From an uncultured Dokdonia sp. (GTDB taxonomy: Bacteria > Bacteroidota > Bacteroidia > Flavobacteriales > Flavobacteriaceae): a stretch of DNA of 64,000 nt. Positions within the stretch are counted from its first letter, which is position 1, and the number at the start of each line of letters is the position of its first letter. Both the position numbers and the translations under genes were made by a program. The stretch covers positions 124,001 to 188,000 of the forward strand of contig NZ_CANMDS010000002.1 in the NCBI RefSeq assembly GCF_947496725.1, read 5' to 3'. The notes beneath the pieces were generated by a model that worked only from the letters and a program-made list of their open reading frames with translations, made no database searches and was not told the DNA's origin. Positions 1 to 64,000 of the stretch are shown here, one piece after another.

Positions 1-91
1 CCTCAACACATTGCTTGAGCTGCTCTGTAGCAGTTTGTGCAATAGTCGTTATAGTCATAAAAAAGGCTATCACCCACACTAAATATCTCAT
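1..91 (-). CDS. Secreted protein, N-terminal fragment (runs off window)
   Basis: Only the first 30 codons are inside the window. They begin at ATG (complement of 89-91), one base after the TAG stop of the upstream aldehyde dehydrogenase gene, so the two are very likely co-transcribed and translationally coupled. The visible peptide has a typical Sec signal: a short basic start, a hydrophobic stretch (LVWVIAFFMTITTIA) and a Q-T junction that resembles flavobacterial signal-peptidase sites. The mature protein would start near residue 19-20. Too little is visible to assign a family. Its place as last gene of a catabolic operon suggests a periplasmic or secreted enzyme, for example a peptidase or hydrolase feeding the pathway, but that is inference only. 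Confidence 0.6.
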   Translation of the reverse strand, partial: MRYLVWVIAFFMTITTIAQTATEQLKQCVE

Positions 92-92
92 A

Positions 93-1589
93 CTATTTTA
101 AATAATCTGGCAATAAAGCCGTTGGAAAATCTTGAAAACTAAATGGTCTCACCCATCTCATAATGCTATGGTTACCCACTGCCGTAAATCTACTATCTGT
201 ACTTGCAGGATAAGGGCCTCCGTGTGTCATCCCATCTACCACAGCAACACCAGTAGGCACACCGTTATATATAATGCGACCCACTTTATTTTGTAATGCT
301 AGCGTAATGTCTTGTAGGGCTGTAATCTCATTATTTTCTGCAATAATAGTGGCGGTAAGTTGTCCCTCAAGACTGTTTATTATTTTAAGAAGCTCATTTT
401 CATCCTCTGCAAGTACAACCATAGAAAATGGTCCAAATACCTCCTTATGTAATGTCTTATTTGCGATGAAAGAAGTTCCCTCTACTACAGCTAGTGCTGC
501 TGTGGTATGGTTAGGTTTTAATGAAGACCCTACTACTTTAAGAGATACACTCTCTTGTTCTTTTATCTCATTTTTACTTTTCTCGTATCCTTCTTGTATG
601 CGAGTATGAAGCATACAGCCATCGGGAGCGGCCTCAAGATGTTTTGCTAGAATTTCTATAAAATGTGTTGTCTCCTCGCTCTTTACTGTTATAATAAGTC
701 CTGGATTTGTACAAAACTGTCCTACGCCTTGCGTGATAGAAGCGGCATAGGTTTCGGCTATTTGAGCTGCTCTTTTTGAGATTGCCTGTTGTGTTATTAC
801 AACTGGATTAATACTTCCCATCTCTGCAAAAACCGGAATAGGAGTCTCTCTAGCTGCAGCAAGGTTATATAATGCTCTCCCTGCGTGGTGACTGCCTGTA
901 AAACCTACTGCTGCTATACCCTTATGTTTTACAAGTTGCTCTCCTACCTCTTTACCACTACTATTAAGGTTAGAAAAAACACCTTCTGGCATTCCCGTCT
1001 TTTGTGCTGCTTTTGTAATTGCTGTCGCCACCATCTCACCTGTGCCGGCGTGCATAGGGTGCGATTTTACAATTACTGGGCACCCTGCTGCAAGTGCACT
1101 TGCCGTATCTCCCCCTGCGGTAGAAAATGCCAGTGGAAAATTACTCGCACCAAAAACCACTACTGGCCCCAGCGGTATGTATGTCTTTTTTAAATTACCA
1201 CCTTCATCTTGTAATAACGGTAGCCTCCAAGTGTCATTTTTTACAAGCTCTGCAAACATTCTTAGTTGGCCTAGCGTTCTACCCCTTTCGCCTTGAGCGC
1301 GCCCTTCTGGAAGACCACTTTCTTGTATATATATTGTTATAAGATCTGAGCCTAATGCCTCAATCTCATCTGCAATAGCATTTAAAAAGCTTGCGCGTTT
1401 AACACCAGGAAGTTTACTATATGTACTAAAAGCGTGAGCTGCTAGGCTACAAGCTTCATCTATTTCTAACTGGGTGGCTTCATAAAAAACTGTTGGGTTA
1501 TCGCTATTGGTCACAGGGTTTGCTGTCTTGTATGTTTTTGCCCCCTCTGCAGATTGTTTATACCCTATTTGATTTTTACCTGTGATCAT
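93..1589 (-). CDS. Aldehyde dehydrogenase, probable 2,5-dioxopentanoate (alpha-ketoglutaric semialdehyde) dehydrogenase
   Basis: A 498-residue NAD(P)-dependent aldehyde dehydrogenase. The catalytic glutamate sits in FAEMGSINPV near residue 254. The nucleophilic cysteine sits in GQGVGQFCTNPG-type context near residue 292. The cofactor-binding GASNFPLAFS and VGFTGS motifs lie at about 146 and 228. The overall pattern matches the NADP-type enzymes that oxidise alpha-ketoglutaric semialdehyde to 2-oxoglutarate. Its ATG overlaps the TAA of the DUF1272 gene by one base. The partner DapA-family lyase two genes upstream would supply the semialdehyde, from hydroxyproline or from a sugar acid. The family is certain; the exact substrate is inferred from context. 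Confidence 0.85.
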   Translation of the reverse strand: MITGKNQIGYKQSAEGAKTYKTANPVTNSDNPTVFYEATQLEIDEACSLAAHAFSTYSKLPGVKRASFLNAIADEIEALGSDLITIYIQESGLPEGRAQGERGRTLGQLRMFAELVKNDTWRLPLLQDEGGNLKKTYIPLGPVVVFGASNFPLAFSTAGGDTASALAAGCPVIVKSHPMHAGTGEMVATAITKAAQKTGMPEGVFSNLNSSGKEVGEQLVKHKGIAAVGFTGSHHAGRALYNLAAARETPIPVFAEMGSINPVVITQQAISKRAAQIAETYAASITQGVGQFCTNPGLIITVKSEETTHFIEILAKHLEAAPDGCMLHTRIQEGYEKSKNEIKEQESVSLKVVGSSLKPNHTTAALAVVEGTSFIANKTLHKEVFGPFSMVVLAEDENELLKIINSLEGQLTATIIAENNEITALQDITLALQNKVGRIIYNGVPTGVAVVDGMTHGGPYPASTDSRFTAVGNHSIMRWVRPFSFQDFPTALLPDYLK

Positions 1590-1852
1590 TATGCTTTTAT
1601 GGTTTTAAGGTGCGCTACAATAGCTACTGGTTTATGAACCACGGTTGTAGATGCTGGATATTTTATTAATAACTCTTTAGGCCTAACGGGACGTTTTTCA
1701 AATCCTCCTCCACAGTTAGGACATACTTCTTTTAATAGCTCTGTGACACAAGTGACACAAAAAGTACACTCAAAGCTACAAATCATTGCCTCACTAGATT
1801 CTGGTGGTAAGGGCACATTACAATGTTCACAAGAGGGTCTTAGCGCAAGCAT
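1589..1852 (-). CDS. DUF1272 small cysteine-rich protein
   Basis: An 87-residue protein with four CxxC-type pairs: CEHC, CTFC, a CVTC overlap, and CPNC. This looks like a compact zinc-ribbon or double zinc-finger fold and matches the DUF1272 family, whose biochemical role is not known. Both ends overlap neighbours by a single base in a TAATG arrangement (stop of the lyase gene with its own start, and its stop with the dehydrogenase start). It is therefore firmly embedded in the catabolic operon and expressed with it. No signal peptide or membrane segment is seen. It may be a metal-binding accessory or a passenger. Confidence 0.75.
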   Translation of the reverse strand: MLALRPSCEHCNVPLPPESSEAMICSFECTFCVTCVTELLKEVCPNCGGGFEKRPVRPKELLIKYPASTTVVHKPVAIVAHLKTIKA

Positions 1853-2766
1853 TAAAGATTTTTATAGTTAGGTAACGTAGGCCTTGTGGCTATTCCTTCT
1901 GTTATGATCTTGAGCACGCGCTCTCTTTCTTCTCTAAAAAGCGGTAACCTAGGTGCTCGCACATTTTCTGTACCTATACCTGTATGTACCTCGGCGAGTT
2001 TTATGTTTTGTACTAATTTAGGATTTATATCTAACTCTAGTAAGGGCAAAAACCACCTATAGATAGCAAGTGCTTCTTGTATCTTTCCTGCTCTTTGTAA
2101 CTCGTAAATAGCAACCGTCTCTTCTGGAAAAGCACATACAAGTCCTGCTACCCAACCATCTGCACCCATAAGCAATGACTCTAGTGCAAGTGTATCTACA
2201 CCTGTCATAATTTTAAGCCTATCGCCAAAGTTATTTTTAATGCGCGTCACGTTTGATATATCTCTTGTGCTCTCCTTAACTGCCTGTATGTTATCGTGTT
2301 TAAGTAACACTTCAAACATCGCTAAGGAAACCTCAATTTTATAATCTACCGGGTTATTATAAATCATAATAGGCAGTTTTGTACTACTAGCCACATCACT
2401 AAAGTACTGTATCACCTCTTGATCTCCCGCCTTATATCGCATAGGTGGCAACATCATAAGGCCGCTTGCGCCGTCATCTTCTGCCTTTTGAGCCGCGGCA
2501 ATAGCACCCTTTGTAGACTGCTCTGCAATATTTATCATCACAGGCACTTTACCATCTACATAAGCCACAGTCTCTTTTGTAAGTGTGCGCTTCTCGTGAT
2601 CTTCTAGCGTACTTGCTTCTCCTAGTGTACCTCCTAGTACTATGCCGTGTACTCCAGCATCAAGTTGTGCTTTTATATTTTTTTTAAATGCTGGTATATC
2701 CAGCTCATCAGTATCAGTAAACTTGGTTGTAACAGCTGGCATTACACCTTTCCACTCTATCGCCAT
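1852..2766 (-). CDS. DapA-family lyase/deaminase (class I Schiff-base aldolase fold)
   Basis: A 304-residue TIM-barrel protein of the dihydrodipicolinate synthase / N-acetylneuraminate lyase family. Visible hallmarks are the GGTLGEAST phosphate/carboxylate loop near residue 45, the catalytic tyrosine in IYNNP near 136, and the Schiff-base lysine in AVKES near 163. In an operon with an alpha-ketoglutaric-semialdehyde-type dehydrogenase and next to a divergent AraC regulator, the likely job is not lysine synthesis. A catabolic step is more likely, such as deamination of 1-pyrroline-4-hydroxy-2-carboxylate (trans-4-hydroxyproline pathway) or dehydration of a deoxy-keto-sugar acid. The epimerase and oxidase of the hydroxyproline route are not in the window, so the choice stays open. 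Confidence 0.8.
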   Translation of the reverse strand: MAIEWKGVMPAVTTKFTDTDELDIPAFKKNIKAQLDAGVHGIVLGGTLGEASTLEDHEKRTLTKETVAYVDGKVPVMINIAEQSTKGAIAAAQKAEDDGASGLMMLPPMRYKAGDQEVIQYFSDVASSTKLPIMIYNNPVDYKIEVSLAMFEVLLKHDNIQAVKESTRDISNVTRIKNNFGDRLKIMTGVDTLALESLLMGADGWVAGLVCAFPEETVAIYELQRAGKIQEALAIYRWFLPLLELDINPKLVQNIKLAEVHTGIGTENVRAPRLPLFREERERVLKIITEGIATRPTLPNYKNL

Positions 2767-2782
2767 ACTTTAAATTTTTTAT

Positions 2783-2790
2783 CAAAGATA
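2783..2790 (-). promoter_or_regulatory. Candidate -7 element (TATCTTTG) for the DapA/DUF1272/ALDH operon
   Basis: Read on the minus strand, this matches the flavobacterial -7 consensus TAnnTTTG, 16 nt before the ATG of the DapA-family gene. No clear -33 TTG is seen at the usual 17-19 bp spacing. The 132-bp divergent intergenic region to the AraC gene is the natural place for the regulator to bind. Confidence 0.45.
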
Positions 2791-2886
2791 GCCGTACGAC
2801 AACCTCTAGATTAAATACTGTTTTATCCATTACTGACTGTATATTATCCAAATATTAAGTTCTTATGTCATTATCAAGCAAAAAAG

Positions 2887-2894
2887 TATCTTAG
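2887..2894 (+). promoter_or_regulatory. Candidate -7 element (TATCTTAG) just before the AraC start
   Basis: A TAnnTTTG-like octamer with one mismatch ends 4 nt before the ATG at 2899. If used, transcription would start at or next to the start codon and give a leaderless mRNA. The same 4-5 nt spacing recurs at six other genes in this window. Confidence 0.35.
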
Positions 2895-2898
2895 CTCT

Positions 2899-3726
2899 AT
2901 GAAAGTGCTACCTTTTAAGATACCCAAGCCTACTAATGCTGCCATACTTTTTCAAATTGATGAAGGCGTGTTATACAACTCCCTTCACAATCACGAAGAG
3001 GTGCAAATAAGTTTTATAAAAGAGGGATCTGGGACACTCTTTGCAGGAGATGCCGTCCATTCTTTTGTTAAGGGAGACATTATTGTTTTGGGTAGTCACC
3101 AGCCGCACGTTTTTAATAGCGATGGTAAGCAGGCGTTAATGCATACGGTGTTTTTTAGTCTCGCCTCCTTTGGAGATACATTTCTGGCACTAGATGAGGG
3201 CAAAGGGATTGTAGATTTTTACGCTTTCGCGAAAGCGGGATTTAAAACCTCCATAACGCCAGATATCGCTGCGCTTTTTAACTACATCGCTACGGCAAAA
3301 GGTATCTATAAACTGGGCTATTTTATAGAAATTATAACCGCGCTCAAAGTCGCAAAACACACCCCCCTATCTGAATTTATATACGAACGCGATATCTCTG
3401 AAAAAGATGGAAAGCGTATGAGCGCCATCTTTGACTACACCTTAAGCAACTATCACCAAGACATTACTCTAGCACAACTTGCCGCTCTCACAGCACTCAC
3501 GCCACACGGGTTTTGTAAATATTTTAAACAGCGCACAAATAAGACGTATTTTACATTTCTTACAGAAGTACGTATCTCAAAAGCTTGTACTTATCTCGCT
3601 ACAGATAGCGATCTCACCATAGGTAGTATAGCAGATTTATGTGGCTATAAAACGCTATCCCATTTTAATAAAAGCTTTAAATCTATAAAAGGAATTACTC
3701 CCACAGTTTTTAGAAAAGCCAAATGA
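2899..3726 (+). CDS. AraC-family transcriptional regulator with cupin sensor domain
   Basis: A 275-residue protein. Residues about 15-95 form a cupin-like ligand-binding fold (LHNHEEVQISFI, GDIIVLGSHQPHVF, with histidines that could bind metal or ligand). Residues about 175-275 carry the double helix-turn-helix of AraC/XylS proteins (DITLAQLAALTALTPHGFCKYFKQ, then the signature SIADLCGYKTLSHFNKSFKSIKGITPTVFRK). It is transcribed away from the DapA-family/ALDH operon and most likely controls it in response to the substrate. One copy of the repeated palindrome lies inside the linker at 3222-3237 and encodes YAFAKAG. Confidence 0.88.
   Translation: MKVLPFKIPKPTNAAILFQIDEGVLYNSLHNHEEVQISFIKEGSGTLFAGDAVHSFVKGDIIVLGSHQPHVFNSDGKQALMHTVFFSLASFGDTFLALDEGKGIVDFYAFAKAGFKTSITPDIAALFNYIATAKGIYKLGYFIEIITALKVAKHTPLSEFIYERDISEKDGKRMSAIFDYTLSNYHQDITLAQLAALTALTPHGFCKYFKQRTNKTYFTFLTEVRISKACTYLATDSDLTIGSIADLCGYKTLSHFNKSFKSIKGITPTVFRKAK
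3222..3237. repeat. Repeated palindrome CGCTTTCGCGAAAGCG, intragenic
   Basis: Perfect 16-bp palindrome inside the AraC-family gene, read as AFAKA. Confidence 0.95.
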
Positions 3727-3826
3727 TATATCTCTAATCTAGGCGCTTGTGTTTTTTATAATTATCTTAAGACGATAAAGTGTTAAATACACATATCTTT
3801 ACGTTAACAACCAAGACCACATACAG

Positions 3827-4375
3827 ATGATAGATACTCCTCTGCGCATACTTATTGTAGAAGACTTAGTGTCTGACGCATTTTTAGTCCAGAAGCAAAT
3901 AAAGAAGTTTTGCACAAATGTAGAAATTAGTATTTCTGACAAGGAACTCTCGCTTGCGGTGGCTCTTAAGCAGTTTTTACCAGACATAGTGATAAGTGAT
4001 TTTAACCTAGAAGGTTTTACAGGCTTTGACGTTATAAAGCAGGTAAAAGCATTTAATAAAGAGATACCAGTCATTATCATCACTGGAAATCTTAATAATG
4101 AAGAAAAAGCCGCCGAGCTTATAATGAGCGGCGCTTCTGGTTTTTTCTTAAAAGAAAACCTTCTCAACTTACAGCAAAAATTACTTCCACTTTTTGAAAA
4201 ATTCATTTCAGAAAAGCAGGAGCTTATTAAACGTCTAGAGAGACAACGTGAAAAGGATGCAAGAGAAAAAGAGCTTACAGACTACTTACGTCATCACGAC
4301 TTTGAAGCCTATGAGCATAAAGAAGCCATCTTATCACTTAAAGAAAAAGTGCTCAAGTTTTTATCTATAAGTTAA
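3827..4375 (+). CDS. Response regulator receiver protein with C-terminal helical extension
   Basis: A 182-residue protein with an N-terminal receiver domain: acidic pocket LIVEDL, phospho-acceptor aspartate in VISDFNL near residue 46, T/S switch in IIITG, and conserved lysine in FFLKEN. No DNA-binding output domain follows. Residues about 125-182 are a charged, helical, coiled-coil-like tail (QELIKRLERQREKDAREKE). Its TAA overlaps the ATG of the kinase gene by one base. A TATCTTTA box at 3794-3801 could be the promoter of this three-gene unit. It probably passes phosphate between the kinase and other partners or acts by protein binding. Confidence 0.88.
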   Translation: MIDTPLRILIVEDLVSDAFLVQKQIKKFCTNVEISISDKELSLAVALKQFLPDIVISDFNLEGFTGFDVIKQVKAFNKEIPVIIITGNLNNEEKAAELIMSGASGFFLKENLLNLQQKLLPLFEKFISEKQELIKRLERQREKDAREKELTDYLRHHDFEAYEHKEAILSLKEKVLKFLSIS

Positions 4376-5787
4376 TGGATACAACGCAGTCTAAAAATAT
4401 TGTAAGGTCCCTATACCTTAGCTTTTTTTCTACCCTAGCAGTCATCTTGCTCATAGGAGCGCTCTACCTGGCATCACAATACTCACAAAAATGGATTGTG
4501 CATACTAACGAAGTAAAAGCTGAAATACATAGTGTATCAGAAACGATACTTAAAGCCGAAACCAAGTTAAGGGGTTATCTCATAAGTAAAGATCCCGACT
4601 ATCGTGTAGACTACAAGGTAGAAGTTGCAAAGCTCAATGAACGCTTAAAAACTCTAGAAGAAAAAATAGAAGATGATCCCATACAGGTTAAAAACCTAAA
4701 AAAAATGCGCAGCCTACTTAACCAGCGCATTATGGGAATGAATGATAATCTAGACAACTATATATTACGCACTCCAGAAGAAAACAGAAAAAAATCTGGT
4801 AGAGCAGAAACACTTCAGCTTATAGAAGACATTGAGCGTATGAAGAATGTAATGCTCATAGAAGAAAATGAAATTTTAAAAGATCGCAAGTCTACATATG
4901 ATAACATATACATATTAAGTCTTATAGCACTCGTAATTGCATTATTACTTATGCTCTATAATGTATACGCTGTAAAGAAGCGTCTTATACCTCTCTTCTC
5001 AAGACTAGCCGAAAACAATGATAAACTTATTGAACTTGTTCACTCTAGAGATGATGAGATTGCACTTAAAGAGGCACAAATGGCAATGAATGAGGATCTC
5101 ATACACGAGATGGAAAATAAGAATAAACAACTCAACCAGTTTGCATACATTGCCTCTCACGACTTACAAGAACCATTGCGTACAGTAGATAATTTTATAG
5201 ACCTCTTTGAAGAAGATTATGCAGACAAGCTAGACGGGGAGGCTGCAACCTATTTCGGTTTTATAAAAGGTGCTACTTCTCGTATGAAAACACTTATAAC
5301 TGGTCTCCTTAACTATAGTAGACTAGGAAGATCTGGAACACGTTCTAAAGTTGAATTATCAAAACTACTAGAAGAAATTAAAATAGATCTTGGGTCTAAA
5401 ATTGAAGAGACTAATACTACAATCACTCACGACAATCTACCTGTTGTAACGGGTTACCCAGTAGAGCTAAGACAGCTATTTAGTAACCTTATTACTAATG
5501 CCATAAAATTTACCCCACCAGAGCGTGATCCAAAAATTCACATAAGCGTGAGCTCAACAAAACTCTACTGTAAATTTCAAGTGACAGATAATGGATTGGG
5601 TATAAAAAAAGAACATCTAGAGAAAGTGTTTAATATGTTTACCAGACTTCATAGTGCAAAAGATTATGAGGGTACAGGCATAGGTCTCGCTTTCTGTCAA
5701 AAAATTGTAGAACTTCATAAAGGTAAAATAAGCGTATCATCTACTATAGGTGAAGGAAGTACATTTACTTTTACTTTAAAAAAATAA
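4375..5787 (+). CDS. Membrane sensor histidine kinase, CHASE3-like sensor
   Basis: A 470-residue kinase. A transmembrane helix at about 12-32 and another at about 176-196 flank a helical extracytoplasmic domain with the CHASE3 pattern (ETILKAETKLRGYLISKDPDY). A coiled-coil linker follows. The HisKA H-box is FAYIASHDLQEPLRTV, with the phospho-accepting histidine near 262. The ATPase domain has NLITNAIKF (N box), DNGLGIKKEH (G1) and GTGIGLAFCQKIVELHKG (G2). No C-terminal receiver is fused. It lies between two stand-alone receivers, four bases ahead of the second. The signal is unknown. Confidence 0.9.
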   Translation: MDTTQSKNIVRSLYLSFFSTLAVILLIGALYLASQYSQKWIVHTNEVKAEIHSVSETILKAETKLRGYLISKDPDYRVDYKVEVAKLNERLKTLEEKIEDDPIQVKNLKKMRSLLNQRIMGMNDNLDNYILRTPEENRKKSGRAETLQLIEDIERMKNVMLIEENEILKDRKSTYDNIYILSLIALVIALLLMLYNVYAVKKRLIPLFSRLAENNDKLIELVHSRDDEIALKEAQMAMNEDLIHEMENKNKQLNQFAYIASHDLQEPLRTVDNFIDLFEEDYADKLDGEAATYFGFIKGATSRMKTLITGLLNYSRLGRSGTRSKVELSKLLEEIKIDLGSKIEETNTTITHDNLPVVTGYPVELRQLFSNLITNAIKFTPPERDPKIHISVSSTKLYCKFQVTDNGLGIKKEHLEKVFNMFTRLHSAKDYEGTGIGLAFCQKIVELHKGKISVSSTIGEGSTFTFTLKK

Positions 5788-5791
5788 CCAT

Positions 5792-6211
5792 ATGCAACCA
5801 CTAAGAGAGATATTACTTATAGACGACTCTGAGTCAGATAATTTTGTACACTCAAGAGTTATTAAAAAGGCAAAAGTAACGGCAAAAGTGACAATAAAAT
5901 ACTCTGGTGAAGAAGGACTAGAATACCTCAAAACATTAATAGATGAAGACTACCCAAAACCTGACCTCATATTTTTAGACATTAATATGCCGGGTATGGA
6001 TGGTTTTGAGTTTTTAGAACATTATGAAAATCTAGAAATTAACCAGAAAGCAGGTGTTGTTATCGCAATGCTCACGACCTCAACATCACCAGTAGATAAG
6101 CAAAAGGCTGAGAAGTATCCTTTACTGTGTCACTTTGATAACAAGCCGCTTACTAAAGAGAGTCTAATGAAAATTTTACAACAGCAATTCCCTGGAAGAT
6201 TTGATGACTAG
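5792..6211 (+). CDS. Single-domain response regulator (Rcp1/CheY-like)
   Basis: A 139-residue receiver with acid pocket LLIDDSESDNF, phospho-aspartate in LIFLDINMPGMDGFEF near residue 63, switch residue in MLTTSTSP, and lysine in FDNKPLTKES. The -DN- and LDINMPGMDGFEFLEHY signatures are those of receivers that partner with bacteriophytochrome-like and FAYIASHDLQEP-type kinases. No output domain is present. It follows the kinase by four bases, and its 3' end overlaps the convergent YdjM-like gene by four bases. It is probably the direct phosphate acceptor of the kinase. Confidence 0.88.
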   Translation: MQPLREILLIDDSESDNFVHSRVIKKAKVTAKVTIKYSGEEGLEYLKTLIDEDYPKPDLIFLDINMPGMDGFEFLEHYENLEINQKAGVVIAMLTTSTSPVDKQKAEKYPLLCHFDNKPLTKESLMKILQQQFPGRFDD

Positions 6212-7209
6212 TTACCTTTAAGTCGTTGCCATAAATCTATGAGTAGCTTCTTTCCATTTTCTGGTTTAGGTCGGTCTTCGATGGCGGTTATGCTACCATC
6301 ATTGTCTGTAAGAAGGTATCTAAACACAAACTGACTATCATTTTCATCATTTGTAATGAGGCCAAAACGGAGGTCATTATACACCCAGTTCTCTTCCTCT
6401 TTTTCTAAAATGTACCATCCTTCAGAAATGGTAATGAGGCGCTGTACCTCATCTGTCTCAATCCACTTTTGGGCTTGCGCTCTTTTTTTAGGAAACGTTT
6501 TATAAACTATAGGTTGAGAATCAAAAAACGAGTAATCACCTATAAGGTAAGCATCCTGGGTATCTACATTAATATTCCATAAAACTGTGCTGAGCGGCGC
6601 AGGTCTGGTCGAGATTTTAGTATACGTGATTCCTTGCTCTTGCAATGAAGCTTCTACTTTATGGTGCACCGCAAATTTTATGAGAACGGTAAGTAATAAA
6701 TAAGCCGTACTAAGATAAATACCTAGGTTGTTAGTACGCTTTCGCGAAAGCGTATCTCTACCCCTTGTAGCCGCCGCAATAACACATATGAGAAATGGTA
6801 GTGTATATAAAGGATCTACCACAAAAATGCTATTAAAAGCAACTCTCCAGTGAAAGGGCCAAAATATTTGTGTCCCCCAGGTGGTAAATGCATCTAAAAG
6901 TGGGTGTGTAAACAGGCCCCAAAAGAAAAGTTTTGACCAGCCAGTCCAGCCTACGTCTGGTCGCTTTTTTATCTGATGGACAAGCCACCCAAAAAACGGT
7001 GCGGCTATAAGTGCAAAAATGATGCTGTGGCTAAAGCCTCTGTGCATCTCTGTTGCCGTAATAGTATCTGTAAGATATCTCCACACCACATCTAGATCAG
7101 GTATGGTACCAGCTATGGCTCCCCAGAGCATTGCTCTATTACCTACTTTTTTACCTAGAACAGCTTCTCCTACGGCTGCACCTAGTACTATTTGAGTTAG
7201 ACTATCCAC
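6208..7209 (-). CDS. YdjM/YfhO-type membrane-bound metal-dependent hydrolase
   Basis: A 333-residue integral membrane protein of the LexA-regulated YdjM superfamily (PF04307). Motifs are MDSLTQIVLGAAVGE at the N terminus, PDLDVV near 38, HRGFSHSIIFAL near 57, and HPLLDAFTTWGTQIFWPF near 105. The histidines and aspartates are the expected metal ligands. Several hydrophobic segments lie in residues 1-180, followed by a soluble C-terminal part of about 150 residues. The start is GTG. It is the last gene of a minus-strand operon with the MutS-like gene, 16 bp away. A repeat palindrome at 6737-6752 encodes TLSRKRT in a loop between membrane segments. The substrate is unknown. Confidence 0.8.
   Translation of the reverse strand: MDSLTQIVLGAAVGEAVLGKKVGNRAMLWGAIAGTIPDLDVVWRYLTDTITATEMHRGFSHSIIFALIAAPFFGWLVHQIKKRPDVGWTGWSKLFFWGLFTHPLLDAFTTWGTQIFWPFHWRVAFNSIFVVDPLYTLPFLICVIAAATRGRDTLSRKRTNNLGIYLSTAYLLLTVLIKFAVHHKVEASLQEQGITYTKISTRPAPLSTVLWNINVDTQDAYLIGDYSFFDSQPIVYKTFPKKRAQAQKWIETDEVQRLITISEGWYILEKEEENWVYNDLRFGLITNDENDSQFVFRYLLTDNDGSITAIEDRPKPENGKKLLIDLWQRLKGN
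6737..6752. repeat. Repeated palindrome, intragenic (YdjM-like gene)
   Basis: Perfect 16-bp core within a full 20-bp copy (6735-6754), read as TLSRKR. Confidence 0.95.
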
Positions 7210-7225
7210 TTTTGCATTATTTGTA

Positions 7226-8998
7226 TTAATCTACTATACCCATCTTTTTAAGAAGAAAGCTTGCATTCATATTTTGACAAATGCCTTCCTTAAAGGTATA
7301 GTCAAAAAATAGCTCATCATCTATAATCTGTGCATCAAAGTAGTAGTTCTTTACCTCTGCAAGATCGTTTGCGGCCTCACAAAGACTTAAGTCGTGTGTT
7401 GCTATAATACCCGTTGCTCCATTACCTACCAGCTTGTCTATAAACTTACGGGAGCCAGCAGCTTTATCTGTACTATTTGTTCCTTTTAGAATTTCATCTA
7501 GTATGATAAAATAGCGCTCGTTTACAATCTCATCTACTATAAACTTAAGGCGCTTAAGCTCACTAAAGAAGTAACTCTCATCATCTGTAAGGCTATCTGT
7601 GGTGCGCATACTAGTGATGAGTTTTATGGGTTTATAAACTGCCTCACTGGCACAAACAGGTAAGCCTATGTTGCTCATTACAATTTCTAAAGCGACGGTG
7701 CGTAAAAAAGTACTTTTACCAGCCATATTTGCTCCTGTAACTATAAAAAACTCATCATCTTTTATAGTAATATCATTAGTCACAGCAATAGCAGGATCTA
7801 GCAGCGGGTGTGCTGCTCCTCTTACACGTAAGGTTTCTCCAGCTGCTACAATTTCTGGAAAGACGTGATGACTATGATTAAAGGTATAATTACCCAAGCT
7901 ATTGTAAGCATCAAAAAATGATATCACCTCAAACCAGTCATTTACCGCCTCTCGGTTTGTAGTAATCCAGTCTTCTATCTTGTACACAACACCTATATCA
8001 CGCAGAAAAAATCCATTAGTTATTAGTCCTACTAATATGTTATTACGTTGATCTAGGGCATCAAGGTGTCTTGAGAATTTTTTTAAAATACCAGAACTTG
8101 CTTGTGCTTCTGTAATGACTTTTTCTCTTTTGTTTTTAAGAAGTATACTCGTAAACTCTTGAGTTTCTATCTCTGCAAGTAAACTTGCATATTGAGTAAA
8201 TGTAGTCTGTATAGCACTTGTATGAGCCGAAAGTAATCCTATGTTTTTTACATATCGCCCACTTATTAATAAACCAATACCAAAAATGACAAATACCCAC
8301 CAACCGGCAATAAACCCTAAAAAATAAGCTCCAACTACTGCCAGTGAAATTACAGAAAAGACCTTTGTAAAAACTTTCATCATACTAGGTACAAAAGAAG
8401 TATACTCTTGTAACCAGCTTACAACAGCCTGCGCAGAGACATCAGTTTTTACGAGCGATGCAATAGCTCCATATCTAAGTCTCCAGGTGGCAAGTGTACT
8501 AAGCTCCTTTACGGCTTCTTGCTTCTTTTTAATCTCTAGTGTATCATTAGAGAGCATCATCTCTGCAAGTCTTGCAGAGCCGCTCTGTAGCGCTGTACGA
8601 TTAAAGTATTGATAAAAAGATCCACGGCCAAAAAGATCTATATCTTGACTATATAAATGCTCCGGATTATGAAACTCACTCCCATCTGGTAAATCTGTAA
8701 AATCTCGTTCTAGTACTTTAAGCTCTACTTCACTACGCGCTATTAGTGCTTTAAGGAGATCTCGCTCGTGCTGTAACTTACTATGACGCCCCACTAGTAT
8801 TACAAATGCAACAATACCCAATAGTATACAACCTATAAGCAATTGTGTATTACCTAGACTAAAGTATATACCAGCTCCAGTAGCTATAAAAACGGCAAGA
8901 CGCACAGTACTTGACACATTGAGTTTTGTCTTGACTTTAGATAATTCTTGACTGTGTTGTGTTATTTGATCCTTATAAAAGGTAGTAGGTGTATTCAT
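7226..8998 (-). CDS. Membrane-associated MutS-like ATPase
   Basis: A 590-residue protein. The C-terminal third is a clear MutS domain V: Walker A GANMAGKSTFLRTVA near residue 421, MRTTDSLTDDESYFFSEL near 460, Walker B YFIILDEILKGTNSTD near 497, and the ATHDLSLCE switch. The mismatch-binding N-terminal domains of MutS and the Smr domain of MutS2 are absent. Instead there are hydrophobic pairs at about 35-70 and 210-250, so it is probably anchored in the inner membrane. Such membrane MutS-like proteins are common in Bacteroidetes, and their function is unknown. It starts one base after the MmcQ-like gene. Confidence 0.85.
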   Translation of the reverse strand: MNTPTTFYKDQITQHSQELSKVKTKLNVSSTVRLAVFIATGAGIYFSLGNTQLLIGCILLGIVAFVILVGRHSKLQHERDLLKALIARSEVELKVLERDFTDLPDGSEFHNPEHLYSQDIDLFGRGSFYQYFNRTALQSGSARLAEMMLSNDTLEIKKKQEAVKELSTLATWRLRYGAIASLVKTDVSAQAVVSWLQEYTSFVPSMMKVFTKVFSVISLAVVGAYFLGFIAGWWVFVIFGIGLLISGRYVKNIGLLSAHTSAIQTTFTQYASLLAEIETQEFTSILLKNKREKVITEAQASSGILKKFSRHLDALDQRNNILVGLITNGFFLRDIGVVYKIEDWITTNREAVNDWFEVISFFDAYNSLGNYTFNHSHHVFPEIVAAGETLRVRGAAHPLLDPAIAVTNDITIKDDEFFIVTGANMAGKSTFLRTVALEIVMSNIGLPVCASEAVYKPIKLITSMRTTDSLTDDESYFFSELKRLKFIVDEIVNERYFIILDEILKGTNSTDKAAGSRKFIDKLVGNGATGIIATHDLSLCEAANDLAEVKNYYFDAQIIDDELFFDYTFKEGICQNMNASFLLKKMGIVD

Positions 8999-8999
8999 A

Positions 9000-9356
9000 T
9001 TATAGCGCCTTTAACTCGGCTTGAAGTTTTTTTGTCATTTTTGAAACCACTAGGTCATATGAGTGGTCTGTAAGCTCAATAAGTAACGAGACGGGTAGCG
9101 ATTCTAGTACGCAGGTGTTCCAGTGTGTTTTGTTCATATGCCAGCCAGGAGTAATGGCGCCGTCGTGCATCTCACGCAGTTCTACAGCGCGATCTGGGTC
9201 GCATTTAAGGTTTACAGCTAGAGGCACGCGCTCTAGTCCACACACGGCAAACATCTTACCCATCACCTTAAAAACGAGCGTGTCTGCATCAAAGGGAAAC
9301 GCTTCTGTTACGCCTTTTTTACTCATACAATATTCTCTAAAGGCCTCTATATTCAT
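9000..9356 (-). CDS. MmcQ/YjbR family protein
   Basis: A 118-residue protein with the MmcQ/YjbR (CyaY-like double-wing) pattern: an N-terminal YCMSKKGVTEAFPFD motif, then LVFKVMGKMFAVCGL, LKCDPDRAVELRE, and GWHMNKTHWNTC. The family is predicted to bind DNA or nucleotides but has no firmly established function. It overlaps the upstream P-loop gene by four bases (ATGA) and sits one base before the MutS-like gene. Confidence 0.85.
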   Translation of the reverse strand: MNIEAFREYCMSKKGVTEAFPFDADTLVFKVMGKMFAVCGLERVPLAVNLKCDPDRAVELREMHDGAITPGWHMNKTHWNTCVLESLPVSLLIELTDHSYDLVVSKMTKKLQAELKAL

Positions 9357-9841
9357 TCCTTTTTGATATATGCGATTTTACGCTCTGCACTTGTGAGCGG
9401 TTCAAACCAAGTTTCCATAAATTCAAAATCGGCTGGTGAGACGTCAAATTGATATGTCGTCCCTTTTTCTAGATTGCGATGCGTCACGCGCTGCTGTCTA
9501 ACTTCTTTATCTATGTCTAAAAAGTGTAACTGGAAAGGGATTTGTTGCGCTTTCGCGAAAGCGTAAAAACGTGCTCTCCTATCTGCTTTTGCAAATCCTA
9601 AATCTAGTATAGCTGGCGTACCTGCCTCGTGTAACTGGATGATAAGTGACTGTATCATCTCATCGCTGCGGTTAATACGTTCTAAAAACCAGTCTACACC
9701 ATCTGTCTCTTTCTTGTCATCTAGAAAGAGCGTCTTGTTCCAATAATCTATAGAGAATATGACACCTTTTACCTCTTTTTTAAGAGCGATGGCATAGGTT
9801 GTTTTACCCGCGCCAGTGTTACCTGTAATGAGATGTATCAC
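9353..9841 (-). CDS. AAA/zeta-type P-loop kinase-like ATPase
   Basis: A 162-residue protein starting at GTG, which overlaps the stop of the DUF4230 gene by one base. It has the Walker A motif ITGNTGAGKTTYAIALK at residues 5-20, an acidic IFSIDYWN motif and a RRARFYAFAKAQ region. This resembles small AAA_33 or zeta-toxin-like kinases that phosphorylate small molecules or nucleotides. No antitoxin partner is adjacent, so a toxin role is not supported. The palindrome copy at 9548-9563 encodes YAFAKAQ. The substrate cannot be read from the sequence. Confidence 0.75.
   Translation of the reverse strand: MIHLITGNTGAGKTTYAIALKKEVKGVIFSIDYWNKTLFLDDKKETDGVDWFLERINRSDEMIQSLIIQLHEAGTPAILDLGFAKADRRARFYAFAKAQQIPFQLHFLDIDKEVRQQRVTHRNLEKGTTYQFDVSPADFEFMETWFEPLTSAERKIAYIKKE
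9548..9563. repeat. Repeated palindrome, intragenic (P-loop gene)
   Basis: Perfect 16-bp core read as AFAKA in the minus-strand gene. Confidence 0.95.
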
Positions 9842-10461
9842 TAGGCTTCTATTTTAGGTTTACTCGTTCTAGTATCAGATATTTCTAGTGATGAGTAGTC
9901 TAGTTTCCACCCTATGGTTTCTACCAGCTTTTGCATTAATTGCACCGTTTCAAGTGCTTGAGATTTTGCCTCTTCATACAAGCCGCTTTGTGGTATTTTG
10001 TCACGTATGTGCTGCTTTGCTTCTCTATTAATCTCGGTAAGATCTGTACTAGTAAAAGGGTTTGCCCAGCCTTCTTTCTTGTCATAATACTTAAAATCTG
10101 TCTCTACAGATAGTAACTCAGGATCTGGAAAGCCAAAGAGTTTTATGGTTCTATTCTTATCATCTGCCTCCATCTTTATTTTAGTAAGATCAAAACCTAT
10201 GTGCGCCTTTGCATCTATGAGTACAATAGCTTTTTTTGACCCTAGTAAGAGGTTCATCCATTTATTTTTGAGGCCCTCGTAGTGATATATTTCGGCAAAA
10301 TCGCCTTCTACGGTTATGAACTTACATACCGTGCGTATGCGCTCCATAAGCACTACAGATTGTGCGTGGGCATCTGGTGTTTTTGATTTGCCAGAAAACC
10401 AGTTGTATATAAAATATGAGAGTACCGCTCCTATTGCGAGCCCTATAAATACTAATTCCAT
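9841..10461 (-). CDS. DUF4230 domain protein, single N-terminal membrane anchor
   Basis: A 206-residue protein with one hydrophobic segment at about residues 3-22 followed by a soluble domain of the DUF4230 type (CKFITVEGDFAEIYHYEG, KAIVLIDAKAHIGFDLTKI, and LLSVETDFKYYDKKEGW). Family members are membrane-anchored proteins of unknown role. It is the first gene of a five-gene minus-strand operon (DUF4230, P-loop kinase, MmcQ, MutS-like, YdjM-like) with one- to four-base overlaps through the first genes. A -7-like box sits only four bases before its ATG. Confidence 0.8.
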   Translation of the reverse strand: MELVFIGLAIGAVLSYFIYNWFSGKSKTPDAHAQSVVLMERIRTVCKFITVEGDFAEIYHYEGLKNKWMNLLLGSKKAIVLIDAKAHIGFDLTKIKMEADDKNRTIKLFGFPDPELLSVETDFKYYDKKEGWANPFTSTDLTEINREAKQHIRDKIPQSGLYEEAKSQALETVQLMQKLVETIGWKLDYSSLEISDTRTSKPKIEA

Positions 10462-10465
10462 AAAG

Positions 10466-10473
10466 TAAAGATA
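10466..10473 (-). promoter_or_regulatory. Candidate -7 element (TATCTTTA) giving a leaderless operon mRNA
   Basis: Minus-strand TATCTTTA ends four bases before the ATG of the DUF4230 gene, the first gene of its operon. Confidence 0.4.
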
Positions 10474-10504
10474 CTAAAAGCCCCCTTAGACCTGTATACA
10501 TAAA

Positions 10505-10537
10505 AATGCCAGCTACCCTAGATAGTATACTGGCATT
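10505..10537 (-). terminator. Possible terminator after the carboxypeptidase-regulatory-domain gene
   Basis: Inverted repeat AATGCCAG ... CTGGCATT with a 17-nt loop. On the minus strand it is followed by TTTTTA. It lies 30 bp after the stop of the gene at 10567-12078. The long loop makes this only a moderate call. Confidence 0.4.
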
Positions 10538-10566
10538 ATCTTAATTATGATATGGGAGGTGAATTG

Positions 10567-12078
10567 TTACTTACTTTCTGACTTAAAGCTCTGTATGGCC
10601 GCATTAGGCTCCATAATGGTGTACCCTTTCCAGAAATTAGGATCATAGTTGGGTAAGTAGGTCGCTTCTAGCTCTTCACTCTCTGTTACATTTTTATAAG
10701 CAGGCTCATCTATTACGACAGAGTTAAACACGACAAGCTCTTTTTTTGAGTAACTCGTAGTTGCAAACTCTATCTCCATTGCAACTTCATTTTGTTTTCT
10801 TCGGCCTGCTACGTTTTTATTTTTTTCGATGATTTTAAGTGGTCTATCTATCCCTACTTTCTCACCATCTTCTAGCTCCATATATCGCAGTGAGTAGCCT
10901 CCATTTTCATCTTTTGCATAGATACTCTTGCCTCTATACAAGTACTTTTTATAGCTTATCCCGAACATCCCAAAGCTAGAGAGCTTACGCACATTCTCAT
11001 ACTCTAGACGCATTACCGCATAGTCTTCTGTATTAATGTACAGGGTGCCTTTAAAATCTTTTCTTCCCTTAGGTTCAAAATCTATCACATAAACAATAGC
11101 ATCTCCTATAGATGTAAATTCTCTTTTTGTAAAACGGTAACGGTTGGACTTTGTTAAAAAATCTAGCTTTGTGTCCTCTTTATAAAACATCGCCTCAAAA
11201 AGATCAGAAAGATCAGACTTTATACTCGCTGTGATGGCTTGTTCTTTATCATTTTCTTCTTGCTCTGTATCTACCTCAATTTTGAGTCCGCCGTTTGAGC
11301 TCCCCATCTTTGTAGAGTCGTCTACTTCTATGGTTGTGCCTATAATTCCAGATTTGATTTTAAAATATGAATCTACTTTTACATTCTTCTCAACAATCTC
11401 TTCCAGTCTTTTACCAAAACTCTCTACACCTACATCCTTCTTACTTTTATCATAGAGCTTTGCCGCTTTATCAATAACAAGTTTTTGTTTGTTGTAGTTG
11501 CCAGCAAGCATACCTACAGACTCGCTGTAATAATCACTTTTCTTTTCGACCGCTCCCACCAGGCTGTCCATAAATGCTTGATTAAACTCTGGAATGGTTG
11601 TCTTTTCTACCTCAACATCCATTTTATCCATAGTATTAGACGCAGATTGTCTAAAAAATATTTTTTTCTCGGTAAGTGTGTTGGGATAATTTGTGGCAAT
11701 ATTTTCTTTTACACGCGCTATAATATCTTCTACCCCTAGCGGATTATTGGTAAGAAAAACATTGTCTAGCTCGTTAGTCTTTACCTTTAATTTTATAATT
11801 GTATCTCCTAACTTTTTAGGTAAAATAGCCACCTCCTCATATCCCATAGAAGATATATATACGGAGTCTTTAAGACTTGCTAGTTTACGTTCTCCTATGG
11901 TAAAGATGCCTTCCTCATTTGTAATGGTACCAGTATTTTTAGACAGCTTTACAGTGGCAAACGGGATAGGTTCATTAGTACGCGCGTCGTGTACTGTTGC
12001 ATTAAATGATTGTGCAACTGCTGCAGCTGCATATGTACCTATAAGGAGTGTTAAGATAAATTTTATAAGTGCCGTCAT
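10567..12078 (-). CDS. Secreted protein with carboxypeptidase-regulatory-like (CarboxypepD_reg) domain
   Basis: A 503-residue protein. Residues 1-22 are a Sec signal peptide ending at VAQS. Residues about 24-105 form the beta-sandwich carboxypeptidase regulatory-like domain (ATVHDARTNEPIPFATVKL, TNEEGIFTI, ISSMGYEEVAI) found at the N terminus of TonB receptors and other Bacteroidetes surface proteins. The rest, about 400 residues, contains alternating beta-like stretches (LDFLTKSNRYRFTKREF, VIDFEPKGRKDFKGTLYI) but no TonB plug and no clear 22-strand barrel. It is probably exported to the periplasm or outer membrane. Its function is unknown. Confidence 0.75.
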   Translation of the reverse strand: MTALIKFILTLLIGTYAAAAVAQSFNATVHDARTNEPIPFATVKLSKNTGTITNEEGIFTIGERKLASLKDSVYISSMGYEEVAILPKKLGDTIIKLKVKTNELDNVFLTNNPLGVEDIIARVKENIATNYPNTLTEKKIFFRQSASNTMDKMDVEVEKTTIPEFNQAFMDSLVGAVEKKSDYYSESVGMLAGNYNKQKLVIDKAAKLYDKSKKDVGVESFGKRLEEIVEKNVKVDSYFKIKSGIIGTTIEVDDSTKMGSSNGGLKIEVDTEQEENDKEQAITASIKSDLSDLFEAMFYKEDTKLDFLTKSNRYRFTKREFTSIGDAIVYVIDFEPKGRKDFKGTLYINTEDYAVMRLEYENVRKLSSFGMFGISYKKYLYRGKSIYAKDENGGYSLRYMELEDGEKVGIDRPLKIIEKNKNVAGRRKQNEVAMEIEFATTSYSKKELVVFNSVVIDEPAYKNVTESEELEATYLPNYDPNFWKGYTIMEPNAAIQSFKSESK

Positions 12079-12185
12079 AAGATTGCTATTTTATATATAG
12101 ACGCAACAAAAATTAAAATGGTTGCCTAGGTTTTTATAAAGACGTAACAAAAGCCTATTTGTTACCTAAACAATTAACTATCAAC

Positions 12186-12213
12186 AAAAAAAACATCCCG
12201 TAGGATGTTTTTT
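12186..12213 (-). terminator. Rho-independent terminator of the small basic protein gene
   Basis: Stem AAAACATCC / GGATGTTTT with a 4-nt loop and T runs on both strands. It starts immediately after the TAA of the minus-strand small gene. Confidence 0.75.
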
Positions 12214-12376
12214 ATTCTTCTTCACTCTCTTTAAGAGCTTTCATTTTTTCTTTGGCAACTTTAAGTCGCTCTTGGCTCACTTCTCTTTTTTCGCGCTCTT
12301 TCTTTTTCTTGCGATCCATAAGTTTAGAATGCTTTGCCTTATTCTTTGTGTTTTTTGGTGTTCCTCTTTTTGCCAT
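12212..12376 (-). CDS. Small basic, lysine-rich protein (54 aa)
   Basis: A short open frame on the minus strand, MAKRGTPKNTKNKAKHSKL at the start and an acidic tail EESEEE-like (KESEEE) at the end. About a third of its residues are Lys or Arg and the middle is predicted helical. The reading frame is supported by a -7-like box four bases before the ATG and a strong terminator directly at the stop codon. It therefore looks like an independent transcription unit of one tiny gene. The composition suggests nucleic-acid or ribosome association. Family not recognised. Confidence 0.65.
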   Translation of the reverse strand: MAKRGTPKNTKNKAKHSKLMDRKKKKEREKREVSQERLKVAKEKMKALKESEEE

Positions 12377-12380
12377 ACTG

Positions 12381-12388
12381 CAAATATA
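12381..12388 (-). promoter_or_regulatory. -7 element (TATATTTG) four bases before the 54-aa gene
   Basis: Exact TAnnTTTG on the minus strand with a 4-nt spacer to ATG. This predicts a leaderless transcript running only to the terminator at 12186-12213. Confidence 0.5.
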
Positions 12389-12395
12389 CTATAGG

Positions 12396-12998
12396 TTATG
12401 TATTTGCCTCTTTAAAAGCTTCTTGCATTTCTACAAATGCAGCCACAGGGTTTTGTGCATTCCATATACCTCCCAGAGCGCCTACTCCTTTAAAGCCAAG
12501 TGCCACTGCCTCTGGCGTGGTTACGGCATTAATCCCTCCCATCCCTACAATACACTTCTCGCTAGCTCGCACATCAAACCCGCGACCTTGCATATCACTT
12601 TTTGAAATAGCGGCAAAAACGGGACTTAGAATTGTGTAATCAAAAGTTACAGACTGAGCTTCTAGATCTTCTAACTCGTGGTATGATGATGATACTTTTT
12701 TATTCGCTTTCGCGAAAGCGGAAACATACCCTTCTAACCGAGTTTCTTGAGCTCTCCACTTTGCCTCTTCAAGATGCACACCACGCAAGTCAAACTTCTT
12801 ACAAAGCTCCTCGTGGTAGTTATGAGTCATTATACGGTTGTGATACTGAGCGTCTACTCGATTGAGGTATGTAATATGTTCATCAAGGCTTGCTTCAGGT
12901 TTTCTAAAATGATAATGTGCTAAACCTACTTCAAATAAATGGTGAAGCGTCTCTATCTCATCTGGGGTAGTTTGCTCTGGAGAAATTAATAAAATCAT
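12396..12998 (-). CDS. Thiamine-phosphate synthase family protein (ThiE/TenI-like)
   Basis: About 200 residues from the ATG at 12998-12996, which lies one base after the thioredoxin stop. A longer frame would overlap thioredoxin and is less likely. The TIM-barrel signatures of the ThiE/TenI family are visible: YHFRKP near the start, RIMTHNYHE, DLRGVHL, TILSPVFAAISKSD, and VGMGGINAVTTPEAVALGFKGVGALGGIW. The usual thiazole-phosphate and pyrimidine loops look degenerate, for example there is no QLR(D/E)K motif. A TenI-like or divergent role is therefore possible. The palindrome copy at 12705-12720 encodes SAFAKAN. Confidence 0.75.
   Translation of the reverse strand: MILLISPEQTTPDEIETLHHLFEVGLAHYHFRKPEASLDEHITYLNRVDAQYHNRIMTHNYHEELCKKFDLRGVHLEEAKWRAQETRLEGYVSAFAKANKKVSSSYHELEDLEAQSVTFDYTILSPVFAAISKSDMQGRGFDVRASEKCIVGMGGINAVTTPEAVALGFKGVGALGGIWNAQNPVAAFVEMQEAFKEANT
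12705..12720. repeat. Repeated palindrome, intragenic (ThiE-like gene)
   Basis: Perfect 16-bp core read as AFAKA. Confidence 0.95.
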
Positions 12999-12999
12999 A

Positions 13000-13296
13000 T
13001 TATGATTTTTTAATGATATCAACCAGCGCCGTCTTGTCTAGTACACCAGACTGTCTCCAGACCTGTTTTCCATTTTTGTACAATATCATTGTAGGCACCC
13101 CGCGCACTTGATACTTTGCTGCCAGCGGTTGGTTTTTATCTACATCAATCTTTACAATTTTTACACCATCTCCTAGGGTGTCTTTTACTTGTTCTAAAAT
13201 AGGTCCAAGCGTTTTACACGGCCCACACCAAGTAGCAAAAAAGTCTACTAGCACAGGAGTGTCAGAATTTATGATATCAGAAAATGAAGATTTCAT
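13000..13296 (-). CDS. trxA: Thioredoxin
   Basis: A 98-residue single-domain thioredoxin without a signal peptide, so cytoplasmic. It has the redox site FFATWCGPCKTLGP at residues about 19-32, the conserved KIVKIDVDKNQPLAAKYQVRGVPTMILYKNG with the cis-proline in GVPT, and the family's usual length. It acts as a general disulfide reductase, recharged by thioredoxin reductase. It is followed after one base by the ThiE-like gene and preceded by a TAACTTTG -7 box at 13317-13324. Confidence 0.93.
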   Translation of the reverse strand: MKSSFSDIINSDTPVLVDFFATWCGPCKTLGPILEQVKDTLGDGVKIVKIDVDKNQPLAAKYQVRGVPTMILYKNGKQVWRQSGVLDKTALVDIIKKS

Positions 13297-13316
13297 AGCA
13301 AATGTTTTTAGTAGTA

Positions 13317-13324
13317 CAAAGTTA
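13317..13324 (-). promoter_or_regulatory. -7 element (TAACTTTG) of trxA
   Basis: Exact TAnnTTTG on the minus strand, 20 nt before the trxA ATG. The nearest TTG is 13 bp upstream, closer than the usual 17-19 bp. Confidence 0.5.
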
Positions 13325-13454
13325 ATCTATCTTACTACAACCACACTCACTTACCCACTTTTACACTTATTAACAAGTAGAGGTTAAAGAGTTTTAAAAG
13401 TATGGCAAACACTATTTTATGAATGTATCTTGAGGTAAACAAAAAATAAGAATT

Positions 13455-13604
13455 ATGAGCAATACAACACCTAATCCCGAGAAAACTAGTAAAAAAGAAC
13501 AAGCTATTAATCTAGAAGCTACTCACGGTAAAGCAATAAATCATCAAGTAAAAGATAAAAAAGAGTACGTACAACCTAGAGATAACCTCAATGATAACAA
13601 CTAG
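13455..13604 (+). CDS. Small hydrophilic protein (49 aa)
   Basis: A short plus-strand frame beginning MSNTTPNPEKTSKKEQ and ending with PRDNLNDNN. It is entirely hydrophilic, with no signal or membrane segment, and likely disordered. Support comes from its placement: it is alone between trxA and acs, and a strong bidirectional terminator follows its stop by eight bases. It may be a stress-induced small protein; no family recognised. Confidence 0.5.
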   Translation: MSNTTPNPEKTSKKEQAINLEATHGKAINHQVKDKKEYVQPRDNLNDNN

Positions 13605-13611
13605 AATTTAT

Positions 13612-13650
13612 AAAAAGTCCTAAGTACAACTACTTAGGACTTTTTTTTAT
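13612..13650. terminator. Bidirectional rho-independent terminator (49-aa gene / acs)
   Basis: Stem AGTCCTAAGTA / TACTTAGGACT with a CAAC loop, flanked by A5 on the left and T8 on the right. It lies between two convergent genes and overlaps the acs stop codon. Confidence 0.85.
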
Positions 13651-15557
13651 AGTAATGCATTATCCTTTATAGTCGCTACAACTTCTGGATTAAGCAGCGT
13701 GCTTATATCTCCTAGCTGCTCGCTCTCGCCACTAGCAATCTTACGGAGTATTCTTCTCATAATTTTACCAGACCTTGTTTTTGGCAATCCTGGTGTAAAT
13801 TGAATTTTATCCAGTTTTGCAATAGGGCCTATACGTTCTGTTATAAGCTGGTTAATCTCCTTACGCACGTTATCTTGATCTCTACTCTCTCCTGTTTCTT
13901 TAAGAATCACATACCCGTATAAGGCATTACCCTTTACATCGTGAGGAAAACCTACGATGGCACTCTCTGCAACAGCTGGGTGCTCATTTACGGCATCTTC
14001 TATAGGTGCGGTACCCAGGTTATGTCCAGAGACAATAATAACATCATCTACACGACCAGTTATTCTATAATAACCTGTTGCATCTCTTAGGGCGCCATCA
14101 CCGGTAAAATACCTGTTTTCATAGGCGGTAAAATAAGTTTCTTTATATCGCTGGTGATTACCCCATATAGTGCGCGCCATCCCTGGCCAAGGAAACTTGA
14201 TAGTAAGACGGCCATCTACTTGATTGCCCTTGATTTCGGCGCCATTTTCATCCATAAGTGATGGTTGTATCCCTGGCAATGGTAATGTTGCAAAGGTGGG
14301 TATAGTAGGTGTAGCATATGGAATAGGACTTATCATAATACCTCCAGTTTCGGTTTGCCACCAGGTGTCTGCTATTGGGATTCCTTTTTTACCTATATTT
14401 TCATCATACCAGTGCCACGCTTCTTCATTAATAGGTTCTCCTACGGTTCCTAAAATTTTAATGCTTGATAAGTCATACTTAGTAACATTATCAAGACTCT
14501 CTTTGGCCAGCGCACGTATAGCCGTAGGTGCTGTATAAAATTGTGTGACTTTATGTTTTTCTACAATTTGCCAGAATCTACCCCAGTCTGGATAGGTGGG
14601 TACACCCTCAAACATTACTGTAGTTGCCCCATTTGCCAGTGGCCCATAAATGATATAGCTATGACCCGTAATCCAACCTATATCTGCCGTACACCAGTAT
14701 ACATCTCCTCGTCTGTATTGAAAAACATTCTTAAACGTATATGCACTATATACCATATATCCCGCTGTGGTATGCACCATCCCTTTAGGCTTACCCGTAG
14801 ATCCAGACGTATAAAGGATAAAGAGAGGGTCTTCGGCATTCATAAGGACTGCCTCACAGGTTGCACTTGCTTTTTCTAGTAGAGGCTGTAACCAGTGATC
14901 ACGACCTTCTTTCATTGCGACTTCTGTATGTATTCTTTTTACAACGAGCACACTGTTTACACAAGGTGTTTCTGCAAGTGCCTCATCTACAATACCTTTT
15001 AAATCTATGGTTTTCTTACCTCGATAAGAGCCATCACTCGTGATTATTAGCTTGCAAGAAGCGTCATTTATGCGTGTACTAAGTGCTGTACTAGAAAAAC
15101 CAGCAAACACTACAGAGTGTACCGCACCTATACGAGCACAGGCGAGTACGGCTATAGAGAGCTCTGGTATCATAGGTAGATATATACATACACGATCACC
15201 TTTCTCAATGCCCTGATCTTTTAACACGTTTGCAAATTTGCACACGCGCTCGTGCAGTTGTTTATAAGTAATGTGTTGTGCTTGCTCATCTACATCATTA
15301 GGCTCAAAAACGATAGCCGTTTGATCTGCCTTAGTATACAGGTGCCTATCTATACAGTTTTCTGTGATGTTGAGTTGTGCCCCTTCAAACCACTTTATCT
15401 CTGGCTTTGTAAAATCCCACTGCAAGACACTATTCCACTTTTTTCTCCAGACAAAGTTCTCTTCGGCTATTTCTTCCCAAAATTTTTCAGGTGTATTTAC
15501 AGACTTTCGGTAGACTTGAAAATACTCTTCTAAGCCCTTAATGTGATAGTTACTCAT
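13647..15557 (-). CDS. acs: Acetyl-CoA synthetase (AMP-forming)
   Basis: A 636-residue acyl-adenylate enzyme that makes acetyl-CoA from acetate, ATP and CoA. Motifs are the P-loop LYTSGSTGKPKGMVHT near residue 250, YWCTADIGWITGHSYIIYGPL near 295, DTWWQTETGG near 400, GDGALRD near 485, and the acetylatable lysine in PKTRSGKIMRRILRK near 600. Length and N terminus (YFQVYRKSVNTPEKFWEEIA) agree with bacterial Acs. Its promoter region to the left-hand kinase gene carries a palindrome copy. It stands alone as a transcription unit. Confidence 0.95.
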   Translation of the reverse strand: MSNYHIKGLEEYFQVYRKSVNTPEKFWEEIAEENFVWRKKWNSVLQWDFTKPEIKWFEGAQLNITENCIDRHLYTKADQTAIVFEPNDVDEQAQHITYKQLHERVCKFANVLKDQGIEKGDRVCIYLPMIPELSIAVLACARIGAVHSVVFAGFSSTALSTRINDASCKLIITSDGSYRGKKTIDLKGIVDEALAETPCVNSVLVVKRIHTEVAMKEGRDHWLQPLLEKASATCEAVLMNAEDPLFILYTSGSTGKPKGMVHTTAGYMVYSAYTFKNVFQYRRGDVYWCTADIGWITGHSYIIYGPLANGATTVMFEGVPTYPDWGRFWQIVEKHKVTQFYTAPTAIRALAKESLDNVTKYDLSSIKILGTVGEPINEEAWHWYDENIGKKGIPIADTWWQTETGGIMISPIPYATPTIPTFATLPLPGIQPSLMDENGAEIKGNQVDGRLTIKFPWPGMARTIWGNHQRYKETYFTAYENRYFTGDGALRDATGYYRITGRVDDVIIVSGHNLGTAPIEDAVNEHPAVAESAIVGFPHDVKGNALYGYVILKETGESRDQDNVRKEINQLITERIGPIAKLDKIQFTPGLPKTRSGKIMRRILRKIASGESEQLGDISTLLNPEVVATIKDNALL

Positions 15558-15879
15558 AAGCTTTCTAATTACAGATAAAAGATATGGAGGAATTTCTTAA
15601 TACAGAAAGGATTTTTTACGCTTTCGCGAAAGCGTAATCACTATCGCAACATTAGTCTAGTTACTAAATAACAACAATACATTCTCACACAAAAAAAGAC
15701 AAATAACCAAATTACTGAGATTGAGATATTTGCAAAAATTATTGGAAAATTACAAAAACGTATGTTTTATCGATAAAATGTAGTATTTTCAAGATATAAA
15801 TCCTAAAATCAATCAATTACGTATGTTTTGATTACACAAAAATGGCAATAACTACATTCAAAGTCCCAAATCATAAAAT
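15558..15879. other. Divergent intergenic region acs / hybrid kinase
   Basis: About 320 bp with no gene. It holds a repeat palindrome at 15619-15634, an 11-bp direct repeat ACGTATGTTTT at 15758-15768 and 15819-15829 (61 bp apart), and a small palindrome TTTATCGATAAA at 15766-15777 overlapping the first repeat. These could be operators of either gene. No good TAnnTTTG box is seen for the kinase. Confidence 0.4.
15619..15634. repeat. Repeated palindrome, intergenic (acs upstream)
   Basis: Core of a full 20-bp copy at 15617-15636, about 60 bp upstream of acs. Confidence 0.95.
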
Positions 15880-18108
15880 ATGCTAAGACTAACCATTTTA
15901 CTTTTCGCATTTTTCATTTTTCTACAGCCATCTATTTCTTTTGGTCAAGACATATTCTCGCAAGAAGATATCTTAATGCTTCAAGAAAAAGAGCTTACAA
16001 AAGAAGAGATCAACTCATATTTACCTCTCGTTCTAGAGCTATTTAATGAATCTAGTTATGAAAAAATAATTGAGACTGTTCCTTACCTTATTAAAAATGC
16101 CCAACGCTTAGAAGAAAATGCACTGGCTGCACGGCTAAGAAGTGCTTTAGGCAATGCTTTTATACAAGTAGACAACACGCACGGAGCCGAAGAGCTCTTT
16201 ACTAAAAGTCTTGAAGAAAGTAAACGCACAAATGACACATATGGGATTGTTACCGCATACTTAAACTTAGGTAACACATTTTTTGACCAAGATCCAAAAA
16301 AAGCAATTGGCTACTTTGAAAAATCGTTAGAGCCTAGCAACGACATCAAGGATAAAACGATGGTTCATTTTATAGCAAATAACAACCTTGCTGAGCTGTA
16401 TGTGACTATGGATGATCCTGAAAATGCTCAAGTTTATCTTGACAAGGCAAAGGCTTTAATAGAACTACATAACTTTAATGGTAGAAGGCAAAACTTTGAA
16501 AGCACCATCTATTATGTACAAGGAGGTATTTACCTGCTTAAAGACAAACCTCTTGAGGCAGTAAAATCAATTACAAAGTCTATCGAAATAGGCGGTGATA
16601 AGCAAGATGACAATTATAAAATTGATAATTATAAAAACCTGATGCAGGCGTATGAGTCACTGGGCAGGTACAAAGAGATTAACGAGGTGCGTAAGGTATA
16701 TGACGCCTTAGTTGAAAAGCGATATGAAGCCAATAAAATTAAACAAGAAAAAAATGCTACTTCGCGTTTTAATCTCAACAAATACAAACAAGAACTAAGA
16801 GCATCAGAGTTAGAAAATGACTTAGCCACCCAGATGGCTCAGAAAAATAATTTATTACTTAATACTGCACTTGCAATAGGGGTAATCTTACTTATTCTAA
16901 TAGGTTCCCTATTATATGGAAGAACAAAAAGAAACAAGCTGTTACGAAACCTGAGAGCAAAAAACAGACAATATCTTAAAGCAAAGAAGAAGTCTCAAAA
17001 ACTAGCAAGTAGTAACACTAAATTTCTATCTACTATAAGCCACGAGTTGAGAACACCCCTGTATGGAATCATTGGCCTATCCTCTGTTTTTTTAGAAGAT
17101 CCTGCACTTAAATCGCATAAAGATGATCTCAAGTCCTTAAAATTTTCGGCAGATTATTTACTGGCTTTGGTAAATGACATACTGAGTTTAAATAAATATG
17201 ACTCTAAGGAAGGTGAGCGCATACAGATGTCAAATTTTAGCTTAGACAGATTAATACATCACATAGGGCAAAATCTAGAGTTTATTAATAAGAAGAATAA
17301 CAATAGTTTTCATAGCATTATCGCTCCAGAGATTCCTAACACATTGTACGGTGATAAAACCAAGATATCACAAGTGCTTATGAACTTAATGAGTAATGCG
17401 AGCAAGTTTACAGAAGATGGAAACATAACTATTAAGGCTACCCTTATCAAGCAAGTAGGTAAAGTACACAGCATATTATTTGAAGTAAAAGATACCGGTC
17501 AAGGTATACCAGAAGAAGAACAAGCAAACATTTTTAATGAATTTGCCCAAGTAGAAAACTTACCTACACAAGAAGGAACAGGCCTAGGATTACCTATTGT
17601 AAATAAGATTTTAAAAATACTAGGAAGTAAACTCTCATTAGAAAGTAGCCCCAACAAGGGTTCAAATTTTTACTTTGAAATAGATCTTGAGACCGGGAGT
17701 GAAGAACACGTAGAAGCTCCATTTGAAATCTCAGGTTATGATAAGCTTAAAGGTAAAAAAATACTTATTGTAGATGATAATAAGATCAATCAAGTAGTTA
17801 CCAAAAAAGTTCTCGAGCAATATAGTATTGAAAACAATACGGCTAGTAACGGCCTAGAGGCTGTATCTATGGTACAAGAAAATACGTATGACTTTATACT
17901 TATGGATATAAATATGCCAGTGATGAATGGTATAGATGCGAGTGTAGCCATAAGAGAATTTAATACCACTACACCTATTATAGCATTAACTGCAACAAAC
18001 TATAATAATGGATGTAATGAGCTAGGCAAACACGGTATAAATGATAGTATTTTAAAACCGTATAAGACAGAAAAGCTTCTTGCTTTATTATTGCATCACC
18101 TATCATAG
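15880..18108 (+). CDS. Hybrid sensor histidine kinase / response regulator with TPR sensor
   Basis: A 742-residue protein. A signal peptide (about 1-22, ending SFGQD) is followed by TPR-like helical repeats at about 60-280 (AYLNLGNTFFDQDPKKAIGYFEKSLE). One transmembrane helix lies at about 325-345, then a basic coiled coil. The HisKA H-box is FLSTISHELRTPLYGI (His near 388). The ATPase domain has LMNLMSNASKF, DTGQGIPEEEQ and GTGLGLPIVNKI. The C-terminal receiver has ILIVDDNKINQ near 627 and phospho-Asp in FILMDINMPVMNG near 675. The architecture is that of BarA-like kinases that signal through an Hpt partner, with a periplasmic TPR sensor typical of Bacteroidetes. The ligand is unknown. Confidence 0.9.
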   Translation: MLRLTILLFAFFIFLQPSISFGQDIFSQEDILMLQEKELTKEEINSYLPLVLELFNESSYEKIIETVPYLIKNAQRLEENALAARLRSALGNAFIQVDNTHGAEELFTKSLEESKRTNDTYGIVTAYLNLGNTFFDQDPKKAIGYFEKSLEPSNDIKDKTMVHFIANNNLAELYVTMDDPENAQVYLDKAKALIELHNFNGRRQNFESTIYYVQGGIYLLKDKPLEAVKSITKSIEIGGDKQDDNYKIDNYKNLMQAYESLGRYKEINEVRKVYDALVEKRYEANKIKQEKNATSRFNLNKYKQELRASELENDLATQMAQKNNLLLNTALAIGVILLILIGSLLYGRTKRNKLLRNLRAKNRQYLKAKKKSQKLASSNTKFLSTISHELRTPLYGIIGLSSVFLEDPALKSHKDDLKSLKFSADYLLALVNDILSLNKYDSKEGERIQMSNFSLDRLIHHIGQNLEFINKKNNNSFHSIIAPEIPNTLYGDKTKISQVLMNLMSNASKFTEDGNITIKATLIKQVGKVHSILFEVKDTGQGIPEEEQANIFNEFAQVENLPTQEGTGLGLPIVNKILKILGSKLSLESSPNKGSNFYFEIDLETGSEEHVEAPFEISGYDKLKGKKILIVDDNKINQVVTKKVLEQYSIENNTASNGLEAVSMVQENTYDFILMDINMPVMNGIDASVAIREFNTTTPIIALTATNYNNGCNELGKHGINDSILKPYKTEKLLALLLHHLS

Positions 18109-18387
18109 CATACTCACAAAATGTATAAAACAGACTTAATAATTAACCTATAAAATTGATTATAAGCAAATTACCTTACAAGTTGATAGGAAATTTATTC
18201 ATTTACAAATGCTTACAACCATTTACAAGCGACTATAAACGTAAGTAAGCGTTTACCTTTCGTATGGAGATTGTTTTATGTTTCATATTTGCACTGTTCA
18301 CAAGAACGATGATTTTCTTGGGAGTGACTCAAGAAAGAACTGAAACTAATTTGGCAGGCTTAACCTGCTCAAGAAAACAATTTTATT
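18109..18387. promoter_or_regulatory. ssb upstream region with phased TTACAA repeats and leader hairpins
   Basis: No gene seen in 279 bp. TTACAA occurs at 18203, 18213 and 18223, exactly 10 bp apart, with another at 18176. A TACCTTTC box lies near 18254. The predicted leader contains CAAGAA...TTCTTG (18301-18320) and GCAGG...CCTGC (18354-18368), two possible small hairpins. The repeats could be a helically phased protein-binding site. Confidence 0.35.
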
Positions 18388-18726
18388 ATGAATGCATTAC
18401 GCAACAAAGTACAACTTATTGGACGTTTAGGTCAAGACCCACAAATCACAACTTTTCCAGACGGAAACAAAATTGCCAACTTCTCAATGGCTACAGATGA
18501 TTCTTATAAAGACAAGAATGGACAAAAGATAGAGCGCACCTACTGGCACAACATCGTAGTACGTGGTGGCCTTGTAAAAGTGTTAGAGAGCTATGTACAA
18601 AAAGGACAAGAAATTGCTATAGAAGGAAAACTTACTAACCGCTCTTGGGAAGATAAAGATGGTATAAAAAGGTACACAACAGAGATTGTGTGCAATGAGT
18701 TGTTAATGCTTAGTAAAAATAACTAG
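18388..18726 (+). CDS. ssb: Single-stranded DNA-binding protein, short form without acidic tail
   Basis: A 112-residue OB-fold protein. Conserved features are NKVQLIGRLGQDPQ, FSMATDDSYKDKNG, TYWHNIVVRGGLVKVLESYVQKGQEIAIEGKL, and SWEDKDGIKRYTTEIVCNEL. It coats single-stranded DNA. The protein ends at ELLMLSKNN and therefore lacks the Gly/Pro linker and the acidic DDDIPF-type tip through which bacterial SSBs recruit RecQ, exonuclease I and other partners. That makes it either a specialised second SSB or one with another recruitment mode. recQ follows 125 bp downstream on the same strand with its own promoter box. Confidence 0.93.
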   Translation: MNALRNKVQLIGRLGQDPQITTFPDGNKIANFSMATDDSYKDKNGQKIERTYWHNIVVRGGLVKVLESYVQKGQEIAIEGKLTNRSWEDKDGIKRYTTEIVCNELLMLSKNN

Positions 18727-18838
18727 TAGCTTATCACTTAGTTTACAGTCAGATATATGCGTCATCAATTTTATTTATATGTCTGGTTGTAACTTAAGTC
18801 TCCATCATAAAATAGGAATATTAAAATCATACATTGAG

Positions 18839-18846
18839 TACCTTTG
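18839..18846 (+). promoter_or_regulatory. -7 element (TACCTTTG) five bases before recQ
   Basis: Exact TAnnTTTG ending five bases before the ATG at 18852. It supports this ATG over the in-frame TTG at 18834, which lies upstream of the box, and predicts a leaderless recQ mRNA. Confidence 0.5.
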
Positions 18847-18851
18847 TCGCA

Positions 18852-20957
18852 ATGACAAATTCTGCACTACCCACACAACAAGATTTACATAAATTACTCA
18901 AAACTCACTTTGGTTATGATAATTTCCGCCCTAACCAGCAAGAGATTATTGAGTCCATTTGTAATGGGCAAGATGCACTAGTCATAATGCCTACGGGTGG
19001 TGGTAAATCTATGTGTTTTCAACTGCCAGCTCTGGCGCTTGACGGGGTTGCCCTCGTGATCTCACCGCTTATTGCTTTAATGAAAGATCAGGTAGATGCT
19101 TTGCGAGCAAATGGTATTAAGGCAGCCTATTATAACAGTACACAACCACCAGAAGAGACGCAAAAGGTACTGTCAGACCTACAGCACAATGCGCTAGATC
19201 TTATTTATGTGGCTCCAGAGAGTTTGCAACTATTAGATCCCGTACTTTCTACAATAAAGATATCACTCATTGCCATAGATGAGGCGCACTGTATCTCATC
19301 TTGGGGACACGACTTTAGACCCGCTTACACACAATTAGGTTATTTAAAAAGACGTTATCCAGAAACACCACTTGTAGCACTCACGGCAACTGCAGATAGG
19401 TCTACGCAAGATGACATTGCACAACAACTTAGTATCCCACAAGCAAAAAAATACATCTCCTCTTTTGACAGACCAAACCTCTATCTGGACGTGCGACCAG
19501 GTCAAAAAAGAAACGAGCAAATACTAGACTTTCTAGAAGATCACCCTTTTGAGAGTGGTATCATTTACTGTCTATCAAGAAAAAGCACAGAAAATCTCGC
19601 GGCCAAACTTAAGAGCAACGGGCACAACGCTGCCGCCTACCACGCAGGTATGAGTGCAGAGCAACGCTCAAAAGTGCAAGAAGATTTTATAAACGATACC
19701 ACACCTATAATTTGTGCGACTATTGCCTTTGGGATGGGTATTGACAAGAGTAATGTGCGCTGGGTGATACACTATAATATGCCTAAAAACCTTGAAGGAT
19801 ATTATCAAGAGATAGGTAGAGCCGGCCGTGATGGATTACCGTCACACACGGTACTTTTTTATAGCTATGCAGACACGATGCAGCTACGCCAGTTTATAGA
19901 CGGAGCAAAAAATGCCGACTACCAGATGGCAAAGCTTGACCGTATGCAGCAATATGCAGAGGCACTAAGCTGTAGGCGTAAAGTCCTCATAAATTACTTT
20001 GGGGAGTTCTTATCGCAAGACTGTGGAAACTGTGACATTTGTAAAAATGCCCCCGCATATTTTGATGGCACCGTACTTACCCAAAAAGTACTTTCTGGTG
20101 TGGCCCGTATGCAGCAAAAAGAAGCTATGGGTACTGTAATAGATGTGCTACGAGGTTCTCAAAACGCACAGGTGTATGACAAAGGGTACCAAAATATCAA
20201 AACTTATGGCGCTGCAAAGGATGTCTCTTGGCGAGATCTTCAGCAGTATGTGATACAAATGATTAATCAAGGATTGTTAGAAATACGCTTTCGCGAAAGC
20301 GGAAGACTTCTCCTCACACCGCTTTCTAAAGAAGTTTTATACGACGGTAAAAAGATACAACTCGCAAAACCTAGTAAGGAAAAAGCCAAACCGATTACTA
20401 AAGAACGTAAGCCTAAAAAACCAAAAGGTTCTCTTTTTGAAAAACTACGAGAGCTAAGAGCCGAACTAGCTAGAGAGGCAAATGTTGCGGCTTATATTGT
20501 ATTCTCAGATGCGTCTCTTAAAGATATGGAAGACCAAGAGCCTGTGACTCAAAAACAGTTTTTAGACATACAAGGTGTAGGGCAAGCCAAAATGGAAAAA
20601 TATGGCGCCGACTTTTTAAAACTCATCAAAGAACACCTCAAAAAACCAAAACCTAAAAGCGGTAGCAAAACGTATCTCGAGACTAAAAACCTCATCCAGC
20701 AAGGTCTCTCACTTGAAGAAATTGCAGAGACTCGCAAACTCACCATAGGCTCTGTTTACAATCACCTCATAAAGCTGCACGAAGAGGGTATGGAGATAGA
20801 CTTTTACCAGTTTATACAGCCTGTAGAGGTCAAGCAAGTACACGACGCTATCTTGAAAGTAGCAGATCCAGATAAGCTCAAATCTTTTTATGAATACTTC
20901 AAGGAGGAGATGCCGTATTGGAAAATAAGACTTGCGCTATTTTTAAAAGGTAGGTAG
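18852..20957 (+). CDS. recQ: ATP-dependent DNA helicase RecQ
   Basis: A 701-residue 3'-5' helicase from ATG 18852. Domain order is: SF2 helicase core with FRPNQQEII, Walker A MPTGGGKSMCFQLPA, DEAHCISSWGHDFRPAY, ALTATAD, and motif VI EIGRAGRDG. Then comes the RecQ-C zinc module CRRKVLINYFGE...CGNCDICK near 390-410, the winged helix, an HRDC domain near 525-600 (KLRELRAELAREANV), and a C-terminal helix-turn-helix (LSLEEIAETRKLTIGSVYNHLIKL). It repairs stalled forks and recombination intermediates. A palindrome copy at 20286-20301 encodes RFRESG in the winged-helix region. Confidence 0.94.
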   Translation: MTNSALPTQQDLHKLLKTHFGYDNFRPNQQEIIESICNGQDALVIMPTGGGKSMCFQLPALALDGVALVISPLIALMKDQVDALRANGIKAAYYNSTQPPEETQKVLSDLQHNALDLIYVAPESLQLLDPVLSTIKISLIAIDEAHCISSWGHDFRPAYTQLGYLKRRYPETPLVALTATADRSTQDDIAQQLSIPQAKKYISSFDRPNLYLDVRPGQKRNEQILDFLEDHPFESGIIYCLSRKSTENLAAKLKSNGHNAAAYHAGMSAEQRSKVQEDFINDTTPIICATIAFGMGIDKSNVRWVIHYNMPKNLEGYYQEIGRAGRDGLPSHTVLFYSYADTMQLRQFIDGAKNADYQMAKLDRMQQYAEALSCRRKVLINYFGEFLSQDCGNCDICKNAPAYFDGTVLTQKVLSGVARMQQKEAMGTVIDVLRGSQNAQVYDKGYQNIKTYGAAKDVSWRDLQQYVIQMINQGLLEIRFRESGRLLLTPLSKEVLYDGKKIQLAKPSKEKAKPITKERKPKKPKGSLFEKLRELRAELAREANVAAYIVFSDASLKDMEDQEPVTQKQFLDIQGVGQAKMEKYGADFLKLIKEHLKKPKPKSGSKTYLETKNLIQQGLSLEEIAETRKLTIGSVYNHLIKLHEEGMEIDFYQFIQPVEVKQVHDAILKVADPDKLKSFYEYFKEEMPYWKIRLALFLKGR
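20286..20301. repeat. Repeated palindrome, intragenic (recQ)
   Basis: Perfect 16-bp core read as RFRES. Confidence 0.95.
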
Positions 20958-20984
20958 TTTTCTTTTTTACCTATTTTTAGGGCT

Positions 20985-22427
20985 ATGAAAGAATTTACGC
21001 TTTCGCGAAAAATAGGTTTTATCACAGGCCCGTTACTTTGCATTCTCATACTGGCATTACCTTTTGATATTATCAACCCAGCGATAGATAGAGTGGTTGC
21101 CATTGCCGTATGGATGATTATCTGGTGGATTACAGAAGCTGTTTCTATTTCTGTGACGGCGTTAATCCCGTTAGCACTATTTCCACTACTTGGTATAGGT
21201 ACTATAAAAGAAGTTGCAAGCAACTATGCAAACCCTATTGTGTATCTGTTTTTTGGAGGATTTGTCATCGCGCTAGCACTAGAAAAAGTACAGCTACACA
21301 AGCGCATTGCGTTATCAATTCTTAAAATCACAGGCACAAAGGCAAACGGTATCATCTTAGGTTTTATGATTGCCACTGGCCTTATGAGTATGTGGATTTC
21401 AAACACAGCAAGTACGGTAGTGATGCTCCCTATAGCTGTATCTGTTATACAGCTTCTCATAGATGACGAAGATGGATTTACAAAAAACGACCGCAACTTT
21501 GCACTTAGTATTATGCTAGGTATCGCCTTTGGCGCAAATATAGGTGGGATGGCGACCTTGATAGGCACACCACCTAACTCTGTAATGCTTGCCTTTTTAA
21601 ATGAAAGTTATAATGTAGATATAGGCTTTTTTCAATGGATGAAAATGGGTGTTCCCTTTTCTATCTTATTGATGACTATTACCTACTTTATGATTACCCG
21701 CGTCTTTTATCGCAACGGTTTAGGCACCATAGGTAAGTCTGCAAATATTATACAAACCGAACTTGATAAACTAGGTCCTATCTCAAAGGGTGAGAAAGTA
21801 GTGCTTGCCATATTCCTCATTACAGCAATCTCGTGGATGTTGCGCTCGTATTTAAACAACCTGCTACCAGATATTACCCTAACAGACACGACCATTTCTG
21901 TCATTGCCGCACTACTTATGTTTATTGTACCTATTGATTACAAGAAAGGTTCTTTTCCGCTCAATTGGGAAGATACTTCGCGATTACCTTGGGGGATTCT
22001 CATTCTCTTTGGCGGCGGTCTCGCACTTGCCTCCGGACTAGCACAATCTGGTTTTATAGATATGATAGGTTCCTACATATCACAGCAGGAAGACTGGAGT
22101 ATGTGGGTGGTGACTGCCGTGCTTATTTTCTTAATGCTCTTTATGACCGAGTTAATGAGTAATGTAGCCCTCGTGACCATACTCGTACCTCTTGTGGTAG
22201 GTATTGCCATCGGGATGGATGTGCCTATGCTACAAATGGTCATTCCCGTAACCCTTGCTTCTAGTTGTGCTTTTATGCTCCCTATGGCTACACCGCCTAA
22301 TGCGATTGTATTTGCAAGTGGTCACGTGCGCGTAGATCAGATGGCCCGTGTGGGTGTGGTTTTAAATCTCATCTCTGTAGGGTTGCTGTTTGCACTGGCG
22401 TATTATGTGATACCGGTATTGTTTTAA
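20985..22427 (+). CDS. DASS/SLC13 family anion transporter
   Basis: A 480-residue polytopic inner-membrane protein with about 11 hydrophobic segments. It carries the two SNT-type clamshell motifs of divalent anion:sodium symporters: MWISNTASTVVMLPIA near 135 and TELMSNVALVTILVPL near 390. The GTPPNSVM and ATPPNAIVFASG loops contribute to the Na+/dicarboxylate site. It probably imports C4-dicarboxylates or related anions with Na+. The N-terminal FTLSRKIGF is encoded partly by a degenerate palindrome (20998-21010). A TATTTTTA box lies five bases before the ATG. Confidence 0.9.
   Translation: MKEFTLSRKIGFITGPLLCILILALPFDIINPAIDRVVAIAVWMIIWWITEAVSISVTALIPLALFPLLGIGTIKEVASNYANPIVYLFFGGFVIALALEKVQLHKRIALSILKITGTKANGIILGFMIATGLMSMWISNTASTVVMLPIAVSVIQLLIDDEDGFTKNDRNFALSIMLGIAFGANIGGMATLIGTPPNSVMLAFLNESYNVDIGFFQWMKMGVPFSILLMTITYFMITRVFYRNGLGTIGKSANIIQTELDKLGPISKGEKVVLAIFLITAISWMLRSYLNNLLPDITLTDTTISVIAALLMFIVPIDYKKGSFPLNWEDTSRLPWGILILFGGGLALASGLAQSGFIDMIGSYISQQEDWSMWVVTAVLIFLMLFMTELMSNVALVTILVPLVVGIAIGMDVPMLQMVIPVTLASSCAFMLPMATPPNAIVFASGHVRVDQMARVGVVLNLISVGLLFALAYYVIPVLF
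20998..21010. repeat. Degenerate palindrome copy (DASS transporter start)
   Basis: CGCTTTCGCGAAA is intact; the right outer arm is lost. Read as TLSRK. Confidence 0.8.
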
Positions 22428-22432
22428 AATCA

Positions 22433-22448
22433 CGCTTTCGCGAAAGCG
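22433..22448. repeat. Repeated palindrome between convergent stops
   Basis: Perfect core 5 bp after the DASS transporter stop and 8 bp after the RibA-like stop, so it occupies almost the whole 29-bp gap between two convergent genes. Confidence 0.95.
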
Positions 22449-22456
22449 TACTCACA

Positions 22457-22969
22457 TTACAACTCCGTAGGTTGAATACCAGTTACACGTATGCCGAGAT
22501 CTGTGAGTGTTTTGGTTTTCTTTTCATTACCCGTAATCATCGTGATGGAATTTACCTCTAGATGCTTCAAAATCTTTGCTGCTGCCGAAAAGTCTCTATT
22601 GTCTTTATGAAAACCTACGGCCTCGTACGCATCTGCTTGAGGCATACCTTGTTTTTTGAGCGGTAATGTATTAAGGAGTGCATAATGACCATTTCCTTTT
22701 CCCTCTTGCTCTAGCCAGATTACAATGCCCTTTCCTGCTCGTTCTATAAGTTGCTGGGATATTCCCATTTGCTCACGGCAATCACACTCTATACTATTAA
22801 AATGGTGAGCAAAAATGCACGATGAATGCACCCTACAGAGCACATCTTCTTCTCCCGAAATATCTCCCATCACTAGCGCGTGAGACTCCTTGATACCGTC
22901 ATAAAAGAGTATCTCTTTATAGGTGCCATATTTAGTTTTAATAGTTCCTTCGGCGAGTTGTACAATCAT
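22457..22969 (-). CDS. GTP cyclohydrolase II-like protein (RibA paralogue)
   Basis: A 170-residue protein of the RibA fold, shorter than the roughly 200-residue E. coli enzyme. The three zinc cysteines are kept in HSSC...ECDC. Arginine is kept in KDNRDFSAA, corresponding to the catalytic Arg of RibA. The strongly conserved RQEGR(G/N)IGL segment reads EQEGKGNGH, and the catalytic tyrosine segment (RAYALQ in E. coli) reads TLPLKK. It may act on GTP, on another nucleotide, or be inactive. It is not fused to RibB and not near riboflavin genes. It is monocistronic or paired with the downstream-reading gap. Confidence 0.75.
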   Translation of the reverse strand: MIVQLAEGTIKTKYGTYKEILFYDGIKESHALVMGDISGEEDVLCRVHSSCIFAHHFNSIECDCREQMGISQQLIERAGKGIVIWLEQEGKGNGHYALLNTLPLKKQGMPQADAYEAVGFHKDNRDFSAAAKILKHLEVNSITMITGNEKKTKTLTDLGIRVTGIQPTEL

Positions 22970-22990
22970 TGTGTTGTGGTATTTACTAGT

Positions 22991-23575
22991 TTACTTTTTT
23001 ACCATTTTGATAAATAACTCCTTACCTGCACGAGCAGCTACTGAGTTATAGGCAGTCTCCATTTTTTGAATGTCAAAGTGTTCTGAAAACAAGCTTTCAT
23101 ATTCTGTAGTGCTTCCTCCGTATGGTGGTCCTTTCTCAGTAAGAGGGAAATTAAAAAGTAAACCTACCAGCTTCCCTTTAGCTCTAAGCAATGTATGCAT
23201 ATGTGCAACATAAGCAGGCCTCAAATCTGGCTGCAATGCGCAGAAAAACGTTTGCTCTAGGATTACATCAAACTGACCGTCATACGTAAAGAAATCTTCT
23301 TGTATGAGTTGCGAACTAGGAAAATCTGGCACTCGCTGTTTCAAATTTTCTAATGCTAGTTGAGAAAAGTCTACTACATACACATTTTTAAACCCCTGCT
23401 CCCAGCAGTACTGGGCCTCATAGCTATAACCGCCACCAGGGATTAAAATTTTAAGCTCCTTATTTTCTAATTGATCGAGGTAGGCTTTGATAGGTGGAGA
23501 GACCTCTTTTAGGTCCCAACCTGTACTTCCATCGGCATAGCGATTATTCCAATAGGTTGACGTGAGTTCCATCAT
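22991..23575 (-). CDS. TPMT-family SAM-dependent methyltransferase
   Basis: A 194-residue class I methyltransferase of the thiopurine S-methyltransferase type: YWNNRYADGSTGWDLKEVSP at the N terminus, SAM-binding LKILIPGGGYSYEAQYC near 40, VYVVDFSQLAL near 67, and DVILEQTFFCALQP near 105. The family methylates thiol, selenium or tellurium compounds or halides/thiocyanate; the substrate here cannot be read. It lies 21 bp upstream of the RibA-like gene on the same strand. Two adjacent ATGs are possible starts. Confidence 0.85.
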   Translation of the reverse strand: MMELTSTYWNNRYADGSTGWDLKEVSPPIKAYLDQLENKELKILIPGGGYSYEAQYCWEQGFKNVYVVDFSQLALENLKQRVPDFPSSQLIQEDFFTYDGQFDVILEQTFFCALQPDLRPAYVAHMHTLLRAKGKLVGLLFNFPLTEKGPPYGGSTTEYESLFSEHFDIQKMETAYNSVAARAGKELFIKMVKK

Positions 23576-23669
23576 TTAGGCTTTAGTTTTAAAACAACAT
23601 CTAGTGCACAGCAATTTAAGTAAATTACTGGTAGCAAGTTTTAAATGTAGTTTGTGTTGCTTGTTGTTA

Positions 23670-23685
23670 CGCTTTCGCGAAAGCG
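23670..23685. repeat. Repeated palindrome, intergenic after kinase stop
   Basis: Core of a 20-bp copy at 23668-23687, 14 bp past the stop of the minus-strand YfiR-domain kinase. Confidence 0.95.
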
Positions 23686-23699
23686 TAATCTAACCCTAA

Positions 23700-25484
23700 T
23701 TATATACCGTAGGGTATTGTGAAGTAAAAGGTGGTCCCTTTACCAAGCTCTGAGTCTAGCCAAATGCTTCCCTTATGGATACTTACAATCTTTTTACAGT
23801 GTGCAAGACCAATACCGGTTCCCTCATACTCATCATTAGTATGTAGTCGCTGAAAGATGGAGAAAATGCGATCTTGATGTGCTTGATGTATACCGATACC
23901 ATTATCTGAAAAAGAAAACTGCCACATACCTTGTGATGGGTTATCTACATTACTCACTTTTGTTGTGCTTATATTGAGAATGGGGCGCTTGTCTTCTGGG
24001 CAAAACTTGAGTGCATTTGTAATTAAGTTTTGGAACAACAAGCGCAGCTCTACTTCAGAACCAGATACCACTGGCAGTTGTGTATAATTTATAGTGGCAC
24101 CTGTGCGTGTTACAAGTGATGTAATGTCTTTCTCTAAATCTTGCAGTACTTTATGAGTGTCAACCTGAGTAAAAACTCTTGTTTTACCTATTCTAGAATA
24201 CTCAAGAAGCATATTTATAAGCTTAGCCATACGATCACTTGCTTCTTCTATAAATTCTAGACTCTGTAGACCCACCTCATCAAACTGTTCTCCATAATCT
24301 CCTCTTATGAGGCCTATGAAGCTTGAAATAGTATTAAGAGGTTCTTGTAAATCGTGACTGGCTATGTATGCAAATTGTTCTAGGTCTTCGTTTTTTTGAC
24401 TCAGTTCTTCTTTTTGCTCAAGTATGGTTGTATTCTGTATGGTGAGTTGCTCTATAAGTTTCTTTTTTGTGCGGTAATTCTTGTAGAGTACAAAACCAGC
24501 AATAAGAAATAATAGTGCTATACCCGTTAAGAGCCAGTTTATGGTGGCTCTTAGATCTAACTCTGAAGATTGCTCGAGTAACACCTTTTTTTGATCACTT
24601 ATATTTACTTTCTGAACCTCAATGCTGTCTTGCCTAGTCTCAATTTCTTTTGCACTATTTCTTAAAGTAACTTGCTGCTCGTCTAACTCTATAAGTTGGT
24701 TTTTAACTTTATCTTCAAGCTCTTCGGTAATCTCCTGAGTTTTCTCAATGGTTTTCTTTTGTTGCTTATCTGTCTCTTGTAATTCTTGTATGGAGCTATC
24801 TTTATATTTTACAATCTCTTGTATTGTGTCTATAATCTCATTTTGGCTCACTAGCTCTTGCTCTTGACGATTTATAAGTTCGTCCTTTTGCTTAGCATTT
24901 TTGAGAACCGCTTGAAGAGAATCTTGTGCTTCTTGAAATAGCGCTTGCCACTTTTCTGAACTAGCAATCGCATAAGACTGTAAGGAAGGAGCAATTATAA
25001 AATCGTTCTTGTTTAACAAACCTTCGTTAAGCTGGTGTCTAAAGGTATCACCCACGCTTACAATATTAATCATAGAAGAGTTAAACAGGTAATCTTCTGC
25101 AATAACTAGAATCCCTTTATTTTCCAGGGACTGTAAGATATAGGGCATCTGGTAGTTGTACTTTCTATTTACATAAAGTACGTCTACATCTTGAATATCT
25201 TTAATGGATAAAAAGTTTGACACAGAGACTTGCCTCTCTTGTATTTTTCTTTTTTGAGCCATAGCCCTAAGATCTATAAGAGTTCTATCTGGTCCTAATA
25301 CGCCTATTTTAAAACGCTCATCTAGCTGCTCTGGCCAACTTACTTGCTGCGCAATATTAAATATATAAATAGCTCTTTGTACCCTTGAGACTTGACTGGT
25401 ATTTTGCTGTGCACTCATAGAGGCTAGTGCCCCTAGAAAGAAGATGATTATTACTGATTTTAGAAAACTACCTCCTCTCATCAT
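23700..25484 (-). CDS. Sensor histidine kinase with periplasmic YfiR-like (DUF4154) domain
   Basis: A 594-residue protein. A signal segment (about 8-25) is followed by a YfiR/HmsC-like domain at about 35-185 (RAIYIFNIAQQVSWPE, FKIGVLGPD, DVDVLYVN, LVIAEDYLF). A long glutamine/glutamate-rich coiled coil follows at about 190-310 and one transmembrane helix at about 317-337. The H-box FAYIASHDLQEPLNTI has the histidine near 377; the ATPase domain has LITNALKFCP, DNGIGIHQAHQ and GTGIGLAHCKKI. YfiR domains elsewhere are periplasmic redox- or envelope-responsive regulators. It follows the TonB receptor gene by six bases and is the last gene of the operon. Confidence 0.88.
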   Translation of the reverse strand: MMRGGSFLKSVIIIFFLGALASMSAQQNTSQVSRVQRAIYIFNIAQQVSWPEQLDERFKIGVLGPDRTLIDLRAMAQKRKIQERQVSVSNFLSIKDIQDVDVLYVNRKYNYQMPYILQSLENKGILVIAEDYLFNSSMINIVSVGDTFRHQLNEGLLNKNDFIIAPSLQSYAIASSEKWQALFQEAQDSLQAVLKNAKQKDELINRQEQELVSQNEIIDTIQEIVKYKDSSIQELQETDKQQKKTIEKTQEITEELEDKVKNQLIELDEQQVTLRNSAKEIETRQDSIEVQKVNISDQKKVLLEQSSELDLRATINWLLTGIALLFLIAGFVLYKNYRTKKKLIEQLTIQNTTILEQKEELSQKNEDLEQFAYIASHDLQEPLNTISSFIGLIRGDYGEQFDEVGLQSLEFIEEASDRMAKLINMLLEYSRIGKTRVFTQVDTHKVLQDLEKDITSLVTRTGATINYTQLPVVSGSEVELRLLFQNLITNALKFCPEDKRPILNISTTKVSNVDNPSQGMWQFSFSDNGIGIHQAHQDRIFSIFQRLHTNDEYEGTGIGLAHCKKIVSIHKGSIWLDSELGKGTTFYFTIPYGI

Positions 25485-25490
25485 AAGTCA

Positions 25491-28193
25491 CTACAGCTTG
25501 ATAGCTACCTTTACAAAATAGTTTGCTCCTTGTACCCCAAACTGGCCAACCCTTCTACTATAAACAAAATTACCATTACCAGTATTTGAAGAGTGTGTAT
25601 GTTTATCTGGATACACATTTAAGATATTGTTGCCACCTATAGCAGCTCTCACCCTTGAACTAAACTGATAGTCGACAGATAGATCTGTAATTATCTTGGG
25701 AGAAAATTTTTGATCTCTAGACTCTATGGTGCCCGTGAAGTCATTTACAACCCAGTTTTCTGGATTTGCATCTTCTGGATGAAAATATTCTACCGGTCCG
25801 AATAGTGTGTTATTAAGTTGTATTCTAAATTTTTGGATGTCATAAAAATTTCTAAAACTAAGTTTATAGCTAGGCTGCCCTTTTTCTAACCTTCCTATCT
25901 CTTCTCTATTAAAAATCACCTCCTCTGCTCCCTCAAAAGCCTCTGGAACTCTAATGTCGCTCCCTACTTTAGTATTGTTTACGTTGAAGCCTAGAGAACT
26001 TTCTATATTACCTAACCCTAGAGATTTTTTAAATACTACAGAGGCATCAAAACCTGATGTTTTTGTGTCTATAGCATTTGTAAAGAACTGAGCTGCTCCT
26101 ACTCCAAAAGGATCAAGAATATTCTCATAACCCTCTGCAATTCTACCAGAAAGAACAATTCTATCTTTTATAGAAATATAATAGTAGTCCAGAGATACAG
26201 AAAGGTTTGCATTTATCTTACTACTTAAACCAGCACTGTAGTGATTAGACAGCTCTGGTCTTAATTTATCTACGTTAAAAGCTTGGGCAGTAAGTGCACT
26301 CTCGTTATTAAACGTACCCACTTGTACAATATCACCATCTATAAACTGAGTACTTATATTTTGAAAAAACACTTGATGTAGCGATGGGGCTCTAAAGCCT
26401 GTAGCAACACCACCTCTTATACTTGTGTTTTCATATACCTTATAACGTGAGGCTAGTTTCCATATAATTTGATTCCCGAAGTTGTTATAATTTTCATTTC
26501 TTGCTGCTCCTTGTACTAACCACTGGTCTGTCACATTTGCCTCTACGTCTACATAAAAAGAACTATTAGTTCTAAATTTATTGAGCTCATTGTCTGGTTG
26601 AATTCCTGGGAAAACCTGCGCTCCTGCTATTCGCGGTATTTCTTCTCCGTCTTGATTTATAAAAACGCTACCTCCATCTATATATGAGGCTTCTTCTCCC
26701 GCTCCTATCTGGTAATTTTCTACTCGAAGCTCTGCTCCAAAGGAAAAGTTAAGTCCAGAACGCCAGTCAAAAGATTTAGAAAGATCAATGTTTGATGTAT
26801 TCTGACTGTATAAAAAGCCTCCAGCATAAAAAGTAGTGGGTGATGCTACCCCCATTGATGCATTGTTTGAATTATTTACCGTATAATCTAGAGAGTTTTT
26901 GCCTATAGAATGGCTAAAGTCTATAGTCCACTCACGCTTCACTCCTTTGATACCTAATGTAACCGCATCATCTTGAATATCTGTAAGTATTTGAGGTGAA
27001 AATCCATTAGGAAATAAATCTGTTATTACACGATCCTCATCTTTTGGAAATCTATAAAAACCAGCACTTTTACCTTCTCTATAATTTCTTCCTCCATTAA
27101 GATATACCTGAGCACTGTCTGACACTTTAATCTCACCATTAAAATGGATTGCAAGATTTTGGGTCTCTGCATTTCCTATTTGCATTACCTGCCTGTCTGA
27201 ATAACCTGTTTGATTATAAAAATCATTCTGTTCAATGAGGTTAGCATCTTCTTCTGGGTTATCTACATAGACACTACCTGTATAATTACCTGCTCGGTTT
27301 GTAGCCTCTCTTTTTCGGTACTCCCCTGTTAGGTTCAAAAAGCCTTCTTCACCTATTTTCATCCCAAAATTTGCTCCCGCAAACTGAGTAAGACCATCGC
27401 CCTCTTGATTAATTTTCACCAAATTATCAAGTGTGATAGCATTAGTCTGTTTCTTTAATACGATATTGATTACTCCAGCAATAGCATCAGATCCATATTG
27501 TGAGGTAGCTCCGTCTCTAAGGATCTCTACTCTTTCAATAGCACTTACTGGTATGGCATTAAAATCTGTTCCCACAGCACCTCGACCTATCGTACCATTT
27601 ACATTAAGTAGTGAGCTATTATGTCTCCTCTTACCGTTTATTAAAACAAGTACTTGATCTGTGCCTAGCCCCCTTAAAGTTGCAGGATCTATATGATCTG
27701 TACCATCTGCTATGGTTTGATGTGTTGAATGAAAAGATGGTGCTAGATAATGTAAAATTTGACTTAACTCTATTTGAGAAGAGTTTGTAATTTGCTGAGG
27801 CGAAATAATATCTACAGAGGCTGTGTTCTGAAATGAAGAGACTGGGTCTGATCTAGTACCGAGAGAAATAGGCTCATCTGCCGAAAAACCGGTTTCAAGT
27901 TTAAAATTTATCTCCTTTGTTTCTCCCGCCTTTACGACCACAGTACTGTACTGCACGTTATACATTACAAAACTTGCAGATAGAATGTATTCTCCTTCAT
28001 CTACTTCAAAAGAAAATGCGCCATCAATGTCTGTTTTTGTAGATTTATTGTAGCCTTCTATAGACACAAGTGCCCCAGGAAGAACACCATAACTATCTGT
28101 TACAACACCCGCAATCTTTGCTCTAGTCTGACCAAAACTTAGCGCGCTTACAAAAATAAATAGTAAGAATAATAACTTGTTATACCGTGACAT
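25491..28193 (-). CDS. TonB-dependent receptor with carboxypeptidase-like N-terminal domain
   Basis: A 900-residue outer-membrane receptor. It has a signal peptide ending SFGQT, then a CarboxypepD_reg beta-sandwich at about 25-100 (IAGVVTDSYGVLPGALVSIEG). The TonB plug at about 115-250 includes LRGLGTDQVLVLINGKRR and IERVEILRDGATSQYGSDAIAGVINIV. The rest is a barrel with aromatic-rich strands ending VAIKL. It is a SusC-type transporter without a SusD partner; the ligand is unknown. Its place between two receivers and a YfiR-domain kinase is unusual and suggests that transport or ligand binding is coupled to signalling. Confidence 0.92.
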   Translation of the reverse strand: MSRYNKLLFLLFIFVSALSFGQTRAKIAGVVTDSYGVLPGALVSIEGYNKSTKTDIDGAFSFEVDEGEYILSASFVMYNVQYSTVVVKAGETKEINFKLETGFSADEPISLGTRSDPVSSFQNTASVDIISPQQITNSSQIELSQILHYLAPSFHSTHQTIADGTDHIDPATLRGLGTDQVLVLINGKRRHNSSLLNVNGTIGRGAVGTDFNAIPVSAIERVEILRDGATSQYGSDAIAGVINIVLKKQTNAITLDNLVKINQEGDGLTQFAGANFGMKIGEEGFLNLTGEYRKREATNRAGNYTGSVYVDNPEEDANLIEQNDFYNQTGYSDRQVMQIGNAETQNLAIHFNGEIKVSDSAQVYLNGGRNYREGKSAGFYRFPKDEDRVITDLFPNGFSPQILTDIQDDAVTLGIKGVKREWTIDFSHSIGKNSLDYTVNNSNNASMGVASPTTFYAGGFLYSQNTSNIDLSKSFDWRSGLNFSFGAELRVENYQIGAGEEASYIDGGSVFINQDGEEIPRIAGAQVFPGIQPDNELNKFRTNSSFYVDVEANVTDQWLVQGAARNENYNNFGNQIIWKLASRYKVYENTSIRGGVATGFRAPSLHQVFFQNISTQFIDGDIVQVGTFNNESALTAQAFNVDKLRPELSNHYSAGLSSKINANLSVSLDYYYISIKDRIVLSGRIAEGYENILDPFGVGAAQFFTNAIDTKTSGFDASVVFKKSLGLGNIESSLGFNVNNTKVGSDIRVPEAFEGAEEVIFNREEIGRLEKGQPSYKLSFRNFYDIQKFRIQLNNTLFGPVEYFHPEDANPENWVVNDFTGTIESRDQKFSPKIITDLSVDYQFSSRVRAAIGGNNILNVYPDKHTHSSNTGNGNFVYSRRVGQFGVQGANYFVKVAIKL

Positions 28194-28203
28194 TACAGAA
28201 TAT

Positions 28204-28584
28204 TTAAACTAAAATCATATGATCAATTACCTCTTCTAGCATCTCTTGAGATAACATTTTTTTCTTAACACCTTTTACAAAAGGATAGCTTGCAAGTTTA
28301 TCTTGTTCTGCTTGTCTAGGCATTGTTGCAAGCAGTAAGATTATAGGTGTTTGGTTTAATACTCTTTGCTGGTAATGTTCTAAAAATTGCCAGCCGTTCA
28401 TCACAGGCATATTAATATCTAAAAAAATCACATCTGCAGTATAACCGCTATCAAGTATGCTGATAGCTTCTAGTCCATTACTAGCTAATTCTATCGAAGA
28501 AAATTTATTTGATCTCTCTAATACAACTTTGTTAAAATATGAAACAGGCTTACTGTCGTCTATTAATAAGGCTTTATACTTCAA
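28204..28584 (-). CDS. Single-domain response regulator
   Basis: A 126-residue receiver: acidic pair LLIDDSKPVSYF, phospho-Asp in VIFLDINMPVMNGWQF near residue 56, switch LLLATMP, and KGVKKKML where the lysine is expected. The best start is a TTG overlapping the preceding receiver gene by 11 bases, which suggests translational coupling. Both receivers have the LDINMP(A/V)MNGW(E/Q)FL signature and likely derive from one duplication. The protein would be phosphorylated by the co-encoded kinase or compete with its neighbour. Confidence 0.85.
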   Translation of the reverse strand: MKYKALLIDDSKPVSYFNKVVLERSNKFSSIELASNGLEAISILDSGYTADVIFLDINMPVMNGWQFLEHYQQRVLNQTPIILLLATMPRQAEQDKLASYPFVKGVKKKMLSQEMLEEVIDHMILV

Positions 28585-29014
28585 AGTTGAGTTTATTTAT
28601 TTCTTGTGACCTAAAAGAAGTGTCATTTACGGTTTTCAAAACACCGTCGAGTATGTTAAAAGAAAGTGGCTTATTTATGAAATCTCTCACTTTATAATTT
28701 ACTATAGATTTCTTGACGTGCTCTGGATTTGATGAACTAGAAAGGATAATAACTTGAATGTCGCTTCTAAAATCAGCATTGAGTTGCTCATAGTGATCTA
28801 GAAACTCCCAGCCATTCATAGCGGGCATATTAATATCTAAAAATATGATGTCTGGCTTGACTTCTTCTCCAGATACAACTTGATCTAAAAATAACAAACC
28901 ATCTTTTCCGCTCTGTACTGTTTTGACGTGTTCAAATTCCGAGTGGCCTACAACAACTCGTTCATTAAAAAAATTTACAGCTTTGTCGTCATCTATTAAG
29001 AGGACTCTTTTCAT
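28574..29014 (-). CDS. Single-domain response regulator
   Basis: About 146 residues from the ATG at 29014-29012 (MKRVLLIDDDKAVNFF). A longer TTG frame to 29047 adds only a non-conserved leader. The phospho-acceptor lies in IIFLDINMPAMNGWEFLDHY, the switch in VIILSSSSNPEH, and the conserved lysine in DFINKPLSF. There is no output domain. It is the first gene of the operon receiver-receiver-TonB receptor-kinase. Confidence 0.85.
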   Translation of the reverse strand: MKRVLLIDDDKAVNFFNERVVVGHSEFEHVKTVQSGKDGLLFLDQVVSGEEVKPDIIFLDINMPAMNGWEFLDHYEQLNADFRSDIQVIILSSSSNPEHVKKSIVNYKVRDFINKPLSFNILDGVLKTVNDTSFRSQEINKLNFEV

Positions 29015-29224
29015 TATAGGGTATTCTAGGGGTTGGGTATGAAGCAAATATCAAAAAAACATTATTCCCAATACAACTTAGCTTGAAAAAATGAAAAATT
29101 ATCGATATAATAGCTGTTATAATAGACAAAAAACACTTTCAATGTTAAGTCATTGTAATATGTTAGTGTTATTTTAAGATTTAGTATGACGCACAGCCAT
29201 TTATAAAGAGATACAACACCACTT

Positions 29225-30064
29225 TTAGTTGTTCATTGCACGCTCATTTTTTTCATCTATCCACACCTGTCCTTTTCGGCGCCTCATAAAGTTATCATAG
29301 TGACGCATATAGAACACATTGTATAGTGCTTTCCTGAGGTTAGACATTTTTCGCGGAAGCGCACGTAAACTCATACTAAATCCAGGAGTTTCATATTTCA
29401 TATAGTGCCAGTATCCTTCTGGCATATACAACGTCTCGCCGTGATTAAGATGGCAAATGAAACCTTTTGCCTTTTTAAGATTTGGAAACTTATCATAATC
29501 TGGATCATCAAAGTTGATATCCTCGCGGGTGATGAGAGAGTAAGGTACTTTGTAAAGATGTGGCGTCTCACTAGGAGGAAATAACACACATTGCTTTTTA
29601 CCCTCAAAGTGAAAGTGTAAGATATTTGCCCAGTCTATATCGTGATGCATAAAGACTTTGCTCCCCTCTCCACCAAAAAACAGCATAGGTATTTGCTTGA
29701 GTAACCTTAAACCTATTTTTGGAAACTTAAAATCTTCTTTTAATGAAGGAACTTCTTTCATTAAGTTATACAGAAAAATGCGATAGTTAGTAGGCTCCTT
29801 TTTGAGTAAGTCTACATATGCACTCATACTCATTGTAGCGTGCGCCTGGTTAAAACCCTCGTCGTGTTTTACGGGTCTATCATCATAGAGCGGCACCTCC
29901 TTATCTCCAGCTATATCTTTTATATAGGCGAGGTTCCATTTATCATAAGCCTTCCAGTCATCTATAAGGTGCTCTATAACCACGGGTTTTTGCGGCTTTA
30001 CGTAATCACGTAAAAATTCCTTTTTGGTTATAGTATGTACTCTTGTGATTTCTTGTAACTGCAT
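29225..30064 (-). CDS. Cupin-like JmjC-type 2-oxoglutarate/Fe(II) oxygenase
   Basis: About 279 residues from the ATG at 30064-30062 (MQLQEITRVHTITKKEF). An upstream GTG frame would start inside a large hairpin and is unlikely. It has the Cupin_8/JmjC pattern: KPVVIEHLIDDWKAYDKW, the metal motif FMHHDIDWANILHFHFEGKK (HxD), FPPSETPHLY, and the distal histidine in LYMPEGYWHYMKYE. Relatives hydroxylate proteins or small molecules. It lies downstream of bioB on the same strand, separated by the 21-bp hairpin. A variant palindrome (29348-29363) encodes RALPRKM. Confidence 0.85.
   Translation of the reverse strand: MQLQEITRVHTITKKEFLRDYVKPQKPVVIEHLIDDWKAYDKWNLAYIKDIAGDKEVPLYDDRPVKHDEGFNQAHATMSMSAYVDLLKKEPTNYRIFLYNLMKEVPSLKEDFKFPKIGLRLLKQIPMLFFGGEGSKVFMHHDIDWANILHFHFEGKKQCVLFPPSETPHLYKVPYSLITREDINFDDPDYDKFPNLKKAKGFICHLNHGETLYMPEGYWHYMKYETPGFSMSLRALPRKMSNLRKALYNVFYMRHYDNFMRRRKGQVWIDEKNERAMNN
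29348..29363. repeat. Variant palindrome copy TTTTCGCGGAAGCGCA
   Basis: Degenerate copy inside the JmjC-like gene. The same 16 bases occur at 60042-60057. Confidence 0.7.
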
Positions 30065-30096
30065 ATAAGATGACCTTAAATTATGTAAAGCTATAG

Positions 30097-30142
30097 TACC
30101 ACAAAACACTAACTCCCAGAAGGGAGTTAGTGTTTTGTGGTA
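30097..30142. repeat. Perfect 21-bp inverted repeat (hairpin) between bioB and the JmjC-like gene
   Basis: Arms 30097-30117 and 30122-30142 are fully complementary with a 4-nt AGAA loop. Neither strand has the T run of a rho-independent terminator. It would form a very stable RNA hairpin in a read-through bioB transcript just before the JmjC-like gene. A TAGCTTTA box (30086-30093) follows it on the minus strand. Confidence 0.9.
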
Positions 30143-30186
30143 TACTCTCGCGTATATCTACGATATTACTTCAAATATGGTTCTGC

Positions 30187-31281
30187 CTACTTAAGCGCTT
30201 TTCCGGCAAGTTTTGCCTCTTCGTTGCGCTCTATTTTGTGTCCTGGGCGTGACCATTTTGGTTTTTCTCCAAGTGATTCAAACTTAGAATCTACTGCTTC
30301 TACAGATTCTGGTTGTGCTTTTTTAACAAAAGGCTTTTGAGGAGTAAGACCTAATAGATCAAACATTTTCATATCCTCATTTACATCTGGATTAGGTGTA
30401 GTAAGTAGTTTATCACCAGCAAAGATGGAGTTTGCTCCTGCAAAGAAGCACATAGCCTGTCCTTCTCTACTCATCTCTGTTCTTCCTGCAGATAGTCTCA
30501 CCTGCGTTTGTGGTAATACTATTCTTGTAGTTGCAACCATACGTATCATCTCCCAGATAGATATAGGATCTATATCTTCCATAGGTGTACCTGGTACTGC
30601 CACAAGTGCATTAATAGGTGTAGACTCTGGCTGTGGGTCAAGCTTTGCAAGTGCTGCAAGCATTCCTGCTCTATCTTCTACTGCTTCTCCCATACCTATG
30701 ATTCCTCCAGAACATACGGTCACATTAGTTTTACGCACGTTAGAAATCGTATCTAGACGATCTTCAAAAGCTCTCGTAGAAATGACATCTTTATAATAAT
30801 CTTCTGAGGTGTCAAGGTTGTGATTGTATGCATATAATCCAGCTTCTGCTAGACGCTCTGCTTGGTTTTCTGTCACCATACCTAAGGTACAGCACACTTC
30901 CATATCTAGCTTGTTTATGGTACGTACCATCTCTAGTACGTTATCAAATTCTGGTCCGTCTTTTACATTACGCCAGGCTGCTCCCATACATACGCGTGAA
31001 CTTCCAGACGCCTTTGCGCGCAGTGCCTGTGCTTTTACTTGTTGTACAGACATAAGGTCATTACCTTCTATATCTGTATGGTATCTTGCCGCTTGCGGGC
31101 AGTACCCACAGTCTTCTGGACATCCACCAGTTTTTATAGATAAAAGGGTAGAAACTTGTACCGTATTTGGATCGTGATGCTCGCGATGGGTAGTTGCCGC
31201 TTCATATAAAAGCGTCATCATAGGTTTATTATAAATAGCGAGTATTTCCTCTTTGGTCCAGTTGTGTCTTATTTCTGTCAT
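30187..31281 (-). CDS. bioB: Biotin synthase
   Basis: A 364-residue radical-SAM enzyme that inserts sulfur into dethiobiotin. The start is the ATG at 31281-31279 (MTEIRHNWTKEEI); a longer TTG frame has no conserved residues. Motifs are the SAM [4Fe-4S] cluster CPEDCGYCPQAARYHT near residue 60, YNHNLDTSEDYY, CSGGIIGMGE, and the conserved arginine region VRLSAGRTEMSREGQAMCFFAGANSIFAGDKLLTT that belongs to the second cluster site. The C-terminal tail of about 40 residues is low-complexity and charged. It is separated from bioFDA by the ketosynthase gene and a Coa1-like gene. Confidence 0.95.
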   Translation of the reverse strand: MTEIRHNWTKEEILAIYNKPMMTLLYEAATTHREHHDPNTVQVSTLLSIKTGGCPEDCGYCPQAARYHTDIEGNDLMSVQQVKAQALRAKASGSSRVCMGAAWRNVKDGPEFDNVLEMVRTINKLDMEVCCTLGMVTENQAERLAEAGLYAYNHNLDTSEDYYKDVISTRAFEDRLDTISNVRKTNVTVCSGGIIGMGEAVEDRAGMLAALAKLDPQPESTPINALVAVPGTPMEDIDPISIWEMIRMVATTRIVLPQTQVRLSAGRTEMSREGQAMCFFAGANSIFAGDKLLTTPNPDVNEDMKMFDLLGLTPQKPFVKKAQPESVEAVDSKFESLGEKPKWSRPGHKIERNEEAKLAGKALK

Positions 31282-31389
31282 AACGTAAAAATATGAAATA
31301 GTCTTAAGCAAGTAAATGGCTATTACTAAGTTTTTAAAAAAATGTAGCCAGTACTGGTATAATTTTATGTGTTAAAAGTTCTTTTGGTA

Positions 31390-31405
31390 CGCTTTCGCGA
31401 AAGCG
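31390..31405. repeat. Repeated palindrome, intergenic after ketosynthase stop
   Basis: Perfect core 10 bp past the stop of the minus-strand ketosynthase gene. Confidence 0.95.
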
Positions 31406-31415
31406 TGATACTACC

Positions 31416-32570
31416 CTAAGCTTTCTCTACGATAATACTCACGGCATTACCTCCAAAACCTACAGCGTTTACAAGAATCTTGTTAAGAGCTTGATCTTTT
31501 GTTTTATCCTTGAGGTATGGAACACCTATAAAACGTTGCTCTTGCAGCATATTTATAGCGAGCTCTAAACTTAACAAACCACTTGCGCCAAAGGTGTGGC
31601 CTATTTTCCACTTGTTTGTAGTAAGCATAGGCAGCTCTTCACCAAAAACGGCTTTAACAGCGCCCATCTCAGAGGTATCGCCCTTAAGTGTACCTGGTGC
31701 GTGCATTACAATAGCATCTATCTCAGAAAGATCTGTTTTGCCCAGTGCCATTTTCATAGATTTCTGGAAGCAAAGACCCTCGTCAGATATAGACACCGCG
31801 TGGTCTAGCATCTCTGTAGCATATCCTACTGCAGTTACATAAGCAAGTGCATTTTTCTTTTTTCCTAACTCAAGACAAGCTACTGCTGCAGCTTCTCCTA
31901 GCACCATTGTGTTTTTCTTTTTAAAGAGGTTAAGTGCCATATTAGGATATGCACTCGTACCCTCTTCTGTAGGTGTGAGTTTCATTGCTCTTATTTGTGC
32001 AATGGTAAACGGTGTAAGAGCCGCCTCAGAACCTCCTACTAAGAATTTTTTTGCCATTCCAGATTGTAACCAAGCCACGCCATTTAATAAAGCGTGTAAA
32101 GCAGTACTACACGTTATAGAGTGCGATATGTCTGGTCCAGTAGACTTTAAATCGTTTGCTAGCCAAGATGAAATATTACCTAGCGTAGTAGATGGTGATG
32201 CCTGTGTAGGAACGATGTTTCGTTCTTTATACGTTTCAAAAAACTTTTCAAAAAGTTGTGTTGCACCTCTTGAAGAACCTACGTTTATACCAAAATCTCC
32301 ATCTTTCCAGCCTGCTTGCGCTACAGCAATTCTACCTGCATAAAGAGCATATAGTACAGATGGATCAATTCTTAAATAGTTTTTATCTTCTCGACGTATA
32401 GCCTGAATAGCTTTTTGGCCCTCTGGTGTTAACCTTGCAGTAAATGCTTCTAGCTCTTCTTCCCAAGCAATTTTTGTAGTTGTTTCTTGGTATGCGTTCC
32501 ACTGCTCTTCAGCATTTGAACCTAATGGAGAGATAGAACCTAGACCGGTTATAGCTATAGGAGTTTTCAA
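31416..32570 (-). CDS. Beta-ketoacyl-ACP synthase-like protein in the biotin cluster
   Basis: About 384 residues from a TTG start (LKTPIAITGLGSISPLG). An in-frame ATG at 32630 is less likely because a -7 box (32599-32606) lies between the two. It has a KAS I/II thiolase fold with an intact catalytic triad: Cys in SITCSTALHALL, His in VMHAPGTLKGDTSEMGAV, and His in KWKIGHTFGASGLLSLELA. Spacing is somewhat shorter than FabF. It is placed between bioB and bioADF and no fatty-acid synthesis gene is adjacent. A role in making the pimeloyl precursor of biotin is plausible; this is inference. Confidence 0.85.
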   Translation of the reverse strand: MKTPIAITGLGSISPLGSNAEEQWNAYQETTTKIAWEEELEAFTARLTPEGQKAIQAIRREDKNYLRIDPSVLYALYAGRIAVAQAGWKDGDFGINVGSSRGATQLFEKFFETYKERNIVPTQASPSTTLGNISSWLANDLKSTGPDISHSITCSTALHALLNGVAWLQSGMAKKFLVGGSEAALTPFTIAQIRAMKLTPTEEGTSAYPNMALNLFKKKNTMVLGEAAAVACLELGKKKNALAYVTAVGYATEMLDHAVSISDEGLCFQKSMKMALGKTDLSEIDAIVMHAPGTLKGDTSEMGAVKAVFGEELPMLTTNKWKIGHTFGASGLLSLELAINMLQEQRFIGVPYLKDKTKDQALNKILVNAVGFGGNAVSIIVEKA

Positions 32571-32598
32571 AGTATAAGTTTGTTTAAAATTGGATTTA

Positions 32599-32606
32599 CA
32601 AAAGTA
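32599..32606 (-). promoter_or_regulatory. -7 element (TACTTTTG) of the ketosynthase gene
   Basis: Exact TAnnTTTG on the minus strand, 28 nt before the TTG start codon and inside the extension that a start at 32630 would need to encode. Confidence 0.45.
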
Positions 32607-32609
32607 CAA

Positions 32610-32622
32610 TTTCGCGAAAGCG
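32610..32622. repeat. Degenerate palindrome copy (ketosynthase promoter)
   Basis: TTTCGCGAAAGCG with one outer arm lost, directly upstream of the -7 box. Confidence 0.8.
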
Positions 32623-32703
32623 TACCCCATCTATTTTTGAGTTTTCTTAAAAAGAAGTGTAACTTTTACCTCACAACTGTTACCTATCTAAAAATCAATC
32701 ACA

Positions 32704-33147
32704 ATGGATAATCAAAATGAACTTATAGAGAAGCCTAGCTGGTGGAAACGCAACTGGAAATGGGCTGTACCCGTAGGAGGATGCCTCTCTATAGTCGTAA
32801 TAGGAGTCATATTAATAGTAGGTGGCGTATTTGCTTTTGCAAATAAAATCAAAACAGCTTCTGGAAGTGATGAGGCACTGGCTCAAGTACAATCTAACCA
32901 AGAAGTGATTGCTGTACTAGGAGAACCCATAGAAAGTGACGGTTTTGGGAGTTTTAATATCTCTTTTAATAATGGAGAAAAAAGAACTAATGCGACAACA
33001 CCCATAAAAGGCCCTAACGGAACTGGCGTCATACATATCATCACTAGTGGTGAGGATGATGAGAAAGTGTATGAGGTTTATAATGTCACTATAGATGACA
33101 GTGACCAAGTGATTGACCTAGCGCCACTACTGCTAGAAGATAACTAA
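32704..33147 (+). CDS. Coa1/Tim21-like membrane-anchored protein
   Basis: A 147-residue protein: a tryptophan/lysine-rich N terminus (KPSWWKRNWKWAVPVGG), one transmembrane helix at about 20-45, then a soluble domain (QVQSNQEVIAVLGEPIESDG, NISFNNGEKRTNATTPIKGPNGTG). The soluble domain fits the cytochrome oxidase assembly factor Coa1 family found in many bacteria. The role in bacteria is not settled; no cytochrome oxidase gene is in the window. It ends overlapping the convergent bioA gene by four bases. Confidence 0.75.
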   Translation: MDNQNELIEKPSWWKRNWKWAVPVGGCLSIVVIGVILIVGGVFAFANKIKTASGSDEALAQVQSNQEVIAVLGEPIESDGFGSFNISFNNGEKRTNATTPIKGPNGTGVIHIITSGEDDEKVYEVYNVTIDDSDQVIDLAPLLLEDN

Positions 33148-34409
33148 AAATGATCTAGCGCTTCTTGTATTGCGCTATACACTTTGGCCAGCTCTTCATC
33201 TGTAATTACATAAGGCGGTAGCACATAAATGGTATTACCTAGCGGCCTAAGTGCTACACCTCGTTGCATAAAAAACTGGTAGAGCTCGTCACGTAGGTTG
33301 CCATAGCGTGCCATTTCTATAGTAAGATCTATGGCGATTACAACACCTTTTACTCGCACATTATTCACTTTATGATGTGCTTTTACCGTTTGTGCAAATG
33401 CCGTATGAGCATCGTTAATACGCTCTCTACTTTTTGTGATTTCTTCGGTTTGCAGCACTTCAATTCCTGCAATAGCCGCAGCGCAACCTACGGGATGCGC
33501 ACTAAAGGTATGTGCGTGAAAAAATCCTTTATGTACTTCCTCACTTAAAAAGCCTTCAAAGATTTCTTGAGTACAACTCGTGATACTAAGCGGAAACATT
33601 CCCGCAGTAAGTGCCTTACTGAGACACATTATATCTGGCTTATTATCTAACTGGTCACAAGCAAAGACGGTTCCCGTTTTTCCAAAACCGGTCATAATCT
33701 CATCTGCAATGGTGAGTACATTTGCCTCACGGCATTTTTTTACAAGCGCATCAAGACCCGCAACCGAGTGGAACTTCATCCCAGCAGCACCTTGTACTAA
33801 TGGCTCAAAAATAAAAGCTGCACATTTATTTGATGCAAGTATCCGCTCTAGCATAGCCATTACTTCGTCAAGGTTATCATCTTGCGGAGTTGGGATACGT
33901 TCTACTTTAAGTAAAAAATCTTCAAAAGGACCGTTATACGAACTCAAACCCGAGGCGCTCATTGCCCCAAAGGTATCGCCGTGAAAACCGTCTTCAAAAG
34001 CGATAAGCGTGTCTCTCTTATCGTCTTTGTTATGATAATACTGTAGTGACATTTTGATAGCCGCCTCTACTGCTGTAGAGCCGTTATCATTAAAAAACAC
34101 CTTCTCTTGGTTTCCTGGTAAAATTTCTACCAACTTTTCGGCAAGGGTAACTGCTGGCGGATGCGTAAACCCGCTGAACATTACAAAATCCAACTGCTGC
34201 ATTTGTTTATGCATCGCGCTAGTGATGTACTCATTACCGTGACCATACATTGCGGTATACCAAGATGCAATACCATCTATATACTCATTACCAGCATCAT
34301 CATACATCACGGCCCCTTTTGCGCGTGTAATCACAATAGGATTTCTAGCCGTTTGATGCTGCGTGAGTGGATGCCAGAGGTGCTTGCTGTCTTTTTCTAG
34401 TATAGTCAC
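33144..34409 (-). CDS. bioA: Adenosylmethionine-8-amino-7-oxononanoate aminotransferase
   Basis: A 421-residue class III PLP aminotransferase that converts KAPA to DAPA using SAM as amino donor. Motifs are the WHPLTQH substrate loop near residue 12, GIASWYTAMYGHGN, FNDNGSTAVEAAIKM, EDGFHGDTFGAMS, FEPLVQGAAGM, DEIMTGFGKTG, and the PLP lysine in CLSKALTAGMFPLS near 272. The start is GTG. A TAACTTTG box 16 nt upstream could give it its own promoter in addition to read-through from bioD. Confidence 0.95.
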   Translation of the reverse strand: MTILEKDSKHLWHPLTQHQTARNPIVITRAKGAVMYDDAGNEYIDGIASWYTAMYGHGNEYITSAMHKQMQQLDFVMFSGFTHPPAVTLAEKLVEILPGNQEKVFFNDNGSTAVEAAIKMSLQYYHNKDDKRDTLIAFEDGFHGDTFGAMSASGLSSYNGPFEDFLLKVERIPTPQDDNLDEVMAMLERILASNKCAAFIFEPLVQGAAGMKFHSVAGLDALVKKCREANVLTIADEIMTGFGKTGTVFACDQLDNKPDIMCLSKALTAGMFPLSITSCTQEIFEGFLSEEVHKGFFHAHTFSAHPVGCAAAIAGIEVLQTEEITKSRERINDAHTAFAQTVKAHHKVNNVRVKGVVIAIDLTIEMARYGNLRDELYQFFMQRGVALRPLGNTIYVLPPYVITDEELAKVYSAIQEALDHF

Positions 34410-34425
34410 AATTATAAGTTTAGTG

Positions 34426-34433
34426 CAAAGTTA
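34426..34433 (-). promoter_or_regulatory. -7 element (TAACTTTG) before bioA
   Basis: Exact TAnnTTTG on the minus strand in the 70-bp bioD-bioA gap. Confidence 0.45.
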
Positions 34434-34479
34434 GTTAAGGTAATAGCCTTCTTAGTTAGAAAAGATTTTAAAAAAAAGT

Positions 34480-35112
34480 CTAGAGGTTTATTACGCTTTC
34501 GCGAAAGCGCTCTGCATACTCTGCAATAACATTTTCATCAAAGTAGGGCTCTTCATCAATACGACCTATTACGGTTGCACCACTCATTTTCTTAATTATA
34601 GACTCTGTGGTAGGATGCTCATCTCCAGAAAATATGATACCACCTATCTCAAGATTACGTGCCTTGAGTAATTCAATAGTCATCAGTGTGTGATTGATAC
34701 TTCCTAGGTAATGACGCGATACTACAATCACTTTATCTGTTGGCCTTATTACATCTGCAATGGTTTCGGTTTCATTTATAGGGACTAGTAAGCCGCCTGC
34801 ACCCTCAATTACAAGTAAATTTGTAGTTTCTGGTCTTTTTATTTTATCTACGGTAACGGCTACATTATCTATAGCAGCAGCCGCGTGCGGACTCATAGGC
34901 GTCTGTAAAGCAAAACTGTTATCGTGATATTGCGATATTTCATTTTTAACTAATCGCTTGACTTTGTGAGTATCACTATTATCAAGGTCTCCAGCCTGTA
35001 CTGGCTTCCAGTAATCTGCCTGTAAGGCCTCTGTAACAATGGCTGCAGCAACTGTCTTTCCTACATCTGTAGAAATCCCCGTAATGAAATATGTAGCTTG
35101 TTTATCTTTCAT
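34480..35112 (-). CDS. bioD: Dethiobiotin synthetase
   Basis: A 210-residue ATP-dependent carboxylase that closes the ureido ring of biotin. It has the P-loop FITGISTDVGKTVAAAIVTEAL at the N terminus, the DAPA/Mg region YWKPVQAGDLDNSDT, TPMSPHAAA, VIEGAGGLLVPINE and the PTDKVIVVSRHYLGSINHTLMTIE segment. The C-terminal residues AERFRESVINL are encoded by a palindrome copy (34494-34509) only five codons from the stop. It lies between bioF and bioA in the same orientation. Confidence 0.94.
   Translation of the reverse strand: MKDKQATYFITGISTDVGKTVAAAIVTEALQADYWKPVQAGDLDNSDTHKVKRLVKNEISQYHDNSFALQTPMSPHAAAAIDNVAVTVDKIKRPETTNLLVIEGAGGLLVPINETETIADVIRPTDKVIVVSRHYLGSINHTLMTIELLKARNLEIGGIIFSGDEHPTTESIIKKMSGATVIGRIDEEPYFDENVIAEYAERFRESVINL
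34494..34509. repeat. Repeated palindrome at the 3' end of bioD
   Basis: Perfect core read as RFRES, ending within 14 bp of the stop codon. Confidence 0.95.
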
Positions 35113-35166
35113 CCTATATTCTTTTGTAGTTCAACAAAGCTCTTTAATGACTGAGCTTGTTTAATG

Positions 35167-36351
35167 CTATAATTGGCTTTTTATTAATTCTAGAAGTTCA
35201 GTAACTTCATCTTTACTGTTATATGCGTGCAAACAAATACGCAGGCGCTCTTGACCTTGAGGCACTGTGGGCGATAAAATAGGCTTGACGTTAAAGTTGT
35301 TTTCTTTTAGCTTTCGCGAAAGCGTCTTTACCGCATCATTACCACGTATCACACCACAATGTATGGCAGAGTCACTATCTATAAAGAGCTCACCTAAAGC
35401 TAATCTTTGTACTTCGGCCTTAAAATGATTTATAAGTTTGCGCAAGTTCACAACCTCTGGCGCATCCTCATTTGTACGTTCTAATAATTGCTCATAAGCA
35501 CTTAAAATAACGGCAAGTGAATGTGGAGGCAGCCCAGTAGTATAAATAAAAGACCGTGCAAAATTTACCAGATAGCTCCTTAAAGCCTCACTACCTAAAA
35601 TCGCCGCTCCGTGTGCGCCCATCCCTTTACCAAAGGTGACAATGCGTGCAAAAACTTTATCTTCTAGATGTAGTTCTTGTACGAGTCCGGCGCCTTGAGG
35701 CCCCAGTACAGCGGTTGCGTGCGCTTCATCTATAATGAGGTGTATGCCATTTTTCATACAGATGTTTGCAATAGGAAGAAGGTCTGGCGTATCACCATCC
35801 ATAGAAAAAACAGACTCAGTCACAAGGTATAGCTCGATGGCACCTTCTTGATCATCTAGGTGATGCATCTCTCGCAATCTAGAGACCAGCTTTTTTATAC
35901 TGGCAATATCGTTATGCTTAAACTTATAGCCTCTAGCTGGGCTCATCTGTATGCCATCTCGTATACTAGCGTGTATATACTCATCGTAGAGTATAAGATC
36001 CCCGCGCTGCGGCACACTCTGAAAGAAGCCCACGTTTGCATCATACCCACTATTAAAAACAAGTGCGGAATCTGCTTTGTGAAAATCTGCTAGCATCTCC
36101 TCCGTGCGAGTGTATAGCTTGTGATTACCAGACAGTAATCTGCTCCCTGTGGCTCCATTTGCACTGAGCTGCTCTTCTTGCAATATAGCCTGAGCGCGTG
36201 CTGTAATTTTCTGGGCGATGCTACTATTACTAGAAAATCCTAAATAATCATTTGACGAGAAGTCAACGAGATTTGCTGGAGGCGTGAGCACTCGTAGTGC
36301 TTGCGTAGCTTTTCGAGCATCTAGTTTTTTCTGTAATTTTTTTGGTAACAT
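35167..36351 (-). CDS. bioF: 8-amino-7-oxononanoate synthase (KAPA synthase)
   Basis: A 394-residue alpha-oxoamine synthase that joins pimeloyl-thioester and alanine. The start is the ATG at 36351-36349 (MLPKKLQKKLDARK); an upstream TTG adds seven residues and overlaps the -7 box. Motifs are VDFSSNDYLGFSSN, GATGSRLLSGNHKLYTRTEEMLADFH, FNSGYDANVGFF, VTESVFSMDGDTPDLLPI, IIDEAHATAVLGPQGAG, and VTFGKGMGAHGAAILG with the PLP lysine. A palindrome-derived TLSRKLKEN lies near residue 340. First gene of bioF-bioD-bioA. Confidence 0.94.
   Translation of the reverse strand: MLPKKLQKKLDARKATQALRVLTPPANLVDFSSNDYLGFSSNSSIAQKITARAQAILQEEQLSANGATGSRLLSGNHKLYTRTEEMLADFHKADSALVFNSGYDANVGFFQSVPQRGDLILYDEYIHASIRDGIQMSPARGYKFKHNDIASIKKLVSRLREMHHLDDQEGAIELYLVTESVFSMDGDTPDLLPIANICMKNGIHLIIDEAHATAVLGPQGAGLVQELHLEDKVFARIVTFGKGMGAHGAAILGSEALRSYLVNFARSFIYTTGLPPHSLAVILSAYEQLLERTNEDAPEVVNLRKLINHFKAEVQRLALGELFIDSDSAIHCGVIRGNDAVKTLSRKLKENNFNVKPILSPTVPQGQERLRICLHAYNSKDEVTELLELIKSQL
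35310..35323. repeat. Palindrome copy (14-bp core intact) in bioF
   Basis: GCTTTCGCGAAAGC is intact; the left outermost base differs. Read as TLSRKL. Confidence 0.9.
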
Positions 36352-36355
36352 ATGG

Positions 36356-36363
36356 TAAAGATA
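36356..36363 (-). promoter_or_regulatory. -7-like element (TATCTTTA) four bases before bioF
   Basis: Minus-strand TATCTTTA with a 4-nt spacer to the ATG. It predicts a leaderless biotin-operon mRNA. Confidence 0.4.
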
Positions 36364-36436
36364 CTTCACCAATGTGACATTTTGTAGGGATAGAAGTGCC
36401 GTTAGTTTCTTACTTTTAAAATCTAAACTTTCCTTT

Positions 36437-38209
36437 ATGAGATTACTTCTTATTGCATTGCTCTTAAGCTCCTTTTGTATCGCTCAAACTAATGAGTACA
36501 GCATCTCCTTTGAAAATGCTGTACATCACGAGGCTAGCATTGCTATCACCTTCCCAGAACTTAAACAGAAGACCGTTACCGTACGTATGAGTAGATCATC
36601 ACCGGGACGTTATGCTATACACGAGTTTGCAAAAAATGTATTTGACTTTAAAGCAACAAATAGTAAAGGAGAAATACTACAGGCTACCAGACCAGATCCA
36701 TACTCTTGGGAGATTAAAAATCACGATGGAGAAATAAACGTATTCTACACACTCTTTGCAAATAGGGCAGATGGTACGTACTCACAAATAGATGAGTCAC
36801 ACGCACACCTCAATATGCCTGCTACATTTATGTTTATGGAGGGAGAAGAGCATCGCCCTATCAAGATAGACTTTAATGTAAGGAAAGACTTAAACTGGAA
36901 AGTTGCTAGCCAACTCAAAAAAGTCTCACAAACAACATTTACAGCACCAGATTTACAATACTTTTTTGACAGCCCTACGGAGGTAAGTGATTACCAGTTG
37001 CGAGAGTTTATGGTAGATGGTAAAAACATACGCTTTGCATTGCATAGTGATGACAGTGCAGAAGATTTTGACGCCTACTGGAAAAAGGTAAAAGCCATTG
37101 TTCTTGCACAAAAAGAAGTGTTTGGAGAGTTGCCTGTCTATGATTTTGGCGAGTACACCTTCCTTGCCTGTTATGCTCCTCACGTATCTGGTGATGGGAT
37201 GGAACACCGCAACAGTACGATACTTACCGATAGAGAATCACTAGCAGCTGGTGGTATGGAAGGCAATATAGGAACGGTTTCTCACGAGTTTTTTCACTCG
37301 TGGAATGTCGAGCGCATACGCCCAGCAGATCTCGAGCCCTTTGACTTTACAGCAGCAAATATGAGTGGATCCCTATGGTTTGCCGAAGGTTTTACAAGCT
37401 ACTACACTAACTTAATTCTTGCTCGCGCAGGCGTTATCACCAGTGAAGATTATGTAAAAGGACTCAACCGAACGTTCAACTATGTATGGAACTCACCTGC
37501 CCGCGATTATTTTAACCCTATTGAGATGAGCTACCAAGCGCCTTTTGTAGATGCCGCGACCTCTGTAGATCCTGTAAATAGAAACAACACCTTTATCTCA
37601 TACTACTCTTATGGAAGTGTGCTGGGTCTAGCGCTTGACCTCTCACTCCGCCAGCAAGGGCTTAATCTAGATGACTATTTTAAAGTGGTGTGGAATCAGT
37701 TTGGAAAAAAGGAGGTTTCATACAGTATTCAAGATCTTGAAAATGTGTTAGCTGGGTATGCGGGTGACGCTTTCGCGAAAGCGTTCTTCTCTCAATATAT
37801 TTATGATAGTAAGATGCCAGATTATCAAAACCTATTTACAAATGCCGGTCTGAAAATCATACGAGACAAAAACAAGCCTTATCTAGGACTACGTGTAAAC
37901 GCCTCTGAAAGCGGATTACGTATTGCTAGCCCAACTTCAAAAGACTCGCCTGCATATGATGCAAAGCTTAATAAAGGAGATCTTATAACTGCAATAGATG
38001 GAGCAGCGATAACGACTGTAGATGCCTATAATGCGCTAGTTAAAAAGCTCACTGTAGGTCAAACGATTGCAGTGACTTATAAACGTTTTGGTAACGAGGC
38101 AACCACAAATCTAACAGTAAGCGCAGATCCTACCTACACCATCGCTACCGATGAAAACGCAGGTAAAAAAGCTCGTAAGCTCAAAAAACACTGGCTACAA
38201 GAAAAGTAA
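36437..38209 (+). CDS. M61-family glycyl aminopeptidase-like metalloprotease with PDZ domain
   Basis: About 590 residues from the ATG at 36437, which starts a clean signal peptide (MRLLLIALLLSSFCIAQT). A longer frame would place a non-signal leader ahead of it. It has the N-terminal beta domain typical of M61, then the gluzincin zinc site SHEFFHSWNVERIRP (HExxH) near residue 280 with the downstream glutamate in WFAEGFTSYYTNL. A C-terminal PDZ domain lies at about 485-560. It is probably periplasmic. A palindrome at 37768-37783 encodes DAFAKAF. It is followed by a strong terminator. Confidence 0.9.
   Translation: MRLLLIALLLSSFCIAQTNEYSISFENAVHHEASIAITFPELKQKTVTVRMSRSSPGRYAIHEFAKNVFDFKATNSKGEILQATRPDPYSWEIKNHDGEINVFYTLFANRADGTYSQIDESHAHLNMPATFMFMEGEEHRPIKIDFNVRKDLNWKVASQLKKVSQTTFTAPDLQYFFDSPTEVSDYQLREFMVDGKNIRFALHSDDSAEDFDAYWKKVKAIVLAQKEVFGELPVYDFGEYTFLACYAPHVSGDGMEHRNSTILTDRESLAAGGMEGNIGTVSHEFFHSWNVERIRPADLEPFDFTAANMSGSLWFAEGFTSYYTNLILARAGVITSEDYVKGLNRTFNYVWNSPARDYFNPIEMSYQAPFVDAATSVDPVNRNNTFISYYSYGSVLGLALDLSLRQQGLNLDDYFKVVWNQFGKKEVSYSIQDLENVLAGYAGDAFAKAFFSQYIYDSKMPDYQNLFTNAGLKIIRDKNKPYLGLRVNASESGLRIASPTSKDSPAYDAKLNKGDLITAIDGAAITTVDAYNALVKKLTVGQTIAVTYKRFGNEATTNLTVSADPTYTIATDENAGKKARKLKKHWLQEK
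37768..37783. repeat. Repeated palindrome, intragenic (M61 protease)
   Basis: Perfect core read as AFAKA. Confidence 0.95.
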
Positions 38210-38229
38210 AGCCCATCTTTCAAGGTTAT

Positions 38230-38265
38230 ATCCCCAGCACTAAAAGTAGTGCTGGGGATTTTTTA
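38230..38265 (+). terminator. Rho-independent terminator of the M61 protease gene
   Basis: 13-bp stem ATCCCCAGCACTA / TAGTGCTGGGGAT with AAAG loop followed by TTTTT. Confidence 0.92.
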
Positions 38266-38285
38266 TGTATGATTTTTAAATAAAA

Positions 38286-38333
38286 TTATTGTTTTTCAAT
38301 AATTTTTATATATTTGTTATTGTAAAACGATAA
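38286..38333. promoter_or_regulatory. Two operator-like inverted repeats upstream of the DUF2975-HTH unit
   Basis: TTATTG-N5-CAATAA at 38286-38302 and TTATTG-N5-CGATAA at 38317-38333. Their centres are 31 bp apart, three helical turns, and they end 28 bp before the first start codon. They are the expected binding site for the Cro/C1-type regulator encoded by the third gene. Confidence 0.6.
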
Positions 38334-38361
38334 TAAAATGAAAACTATTTAAATAAATCTG

Positions 38362-38835
38362 ATGAATAAACTTAAAATACTTTTAACAATTACTGCAATA
38401 GGTATACTTCTACACGTTTTGCACTTTATCTCATTAATATATATGTGGGACTATTATACAGAATTGTACAAAGCGACAGAAGATAGAGTTGTATTTGGTA
38501 AGTATAACTTTATTATTGGGTATGTGAGCTCTGTTATTTTATTTATTGGGCTCTGTCTTAGCTTTAAATGTATTTATACAATTATTAAGCAAGGCTATTT
38601 CACAGAATTAGCTAGAAAATTAATGAGACTTGCAGGAAGCATTTTCCTATTCTCAGGAGTGATAACAAGTATTTTTGACATTATAAGAGTTGCTAATGGA
38701 ATGAAAGAGTCTGTGGCAATCGAAATAATATTAGTTGATTTTTTACTCACTATTGTAGGACTCATAGTACTTATCATAGCAGATATGGCTCGAACGGGCT
38801 ACCAACTCAAATCTGAAAATGATTTAACAATATAA
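38362..38835 (+). CDS. DUF2975 four-helix membrane protein
   Basis: A 157-residue protein with four hydrophobic helices at about 5-27, 48-72, 88-110 and 118-142. It matches the DUF2975 family, which is typically encoded directly upstream of a small HTH regulator. The charged C terminus ends LKSENDLTI, identical to the last nine residues of the next gene product, so the two are tandem duplicates. The function of the family is unknown; the HTH partner suggests it senses or modulates the regulator at the membrane. Confidence 0.8.
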   Translation: MNKLKILLTITAIGILLHVLHFISLIYMWDYYTELYKATEDRVVFGKYNFIIGYVSSVILFIGLCLSFKCIYTIIKQGYFTELARKLMRLAGSIFLFSGVITSIFDIIRVANGMKESVAIEIILVDFLLTIVGLIVLIIADMARTGYQLKSENDLTI

Positions 38836-38844
38836 TTTTCTATT

Positions 38845-39321
38845 ATGAAAAACATAAAACTACTTCTGGGCGTAATTGTAGGTTTACTTATTTTAAATCT
38901 AGCTAAGGTCATTTTCAACATCACTTTTTATAACTCCTTAGATGATCTTCTCAATGCAGATGGTGAAGGTCATTTACTCATCATAACTTACCTAGCAACT
39001 ATCATTGTACTCTGTGCAGCTCACTTACTCGTCGCTAAGGGACTGTGGTTTATGATACAATATGGATACTTTAATTTGAGAAGTATAAAGGTGCTCAATT
39101 TTGGAGCTGTAGCCTTTATCGCATACGGTATTATTTCGCTTTGCTGGAGATTATATCTAATGAGCTATTTTAACCAAGCTGAAACTAACGAGGCTCCTCA
39201 AATGGTCATTAATGCCTTTGAGAATAGCTACACGATCATATTAGGACTCGCCATCATAACAATCACTACGGTATTAAAGGATGCACACGTCCTCAAATCT
39301 GAAAACGATCTAACCATATAA
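38845..39321 (+). CDS. DUF2975 four-helix membrane protein, tandem paralogue
   Basis: A 158-residue protein with the same four-helix layout and the same nine-residue C terminus (LKSENDLTI) as the gene before it, nine bases away. The rest of the two proteins has diverged strongly, so the conserved end is probably functional, for example a contact for the HTH protein. It is followed by the regulator gene after three bases. Confidence 0.8.
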   Translation: MKNIKLLLGVIVGLLILNLAKVIFNITFYNSLDDLLNADGEGHLLIITYLATIIVLCAAHLLVAKGLWFMIQYGYFNLRSIKVLNFGAVAFIAYGIISLCWRLYLMSYFNQAETNEAPQMVINAFENSYTIILGLAIITITTVLKDAHVLKSENDLTI

Positions 39322-39324
39322 CTT

Positions 39325-39528
39325 ATGCCTATAACGATAAACTTAGACAAGGTGCTTGCAGATCGTGAGATGAAGAGCAAAGAACTCGCAGAAATCATAG
39401 GCATCACCACAGCAAACCTTTCTATACTCAAATCTGGTAAGGCAAAGGCAGTGCGCTTCTCTACGCTTGAGGCTATCTGTAAGGCCTTAGATTGTCAACC
39501 TGGTGATATACTGGAGTATTCTACATAA
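39325..39528 (+). CDS. Cro/C1-type HTH regulator (YozG-like)
   Basis: A 67-residue single-domain HTH protein: INLDKVLADREMKSKELAEIIG, ITTANLSILKSGKAKAVRFSTLEAICKAL, and CQPGDILEY. This is the YozG-like family that is usually encoded next to DUF2975 membrane proteins. It probably binds the paired TTATTG-N5-CRATAA repeats upstream of its own operon and autoregulates it. Confidence 0.9.
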   Translation: MPITINLDKVLADREMKSKELAEIIGITTANLSILKSGKAKAVRFSTLEAICKALDCQPGDILEYST

Positions 39529-39544
39529 AAATAGCCTTAAAGGG

Positions 39545-40021
39545 CTAAAGCCATTTCGTATTATATGGGTCTGTACCCGCATCATAAACATCTAGTTCCA
39601 ACTGTAGAGCTATACCACGAGCTACATCAAGTGCATCATCTAAGTCTTGATAATTAGAAAGGTTAAAATGTCGTTTTTCATCGTACCATAAATTGATCTC
39701 GTAGAAATCTTTAGAGTTAAGAAAAACGGCAACATAACTTAACTCTTCATATTGCACCCAATTGCCCCACTCAATAATGCCTATAGTAGACATATCTCTA
39801 AAGCGATGATTCTTAAAGTTAAATCGATAATATTTTGAGATAGAATATCGTAAACCAAACATAAAGCAAGTAGTACCAAAATAAGCATACCCTCCTACGT
39901 GTTTTAAATCTACAAAAGATTGATACAAACAAAACAAAGTCGCTGTATAACAAGTAGCCGCAATAATATTTTCAAGTAACGACCTTGAGCCTTGAGATAT
40001 AACTACATCTTCTTTTATCAT
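39545..40021 (-). CDS. Hypothetical membrane protein (158 aa)
   Basis: A 158-residue protein with two hydrophobic segments at about 14-32 and 42-58 and a soluble C-terminal part (GIIEWGNWVQYEELSYVAVF, YEINLWYDEKRHFNLSNYQDLDDAL) that resembles a PH-like or bYLP-type sheet. Family not recognised. It is convergent with the HTH gene (17 bp) and sits between it and the atpC terminator. There is no sign of an operon. Confidence 0.6.
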   Translation of the reverse strand: MIKEDVVISQGSRSLLENIIAATCYTATLFCLYQSFVDLKHVGGYAYFGTTCFMFGLRYSISKYYRFNFKNHRFRDMSTIGIIEWGNWVQYEELSYVAVFLNSKDFYEINLWYDEKRHFNLSNYQDLDDALDVARGIALQLELDVYDAGTDPYNTKWL

Positions 40022-40034
40022 ACGTTAATAATAC

Positions 40035-40072
40035 AAAAAAGCCCAAATTCTCATAAGAATTTGGGCTTTTAA
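40035..40072 (-). terminator. Rho-independent terminator of atpDC
   Basis: 15-bp stem AAAAGCCCAAATTCT / AGAATTTGGGCTTTT with a 4-nt loop; T tract on the minus strand, just after the atpC stop. Confidence 0.88.
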
Positions 40073-40091
40073 TAATGTATGTTAATGCGCT

Positions 40092-40370
40092 TTAATCTGC
40101 TAGCACAATCACTTTATTGTTGTTCATCTCTACAGTACCACTAGCAATTACAAGTGACCACTTACCGTCTGGTGTTTTGGTAAATTTACCTTCTTGACCA
40201 TCGGCTATAGTAGGATTTCCTTCAAATTTTACAGTACCTGCTACTAGTAAAGAAACAGTTGCTGCGTGATTATCTAACATTTGGTATTCACCATTAACAC
40301 CTGGTACGGTAACCGATGATACTTCACCGCTTACTAGAGATGCCTCTGGAGTTACAATTTCTAAATGCAT
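40092..40370 (-). CDS. atpC: F1-ATPase epsilon subunit, N-terminal domain only
   Basis: A 92-residue epsilon subunit: MHLEIVTPEASLVSGEVSSVTVPG, GEYQMLDNHA and a final NNNKVIVLAD. It consists of the beta-sandwich domain that binds gamma and the c-ring. The C-terminal helical hairpin that inhibits ATP hydrolysis in many bacteria is absent, as in other Bacteroidetes. It is transcribed with atpD, separately from the rest of the ATP synthase genes. Confidence 0.92.
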   Translation of the reverse strand: MHLEIVTPEASLVSGEVSSVTVPGVNGEYQMLDNHAATVSLLVAGTVKFEGNPTIADGQEGKFTKTPDGKWSLVIASGTVEMNNNKVIVLAD

Positions 40371-40388
40371 AGTTTATAATTTATAGTA

Positions 40389-40404
40389 CGCTTTCGCGAA
40401 AGCG
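40389..40404. repeat. Repeated palindrome between atpD and atpC
   Basis: Core of a full 20-bp copy (40387-40406), 14 bp past the atpD stop. An RNA hairpin here could tune the atpD:atpC ratio. Confidence 0.95.
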
Positions 40405-40418
40405 TAATTAAAAATCTC

Positions 40419-41933
<1,515 letters not shown>

Positions 41934-41960
41934 CTATATTAATGTTTAGCAAAATAATAG

Positions 41961-42014
41961 CGAAAAACTTGTCGTTTTTCGTCGTGCAAAGATACTGTTT
42001 AATTTTTTATGCAA
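41961..42014 (-). promoter_or_regulatory. atpD promoter (TTG-N17-TATCTTTG) and leader hairpin
   Basis: Minus-strand TTG at 42012-42014, 17 bp, then TATCTTTG at 41987-41994: a full match to the flavobacterial promoter pattern. The 50-60-nt leader contains CGAAAAAC / GTTTTTCG (41961-41981), an 8-bp stem with a 5-nt loop. Confidence 0.65.
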
Positions 42015-42060
42015 AAGTGTAAAGTGTAAGTTTTTGAAGTGCTTTTTTTAGTGATGATTA

Positions 42061-42076
42061 CGCTTTCGCGAAAGCG
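42061..42076. repeat. Repeated palindrome upstream of atpD
   Basis: Core of a full 20-bp copy (42059-42078) in the glmS/atpD gap. Confidence 0.95.
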
Positions 42077-42164
42077 TACTAAAAACTAGGGGTTACGGTT
42101 ATTACCCGTGACAATTTCTATGACAAAAACTTTTTAGCCCAACCAAAAAGTAGCGCATAAAAAA

Positions 42165-42196
42165 AGGATATTTTAAACTTGAGTTTAAAATATCCT
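42165..42196 (-). terminator. Rho-independent terminator of the DUF4270-glmS transcript
   Basis: 15-bp stem AGGATATTTTAAACT / AGTTTAAAATATCCT with TG loop and a T7 run on the minus strand, 26 bp after the glmS stop. Confidence 0.85.
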
Positions 42197-42222
42197 TCTA
42201 AAAAATTCTAATTGTTTACTAC

Positions 42223-44070
42223 CTACTCTACCGTAACAGACTTTGCAAGGTTACGTGGCTGGTCTACGTTTTTATCAAGCATCAAAGCGATGTGATAAGA
42301 CAGTAATTGCAGCGGTATGGTTGCAAGTATAGGTGTGAGTGGCTCAAGTGTTTCTGGTATTTCGATAATGTGATCTGCAAGGCGTTTTACCTCTGTATCA
42401 CCTTCTGTAACAATACCTATTATTTTACCACTACGTGCTTTAATCTCTTCAATATTACTTACCACTTTCTCATAATGGCCTTTTCTCATAGCGATTACAA
42501 AAACTGGCATCATCTCGTCAATAAGAGCGATAGGCCCGTGCTTCATCTCTGCAGCTGGGTATCCCTCTGCGTGTATGTATGAGATTTCTTTGAGCTTTAA
42601 CGCTCCTTCTAGCGCTACTGGAAAGTTGTATCCACGACCTAGGTAAAGTGCATTAGGCGCATCTTTATATTGTGCTGCCACAAGCTCTGCCTGATCGTTA
42701 CACTTAAGAGCTTTCTCTACCTTTCCAGGTATTCTCTCTAGTTCTTGAAGGTAACTTCTAAACTCTGACTCTGCCATCTTACCTGTAGCTTGCGCTAGCC
42801 TAAGTGCGATAAGCGTAAGAATGGTAATCTGTGTTGTAAATGCCTTTGTAGATGCAACCCCTATTTCTGGACCTGCGTGTGTATAAGCCCCAGCATCAGT
42901 TATTCTAGATATAGATGAACCTACTACGTTACAAATTCCAAATACAAATGCTCCTTGTTTTTTGGCAAGTTTAATAGCCGCCATTGTATCTGCTGTTTCT
43001 CCACTTTGTGAGATAGCAATTACCACATCATCTTTAAAGACAACCGGATTACGATATCTAAACTCTGAAGCATACTCAACCTCTACAGGAACGCGAGCAA
43101 ATTCTTCAAAAATATACTCGGCCACAAGACCTGCGTGCCAAGAAGTACCACAGGCAATAATGATAATACGACGAGCGTTTTTAAACTTCTCGATATTATC
43201 ATCAATACCTGCCATTTTTATAATACCTTCTTTTACAAGCATACGCCCACGGAAGGTATCTTTAATAGCTTGAGGCTGCTCATAAATTTCCTTAAGCATA
43301 AAGTGATCATAACCACCTTTTTCTATTTGCTCAAGATTAAGCTGAAGCTCCTCTATATACGGATCAACTAAAGAGTCATCTTTAATCTTACGTACTTTTA
43401 ATTTTTTATGATTGCGTATTACCGCCATCTCACCATCTTTAAGATAGATGGTTTTCTTTGTATACTCGATAAAAGGAGTCGCATCTGATGCAATGAAAAA
43501 CTCATCTTCTCCCACGCCAATCGCAAGCGGACTTCCTAATCTTGCCACAACAATCTCGTCTGGCTTCGTCTTATCAAATACTGCAATTGCATAAGCACCT
43601 ATAGTTTGATTAAGCGCTATTTGCACAGCCTTACCAAGCTTTACACCTTCGTTTTTCTTGACATCCTCTATTAAGTTAACAAGAACTTCTGTATCAGTAT
43701 CAGAATCAAAGGTATAGCCACGCTTAATAAGCTCTTGACGTAGCGGATCGTAGTTTTCAATAATACCATTATGTATTATTACTAAATCTCCAGAATTTGA
43801 AAAGTGAGGGTGAGAGTTAACATCGTTAGGCACTCCGTGAGTGGCCCATCTTGTATGACCTATTCCTATACCACCAGTTGTAGTAATATCTGCTTCGAGC
43901 TTAGCTCGTAAGTCTGCAACTTTTCCTTTTGTTTTAGAAAATTTAACGTCAGTTCCATCATATAGTGCTATACCTGCACTATCATAACCTCTGTATTCAA
44001 GCCTTTCTAAACCCTGTACTACTACAGGGTATGCTTCTCTATGACCTATGTAACCTACAATTCCGCACAT
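42223..44070 (-). CDS. glmS: Glutamine-fructose-6-phosphate aminotransferase (isomerizing)
   Basis: A 615-residue enzyme making glucosamine-6-phosphate for peptidoglycan and LPS. Cys2 of MCGIVGYIG is the glutaminase nucleophile. The glutaminase domain (GHTRWATHGVPNDVNSHPH, HNGIIENY) is followed by two SIS domains (ACGTSWHAGLVAEY, ISQSGETADT, STKAFTTQ) and the C-terminal DQPRNLAKSVTVE. It lies 15 bp after the DUF4270 gene in the same direction. Confidence 0.97.
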   Translation of the reverse strand: MCGIVGYIGHREAYPVVVQGLERLEYRGYDSAGIALYDGTDVKFSKTKGKVADLRAKLEADITTTGGIGIGHTRWATHGVPNDVNSHPHFSNSGDLVIIHNGIIENYDPLRQELIKRGYTFDSDTDTEVLVNLIEDVKKNEGVKLGKAVQIALNQTIGAYAIAVFDKTKPDEIVVARLGSPLAIGVGEDEFFIASDATPFIEYTKKTIYLKDGEMAVIRNHKKLKVRKIKDDSLVDPYIEELQLNLEQIEKGGYDHFMLKEIYEQPQAIKDTFRGRMLVKEGIIKMAGIDDNIEKFKNARRIIIIACGTSWHAGLVAEYIFEEFARVPVEVEYASEFRYRNPVVFKDDVVIAISQSGETADTMAAIKLAKKQGAFVFGICNVVGSSISRITDAGAYTHAGPEIGVASTKAFTTQITILTLIALRLAQATGKMAESEFRSYLQELERIPGKVEKALKCNDQAELVAAQYKDAPNALYLGRGYNFPVALEGALKLKEISYIHAEGYPAAEMKHGPIALIDEMMPVFVIAMRKGHYEKVVSNIEEIKARSGKIIGIVTEGDTEVKRLADHIIEIPETLEPLTPILATIPLQLLSYHIALMLDKNVDQPRNLAKSVTVE

Positions 44071-44085
44071 ATGTAATTTTATTTT

Positions 44086-45864
44086 TTAAAGTCCTAATGC
44101 TATACCACAAGGGCTAGTAGGATCTATTTCTTCTGTTAATGTGTAAAAAATTCTTAGTCTCAAACGTTTTTCTTCGTCTGGACTCGCACTACCGTGAAGT
44201 ATCGTTCCTTCTGGAGAGATAACAGAAGACAATGGCACTCTTTGACCATCTTCTAAATCTCCCGTACCACCTATAAGTGCAGTATTCTCAAGTGTTACAT
44301 TTTGAGAAACAGCAAGTGCTAGTCGAACATTTGTGGAATCGTTTTGAACAATGTCATTTATATGCTGTGTTACTCTAATTTTATAACTCACTCCATCACT
44401 ATCTAGATCTCCTTCTGTCTCACGTGTAAGTCTTCCTAAGTGATTAACACGAGTATCCACAGGGCCTATAGCTCCAGTTGTAACATCTATAGCAGCATCT
44501 AAAAGTGTACTATTATTTTCATAATCATAAATAAAGAGACGTTCTGGCTCTAATTGCCCAGCACCCGTATCTGCTAAATCTTCTTGATCTACATAAAATG
44601 TGAGGTTTGCCTCATTGATTAAAATATTACAAGAACGTAATGCCTCTAGTTGATCTGCAACACCATCTGCATCTGCATCTGCCCCAAATAAATCTATAAG
44701 TGCAATAGAACCGTCACCACCTTTCAGATATAAATTTTCTTCTCCATCTACCGTATTCTGGCTATCATTAAAAGTTGTTGTACCTATAGGACTTATTCCA
44801 AAGTCGTTTGTGTAACCTATAGCACGCACACCATTTAAAGAGAGTGATATATCACCCTTACCATCATCTGTAGACTCACCAGGCTCACCAGAGTCATCAT
44901 CTCCTTCAAAGCTATAATATATAGTAACATCTACCCCTGTAAGGTTGAATAAGATAGTACTTCCTTTATCATCAATAGCCTCTGCCTTAAAATAAAGACC
45001 TCTAAAATAATCGTTGAATGTATTACTATTAAGAAGCACTCCAGTATTTTCTTGGTTTATAATTGCTTCTTGCCAGTAGGCTACCACATCTGCACCAACT
45101 GTAGTCGTATTATCATAAGACAATCTTATTCTTGGGCTTAATCTATCTGAAACTTCAAATTCTGGATCTTCTGGTATGTTTCCATCATCATCAAGAACTG
45201 GCTCTTTAAGAACAAGCTCCTCTGCGCTTGGCACAAAACCTTCTTCCATCTCCCCATCACTATTAACATCTCTTACTTCAAACAGCAAATCCCCCTCTAA
45301 ACCAGCAAAATCTCCAATCTCATTAGAAAAATATAATGCTGCATCTTCAAAATCTGAATTTGGATCTAAGCTATTTAAAAAGAAATTAGACCTATATACA
45401 GATAATTTCATCTGTCCAGGTGTATTTCCAAATATAGAATCTATTGTATACGTAGAAGCTCCATCATCATCTGTACCTTCATTAGTAGCAAAGTATGCTA
45501 GTGAAAATACTACTGAATCAATTACAGTAGGATTGTCTACGGTATTATCTCCAAAATCCGGATTAGTACGAGACAAAGCAACTTGTGAAAGGAAATTGCT
45601 AGTTGTAGATCCATACGTAGGATCGTTGTAATAACCTACAACCCCAATTTGAGAACCATTAGTCTGCACTCCATTAAAACCAGAAGCATCTGCATAGTTG
45701 CGGCTATATGCTGCAATATCAAAATCTTGAGCTACCTCTGTCTCAAAATTTACTTGCCCTACAATGTCAGTTCCTATAGAACCAAACTCATCTTCACAAG
45801 ATATAATCAATAATGCAAGACCCACTACTGCAAGTGCTTGCTTAAATAATTTATTCAATTTCAT
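44086..45864 (-). CDS. DUF4270 family outer-membrane lipoprotein
   Basis: A 592-residue protein with lipoprotein signal LALLIISCEDEFGSIGTD (lipobox cysteine near 23). The mature part is rich in Asp, Gly, Thr and beta-like stretches and matches DUF4270, a Bacteroidetes-specific family of exported proteins. Several DxDxDG-type calcium-like loops occur (DADADGVADQL near residue 390). The function is unknown, perhaps related to the cell surface or S8-type processing. It lies ten bases after the glycogen-synthase-like gene and 15 bp before glmS. Confidence 0.85.
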   Translation of the reverse strand: MKLNKLFKQALAVVGLALLIISCEDEFGSIGTDIVGQVNFETEVAQDFDIAAYSRNYADASGFNGVQTNGSQIGVVGYYNDPTYGSTTSNFLSQVALSRTNPDFGDNTVDNPTVIDSVVFSLAYFATNEGTDDDGASTYTIDSIFGNTPGQMKLSVYRSNFFLNSLDPNSDFEDAALYFSNEIGDFAGLEGDLLFEVRDVNSDGEMEEGFVPSAEELVLKEPVLDDDGNIPEDPEFEVSDRLSPRIRLSYDNTTTVGADVVAYWQEAIINQENTGVLLNSNTFNDYFRGLYFKAEAIDDKGSTILFNLTGVDVTIYYSFEGDDDSGEPGESTDDGKGDISLSLNGVRAIGYTNDFGISPIGTTTFNDSQNTVDGEENLYLKGGDGSIALIDLFGADADADGVADQLEALRSCNILINEANLTFYVDQEDLADTGAGQLEPERLFIYDYENNSTLLDAAIDVTTGAIGPVDTRVNHLGRLTRETEGDLDSDGVSYKIRVTQHINDIVQNDSTNVRLALAVSQNVTLENTALIGGTGDLEDGQRVPLSSVISPEGTILHGSASPDEEKRLRLRIFYTLTEEIDPTSPCGIALGL

Positions 45865-45873
45865 AGCAACTAT

Positions 45874-46686
45874 CTATTCTTCTAAAACTTGGGCTGTGTA
45901 AAAATCTTCGTAAGCCTGAGGAAACTCCTCCTTCTTCTTATACGGTAGAACAGGGATTTTAGTCGTATTTAAAATCTTAAGTAAATCTTCGTTTAAGTCT
46001 TGTGAACCTATAATAGCAGCATCACTGTTCTTAATAGTCACCTTCATTAAGTTCTCATACGTAGGATCTTCAAGCTCTTTAATCGTTTCTGGATCAACTC
46101 CATCAAAAGCAACTTTGTTGAGCAACTCACTATTTAATGAACCTTCAAAACCTTGATTATACACAGATGTTACAATCTTACTTTGCGCAAACAACGGCTC
46201 ACTAGCATAATATTGCTTCAAGTATAATGGTAATAAAGACGCTAGCCATCCTTGAACGTGTATAATATCTGGAGCCCAGTTTAATTTCTTAACCGTCTCC
46301 ACCACTCCTTTTGCAAAGAAAATAGCACGCTCATCATTGTCTGGAAAAAGATTTCCATCTTCATCCGTAAACGTAGCTTTACGCTTAAAATATTCTTCGT
46401 TATCTATAAAGTAAACCTGAATACGTTCTTTAGGTATAGATGCAACTTTGATTATAAGTGGCATGTCAAAATCATTGATCACAAGATTCATTCCTGATAG
46501 CCTAATCACTTCGTGTAGTTGGTGCCTGCGCTCATTAATATTGCCGTAGCGAGGCATAAATATGCGTATTTGCCCTCCCTTGGAATTAACCATTTGAGGA
46601 GCTTCAAACGACATAGAGGCAATCTCGGTCTCTGGTAGATAAGGAATCACTTCAGATGACACGTACAATATCCTCTTATCTTTCAT
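45874..46686 (-). CDS. Glycogen/starch synthase-like protein, N-terminal GT-B half only
   Basis: A 270-residue protein resembling only the N-terminal (acceptor) Rossmann half of glycogen synthase GT5: ILYVSSEVIPYLPE, GGQIRIFMPRYGNINERRHQ, NDERAIFFAKGVVE, and APDIIHVQGWLASLLPLYL. The C-terminal ADP-glucose-binding half is missing and the KxGG(L) ADP-glucose loop reads ETEIASM. It is therefore unlikely to be a glycogen synthase. It is divergent from panC and first in a transcript with DUF4270 and glmS. A TACTTTTG box lies 40 nt upstream. Confidence 0.75.
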   Translation of the reverse strand: MKDKRILYVSSEVIPYLPETEIASMSFEAPQMVNSKGGQIRIFMPRYGNINERRHQLHEVIRLSGMNLVINDFDMPLIIKVASIPKERIQVYFIDNEEYFKRKATFTDEDGNLFPDNDERAIFFAKGVVETVKKLNWAPDIIHVQGWLASLLPLYLKQYYASEPLFAQSKIVTSVYNQGFEGSLNSELLNKVAFDGVDPETIKELEDPTYENLMKVTIKNSDAAIIGSQDLNEDLLKILNTTKIPVLPYKKKEEFPQAYEDFYTAQVLEE

Positions 46687-46725
46687 ATATGTAAAATTAG
46701 GTTGTTATTCTATTCAAAAAACACG

Positions 46726-46733
46726 CAAAAGTA
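46726..46733 (-). promoter_or_regulatory. -7 element (TACTTTTG) of the GT5-like gene
   Basis: Exact TAnnTTTG on the minus strand; divergent from the panC box 32 bp away. Confidence 0.5.
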
Positions 46734-46764
46734 CGAATTTTTACGCACTTAGGGTTAATATTAG

Positions 46765-46772
46765 TAAGTTTG
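46765..46772 (+). promoter_or_regulatory. -7 element (TAAGTTTG) of panC
   Basis: Exact TAnnTTTG on the plus strand, 23 nt before the GTG start of panC. Confidence 0.5.
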
Positions 46773-46795
46773 CACCCCGTTAAAATTTTGGTAAA

Positions 46796-47644
46796 GTGCA
46801 AGCAATCACAGCTCATAATCAGATTTCTAAAATCGTCAGTCAAGCAAAAGCGCAAGGTAAAACCGTAGGTTTTGTACCCACAATGGGTGCATTACATAAT
46901 GGCCACGCCTCACTAATAGACTATGCACTCAAAGACTGTGCCCTTATTGTGGTAAGTATTTTTGTAAACCCCACGCAGTTTAATAACGCCACAGATCTAG
47001 AAAAGTATCCCAGAACCATAGAAAAGGATCTCGCATTCTTATCTCACTATGGATCTAAAGTCGCTGTTTACAATCCTTCACCAGAAGAAACCTATGGCAA
47101 TAAAGTGTCTTCAAAGGGGTATGATTTTGGCCATTTAGAAACCGTAATGGAAGGAGAGCATCGCCCAGGACATTTTGATGGTGTAGGTACTGTTTTGAAT
47201 ATTCTTTTTAGACAAGTTAATCCTCATAAGGCATATTTTGGCGAAAAAGATTTCCAACAACTCACCATTGTGCGCAAGCTCGTTGAAATAGAAAATCTGG
47301 ATTTAGAAATTGTAGGTTGCCCCATACATCGTCAAGAAGATGGACTCGCTATGAGTAGTAGAAACTCGCGACTTACAAAGCATCAACTAGAGATTGCACC
47401 CTTTATTTACGAGTCTTTAACATATGCTAGAAAGAACTTCAACAATCTTTCGGCACGAGAATTAAAAACATATATCGAGTCTATTTACAAAGAAAAGGAC
47501 GGACTGGAACTGGAGTATTTTGAGATCGTAAATGTTAAAAATCTTCGTACGCTTTCGCGAAAGCGTAAAAATCAACAATATCGAGCTTTCCTTGCCGTTT
47601 ATGCTGGCGAGGTGAGACTTATAGATAACATCGCTTTAAATTAA
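46796..47644 (+). CDS. panC: Pantothenate synthetase
   Basis: A 282-residue ligase joining pantoate and beta-alanine with ATP. It starts at GTG. Class I-like nucleotidyl motifs are VGFVPTMGALHNGHASLI and GLAMSSRNSRLT (KMSKS-like). Also present are FVNPTQFN, FDGVGTVLNILF and YFGEKDFQQLTIVRKL. A palindrome copy (47550-47565) encodes TLSRKRKNQ near the C terminus. panD, which provides beta-alanine, follows after 24 bp with its own -7 box. Confidence 0.96.
   Translation: MQAITAHNQISKIVSQAKAQGKTVGFVPTMGALHNGHASLIDYALKDCALIVVSIFVNPTQFNNATDLEKYPRTIEKDLAFLSHYGSKVAVYNPSPEETYGNKVSSKGYDFGHLETVMEGEHRPGHFDGVGTVLNILFRQVNPHKAYFGEKDFQQLTIVRKLVEIENLDLEIVGCPIHRQEDGLAMSSRNSRLTKHQLEIAPFIYESLTYARKNFNNLSARELKTYIESIYKEKDGLELEYFEIVNVKNLRTLSRKRKNQQYRAFLAVYAGEVRLIDNIALN
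47550..47565. repeat. Repeated palindrome, intragenic (panC 3' end)
   Basis: Perfect core read as TLSRKR. Confidence 0.95.
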
Positions 47645-47656
47645 ACACCTTATTAT

Positions 47657-47664
47657 TACCTTTG
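47657..47664 (+). promoter_or_regulatory. -7 element (TACCTTTG) four bases before panD
   Basis: Exact TAnnTTTG with a 4-nt spacer to ATG; predicts a leaderless panD mRNA in addition to panC read-through. Confidence 0.5.
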
Positions 47665-47668
47665 CACT

Positions 47669-48019
47669 ATGCTAGTAAATGTTGTAAAATCAAAAATACA
47701 CCGCGTTAAAGTAACGGGTGCAGAACTACACTATATAGGAAGTATTACCATAGATGAAGATCTTATGGATGCCTCAAAAATTATAGAAGGAGAACGAGTT
47801 CAAATTGTAAATGTGACTAATGGTGAACGTCTTGAAACGTATGCTATCCCGGGACCACGTAACAGTGGAGAAATCACTCTTAATGGCGCAGCTGCTCGTA
47901 AGGTTGCAAAGGGAGACATTCTCATCCTTATCACCTATGCGTTTATGGAACTAGATGAAGCTAAGGAATTTAAACCTACGCTTTGTTTTCCTAATGAAGA
48001 GACTAACTTACTTAAGTAA
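47669..48019 (+). CDS. panD: Aspartate 1-decarboxylase proenzyme
   Basis: A 116-residue pyruvoyl-dependent enzyme. Self-cleavage between Gly24 and Ser25 ([10 protein letters not shown]) creates the pyruvoyl group. [33 protein letters not shown], and [26 protein letters not shown] are characteristic. It makes beta-alanine for panC. It is followed four bases later by the flippase-like gene. Confidence 0.96.
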
Positions 48020-48022
48020 GCA

Positions 48023-48979
48023 TTGTCTACAAAAAAACATACAGGCCTTGTGCTTAAAATTATACTCCCACTCGTGGGAGTTTTTTTGGTCTGGTATCAA
48101 CTTAGTAAAATGAGTAGTGCGGAGCGCAGTGATATGTGGGAGGCTATAAAAACAGTAGACCCTATATGGATAATTATCTCATTACTTTTTGGGTTATTTA
48201 GTCATCTTTCAAGAGCTTATCGCTGGAAATTTCTTTTAGAACCCTTAGGCTATAAACCAAGATTACGATCAAGCTTTATGGCTATTCTCATAGGCTACTT
48301 TGCAAACACCTTTATTATTCGATCTGGAGAAGTACTACGAGGAGTGTCGCTGTCACGCACGGATAACATACCATTTGAAAAAGCTTTTGGAACTATTGTA
48401 GCAGAGCGCATTGCAGACTTGATTGTACTTCTCTTAGTTATGGCTACTGCGATTGCCTTACAGTCTACTGCTCTTGTTTCTTATTTTAAAGAAAATGCAA
48501 ATCCTACAGGTTTTATCATACTACTTATTTTAGGAATTACGGCTGGAATCGCTGGGTTAAGATTGCTTAAAACTTCTTCTCATCCATTTATTAAAAAGAT
48601 AAGAGATTTTGGCCTTGGCCTTTTAGATGGTATTAAGAGCATACTCAAAATGGAGCATAATAGTGCTTTTATTTTTCACACCATCTTTATATGGCTTATG
48701 TATATAGGAATGTTCTGGGTGATGAAATTTACAGTGCCAGGTATCGCAAGCGCACCACTAGGGGTAATTCTCGCCTCTTTTGTAATAGGAGCATTTGCTA
48801 TGAGTGCGACTAATGCTGGTATGGGTGTTTACCCTATAGCAATGGGTGCTATTTTTACATTCTTTGGGTATGAAGATGGAGTCATTTTTGGATGGTTACT
48901 CTGGGGTACTCAAACTATTTTTAACGTTGTAGTAGGAGGTATTTGTGCCTTAATAGTGCTCATATTCAATAAACGCTAA
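48023..48979 (+). CDS. Lysylphosphatidylglycerol synthase-type (UPF0104/YbhN) flippase-like membrane protein
   Basis: A 318-residue polytopic protein with about seven to eight helices. It matches the LPG_synthase_TM/UPF0104 family: SLLFGLFSHLSRAYRWKFLL, GYFANTFIIRSGEVLRG and FGTIVAERIADLIVLLL are the hallmark blocks. There is no catalytic GNAT-like domain. The start is TTG, four bases after panD, so it is co-expressed with pan genes although the link is probably only positional. It likely moves lipid-linked substrates. Confidence 0.82.
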   Translation: MSTKKHTGLVLKIILPLVGVFLVWYQLSKMSSAERSDMWEAIKTVDPIWIIISLLFGLFSHLSRAYRWKFLLEPLGYKPRLRSSFMAILIGYFANTFIIRSGEVLRGVSLSRTDNIPFEKAFGTIVAERIADLIVLLLVMATAIALQSTALVSYFKENANPTGFIILLILGITAGIAGLRLLKTSSHPFIKKIRDFGLGLLDGIKSILKMEHNSAFIFHTIFIWLMYIGMFWVMKFTVPGIASAPLGVILASFVIGAFAMSATNAGMGVYPIAMGAIFTFFGYEDGVIFGWLLWGTQTIFNVVVGGICALIVLIFNKR

Positions 48980-49023
48980 ATTTTTTACTACTTTAGGGCT
49001 TAGTAATCTAAAACAAGCCCCAA

Positions 49024-50169
49024 ATGAAATTACGTTTTTTTACACTCATTATCAGTATTTTAAGCCTCCCCCTATTTGCTCAAATAGACTACAAAGAGCT
49101 TTCCTCAGATATTTTAGCAGAGACGAGACAACTTAAAATACAGCTACCTCGTAATTACGAGGGCAATGTCGATAAAACCTACCCTATCATCATTGTTATG
49201 GACGGTGATTATCTTTTTGAGCCCGTTGCTGGTAATGTAGATTACTACAGCTACTGGGAAGAAATGCCACAGGTAATAGTTGTAGGCATTAATCAAGTAG
49301 ATAGCCGTAATGACGACACCTATTATGATGAGGCGAGCAATTTACCCTCAGACACTGGCGCTTCGTTTTTTGAATTTATAGGGCTAGAGTTAATGCCTTA
49401 TCTAGATAAAAACTATAGAACCAGTACTTTTAGAATTGCCGTAGGTCACGATCTCACAGCAAATTTTATGAACTACTACCTTATGAAAGACCCAGCACTC
49501 TTTCAAGGATATATATCTCTTAGCCCAGACATCGCTCCTCAAATGGAAGAACGACTTACTGCTAGGTTAGGAGCCATCGATCAAAAGCTCTTTTATTACC
49601 TCGCTACTGGAACCGAAGATATAGGAGCCCTACGCAACTCTATTATCCAGCTAGACGGCCAGATTAAACAAGTTAAGAATGAAAGCTTGCAATACAATTT
49701 TGACAATTTTGAAGGAGCAACCCATTATTCTCTTGTGGGTAGAGCTATACCAAAGGCATTAGAGCAAATGTTTTCTGTATATAGACCTATAAGTAAGACA
49801 GAATACAAAGAACGCTTACTCAAAAGCGACGCTCCCTACGATTATCTTATAGACAAATACACCACCGTAAAAGATCTTTTTGGACTAGATGACCCTATAC
49901 GTATTAATGATTACGTAGCTACAGCTACTGCATTAGAAAAAAAGGCAGACTGGACGGGGCTTGCAAACCTGGGGCAACTAGCTAGAAAACAATATCCAGA
50001 GACTATGCTAGGTAATTACTACCTAGCTTTATCTCTTGAAAAGGCTGGGGAACCTAAGAAAGCGATGCGCACTTATCAAAATGCATACCTATTAGAAGAA
50101 GTTTCTTTTCTTACTAAAGATCTTATGCTTGATCGAGCTGATAAAATAAAAGAGGATTTTGGATACTAA
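49024..50169 (+). CDS. Esterase-D-like alpha/beta-hydrolase with Ser-to-Asp nucleophile change and TPR tail
   Basis: A 381-residue exported protein (signal MKLRFFTLIISILSLPLFAQ). The core resembles the enterochelin-esterase/esterase D family: LKIQLPRNYEGN, YPIIIVMDGDYLF, VIVVGINQVDSRNDDTY, LMPYLDKNYRTS. The nucleophile elbow, normally GHSxGG, reads GHDLTA with Asp143 replacing Ser. The C-terminal part (about 300-375) is TPR-like (LGNYYLALSLEKAGEPKKAMRTYQNAYLLE). It is probably a catalytically altered or binding protein rather than an esterase. It lies upstream of the 7TM regulator but has its own terminator. Confidence 0.8.
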   Translation: MKLRFFTLIISILSLPLFAQIDYKELSSDILAETRQLKIQLPRNYEGNVDKTYPIIIVMDGDYLFEPVAGNVDYYSYWEEMPQVIVVGINQVDSRNDDTYYDEASNLPSDTGASFFEFIGLELMPYLDKNYRTSTFRIAVGHDLTANFMNYYLMKDPALFQGYISLSPDIAPQMEERLTARLGAIDQKLFYYLATGTEDIGALRNSIIQLDGQIKQVKNESLQYNFDNFEGATHYSLVGRAIPKALEQMFSVYRPISKTEYKERLLKSDAPYDYLIDKYTTVKDLFGLDDPIRINDYVATATALEKKADWTGLANLGQLARKQYPETMLGNYYLALSLEKAGEPKKAMRTYQNAYLLEEVSFLTKDLMLDRADKIKEDFGY

Positions 50170-50188
50170 GTAGTGTAAAAAATAATAA

Positions 50189-50201
50189 CGCTTTCGCGAA
50201 A
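50189..50201. repeat. Degenerate palindrome copy after the esterase-like gene
   Basis: CGCTTTCGCGAAA with the right arm replaced by A-rich sequence, 19 bp after the stop. Confidence 0.8.
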
Positions 50202-50206
50202 AAAAT

Positions 50207-50242
50207 AAAAAGCTACCCACTATTAATGAATAGCTTTTTTTT
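50207..50242 (+). terminator. Rho-independent terminator of the esterase-like gene
   Basis: AAAAAGCTA / TAGCTTTTT stem with a 15-nt loop followed by T8. Confidence 0.6.
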
Positions 50243-50247
50243 ACACA

Positions 50248-50338
50248 TACATTTCAGTCCCTCAAATGAAATGTATACCCCAAAAATCTTAAAAATCACA
50301 AATTATCGACCTATACTTTAGGTATAGTTTTTACCTAA
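50248..50338. promoter_or_regulatory. Three inverted repeats upstream of the 7TM-LuxR gene
   Basis: TACATTTCA-N10-TGAAATGTA (50248-50275), CTATAC-N5-GTATAG (50311-50327), and TTAGGTA-N7-TACCTAA (50318-50338), the last two overlapping. They are candidates for autoregulator binding. No gene is seen in 50170-50408. Confidence 0.45.
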
Positions 50339-50408
50339 ACCACTGTCTTTTGTACAAAAACCCCACTTTTTTACAAAAAAAGTAACCATTACTAACAAGC
50401 CCCTTGAT

Positions 50409-51842
50409 TTGAACAACCTACAACAAAAAATATCATTTATACTTCTTGTATTTATTTCCACCCTTGCTGCTCACTCCCAAAAAGTAGCAGATGACCTAAC
50501 GGTAACTTCATTTGAATTTATAAGAGACGTAGAAAATAAAATATCTAGTAGCACACTACTCAAAGAAGAGTTTAAGCCCATAGATGAAAAAGACCTAAAC
50601 TGGGGAAGCGAAAACGGATGGTACTGGTTTAAAATCACGCTAGATCTTAAAGAAAGTGAAGAGGGTGTCTACCACTTCAAAGTACCTTCTATACACATTA
50701 AAAGTTTCTCTCTGTTTCAACACTCAAATGATTCTATAAAATACCTAGGCACTTCTGGAAATGACATTCATATTATAGAAAAACCAGAACTTGAGAGGCT
50801 TACCAGTGTCCCTGCAAAATTTAACAAGGGAGAAAACACATTTTATATACAAACTTTTTTCTGGCACGAGGCTTACTTCCCTCTTACCGTTGTAGATAAT
50901 ATCACATACCAGCGCAACAATATATCTACGCTTGCCTTTTCTGGTAGTTATTTTGGGTTTGCCCTTCTGGTAATCATCTTGAATCTATTTATGTATTTCA
51001 CCTTTAATGAGAAGGTATATTTATATTATGTTTATTTTCTGTTTGCCACCTCTGCAAGCATCTTTTATGATGATGGCTTTTTCTCCTATTTCTTTCCGGG
51101 GATTATTAAATATTATGACTTTATAGAGATGCTTTTACACTGGCTATGTGGTGTCACAGCTGCCTTATTCAGTTTTACTTTTTTAAGAATAAACTCTGTA
51201 ATGCCACACATAAAAAAGTGGTTTTATATCGCTCTATTTATAGCTGCAGGACTATATACAGGGAGCTTGTTACTTGATAATTTCTATCTTTTTAGATCTG
51301 CTGGTTATTTGATGTCTTCTCTACTTATAGGCTGCTGGTTATTATGCTGGTATATCGCTACAAAATACAGTTATGCCTATATACTTGTAATAGCATACCT
51401 TATACTACTGTTTTCTTCCATAGGCCACTTTGCATTGCGAGTAACGGGGTATCAATTTATTGAGATTACTTCAAATCAAGTAAAATTTGGTGGTATTATA
51501 GAAATGCTCATTCTAGGCACAGCACTATTATATCGCTTTAAATTTATAAAAAGAGAAAACCACGACATACGTAACCAGCTAGAGCACTACGTAAGAGAGT
51601 TACAAAATGTAGCCTCCTCAAAAGAGCAAACACTCCAAGAGAGTGTGGATCAAATAAGTACAAGTCACAATCTTTCTAAGCGCGAGACCGAAGTACTCTT
51701 AGAGCTCTCTAAAGGCTACACAAATAAACAAATAGGAGAAGCGTTACACATCTCTATAGCCACGGTAAAATTTCACACCAGTAATATTTATGCAAAACTA
51801 GATGTTTCTAATAGGTTAGAAGTAATTGAGAAGGTAACCTAA
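50409..51842 (+). CDS. 7TM membrane-tethered LuxR-type transcription regulator
   Basis: A 477-residue protein starting at TTG. It has a signal peptide, then a 7TMR-DISM extracellular beta domain at about 30-175 (GWYWFKITLDLKE, YHFKVPSIHIKSFSLFQ). Seven hydrophobic helices at about 180-375 follow (7TMR-DISM core), then a short coiled coil, and a LuxR/GerE HTH at about 415-477 (LSKRETEVLLELSKGYTNKQ, IGEALHISIATVKFHTSNIYAKL). The DNA-binding domain is fused directly to a membrane receptor with no kinase in between, so it would act as a one-component receptor at the membrane or after proteolysis. The ligand is unknown. Confidence 0.88.
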   Translation: MNNLQQKISFILLVFISTLAAHSQKVADDLTVTSFEFIRDVENKISSSTLLKEEFKPIDEKDLNWGSENGWYWFKITLDLKESEEGVYHFKVPSIHIKSFSLFQHSNDSIKYLGTSGNDIHIIEKPELERLTSVPAKFNKGENTFYIQTFFWHEAYFPLTVVDNITYQRNNISTLAFSGSYFGFALLVIILNLFMYFTFNEKVYLYYVYFLFATSASIFYDDGFFSYFFPGIIKYYDFIEMLLHWLCGVTAALFSFTFLRINSVMPHIKKWFYIALFIAAGLYTGSLLLDNFYLFRSAGYLMSSLLIGCWLLCWYIATKYSYAYILVIAYLILLFSSIGHFALRVTGYQFIEITSNQVKFGGIIEMLILGTALLYRFKFIKRENHDIRNQLEHYVRELQNVASSKEQTLQESVDQISTSHNLSKRETEVLLELSKGYTNKQIGEALHISIATVKFHTSNIYAKLDVSNRLEVIEKVT

Positions 51843-51850
51843 TATGTTTA

Positions 51851-51866
51851 CGCTTTCGCGAAAGCG
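51851..51866. repeat. Repeated palindrome after the 7TM-LuxR stop
   Basis: Core of a 20-bp copy (51849-51868), 8 bp after the stop codon. Confidence 0.95.
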
Positions 51867-51973
51867 TACTCACACCCTCTACAAAGTTACCTACCATCTT
51901 GTGTATATCTTAGTGTCGCATCACCAGTATTACATCATATGATTTCCTAATTTAGCCAAAAGCTTTTCTCACA

Positions 51974-53344
51974 ATGGCCAAAATTAAAACCACCTTTTTC
52001 TGTCAAAACTGCGGGACCCAGTATGCCAAATGGCAGGGGCAATGCAACGCCTGTAAACAATGGAACACCATCGTAGAGGAAGTAGTACAAAAAGCCGATA
52101 AGAAAGATTGGAAAAGCAGCACTACCAAAGTTTCAGGACTCACAAGAACAAGCAAGCCACTTAAAGTAGCAGACATCTCTACCGCCTCTGAGGCGCGTAT
52201 GAATACAAAAAACGGCGAGCTTAACCGTGTGCTGGGTGGTGGGCTTGTACCAGGGTCGCTTACACTCTTGGGTGGAGAACCAGGCATAGGGAAAAGTACA
52301 CTGCTGTTACAAATAAGTCTTGCTCTACCTTATAAAACACTATATGTTTCTGGTGAAGAAAGCCAACAACAAATAAAAATGCGTGCAGAGCGCATACACC
52401 CAGAAAGTGATCAGTGCTACATTCTCACTGAGACAAAAACCCAAAACATCTTTAGACACGTAGAGGAGGTACAGCCAGATATCGTGATTATAGACTCTAT
52501 ACAAACACTACACTCAGATCATATAGAGAGTACAGCAGGCAGTATTTCTCAAATACGAGAAACCACATCAGAGCTTATACGCTTTGCAAAAGAGACAGCA
52601 ACACCAGTGATTCTTATAGGTCACATCACAAAAGATGGCAATATAGCTGGGCCCAAGATACTGGAGCATATGGTAGATACTGTCCTACAGTTTGAGGGAG
52701 ACCGCAACCACGTGTATCGCATACTTAGAGCACACAAAAACAGATTTGGGAGTACCAGCGAGCTTGGTATTTATGAGATGCAAGGCTCAGGCCTTAGGGA
52801 GGTAAGTAACCCTAGCGAGATACTCATATCAAAAAATGATGAGGAATTAAGCGGTACAGCCATTGCCACAACAATGGAAGGAATGCGACCACTTATGATA
52901 GAGATACAAGCACTTGTGAGCACCGCAGTATATGGAACACCACAGCGTAGCTCTACAGGCTATAATGTAAAGAGGCTCAATATGCTTCTAGCCGTACTTG
53001 AAAAACGAGCTGGATTTAAACTAGGTGCAAAAGATGTGTTTCTTAACGTGACAGGAGGCATCTCTGTAGATGACCCTGCGATAGATCTTGCCGTGGTAGC
53101 GGCCGTATTATCAAGTAATGTAGATATCCCTGTAGATAAGGCAATGTGCTTTGCTGCAGAGATTGGGCTTGCAGGAGAGGTAAGACCCGTAAACCGCATA
53201 GAACAACGCATTCTGGAAGCAGAGAAGCTAGGTTTTACCAGTATTATTATTTCAAAATACTGTAAAATACCAGATAACACCTATCATATAAATGTGATAA
53301 AAGTGGCCAAGGTGCACGATGTAGTGAGACACTTATTTGGGTAA
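51974..53344 (+). CDS. radA: DNA repair protein RadA
   Basis: A 456-residue RecA-like branch-migration helicase. The N-terminal C4 zinc finger is FFCQNCGTQYAKWQGQCNAC. The Walker A is GGEPGIGKSTLLLQISL near residue 97, Walker B is IVIIDSIQTLHS, and the RadA-specific KNRFG motif lies at about 255. The C-terminal Lon-protease-like domain (DVFLNVTGGISVDDPAIDLAV) lacks a catalytic Ser-Lys dyad, as usual. It processes recombination intermediates with RecA. Confidence 0.96.
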   Translation: MAKIKTTFFCQNCGTQYAKWQGQCNACKQWNTIVEEVVQKADKKDWKSSTTKVSGLTRTSKPLKVADISTASEARMNTKNGELNRVLGGGLVPGSLTLLGGEPGIGKSTLLLQISLALPYKTLYVSGEESQQQIKMRAERIHPESDQCYILTETKTQNIFRHVEEVQPDIVIIDSIQTLHSDHIESTAGSISQIRETTSELIRFAKETATPVILIGHITKDGNIAGPKILEHMVDTVLQFEGDRNHVYRILRAHKNRFGSTSELGIYEMQGSGLREVSNPSEILISKNDEELSGTAIATTMEGMRPLMIEIQALVSTAVYGTPQRSSTGYNVKRLNMLLAVLEKRAGFKLGAKDVFLNVTGGISVDDPAIDLAVVAAVLSSNVDIPVDKAMCFAAEIGLAGEVRPVNRIEQRILEAEKLGFTSIIISKYCKIPDNTYHINVIKVAKVHDVVRHLFG

Positions 53345-53347
53345 TTA

Positions 53348-53363
53348 CGCTTTCGCGAAAGCG
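53348..53363. repeat. Repeated palindrome after the radA stop
   Basis: Core of a 20-bp copy (53346-53365), 3 bp after the radA stop. Confidence 0.95.
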
Positions 53364-53364
53364 T

Positions 53365-53390
53365 AAAAAAAACGCCACCCTAGGGTAGCG
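53365..53390 (-). terminator. Rho-independent terminator of the aldo/keto reductase transcript
   Basis: On the minus strand CGCTACCC-TA-GGGTGGCG (one G-U pair) followed by T8, 25 bp after the reductase stop. Confidence 0.8.
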
Positions 53391-53415
53391 CTTCTTGATA
53401 ATATGTACAATAGAC

Positions 53416-54453
53416 TTATGGTGCAGGGTTTGGTATTGCCTCGTGTACCTCATCTATAGCCTTAAGAACCTCTTCAGAAAGGGAAACAGATGCACTGCCT
53501 ATGTTTTCTTTAAGCTGTTTCATACTGGTCGCCCCTATAATATTTGCCGTAACAAATGGCCTATCGTTTACAAAGGCAAGCGCCATTTGTGCAAGGCTTA
53601 AACCGTGACTATCTGCAATTGCTTTATAACGTCTTGTAGCCTCAAATGAGTTATCACTATGATAACGACTGTAGTTAGGAAACAAAGTAACACGCGCATC
53701 TTCTGGATAACCATCAAGATATTTACCTGTAAGTTGCCCAAAACCAAGAGGTGAGTATGGTAGTAAGCCTAACCCCTCTCTATGTAACACTTCTGTAAGA
53801 CCTACCTCGTCTGTGCGATTAAGTAAGCTATATGGGTTTTGTACAGTTACGGCTCTAGGTGCTCCTTTACGAGCTTCTTCCATAAATCGCATTGTCCCAA
53901 ACGGCCCTTCGTTTGATAGACCAATATGCCTAATTTTACCCTGCTTTACGTAAGTGTCGAGACTTTCTAAAATAGTTGCAATATTATCTTCCCACTGCTC
54001 GCTGCTGTCGTGCTTGTAACCTCGTTGCCCAAAGTAATTTGTATTGCGCTCAGGCCAGTGTAATTGATAAATATCTAGGTAATCTGTTTGTAGTCTTTTT
54101 AAACTCTTGTGTAAAGCATCTTCTAGTGCTTCTTTTGAAAAACCTAGGTTATCTCTTATAGGTTTAAAAGTAGGACTAGGACCCGTAATTTTTGATGCCA
54201 GCACAATCTTATCACGATTATTATTTTTTGCAAGCCAAGTCCCAATAATAGTCTCTGTAGATCCTTGATTTTCGGGTTTGAAAGGGACACTATACATCTC
54301 TGCAGTATCAATGAAGTTTACTCCATTATCAAGCGCATAGCTCATTTGCTCGTGTCCTTCTGCCTCAGTATTTTGACGTCCCCACGTCATAGAGCCTAGG
54401 CATATTTTTGATACTTCTATATCTGTATGCGGTATTTTATTGTATTGCATCAC
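53416..54453 (-). CDS. Aldo/keto reductase (Tas-like)
   Basis: A 345-residue TIM-barrel oxidoreductase. Catalytic residues are Asp/Tyr in NFIDTAEMYSVPF near residue 55, Lys in IVLASKITGP near 90 and His in LDIYQLHWPERNTNYFGQRG near 130. NADPH site GATSMKQLKENIGSA. The pattern FGQRG and WPERNTN is that of the Tas subfamily. The physiological substrate is unknown. It follows the RDD-family gene by eight bases. Confidence 0.88.
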   Translation of the reverse strand: MMQYNKIPHTDIEVSKICLGSMTWGRQNTEAEGHEQMSYALDNGVNFIDTAEMYSVPFKPENQGSTETIIGTWLAKNNNRDKIVLASKITGPSPTFKPIRDNLGFSKEALEDALHKSLKRLQTDYLDIYQLHWPERNTNYFGQRGYKHDSSEQWEDNIATILESLDTYVKQGKIRHIGLSNEGPFGTMRFMEEARKGAPRAVTVQNPYSLLNRTDEVGLTEVLHREGLGLLPYSPLGFGQLTGKYLDGYPEDARVTLFPNYSRYHSDNSFEATRRYKAIADSHGLSLAQMALAFVNDRPFVTANIIGATSMKQLKENIGSASVSLSEEVLKAIDEVHEAIPNPAP

Positions 54454-54461
54454 TTCTTTTT

Positions 54462-54911
54462 TTACTTAACAATTGAATTTTTAATAGGTGTAATATCACT
54501 TGCCTTGACAACTATTGTATTAGCCCAGATATCACCCAACCTCTGCCTCTTATCAGTATTATTTATTGTTATAATCGCAATTAAACCAAACATAAACATA
54601 TCTATTGGATCTAATAAATGCCTTTTTAAAGACTCTATAAACGTGAGATTTCTAATCTTCAGATTTGCCGGTAATACTTTCAATCCCATTATAGAGTTTC
54701 CAAGTGTACCTCCTAATAATGATTCAAAAACAACGGTGAGAATCAACCATCCCGTAACTGGTATTAACGCCGGCAATCCATTGAGATGATATGTTCCCTC
54801 TACATCAGGAGTGCCAAAAGCAAATATCAATAGAAAGGTTAAAGAATAAATTATAGCATAATCTATAAATCCCGCTAAGAATCTACGTTTGAGATTAGTT
54901 TTATAAATCAT
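54462..54911 (-). CDS. RDD family membrane protein
   Basis: A 149-residue protein with three hydrophobic segments (about 12-32, 42-64, 108-125). It carries the RDD pattern: KRRFLAGFIDYAIIYSL at the N terminus, GTLGNSIMGLKVLPANLK in the middle and DKRQRLGDIWANTIVV at the end. Family members may transport small solutes; the role here is unknown. It is flanked by an OmpA-like gene (three bases upstream) and the aldo/keto reductase. Confidence 0.85.
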   Translation of the reverse strand: MIYKTNLKRRFLAGFIDYAIIYSLTFLLIFAFGTPDVEGTYHLNGLPALIPVTGWLILTVVFESLLGGTLGNSIMGLKVLPANLKIRNLTFIESLKRHLLDPIDMFMFGLIAIITINNTDKRQRLGDIWANTIVVKASDITPIKNSIVK

Positions 54912-54913
54912 TT

Positions 54914-55894
54914 TTAATCTATCTCTTGTAACAAAGCCTTTACCTCATCAAGTTTTGGTGTAAGGATTACTTCTATTCTTCTGTTTTTGGCTTTATTTTC
55001 TGGCGTGTCATTTTCGGCTACGGGAGCATATTCTCCTCTACCTGCTGCTGTAAGATTTTTGGGATCTATTCTTTTATTCTGGCGTAGTATGTTTACAATA
55101 GATGTTGCTCTCTTTGCACTAAGGTCCCAGTTACCCTGTAGGTTACCACTTCCTCCATAAGGCACATTATCTGTATGTCCTTCTATAAGCACGGCAATCT
55201 CTGGGTTATCTGCAAGTACACTACCTAGTTGCTTTACTGCCTTCGTTCCATTTGTACCCACGGTCCAGCTACCAGAGTCAAAAAGAAGCTTGTTTTCAAG
55301 TGAGACATATACCTTTCCATCTCGTTGCTCTACAGTAAGGCCTTTACCTTCAAAATCTGTGAGCGCTTTAGATATCGCATCTTTAAGACCTCTCATTTTT
55401 GCATCTTTTGCCGCAATAAGACCTTCTAGCTCATCTACTCTCGCAGACCTATCTGCTAGATCTTTTTGTAATCGTTCTAGTCGCTTACGCTCTGCCTCAA
55501 GCGCTGCTGTTTTTTCGGCAAGGTCATTTTGTTTTGATTCTAGCTCTGCGAGCAGTTGTCTGTTTTTCTTTGAGTTTTCTGCTATTGAGGCACTGCTGTT
55601 AGTCTCTAGGGCATTATAGCTGTCTTGTAATTGTGCAAGATTTGCCTTTGCCGCATCATACTCTCCACTTACCTCATTGTATTTATTAGATAGTGCATCA
55701 AGATCTACTAGAGCAAGATCGCGCTCTTCTTTAGTTTTTTCTAGAGCAGCTTTTGCTTCGGCAAGCTCCTTAGACATATTGCGGTTATCCTTTCTAAGGC
55801 GGCTATATTTTGCCTCAAGATCTTTAAACTTTTTTGCAGGTACACAAGATACTAGCGCACTCACAGCCAGAAGGCATATCAGTATTTTTTTCAT
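54914..55894 (-). CDS. OmpA/MotB-family peptidoglycan-binding lipoprotein with coiled coil
   Basis: A 326-residue protein. The lipoprotein signal MKKILICLLAVSALVSCVPAKK has the acylated cysteine near residue 17. A long heptad coiled coil (about 22-180, EAKYSRLRKDNRNMSKEL) leads to a C-terminal OmpA/MotB domain (IAVLIEGHTDNVPYGGSGN, LSAKRATSIVNILR, GRGEYAPVAENDTPENKAKN, RRIEVILTP) that binds peptidoglycan. It probably links outer membrane and cell wall. It heads the transcript OmpA-RDD-aldo/keto reductase. Confidence 0.92.
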   Translation of the reverse strand: MKKILICLLAVSALVSCVPAKKFKDLEAKYSRLRKDNRNMSKELAEAKAALEKTKEERDLALVDLDALSNKYNEVSGEYDAAKANLAQLQDSYNALETNSSASIAENSKKNRQLLAELESKQNDLAEKTAALEAERKRLERLQKDLADRSARVDELEGLIAAKDAKMRGLKDAISKALTDFEGKGLTVEQRDGKVYVSLENKLLFDSGSWTVGTNGTKAVKQLGSVLADNPEIAVLIEGHTDNVPYGGSGNLQGNWDLSAKRATSIVNILRQNKRIDPKNLTAAGRGEYAPVAENDTPENKAKNRRIEVILTPKLDEVKALLQEID

Positions 55895-55931
55895 TTTATA
55901 ACTTTATTTTTTGTGTGAAATTTAGTGATCT

Positions 55932-56696
55932 TTATGATAAGTCAAGCTCTACCATATGAGGGCAGTGATCACTATGTTTTGCATCAGAGAGTATGATTGC
56001 TCGTGATATTTTATCTTTAAGAGGTTCACTCACCATATTATAATCTATACGCCAGCCCTTATTGTTTGCCCTAGCATTTGCTCTATAACTCCACCAGGTA
56101 TAGTTATCTGGTTCTTTATTAAGATGGCGAAAAGAATCTATAAAGCCGCTCTCCATAAAATTACCTATCCACTCGCGCTCTACAGGTAAAAAGCCACTTA
56201 CCTTCTTATTACGCACAGGGTCGTGTATATCTATAGCCTCGTGACAAATATTATAATCTCCACCTATCACAAGATTAGGTTTATCTTGCTTGAGCTCATT
56301 TACATAATCTTGTAGTAAATCCATATATTCCAGCTTGTGCTCAAGACGGGCACTATTAGTACCAGAAGGCAGGTACATACTCATCACAGACACGTCATCA
56401 AAATCTACACGTATGTTGCGCCCCTCAAAATCCATAGAGGCGATACCAGTACCATATTCTATATGCTTAGGTGTTTTTTTAGTAAGTACGGCTACACCGC
56501 TATATCCTTTCTTTTGCGCACTAAACCAGTAGTGCTCGTATCCCAGTTCTTCAAAAACGGCAACATCTACCTGGTCTGGTGTAGCTTTAGTTTCTTGTAA
56601 CAAGACCACATCTGGATCTGTTTGCTTAAGCCAGAGTGCAAAATCTTTGCGCAATGCTGCACGAATTCCGTTTACATTATAAGATACTATTTTCAT
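55932..56696 (-). CDS. xth: Exodeoxyribonuclease III / AP endonuclease
   Basis: A 254-residue exonuclease-endonuclease-phosphatase enzyme for abasic-site repair. Catalytic residues are visible in MKIVSYNVNGIRAAL (Asn), VVLLQETKA (Glu), SVMSMYLPSGTN, VIGGDYNICHEAIDIHDP (Asp/Asn) and the final SDHCPHMVEL (Asp-His). Length is typical. It lies 37 bp upstream of the OmpA-like gene on the same strand with separate upstream sequence, so co-transcription is uncertain. Confidence 0.95.
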   Translation of the reverse strand: MKIVSYNVNGIRAALRKDFALWLKQTDPDVVLLQETKATPDQVDVAVFEELGYEHYWFSAQKKGYSGVAVLTKKTPKHIEYGTGIASMDFEGRNIRVDFDDVSVMSMYLPSGTNSARLEHKLEYMDLLQDYVNELKQDKPNLVIGGDYNICHEAIDIHDPVRNKKVSGFLPVEREWIGNFMESGFIDSFRHLNKEPDNYTWWSYRANARANNKGWRIDYNMVSEPLKDKISRAIILSDAKHSDHCPHMVELDLS

Positions 56697-56814
56697 ACGT
56701 TGCTTTATTAAAGTGCTAAGTTATAAATTAGGTTTTTTCACTCCTCTTAAAAACCTTATAAAGTTTACCTTTACGAGTAGGCACTATTAAGCCTAGTATG
56801 GAGTTTTACTATAA

Positions 56815-59800
56815 ATGCGGTTATTTTACGTCATCATATGTTTTCTATTTACCAGCACGCTACTGGCTCAACAAACTCGTACAGTAAAAGTTGCGACTAG
56901 AGATACTATTGTAATAGACTCTGTAAGTATTAATCCATCCCTTTTTAGTATAAAATCACTCACAGGCAAAACAGTAGACAGTTCTCTTTACACTATAGAT
57001 TATGCTAAGAGTATTCTTTCGCTTAAAGCGAAAAAAACCACACTCCCAGACAGTCTAGAGATTACATACAAACTGTATCCAGATTTTCTCACTCGGCGCT
57101 ACTCAAAATTTGATAAAAGTCAAATCGTAGAAAGCACTGGCGCCCTAGATAAACTTGTAAGCCTTGGTGTTGATAAAAGAAAAAATAGCGCTCAGCCCTT
57201 CTCTGGTCTTAACGTGAGCGGAAGCATTTTAAGAGGAGTCGCCGTGGGTAATAGTCAAAACAGCACACTCAACTCCGAACTAGATTTACAAATAAGTGGT
57301 AAGCTTAGTGAGAAAGTTACTTTACGGGCTTCTTTACAAGATGCAAACATCCCAAGCCAGCAGGGAGGGTATTCTCAAAATCTGGACGAATTTGATCAAA
57401 TATTTATTGAGCTCTTTTCAGACAATTGGAATATAAGAGCAGGAGATATAAATCTTCAAAACACAGATTCCTACTTTGGGCAGTTTACAAAAAAGATTCA
57501 AGGGCTTTCATTATCAGGCACTGTTAATCACTCAGACACAAAAAGCACAGACCTTTTTGGCTCTGGTGCGCTCGTGCGTGGGGTATTTACACAAAGTACA
57601 TTTACAGGTCAAGAGGGTAATCAAGGACCTTATAAACTCACAGGACCTAATGGCGAACTTTTTGTGCTTGTGGTCTCTGGTAGCGAGACAGTATACGTAA
57701 ATGGCATCCCGCTGCAACGAGGAGAAAATGAAGATTATGTAATAGATTACAATGCTGGGGAAATACGTTTTAACGCTACATATCCCATCACAAGTGAGAT
57801 GCGTATCAATGTAGAGTATCAATTTTCTGAGCGAAGATATACTCGCGTGCTGGCTTATGCGGGGGGAAGCTTTCGCGAAAGCGATAACCTGAAAATTGCT
57901 GCTCACGTATATTCTGAAAGTGACCTAAAGAACCAACCTTTACAACAAAACCTAACCACCGAACAAGTTGCCATTCTAGAAGCCGCAGGAGATAATACTG
58001 CCGAAATGGTAGCACCCAGCGCCGTACCCGATACCTTTGACACTAATAAAATACTATACCGGCAGGTTATAATAAATGGTGTAGAGGTATTTGAGTTTAG
58101 CACAGACCCAAATGAGTCCCTTTTTCAAGTGCGATTTACTAATGTAGGTGTTAACCAGGGTGACTATGTTTTGAGTACTACAAACACATTACAACGCACT
58201 TTTGAGTACGTAGCTCCAGTAAATGGTGTGCCACAAGGGTCTTTTGCGCCAGAGGTACAATTGTTTTCACCCACATTGCTGCAACTAGGTGTTGTAAATG
58301 GTAGTTATACACCATCTGAGAAGACCACTATAAATTTTGAAGCTGCAGGGAGTAAAAATGATACTAACACATTTTCTACTCAAGATGATGGTGATAATAA
58401 CGGCTATGCTTTACACCTTGATGTAAATCAACACCTTATCAAGAAAGATAGCACAAAGCTTCTCAAAGCATTTGTAAATTGGGATTATATTCAAGAAGAC
58501 TTTGTAAATGTAGAGGGGCTTTATAATGTGGAGTTCAATCGTGATTGGAATTTGGAAAATTCGCTGGCAAACGTAAATGGGCTCTTGCTAGGTACACAAA
58601 ATTATAGTACGCTAGGCCTTGACTACACAGATGTGCAAAATGGCGCACTTACGTATACTTTTCAAAATCTACATTTTGATGGATACTATAACGGTTTGCG
58701 ACATCGTCTTTTAGGTAGATGGCAACTAGGAAGTCTAAAAACTATCGCAAACGCAAGTCTCCTGTCTACAGATGATTTACTGCTCAGAACGAACTTTACA
58801 CGAGTAAATGCACGAACTATTTATGATTTTAAAAAAGCGTGGGTAGGCGGCTCCCTACATCTAGAAGATAACTTACGTGTTGCAAAGAGTAATGACTCTA
58901 TCACACCAGATAGCCAGCGATTTAATGAGTATGCCCTCTACACAGGTGTAGGAGACAGCACAAATATTTATGTAGAAGCAGGTTTTAAATACCGTACTAA
59001 TGACAGTTTACGACTTAATAAAATAGAGCGGGTTAATACTTCACATACGTATTACCTAAAGTCACAGCTTCTTAAAAATGAAAAAACAAACTTGTCCATC
59101 TTTGTAAACTACAGAAACCTGGTATACACAGACCAGCGAGAGAGTGAAAACTCACTTAACTCACGATTGCTTTATGACCAGCGGTTTGCAAATGATATCG
59201 TTAGGTTAAATACTGTTTATGAAACAAATAGTGGCACGCAACCTCAACAAGAATTTACTTATATACAGGTAGATGAGGGACAAGGCACACACACTTGGAA
59301 TGATTATAATGGCGATGGTGTGCAAGAGCTAGATGAATTTGAGATTGCCCAGTTTCAAGATGAGGCAGATTATGTACGAGTTTTGTTACCCAATCAAGTG
59401 TTTGTACGAACGCATCAAAACAGATTAAGCCAGCAACTCACACTGCAGCCGGGCCAGTGGTCTGGACAGAAGGGTATTAAAAAATTCTTGTCACATTTTT
59501 ATAACCAGACGAGTTATATACTTGACAAAAAGGTGTTGCGCCTTTCTAACGATTTTAGTCTGAACCCATTTAACGAAGATGACAACGAGATAGGTGCCAC
59601 CATAAACTTGAGGAACACACTATTTTTTAACAGAGGTAAACAGCGGTATACTACTTCATATAGTTTTTTATCTAACACCTCAAAAACATTACTTTCTACT
59701 GGGTTGCAAGAAGGGAAATTACTCACACATCAACTTAATTTTTTACATAAGATTAAGGAGAGCTGGCTTTTTAATTTTAAAAGTAGCGTGGGAAGTACAC

Positions 59801-60240
59801 AGAGTATCGCCGAAAATTTTGTCTCTCGTAACTTTGATATTGATAATAGCGGCTTTAATCCTAAGGTGTCATACCTTTTTGGAAAGCAATCTAGGGTATC
59901 ATTGTTTTATGAATTTCAAAACAAAGAAAACCAGAGCGAGGGACAAGAAAGATTGGATCAACAAAATCTTGGCATCTCATTTGCACTAGCAGATTTTGAA
60001 AAGATATCTGTTTCGGGTGAGATGAAGTTTATAAATAATGATTTTCGCGGAAGCGCATTCAGCCCAGTCGCTTATCAAATCTTAGAAGGACTACAGCCAG
60101 GATCAAATTTTACGTGGAATGTAATCGCACAAAAAAGAATTACGAAGTTTTTAGATCTTAATGTTTCTTACTTTGGAAGAAAGAGCGAAGAAAATAGAAC
60201 AATTCATACTGGTAACATACAGATTAAAGCGTTCTTCTAA
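56815..60240 (+). CDS. Giant outer-membrane beta-barrel protein, resembling part of SprA
   Basis: A 1141-residue protein with signal peptide ending LLAQQ. The N-terminal half contains blocks such as LNVSGSILRGVAVGNSQNS, LSEKVTLRASLQDANIPSQ and EFDQIFIELFSDNWNIRAGD. They recall the gliding/T9SS protein SprA, but it is about half that length. A DYNGDGVQELDEFE calcium-like loop lies near 830. The C-terminal third alternates aromatic beta strands and ends ...IQIKAFF, as outer-membrane barrels do. Palindrome copies encode SFRESDN (57869-57882) and a variant DFRGSAF (60042-60057). The resemblance is from memory of motif style, not a search. Confidence 0.65.
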   Translation: MRLFYVIICFLFTSTLLAQQTRTVKVATRDTIVIDSVSINPSLFSIKSLTGKTVDSSLYTIDYAKSILSLKAKKTTLPDSLEITYKLYPDFLTRRYSKFDKSQIVESTGALDKLVSLGVDKRKNSAQPFSGLNVSGSILRGVAVGNSQNSTLNSELDLQISGKLSEKVTLRASLQDANIPSQQGGYSQNLDEFDQIFIELFSDNWNIRAGDINLQNTDSYFGQFTKKIQGLSLSGTVNHSDTKSTDLFGSGALVRGVFTQSTFTGQEGNQGPYKLTGPNGELFVLVVSGSETVYVNGIPLQRGENEDYVIDYNAGEIRFNATYPITSEMRINVEYQFSERRYTRVLAYAGGSFRESDNLKIAAHVYSESDLKNQPLQQNLTTEQVAILEAAGDNTAEMVAPSAVPDTFDTNKILYRQVIINGVEVFEFSTDPNESLFQVRFTNVGVNQGDYVLSTTNTLQRTFEYVAPVNGVPQGSFAPEVQLFSPTLLQLGVVNGSYTPSEKTTINFEAAGSKNDTNTFSTQDDGDNNGYALHLDVNQHLIKKDSTKLLKAFVNWDYIQEDFVNVEGLYNVEFNRDWNLENSLANVNGLLLGTQNYSTLGLDYTDVQNGALTYTFQNLHFDGYYNGLRHRLLGRWQLGSLKTIANASLLSTDDLLLRTNFTRVNARTIYDFKKAWVGGSLHLEDNLRVAKSNDSITPDSQRFNEYALYTGVGDSTNIYVEAGFKYRTNDSLRLNKIERVNTSHTYYLKSQLLKNEKTNLSIFVNYRNLVYTDQRESENSLNSRLLYDQRFANDIVRLNTVYETNSGTQPQQEFTYIQVDEGQGTHTWNDYNGDGVQELDEFEIAQFQDEADYVRVLLPNQVFVRTHQNRLSQQLTLQPGQWSGQKGIKKFLSHFYNQTSYILDKKVLRLSNDFSLNPFNEDDNEIGATINLRNTLFFNRGKQRYTTSYSFLSNTSKTLLSTGLQEGKLLTHQLNFLHKIKESWLFNFKSSVGSTQSIAENFVSRNFDIDNSGFNPKVSYLFGKQSRVSLFYEFQNKENQSEGQERLDQQNLGISFALADFEKISVSGEMKFINNDFRGSAFSPVAYQILEGLQPGSNFTWNVIAQKRITKFLDLNVSYFGRKSEENRTIHTGNIQIKAFF
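57869..57882. repeat. Palindrome copy (14-bp core intact) in the giant outer-membrane gene
   Basis: GCTTTCGCGAAAGC intact, outer arm bases differ; read as SFRES. Confidence 0.9.
60042..60057. repeat. Variant palindrome copy TTTTCGCGGAAGCGCA
   Basis: Same 16-base variant as at 29348-29363, read as DFRGSAF. Confidence 0.7.
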
Positions 60241-60278
60241 TTTTTTACGATATTTAAAGTACTAAAAACAACCTATTT

Positions 60279-60623
60279 ATGAAAACAAAGCTATTTATTA
60301 CCGGTATTACCTTAGTGACAGGGCTTGTGCTCGCAAGCTGCGGTCAAAAAGCTACTACTGAGGAAAAAGCAAAAGAAGAAACTACTATGTCATTTGATAC
60401 TACAGGATACACATCTGGAACAATTGTACAATCTAAAGCAGAAGGTGATTGTGAGTGGACGATAAAGCTTAAAGACGGTCGTTTTTTAGACCCTATGACT
60501 ATAGATAAAAATTTTATGAAAGACGGTGCTACCGTATGGATCAAGTTTTTACCACAAAGACGTATGCAACGTTGTGACAAGGCAAATCCTGTTGACCTTA
60601 CAGAGATTAAAATGGCTGAGTAA
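60279..60623 (+). CDS. Small lipoprotein (114 aa)
   Basis: A 114-residue exported lipoprotein: signal MKTKLFITGITLVTGLVLAS with acylated Cys at about 21, a charged linker rich in Glu/Lys/Thr, then a compact domain (GTIVQSKAEGDCEWTIKLKDGRFLDPM, ATVWIKFLPQRRMQRCDKAN) with two cysteines that could form a disulfide or bind metal. Family not recognised. It follows the giant outer-membrane gene by 38 bp on the same strand and ends at a bidirectional terminator. Confidence 0.8.
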   Translation: MKTKLFITGITLVTGLVLASCGQKATTEEKAKEETTMSFDTTGYTSGTIVQSKAEGDCEWTIKLKDGRFLDPMTIDKNFMKDGATVWIKFLPQRRMQRCDKANPVDLTEIKMAE

Positions 60624-60644
60624 TATTATCACCAATGTAAAAGA

Positions 60645-60674
60645 AAAGAGCCGTTGCAATTGCAACGGCTCTTT
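60645..60674. terminator. Bidirectional terminator between lipoprotein and T9SS genes
   Basis: Perfect 30-bp palindrome: AAAGAGCCGTTGCAA and its reverse complement, with A-rich left and T-rich right flanks, between convergent genes. Confidence 0.85.
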
Positions 60675-60697
60675 ATATTTATAATAAGATGTTCTTC

Positions 60698-63631
60698 TTA
60701 TTGTACAACAATGCGTTTTACTTTTCCAGCATCACCAGTTCCTACTTTTACAATGTAGATACCTTTTGCTGCATAAGACATATTTAAGTCATAAGCATAA
60801 CCGCTTCCGTCATTAAAGAGTCTATGGTTTAGTAAACGTTGCCCTAGCATATTATATACGTTAAGATCTAGACGTTCATTAAACTCTGTTGTATTAAGAG
60901 AAATATTAAACTGATTATCTCCTCTATTAATAACCTGAAGTTCTGTACCTACTAAGAATGGCTCAGGAACAGAAAGACTTTCGGCAGCACAAAGTTGTAA
61001 TATCCAACTATTTAAAGTACCACCATCACCATTTGCATTATCTGTAACTCTAAGTGTCCAGTCCCCAGAAGAAGTAAGACCATTAAGTGTACTTAAATCT
61101 CCAGATGGAGCAAACACTCCAGTAAAAGGTGCATCTCCATCTACTATAGAAGTAGCAGCATCACCATCAAATACCGTATTTGTAAAGTTATCTCCAGATA
61201 GACCTACTGCATTTGCAAGCTCAACAACTGTCCCATCAGGAGCAACAAGTTCTATAGTTAAATCACTATCCCAAGTGTGGGTAATATCTACAGTTACGTT
61301 TACATCTGTAAGAATAAAATCATCGGTAACGACAATTATAGTTTCTGTTACTGTACCTGAGTTAGGTCCTATAGCTGCAGAATCAGTATTATCATAAGAC
61401 AAACAAGATAAATTTGTTACTGATGTAGATGCACTATCATTTGTAGTGTCTGCATCACCGGCTAAAGCTGTTGTCGCTTCTATCACATAAGTTGCTATCT
61501 CACTCAAATCTACACCAGCTGTAAATGTGTACATTCCTGTCATTCCTGGATCGATACTAAGTCCTCCTACATTTTCTGTTACAGCACCAGCACCATCTAG
61601 AGTATAAGTTACATCAAACCCAGTTTGTGCAACAGATCCAAAGTTTTCTATGGTAATAGTAACCGTCTCTGTCATTAAGTTCTCACCCGTTGTAGGAGCT
61701 GTTACAGCAACAACACCAACATCTGCTGCTGGTATATTAGTCACATCTCTTGTAGTTGAATCATTTGCATTGTCTTCGTCAATACTATAATCTGTTGCAG
61801 CTGTAACTGAATAAACTTGCCCTTCTGTTGAAAAGTCTGCAGTTGCTGTAAACGTATATTGAGCTGAAGTAGAAGATGCAAGTGGTCCTGCAAAAGTTTC
61901 AGTAACTACTGCTCCACCATCTATTTGGTATGTTACATCTATGTCTGAAGCTTCATTTTCGCCAAAGTTGAATATAGTAACTGTAATTTGTTCTGCATTA
62001 GAAAGGTTACCATCTAGTGGCGCGTCTATACTAGTAACACCAGTATCATTAGGAAGGTTTGGTGCTAGTTGAAAAACTCCCAAAACATTAGCACGACCAC
62101 CTGTTCCTACATATTCATTTAAGAACCAGAATCCTTTATCATTAGATGGATCTACATCCATTTTACCGTAATCTCCGTAACGAGTACCAGGTATATCTCC
62201 AGATCCTTTTGCGATTAACGTTTCCTCAACCGTCATTGTACCAGGTGCATCTGCTGCAAATCTTCCAGTATAATAAGAGCTCAACGTCAAATCAGCTGAT
62301 CCATCTGTAGGCGTAGTAGGACCCGCCATACCAGAATAACCCATACCAATGTTACCGTTTTGATCCATTGCCATAGACGCGTGCCACGCGTGCTTTCCGT
62401 CTGGTGCTGTATAAGTACCCTCTTGAAAAAGTGTCCAAGCACCTCCATCTGCAGCTTGACGTATTTCTATCCAGCGTATACCCGCAAGTTCTCCTGCAGT
62501 ATCATCTGTATCAACTACAAAGTTAAAAACACCACTGTTATGGCTTCCAAATTTTCTAAACTGTGCTTGGTTCATTATAGTTGCCTGTAACGCATCAATA
62601 TCTGATCCACCTCCAGGTTGAGATAAGTTCACAAAAGAACCTCCATCAAATACTGATGTGAAATCTGTTACTGCAATTTCTAAAGGTGCAGAAACTGTTG
62701 AGTTGGCTGTATTGTCCCAATCCATTGTTGCTTCCCATAATTTTACGTGGTCTGTCGCTACACCTCCCCAGGCGTCATCTTGAAGATATACAATTGGACA
62801 TCCTCCCGTTGTAGGGTGATTATCATCTGTGATATTAAGTGCTTGTGGACTGTGGAAACCGCTAGTTACGATACCTGGCAATTCAAATCCAGCCATCTGT
62901 GCAGCAGGATCTGGTGATCCATCTCCAAGAAATGCTCTCTCAAGAACCCATAGCTTAGTTGAGCCACTTGTATTTTCTGTTACATAGTATCCGTCTCTCC
63001 AAACTGAAAGTTTATTGTAGTCAGATATGTTTGGAAAACTATACACGGTCCAGTCTGATGTTACAGGATCTGGCCCATTTGAGATTGCTACTTGAACTCC
63101 GCCTCCTAAAAATGAAACTACCCAACGATCTGCTAGGTTATCATATGATACGGTAAGATCACAACATCCAGATGCAGGAAAAATATTATCTGTACCTAAT
63201 TGTGCTGTAAGAGGTGTTCCATCTTTATCAAATATTCTAAATCCAGTATTAAATACTGCAAAATAGTGATCTGGACCTACGGCTCCAGATGGATCTGTAG
63301 GCTGTGAGTTTGATAAAGCCGTTTCTATAACAAGACTAGGTGTTCTACCAGGTACGGTACCTGCAGAACGGTGCTGAGATTGTGCAAGTGCATCAGGACC
63401 AGAGCTACCCTTTCCGATTAATATTTTATTTTTTGTTGCACGACCATCTTGCATAGGCACTGGCTTATCTACAGAAGGGATAAGTTCTGAGCGCGAAGCT
63501 ATAGATGGCATTTGTGTTACTGTAGCTGCTGTTGATACAGTAAAGGGACCCACTGGCTCCACTTGCTGAGCAGAAACTCCAAAGCCAAAGGCTAAGAGTG
63601 CAATGCACAACAGAAGGTTAATTTTTTTCAT
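60698..63631 (-). CDS. T9SS-secreted multidomain protein with P-domain and CARDB-like repeats
   Basis: A 977-residue protein with signal peptide MKKINLLLCIALLAFGFGVSA. Residues about 90-520 look like a beta-propeller-like domain (VGPDHYFAVFNTGFRIFDKDG, LADRWVVSFLGGGVQVAIS). Two CARDB-type beta-sandwich repeats follow at about 530-740 (TGVTSIDAPLDG, VGVVAVTAPTTG), then a proprotein-convertase P-domain at about 750-875 (ITHTWDSDLTIELVAPDGT, GDWTLRVTDNANGDGGTL). The C-terminal type A sorting domain (NVYNMLGQRLL, AAKGIYIVKVGTGDAGKVKRIVVQ) directs type IX secretion. It is a surface or secreted protein, probably an adhesin or enzyme of unknown substrate. Confidence 0.88.
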   Translation of the reverse strand: MKKINLLLCIALLAFGFGVSAQQVEPVGPFTVSTAATVTQMPSIASRSELIPSVDKPVPMQDGRATKNKILIGKGSSGPDALAQSQHRSAGTVPGRTPSLVIETALSNSQPTDPSGAVGPDHYFAVFNTGFRIFDKDGTPLTAQLGTDNIFPASGCCDLTVSYDNLADRWVVSFLGGGVQVAISNGPDPVTSDWTVYSFPNISDYNKLSVWRDGYYVTENTSGSTKLWVLERAFLGDGSPDPAAQMAGFELPGIVTSGFHSPQALNITDDNHPTTGGCPIVYLQDDAWGGVATDHVKLWEATMDWDNTANSTVSAPLEIAVTDFTSVFDGGSFVNLSQPGGGSDIDALQATIMNQAQFRKFGSHNSGVFNFVVDTDDTAGELAGIRWIEIRQAADGGAWTLFQEGTYTAPDGKHAWHASMAMDQNGNIGMGYSGMAGPTTPTDGSADLTLSSYYTGRFAADAPGTMTVEETLIAKGSGDIPGTRYGDYGKMDVDPSNDKGFWFLNEYVGTGGRANVLGVFQLAPNLPNDTGVTSIDAPLDGNLSNAEQITVTIFNFGENEASDIDVTYQIDGGAVVTETFAGPLASSTSAQYTFTATADFSTEGQVYSVTAATDYSIDEDNANDSTTRDVTNIPAADVGVVAVTAPTTGENLMTETVTITIENFGSVAQTGFDVTYTLDGAGAVTENVGGLSIDPGMTGMYTFTAGVDLSEIATYVIEATTALAGDADTTNDSASTSVTNLSCLSYDNTDSAAIGPNSGTVTETIIVVTDDFILTDVNVTVDITHTWDSDLTIELVAPDGTVVELANAVGLSGDNFTNTVFDGDAATSIVDGDAPFTGVFAPSGDLSTLNGLTSSGDWTLRVTDNANGDGGTLNSWILQLCAAESLSVPEPFLVGTELQVINRGDNQFNISLNTTEFNERLDLNVYNMLGQRLLNHRLFNDGSGYAYDLNMSYAAKGIYIVKVGTGDAGKVKRIVVQ

Positions 63632-63706
63632 TGTGTAGTTTTTGGTTATATAAATAATTTGTTAAAAAGTTCCTAAAAATAACAAAAACACACCTTAAAG
63701 CATAAA

Positions 63707-63731
63707 AAAACGCCCACTAAATGGGCGTTTT
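63707..63731 (-). terminator. Rho-independent terminator of glyS
   Basis: AAAACGCCCA / TGGGCGTTTT stem, 5-nt loop, T run on the minus strand, 23 bp past the glyS stop. Confidence 0.85.
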
Positions 63732-63753
63732 AACAGTGTATGCATAATAAATA

Positions 63754-64000
63754 CTATGCTATCCAGTGCTTAAAATTTACTTCCTTATCAATTATTGCTG
63801 CGAGGTCTGTGATAAGAACACGCTTTTGTTCCATCGTATCTCTGTGGCGTATGGTCACCATTTTATCTTCTAGCGTATCGTGGTCTACAGTAATACAAAA
63901 AGGTGTTCCGTTTGCGTCTTGTCTTCTGTAACGCTTACCTACAGCATCTTTTTCGTCATAAAACACATTAAAGTCATACTTAAGATCATCTATAATTTGC
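63754..64000 (-). CDS. glyS: Glycyl-tRNA synthetase, C-terminal fragment
   Basis: The last 81 or so codons of a class II glycyl-tRNA synthetase of the homodimeric type; the gene continues beyond the window. The frame is open from position 64000. The anticodon-binding domain end is plain: [52 protein letters not shown], and a final VNFKHWIA. It charges tRNA-Gly. No internal start is needed; the visible GTG at 63966 is only an internal valine codon. Confidence 0.9.

Follow-up and report, generated by a model that had tools for sequence, protein, structure and literature searches.

Why should a stretch of flavobacterial chromosome carry the same palindrome again and again, and what could read it? 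The window, by which we mean the whole 64-kb stretch of Dokdonia DNA that was analysed, contains the core TTTCGCGAAA 21 times: in 16 exact copies of the 16-mer CGCTTTCGCGAAAGCG, in two with one mismatch and in three with one degenerate arm (Table 1). Allowing up to three mismatches, 22 matches are found versus 0.11 expected from dinucleotide shuffles; one of the 22, at 49813, is without the core and may be due to chance. All 16 exact copies listed in the initial annotation lie where it placed them, and the two that it described as intact over 14 bp, at 35310 and 57869, are one-mismatch copies of the 16-mer whose starts shift to 35309 and 57868. It had also listed five degenerate copies. Those at 20998, 32607 and 50189 retain TTTCGCGAAA; the other two, at 29348 and 60042, are doubtful, as both have four mismatches and permuted control palindromes also reach that level.

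Table 1. Copies of the palindromic element in the 64-kb window (window coordinates)
Copy	Location	Coordinates	Strand	Basis
exact 16-bp palindrome	within ORF	3222..3237	.	sequence match
exact 16-bp palindrome	within ORF	6737..6752	.	sequence match
exact 16-bp palindrome	within ORF	9548..9563	.	sequence match
exact 16-bp palindrome	within ORF	12705..12720	.	sequence match
exact 16-bp palindrome	divergent-gene gap	15619..15634	.	sequence match
exact 16-bp palindrome	within recQ ORF	20286..20301	.	sequence match
TTTCGCGAAA core, one arm degenerate, 3 mismatches		20998..21013	.	sequence match
exact 16-bp palindrome	convergent-gene gap	22433..22448	.	sequence match
exact 16-bp palindrome	intergenic	23670..23685	.	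sequence match
exact 16-bp palindrome	intergenic	31390..31405	.	sequence match
TTTCGCGAAA core, one arm degenerate, 2 mismatches		32607..32622	.	sequence match
exact 16-bp palindrome	ORF 3' end	34494..34509	.	sequence match
intact 14-bp core, 16-mer with 1 mismatch		35309..35324	.	sequence match
exact 16-bp palindrome	within ORF	37768..37783	.	sequence match
exact 16-bp palindrome	intergenic	40389..40404	.	sequence match
exact 16-bp palindrome	downstream of glmS	42061..42076	.	sequence match
exact 16-bp palindrome	within ORF, conserved across Dokdonia	47550..47565	.	sequence match
TTTCGCGAAA core, one arm degenerate, 3 mismatches		50189..50204	.	sequence match
exact 16-bp palindrome	intergenic	51851..51866	.	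sequence match
exact 16-bp palindrome	convergent-gene gap	53348..53363	.	sequence match
intact 14-bp core, 16-mer with 1 mismatch	within ORF	57868..57883	.	sequence match

The element extends far beyond this one region. The genome to which the window belongs holds 711 exact 16-mers in 3.29 Mb, a density of about 216 per Mb, and not a single copy of the reversed word that served as control. Among 296 sampled genomes of the order, ten others have one or two exact 16-mers and 285 are without any. When TTTCGCGAAA, a 10-mer, is counted instead, 18 of 18 Dokdonia genomes have 481 to 1195 copies, the Nonlabens genomes G321, G533 and G681 have 595, 700 and 648, and G484, the only counted genome of a third genus, has 559; the remaining 391 of the 397 Flavobacteriaceae genomes searched have 34 at most. 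The site is specific to this clade, in which Dokdonia and Nonlabens share the same site and the third genus has a weaker form. A single origin of the element would be consistent with the glmS tree (47 rows, 17 from genomes and 30 chosen from 80 named loci), where the 21 carrier rows all lie to one side of a branch supported at 93/95; the window's glmS and the one from Dokdonia pacifica are 87% identical. The proposal that this is a chromosome-wide DNA element is supported by the 711 copies, by its presence in 22 of 22 genomes of the three genera and by the mostly even spacing and the sequence conservation described below.

Alignment of 153 cores from 464 kb of the same genome reveals an almost invariant 14-bp core, GCTTTCGCGAAAGC, beyond which a C/G pair and then TA follow on either side to give the extended site TACGCTTTCGCGAAAGCGTA. 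On both sides the strand that enters the site 5' to 3' is rich in G and T and poor in C. Across 720 such arms, taken from this genome (G000), from the complete genomes G302 and G303 and from Nonlabens G533, C makes up 0.03-0.10 of the letters, versus 0.19, between positions 10 and 26 as counted from the centre, and the bias fades by about position 32. It is present in all four gene contexts of the own genome, also in G302 and in G533, and is weak in G484. Given that the two arms of one site pair no better (0.305) than shuffled ones (0.321), they share a composition and do not form a longer hairpin. Four half-words of the palindrome are found outside full cores 3, 2, 2 and 0 times in 400 kb, both strands included, where a Markov model expects 0.95, 0.15, 0.46 and 1.31, respectively. 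Such low numbers indicate that mainly the whole palindrome is maintained, as would be expected if a dimeric protein read it on double-stranded DNA. The scarcity of half-words likewise weakens the idea of a single-stranded mini-hairpin (GCGAAAGC), a structure that we take to be very stable. Avoidance of near-cognate sites was also considered, as TTCGCGAA lies solely within the element in G000; it was dropped because 2 observed versus 1.8-3.6 expected is no signal.

Copies reside in genes and gaps alike, as had been noted in the window. With a simple ORF caller 152 of the 153 cores could be placed; 83 of these are within ORFs, though ORFs account for 87-89% of bases, and 69 are intergenic, in 12.4% of bases. 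The latter are spread over all gap types, with 40 in 35 kb of co-directional, 15 in 10.6 kb of divergent and 14 in 6.8 kb of convergent gaps, the convergent ones having the highest copy number per base. Within genes one reading frame is favoured (45, 20 and 18 copies; p 0.0003). Thirteen other Dokdonia stretches span the copy at 47550 and all 13 have it unchanged, and the equivalent position in G484 has a copy with three mismatches; among these 14 genomes, third-codon positions are invariant at 5 of 5 places inside the site versus 4 of 56 outside. Contig C1 of the own genome was compared with a stretch of G303 (175 kb aligned, 79% identity). From 127 own copies with two mismatches or fewer, 57 could be mapped and 70 were unmapped; 47 of the mappable copies are conserved, four are matched by a copy within the corresponding unaligned interval and six by none, hence 51 of 57 are kept. 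Aligned exact copies are letter-identical in G303 in 33 of 39 cases, versus 296 of 4731 random 16-mers (6%). The site is conserved among Dokdonia species. Exact 14-mers outnumber those with one mismatch, the counts being 137 and 4 in G000, 92 and 10 in G302, 85 and 9 in G303, 47 and 5 in G533, and 32 and 8 in G484. Copies with two mismatches number 17, 33, 21, 3 and 15 in the same five sampled genomes, versus 0.3-0.7 for control palindromes, so that a small share of the sites does have a degenerate arm.

The site repeats about every 3-4.6 kb in its own genome, and its spacing there is far more even than chance. For 101 exact copies in 400 kb of C1 the coefficient of variation (CV) of the gaps is 0.51, versus a mean of 1.06 and a minimum of 0.79 among 5000 draws of a null that retains the preference between genes and intergenic DNA. 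The 132 cores of the same 400 kb again give a CV of 0.51, and their counts in bins of 5-80 kb have a variance-to-mean ratio of 0.17-0.39 (0.17 at 20 kb). Pairs less than 1.25 kb apart occur at only 0.13-0.40 of the random frequency when C1, the window and the G302 stretches are pooled. The palindromes of 6-8 bp that occur 60-250 times in C1, 29 words among which are TCGCGA and TTCGCGAA of the element itself, show a median CV of 0.98 and a median variance-to-mean ratio of 0.99. Around the complete Dokdonia genome G302, each of 20 stretches of 20 kb holds 4-8 cores and the ratio is 0.25, while exact 16-mers in these stretches give 0.64, a moderate evenness; in Nonlabens G533 the ratio over ten stretches is 0.18. 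Spacing is less even in two of the five genomes: the ratio is 0.83 in G484, where evenness is poor, and 0.69 in 400 kb of G303, whose CV of 0.86 falls to 0.60 without two 21-kb gaps. The 21 cores of the window, taken by themselves, are also less even, with a gap CV of 0.64.

Hundreds to about a thousand conserved, mostly evenly placed copies point to a candidate protein reader, by which the cell may tell DNA of its own kind. The known profile closest to the element is that of DNA uptake sequences, and a self-DNA signal of this type, read by a dimeric protein, would in our view best account for the data, with a probability of roughly 0.4. According to this scheme, a single dimeric DNA-binding protein would read the palindrome over its full length, with the arms on either side perhaps assisting it in bending, wrapping or melting the DNA. 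The site would mark DNA as 'self', working as the uptake sequences of Haemophilus and Neisseria do. Every multi-kilobase fragment from kin would have one site and could be taken up or recombined preferentially. Copies would build up at permissive places of the core genome, and a second site on one fragment would add little, from which the spacing may arise.

Several traits recall the USS of Pasteurellaceae and the DUS of Neisseriaceae: clade specificity, copy numbers in the hundreds to thousands, a surplus of perfect copies over those with one mismatch, permissive placement, conserved positions and flanking tracts. Passages of PMC1626085 present such a surplus as a trait that USS and DUS share and that sets them apart from regulatory sites, and include flanking segments in the Pasteurellaceae USS; for H. 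influenzae, a passage of PMC1939737 gives 1471 perfect versus 764 one-mismatch copies. DUS are more conserved than their surroundings, enriched in the core genome and missing from recently acquired genes, according to PMC2397512. In a relative, Riemerella columbina, own DNA is preferred in uptake, according to a passage of PMC7965970; none of the literature matches listed is a paper on competence in Dokdonia or Nonlabens. The element differs from USS and DUS in that it is a palindrome of 14-20 bp with G/T arms on two sides, belongs to Bacteroidota and shows signs of depletion in new DNA only in part. Given that the excess of perfect copies and the conservation are clearly shared and the depletion may be shared in part, the uptake-like reading leads. 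The comparison with uptake signals, already made in the initial annotation, holds as the best lead with several hallmarks present, but the length and symmetry of the site do not fit it. All uptake sequences known to us are asymmetric and of 9-12 bp, none being palindromic or this long. The palindrome has no asymmetric core of 9-12 bp, and because it is unlike those known we do not class the element as an uptake sequence.

Is the site missing from mobile and newer DNA? The exact word occurs in 41 viral-contig stretches; some of these contigs are GC-rich, and their matches resemble chance. Against depletion, some phage contigs hold 2-6 copies, and one has an integrase. Eight of ten proteins scanned from three contigs match phage families, including portal, major head, tape-measure and integrase; for a 37-kb viral contig with six copies the sole named match is a weak tape-measure one. 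Five viral contigs code for a near-identical portal protein and all five bear the site. Signs of depletion come from two isolated phages, from genome size and from the G303 stretch. P12024S and P12024L, Nonlabens phages of 35.7 kb each that are annotated without integrase, have no copy at three mismatches or fewer. Site density drops as genomes become larger (12 Dokdonia genomes of at least 99% completeness, with rounded sizes; Spearman -0.60, p 0.04). The G303 stretch has its two 21-kb gaps: in the first, seven of the eight long ORFs listed were scanned, and apart from two that gave no match they comprise an RND efflux set, a beta-lactamase-type domain and an aminotransferase that also has a phosphotransferase domain; the second contains ORFs of 2512, 1138 and 2404 aa. 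By contrast, C1 itself is not depleted where it is unaligned to the G303 stretch, with 70 of 127 copies there or at edges and 57 of 127 aligned.

Alternatively, selection may act on the spacing itself, if a dimeric nucleoid protein bound to about 1000 evenly pitched copies set the size of chromosomal loops or domains. We hold this to be possible but somewhat doubtful. The even pitch and the symmetry suit it nearly as well as they suit an uptake signal: it would explain the low gap CV and variance-to-mean ratio in the own genome, the rarity of close pairs, the evenness around G302 (cores) and in G533, and the scarcity of half-words where mainly the whole palindrome is maintained. However, G303 tolerates 21 kb without a site, density is lower in large genomes, and evenness is poor in G484 and G303 and moderate for the 16-mers of G302. 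Nucleoid protein sites are usually degenerate, whereas most copies of the palindrome are not. In addition, matS, Noc and SlmA sites follow a trend from origin to terminus, and no such gradient was seen along the G302 chromosome in 20 stretches. The more specific version, a palindromic 'ruler' in which a dimeric protein would occupy about 1000 near-perfect sites of about 60 bp, arms included, whose pitch of about 3 kb the cell would actively keep up, is likewise tentative. We know of no case in bacteria of such sequence-coded chromosome organisation or self-marking.

The absent gradient also bears on the segregation signal suggested in the initial annotation, which is disfavoured, as is ParB/parS as an explanation: G302 has a parS-like pair at 1.23 Mb, taken as the origin mark and separate from the palindrome. 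Like the element, parS, Noc and MatP sites are palindromes distributed on the chromosome, but they number in the tens with a bias to ori or ter, whereas the element has about 1000 copies, no such bias in G302 and separate parS-like sites. Candidate readers were compared between 14 carriers and 16 other genomes, 30 in all. A single match to PF02195 (ParB) is present in 13 of the 14 carriers and in 12 of the 16 others, with two in G305, and two or three parS-like sites are retained in 14 of 14 carriers. A ParB paralogue as reader, or replacement of parS by the palindrome, was therefore rejected, PF02195 being usually single and parS-like sites retained in all carriers. The ComEC-type competence domain PF03772 is found in 30 of 30 genomes, carriers and non-carriers alike, and so does not discriminate. 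None of the profiled families explains the element.

A recombination or end-processing signal like Chi, acting in two directions because it is palindromic, appears improbable. E. coli Chi (GCTGGTGG) has a similar density, one per 5.9 kb, and the 3' tail would be the G/T-rich strand from either side of the palindrome. Yet Chi is short and asymmetric, and its 34 copies in 200 kb are spaced randomly (CV 0.98); a single-strand signal needs no palindrome, and half-words are scarce outside it. RecC (PF04257) has no match in any of the 30 genomes, a comparison that covers RecBCD, and the RecBCD-Chi reading is disfavoured.

Little credence can be given to a HIP1-like sequence, as the initial annotation had considered, that a methyltransferase with the TCGCGA centre as its target would create or maintain. 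HIP1 and the alternate HIPs of cyanobacteria are, like the element, iterated palindromes in genes and gaps, and the element too is highly iterated and found clade-wide; a passage of PMC4390886 reports that HIPs correlate with cognate methyltransferases and reach 1000-2000 per Mb. The element is longer and sparser, and its constraint extends over 14-20 bp. Outside it TCGCGA is near expectation and not clearly enriched (53 observed versus 44.6 from a Markov model). The methyltransferase families PF01555, PF00145 and PF02086 are patchy, and none of these three is common to all 14 carriers; the own genome has one PF02086 match, and all three gave no match in the complete carrier G303 or in G533. 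The methylation version is disfavoured. Terminators, regulatory operators or a mobile repeat are equally hard to credit and disfavoured: several window copies lie 4-15 bp past stop codons, convergent gaps are richest per base and palindromes can form hairpins, but more than half of the placed copies are in ORFs and 15 are in divergent gaps, flanks are alike in composition alone with arm pairing not above chance, no Rfam match was found in the window, and positions are conserved and not jumping.

Among the papers searched, none contains the 16-mer. Judged by titles and the beginnings of abstracts, none of the ten papers containing TTTCGCGAAA is about this clade, and none found under iterated palindromes, uptake, spacing, nucleoid or competence describes the element; by title, none of the five papers with both 'Dokdonia' and 'palindrom' is on point. 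Two features make the reader accessible: hundreds of near-identical sites make it a good target for pull-down, and the contrast between carriers and non-carriers in related genera makes its gene findable. Should the element be architectural, it would give the chromosome a sequence-specific scaffold at regular intervals. Should it instead serve uptake, no such signal has to our knowledge been established before in Bacteroidota and none that is palindromic, and recognition of self-DNA would have arisen again with a different reader.

The palindrome is also carried by phage DNA. It is present in three viral contigs (L139, L107 and L132), at densities up to near-chromosomal, and these contigs are of phage, with matches to head, tail or integrase. 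The isolated Nonlabens phages P12024S and P12024L hold zero copies at up to 3 mismatches. On the complete Dokdonia chromosome G303:C1, a region at about 2.60-2.65 Mb (L260-L262) is almost without the palindrome; two of its ORFs exceed 2400 aa, and it also encodes an RND efflux set and a protein with a beta-lactamase domain. Within the window, two near-copies (29348-29363 and 60042-60057), each with 4 mismatches in the best register, have the word TTTTCGCGGAAGCGCA in common and are possibly decayed or variant sites. The product of one window ORF is predicted, from matches below cut-offs, to be MutS-like (table).

Separate from the palindrome, each of the 14 carriers tested has a pair of parS-like sites with a spacing of about 1.9 kb, the word being mostly GTTCCACGTGAAAC in Dokdonia and G484, the sole genome of the third carrier genus, and mostly GTTTCACGTGAAAC in Nonlabens. 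Against PF02195, carrier ParB reaches 108.9-115.4 bits, slightly less than the 113.7-120.5 bits of the best matches in the other 16 genomes.

Features located in the Dokdonia genome of the window (G000)
Feature	Position	Remark
parS-like pair	G000:C2:420614 and 422523	equivalents in other carriers
ParB match to PF02195	G000:C1:662060-662338	equivalents in other carriers
ORF, 590 aa	window 7226-8998	matches MutS families in ATPase part only, below family cut-offs

In G484, whose sampled stretches have a G+C of 46%, the consensus of the palindrome is weaker and its spacing less even. This genome represents the element either at an early stage or in decay.
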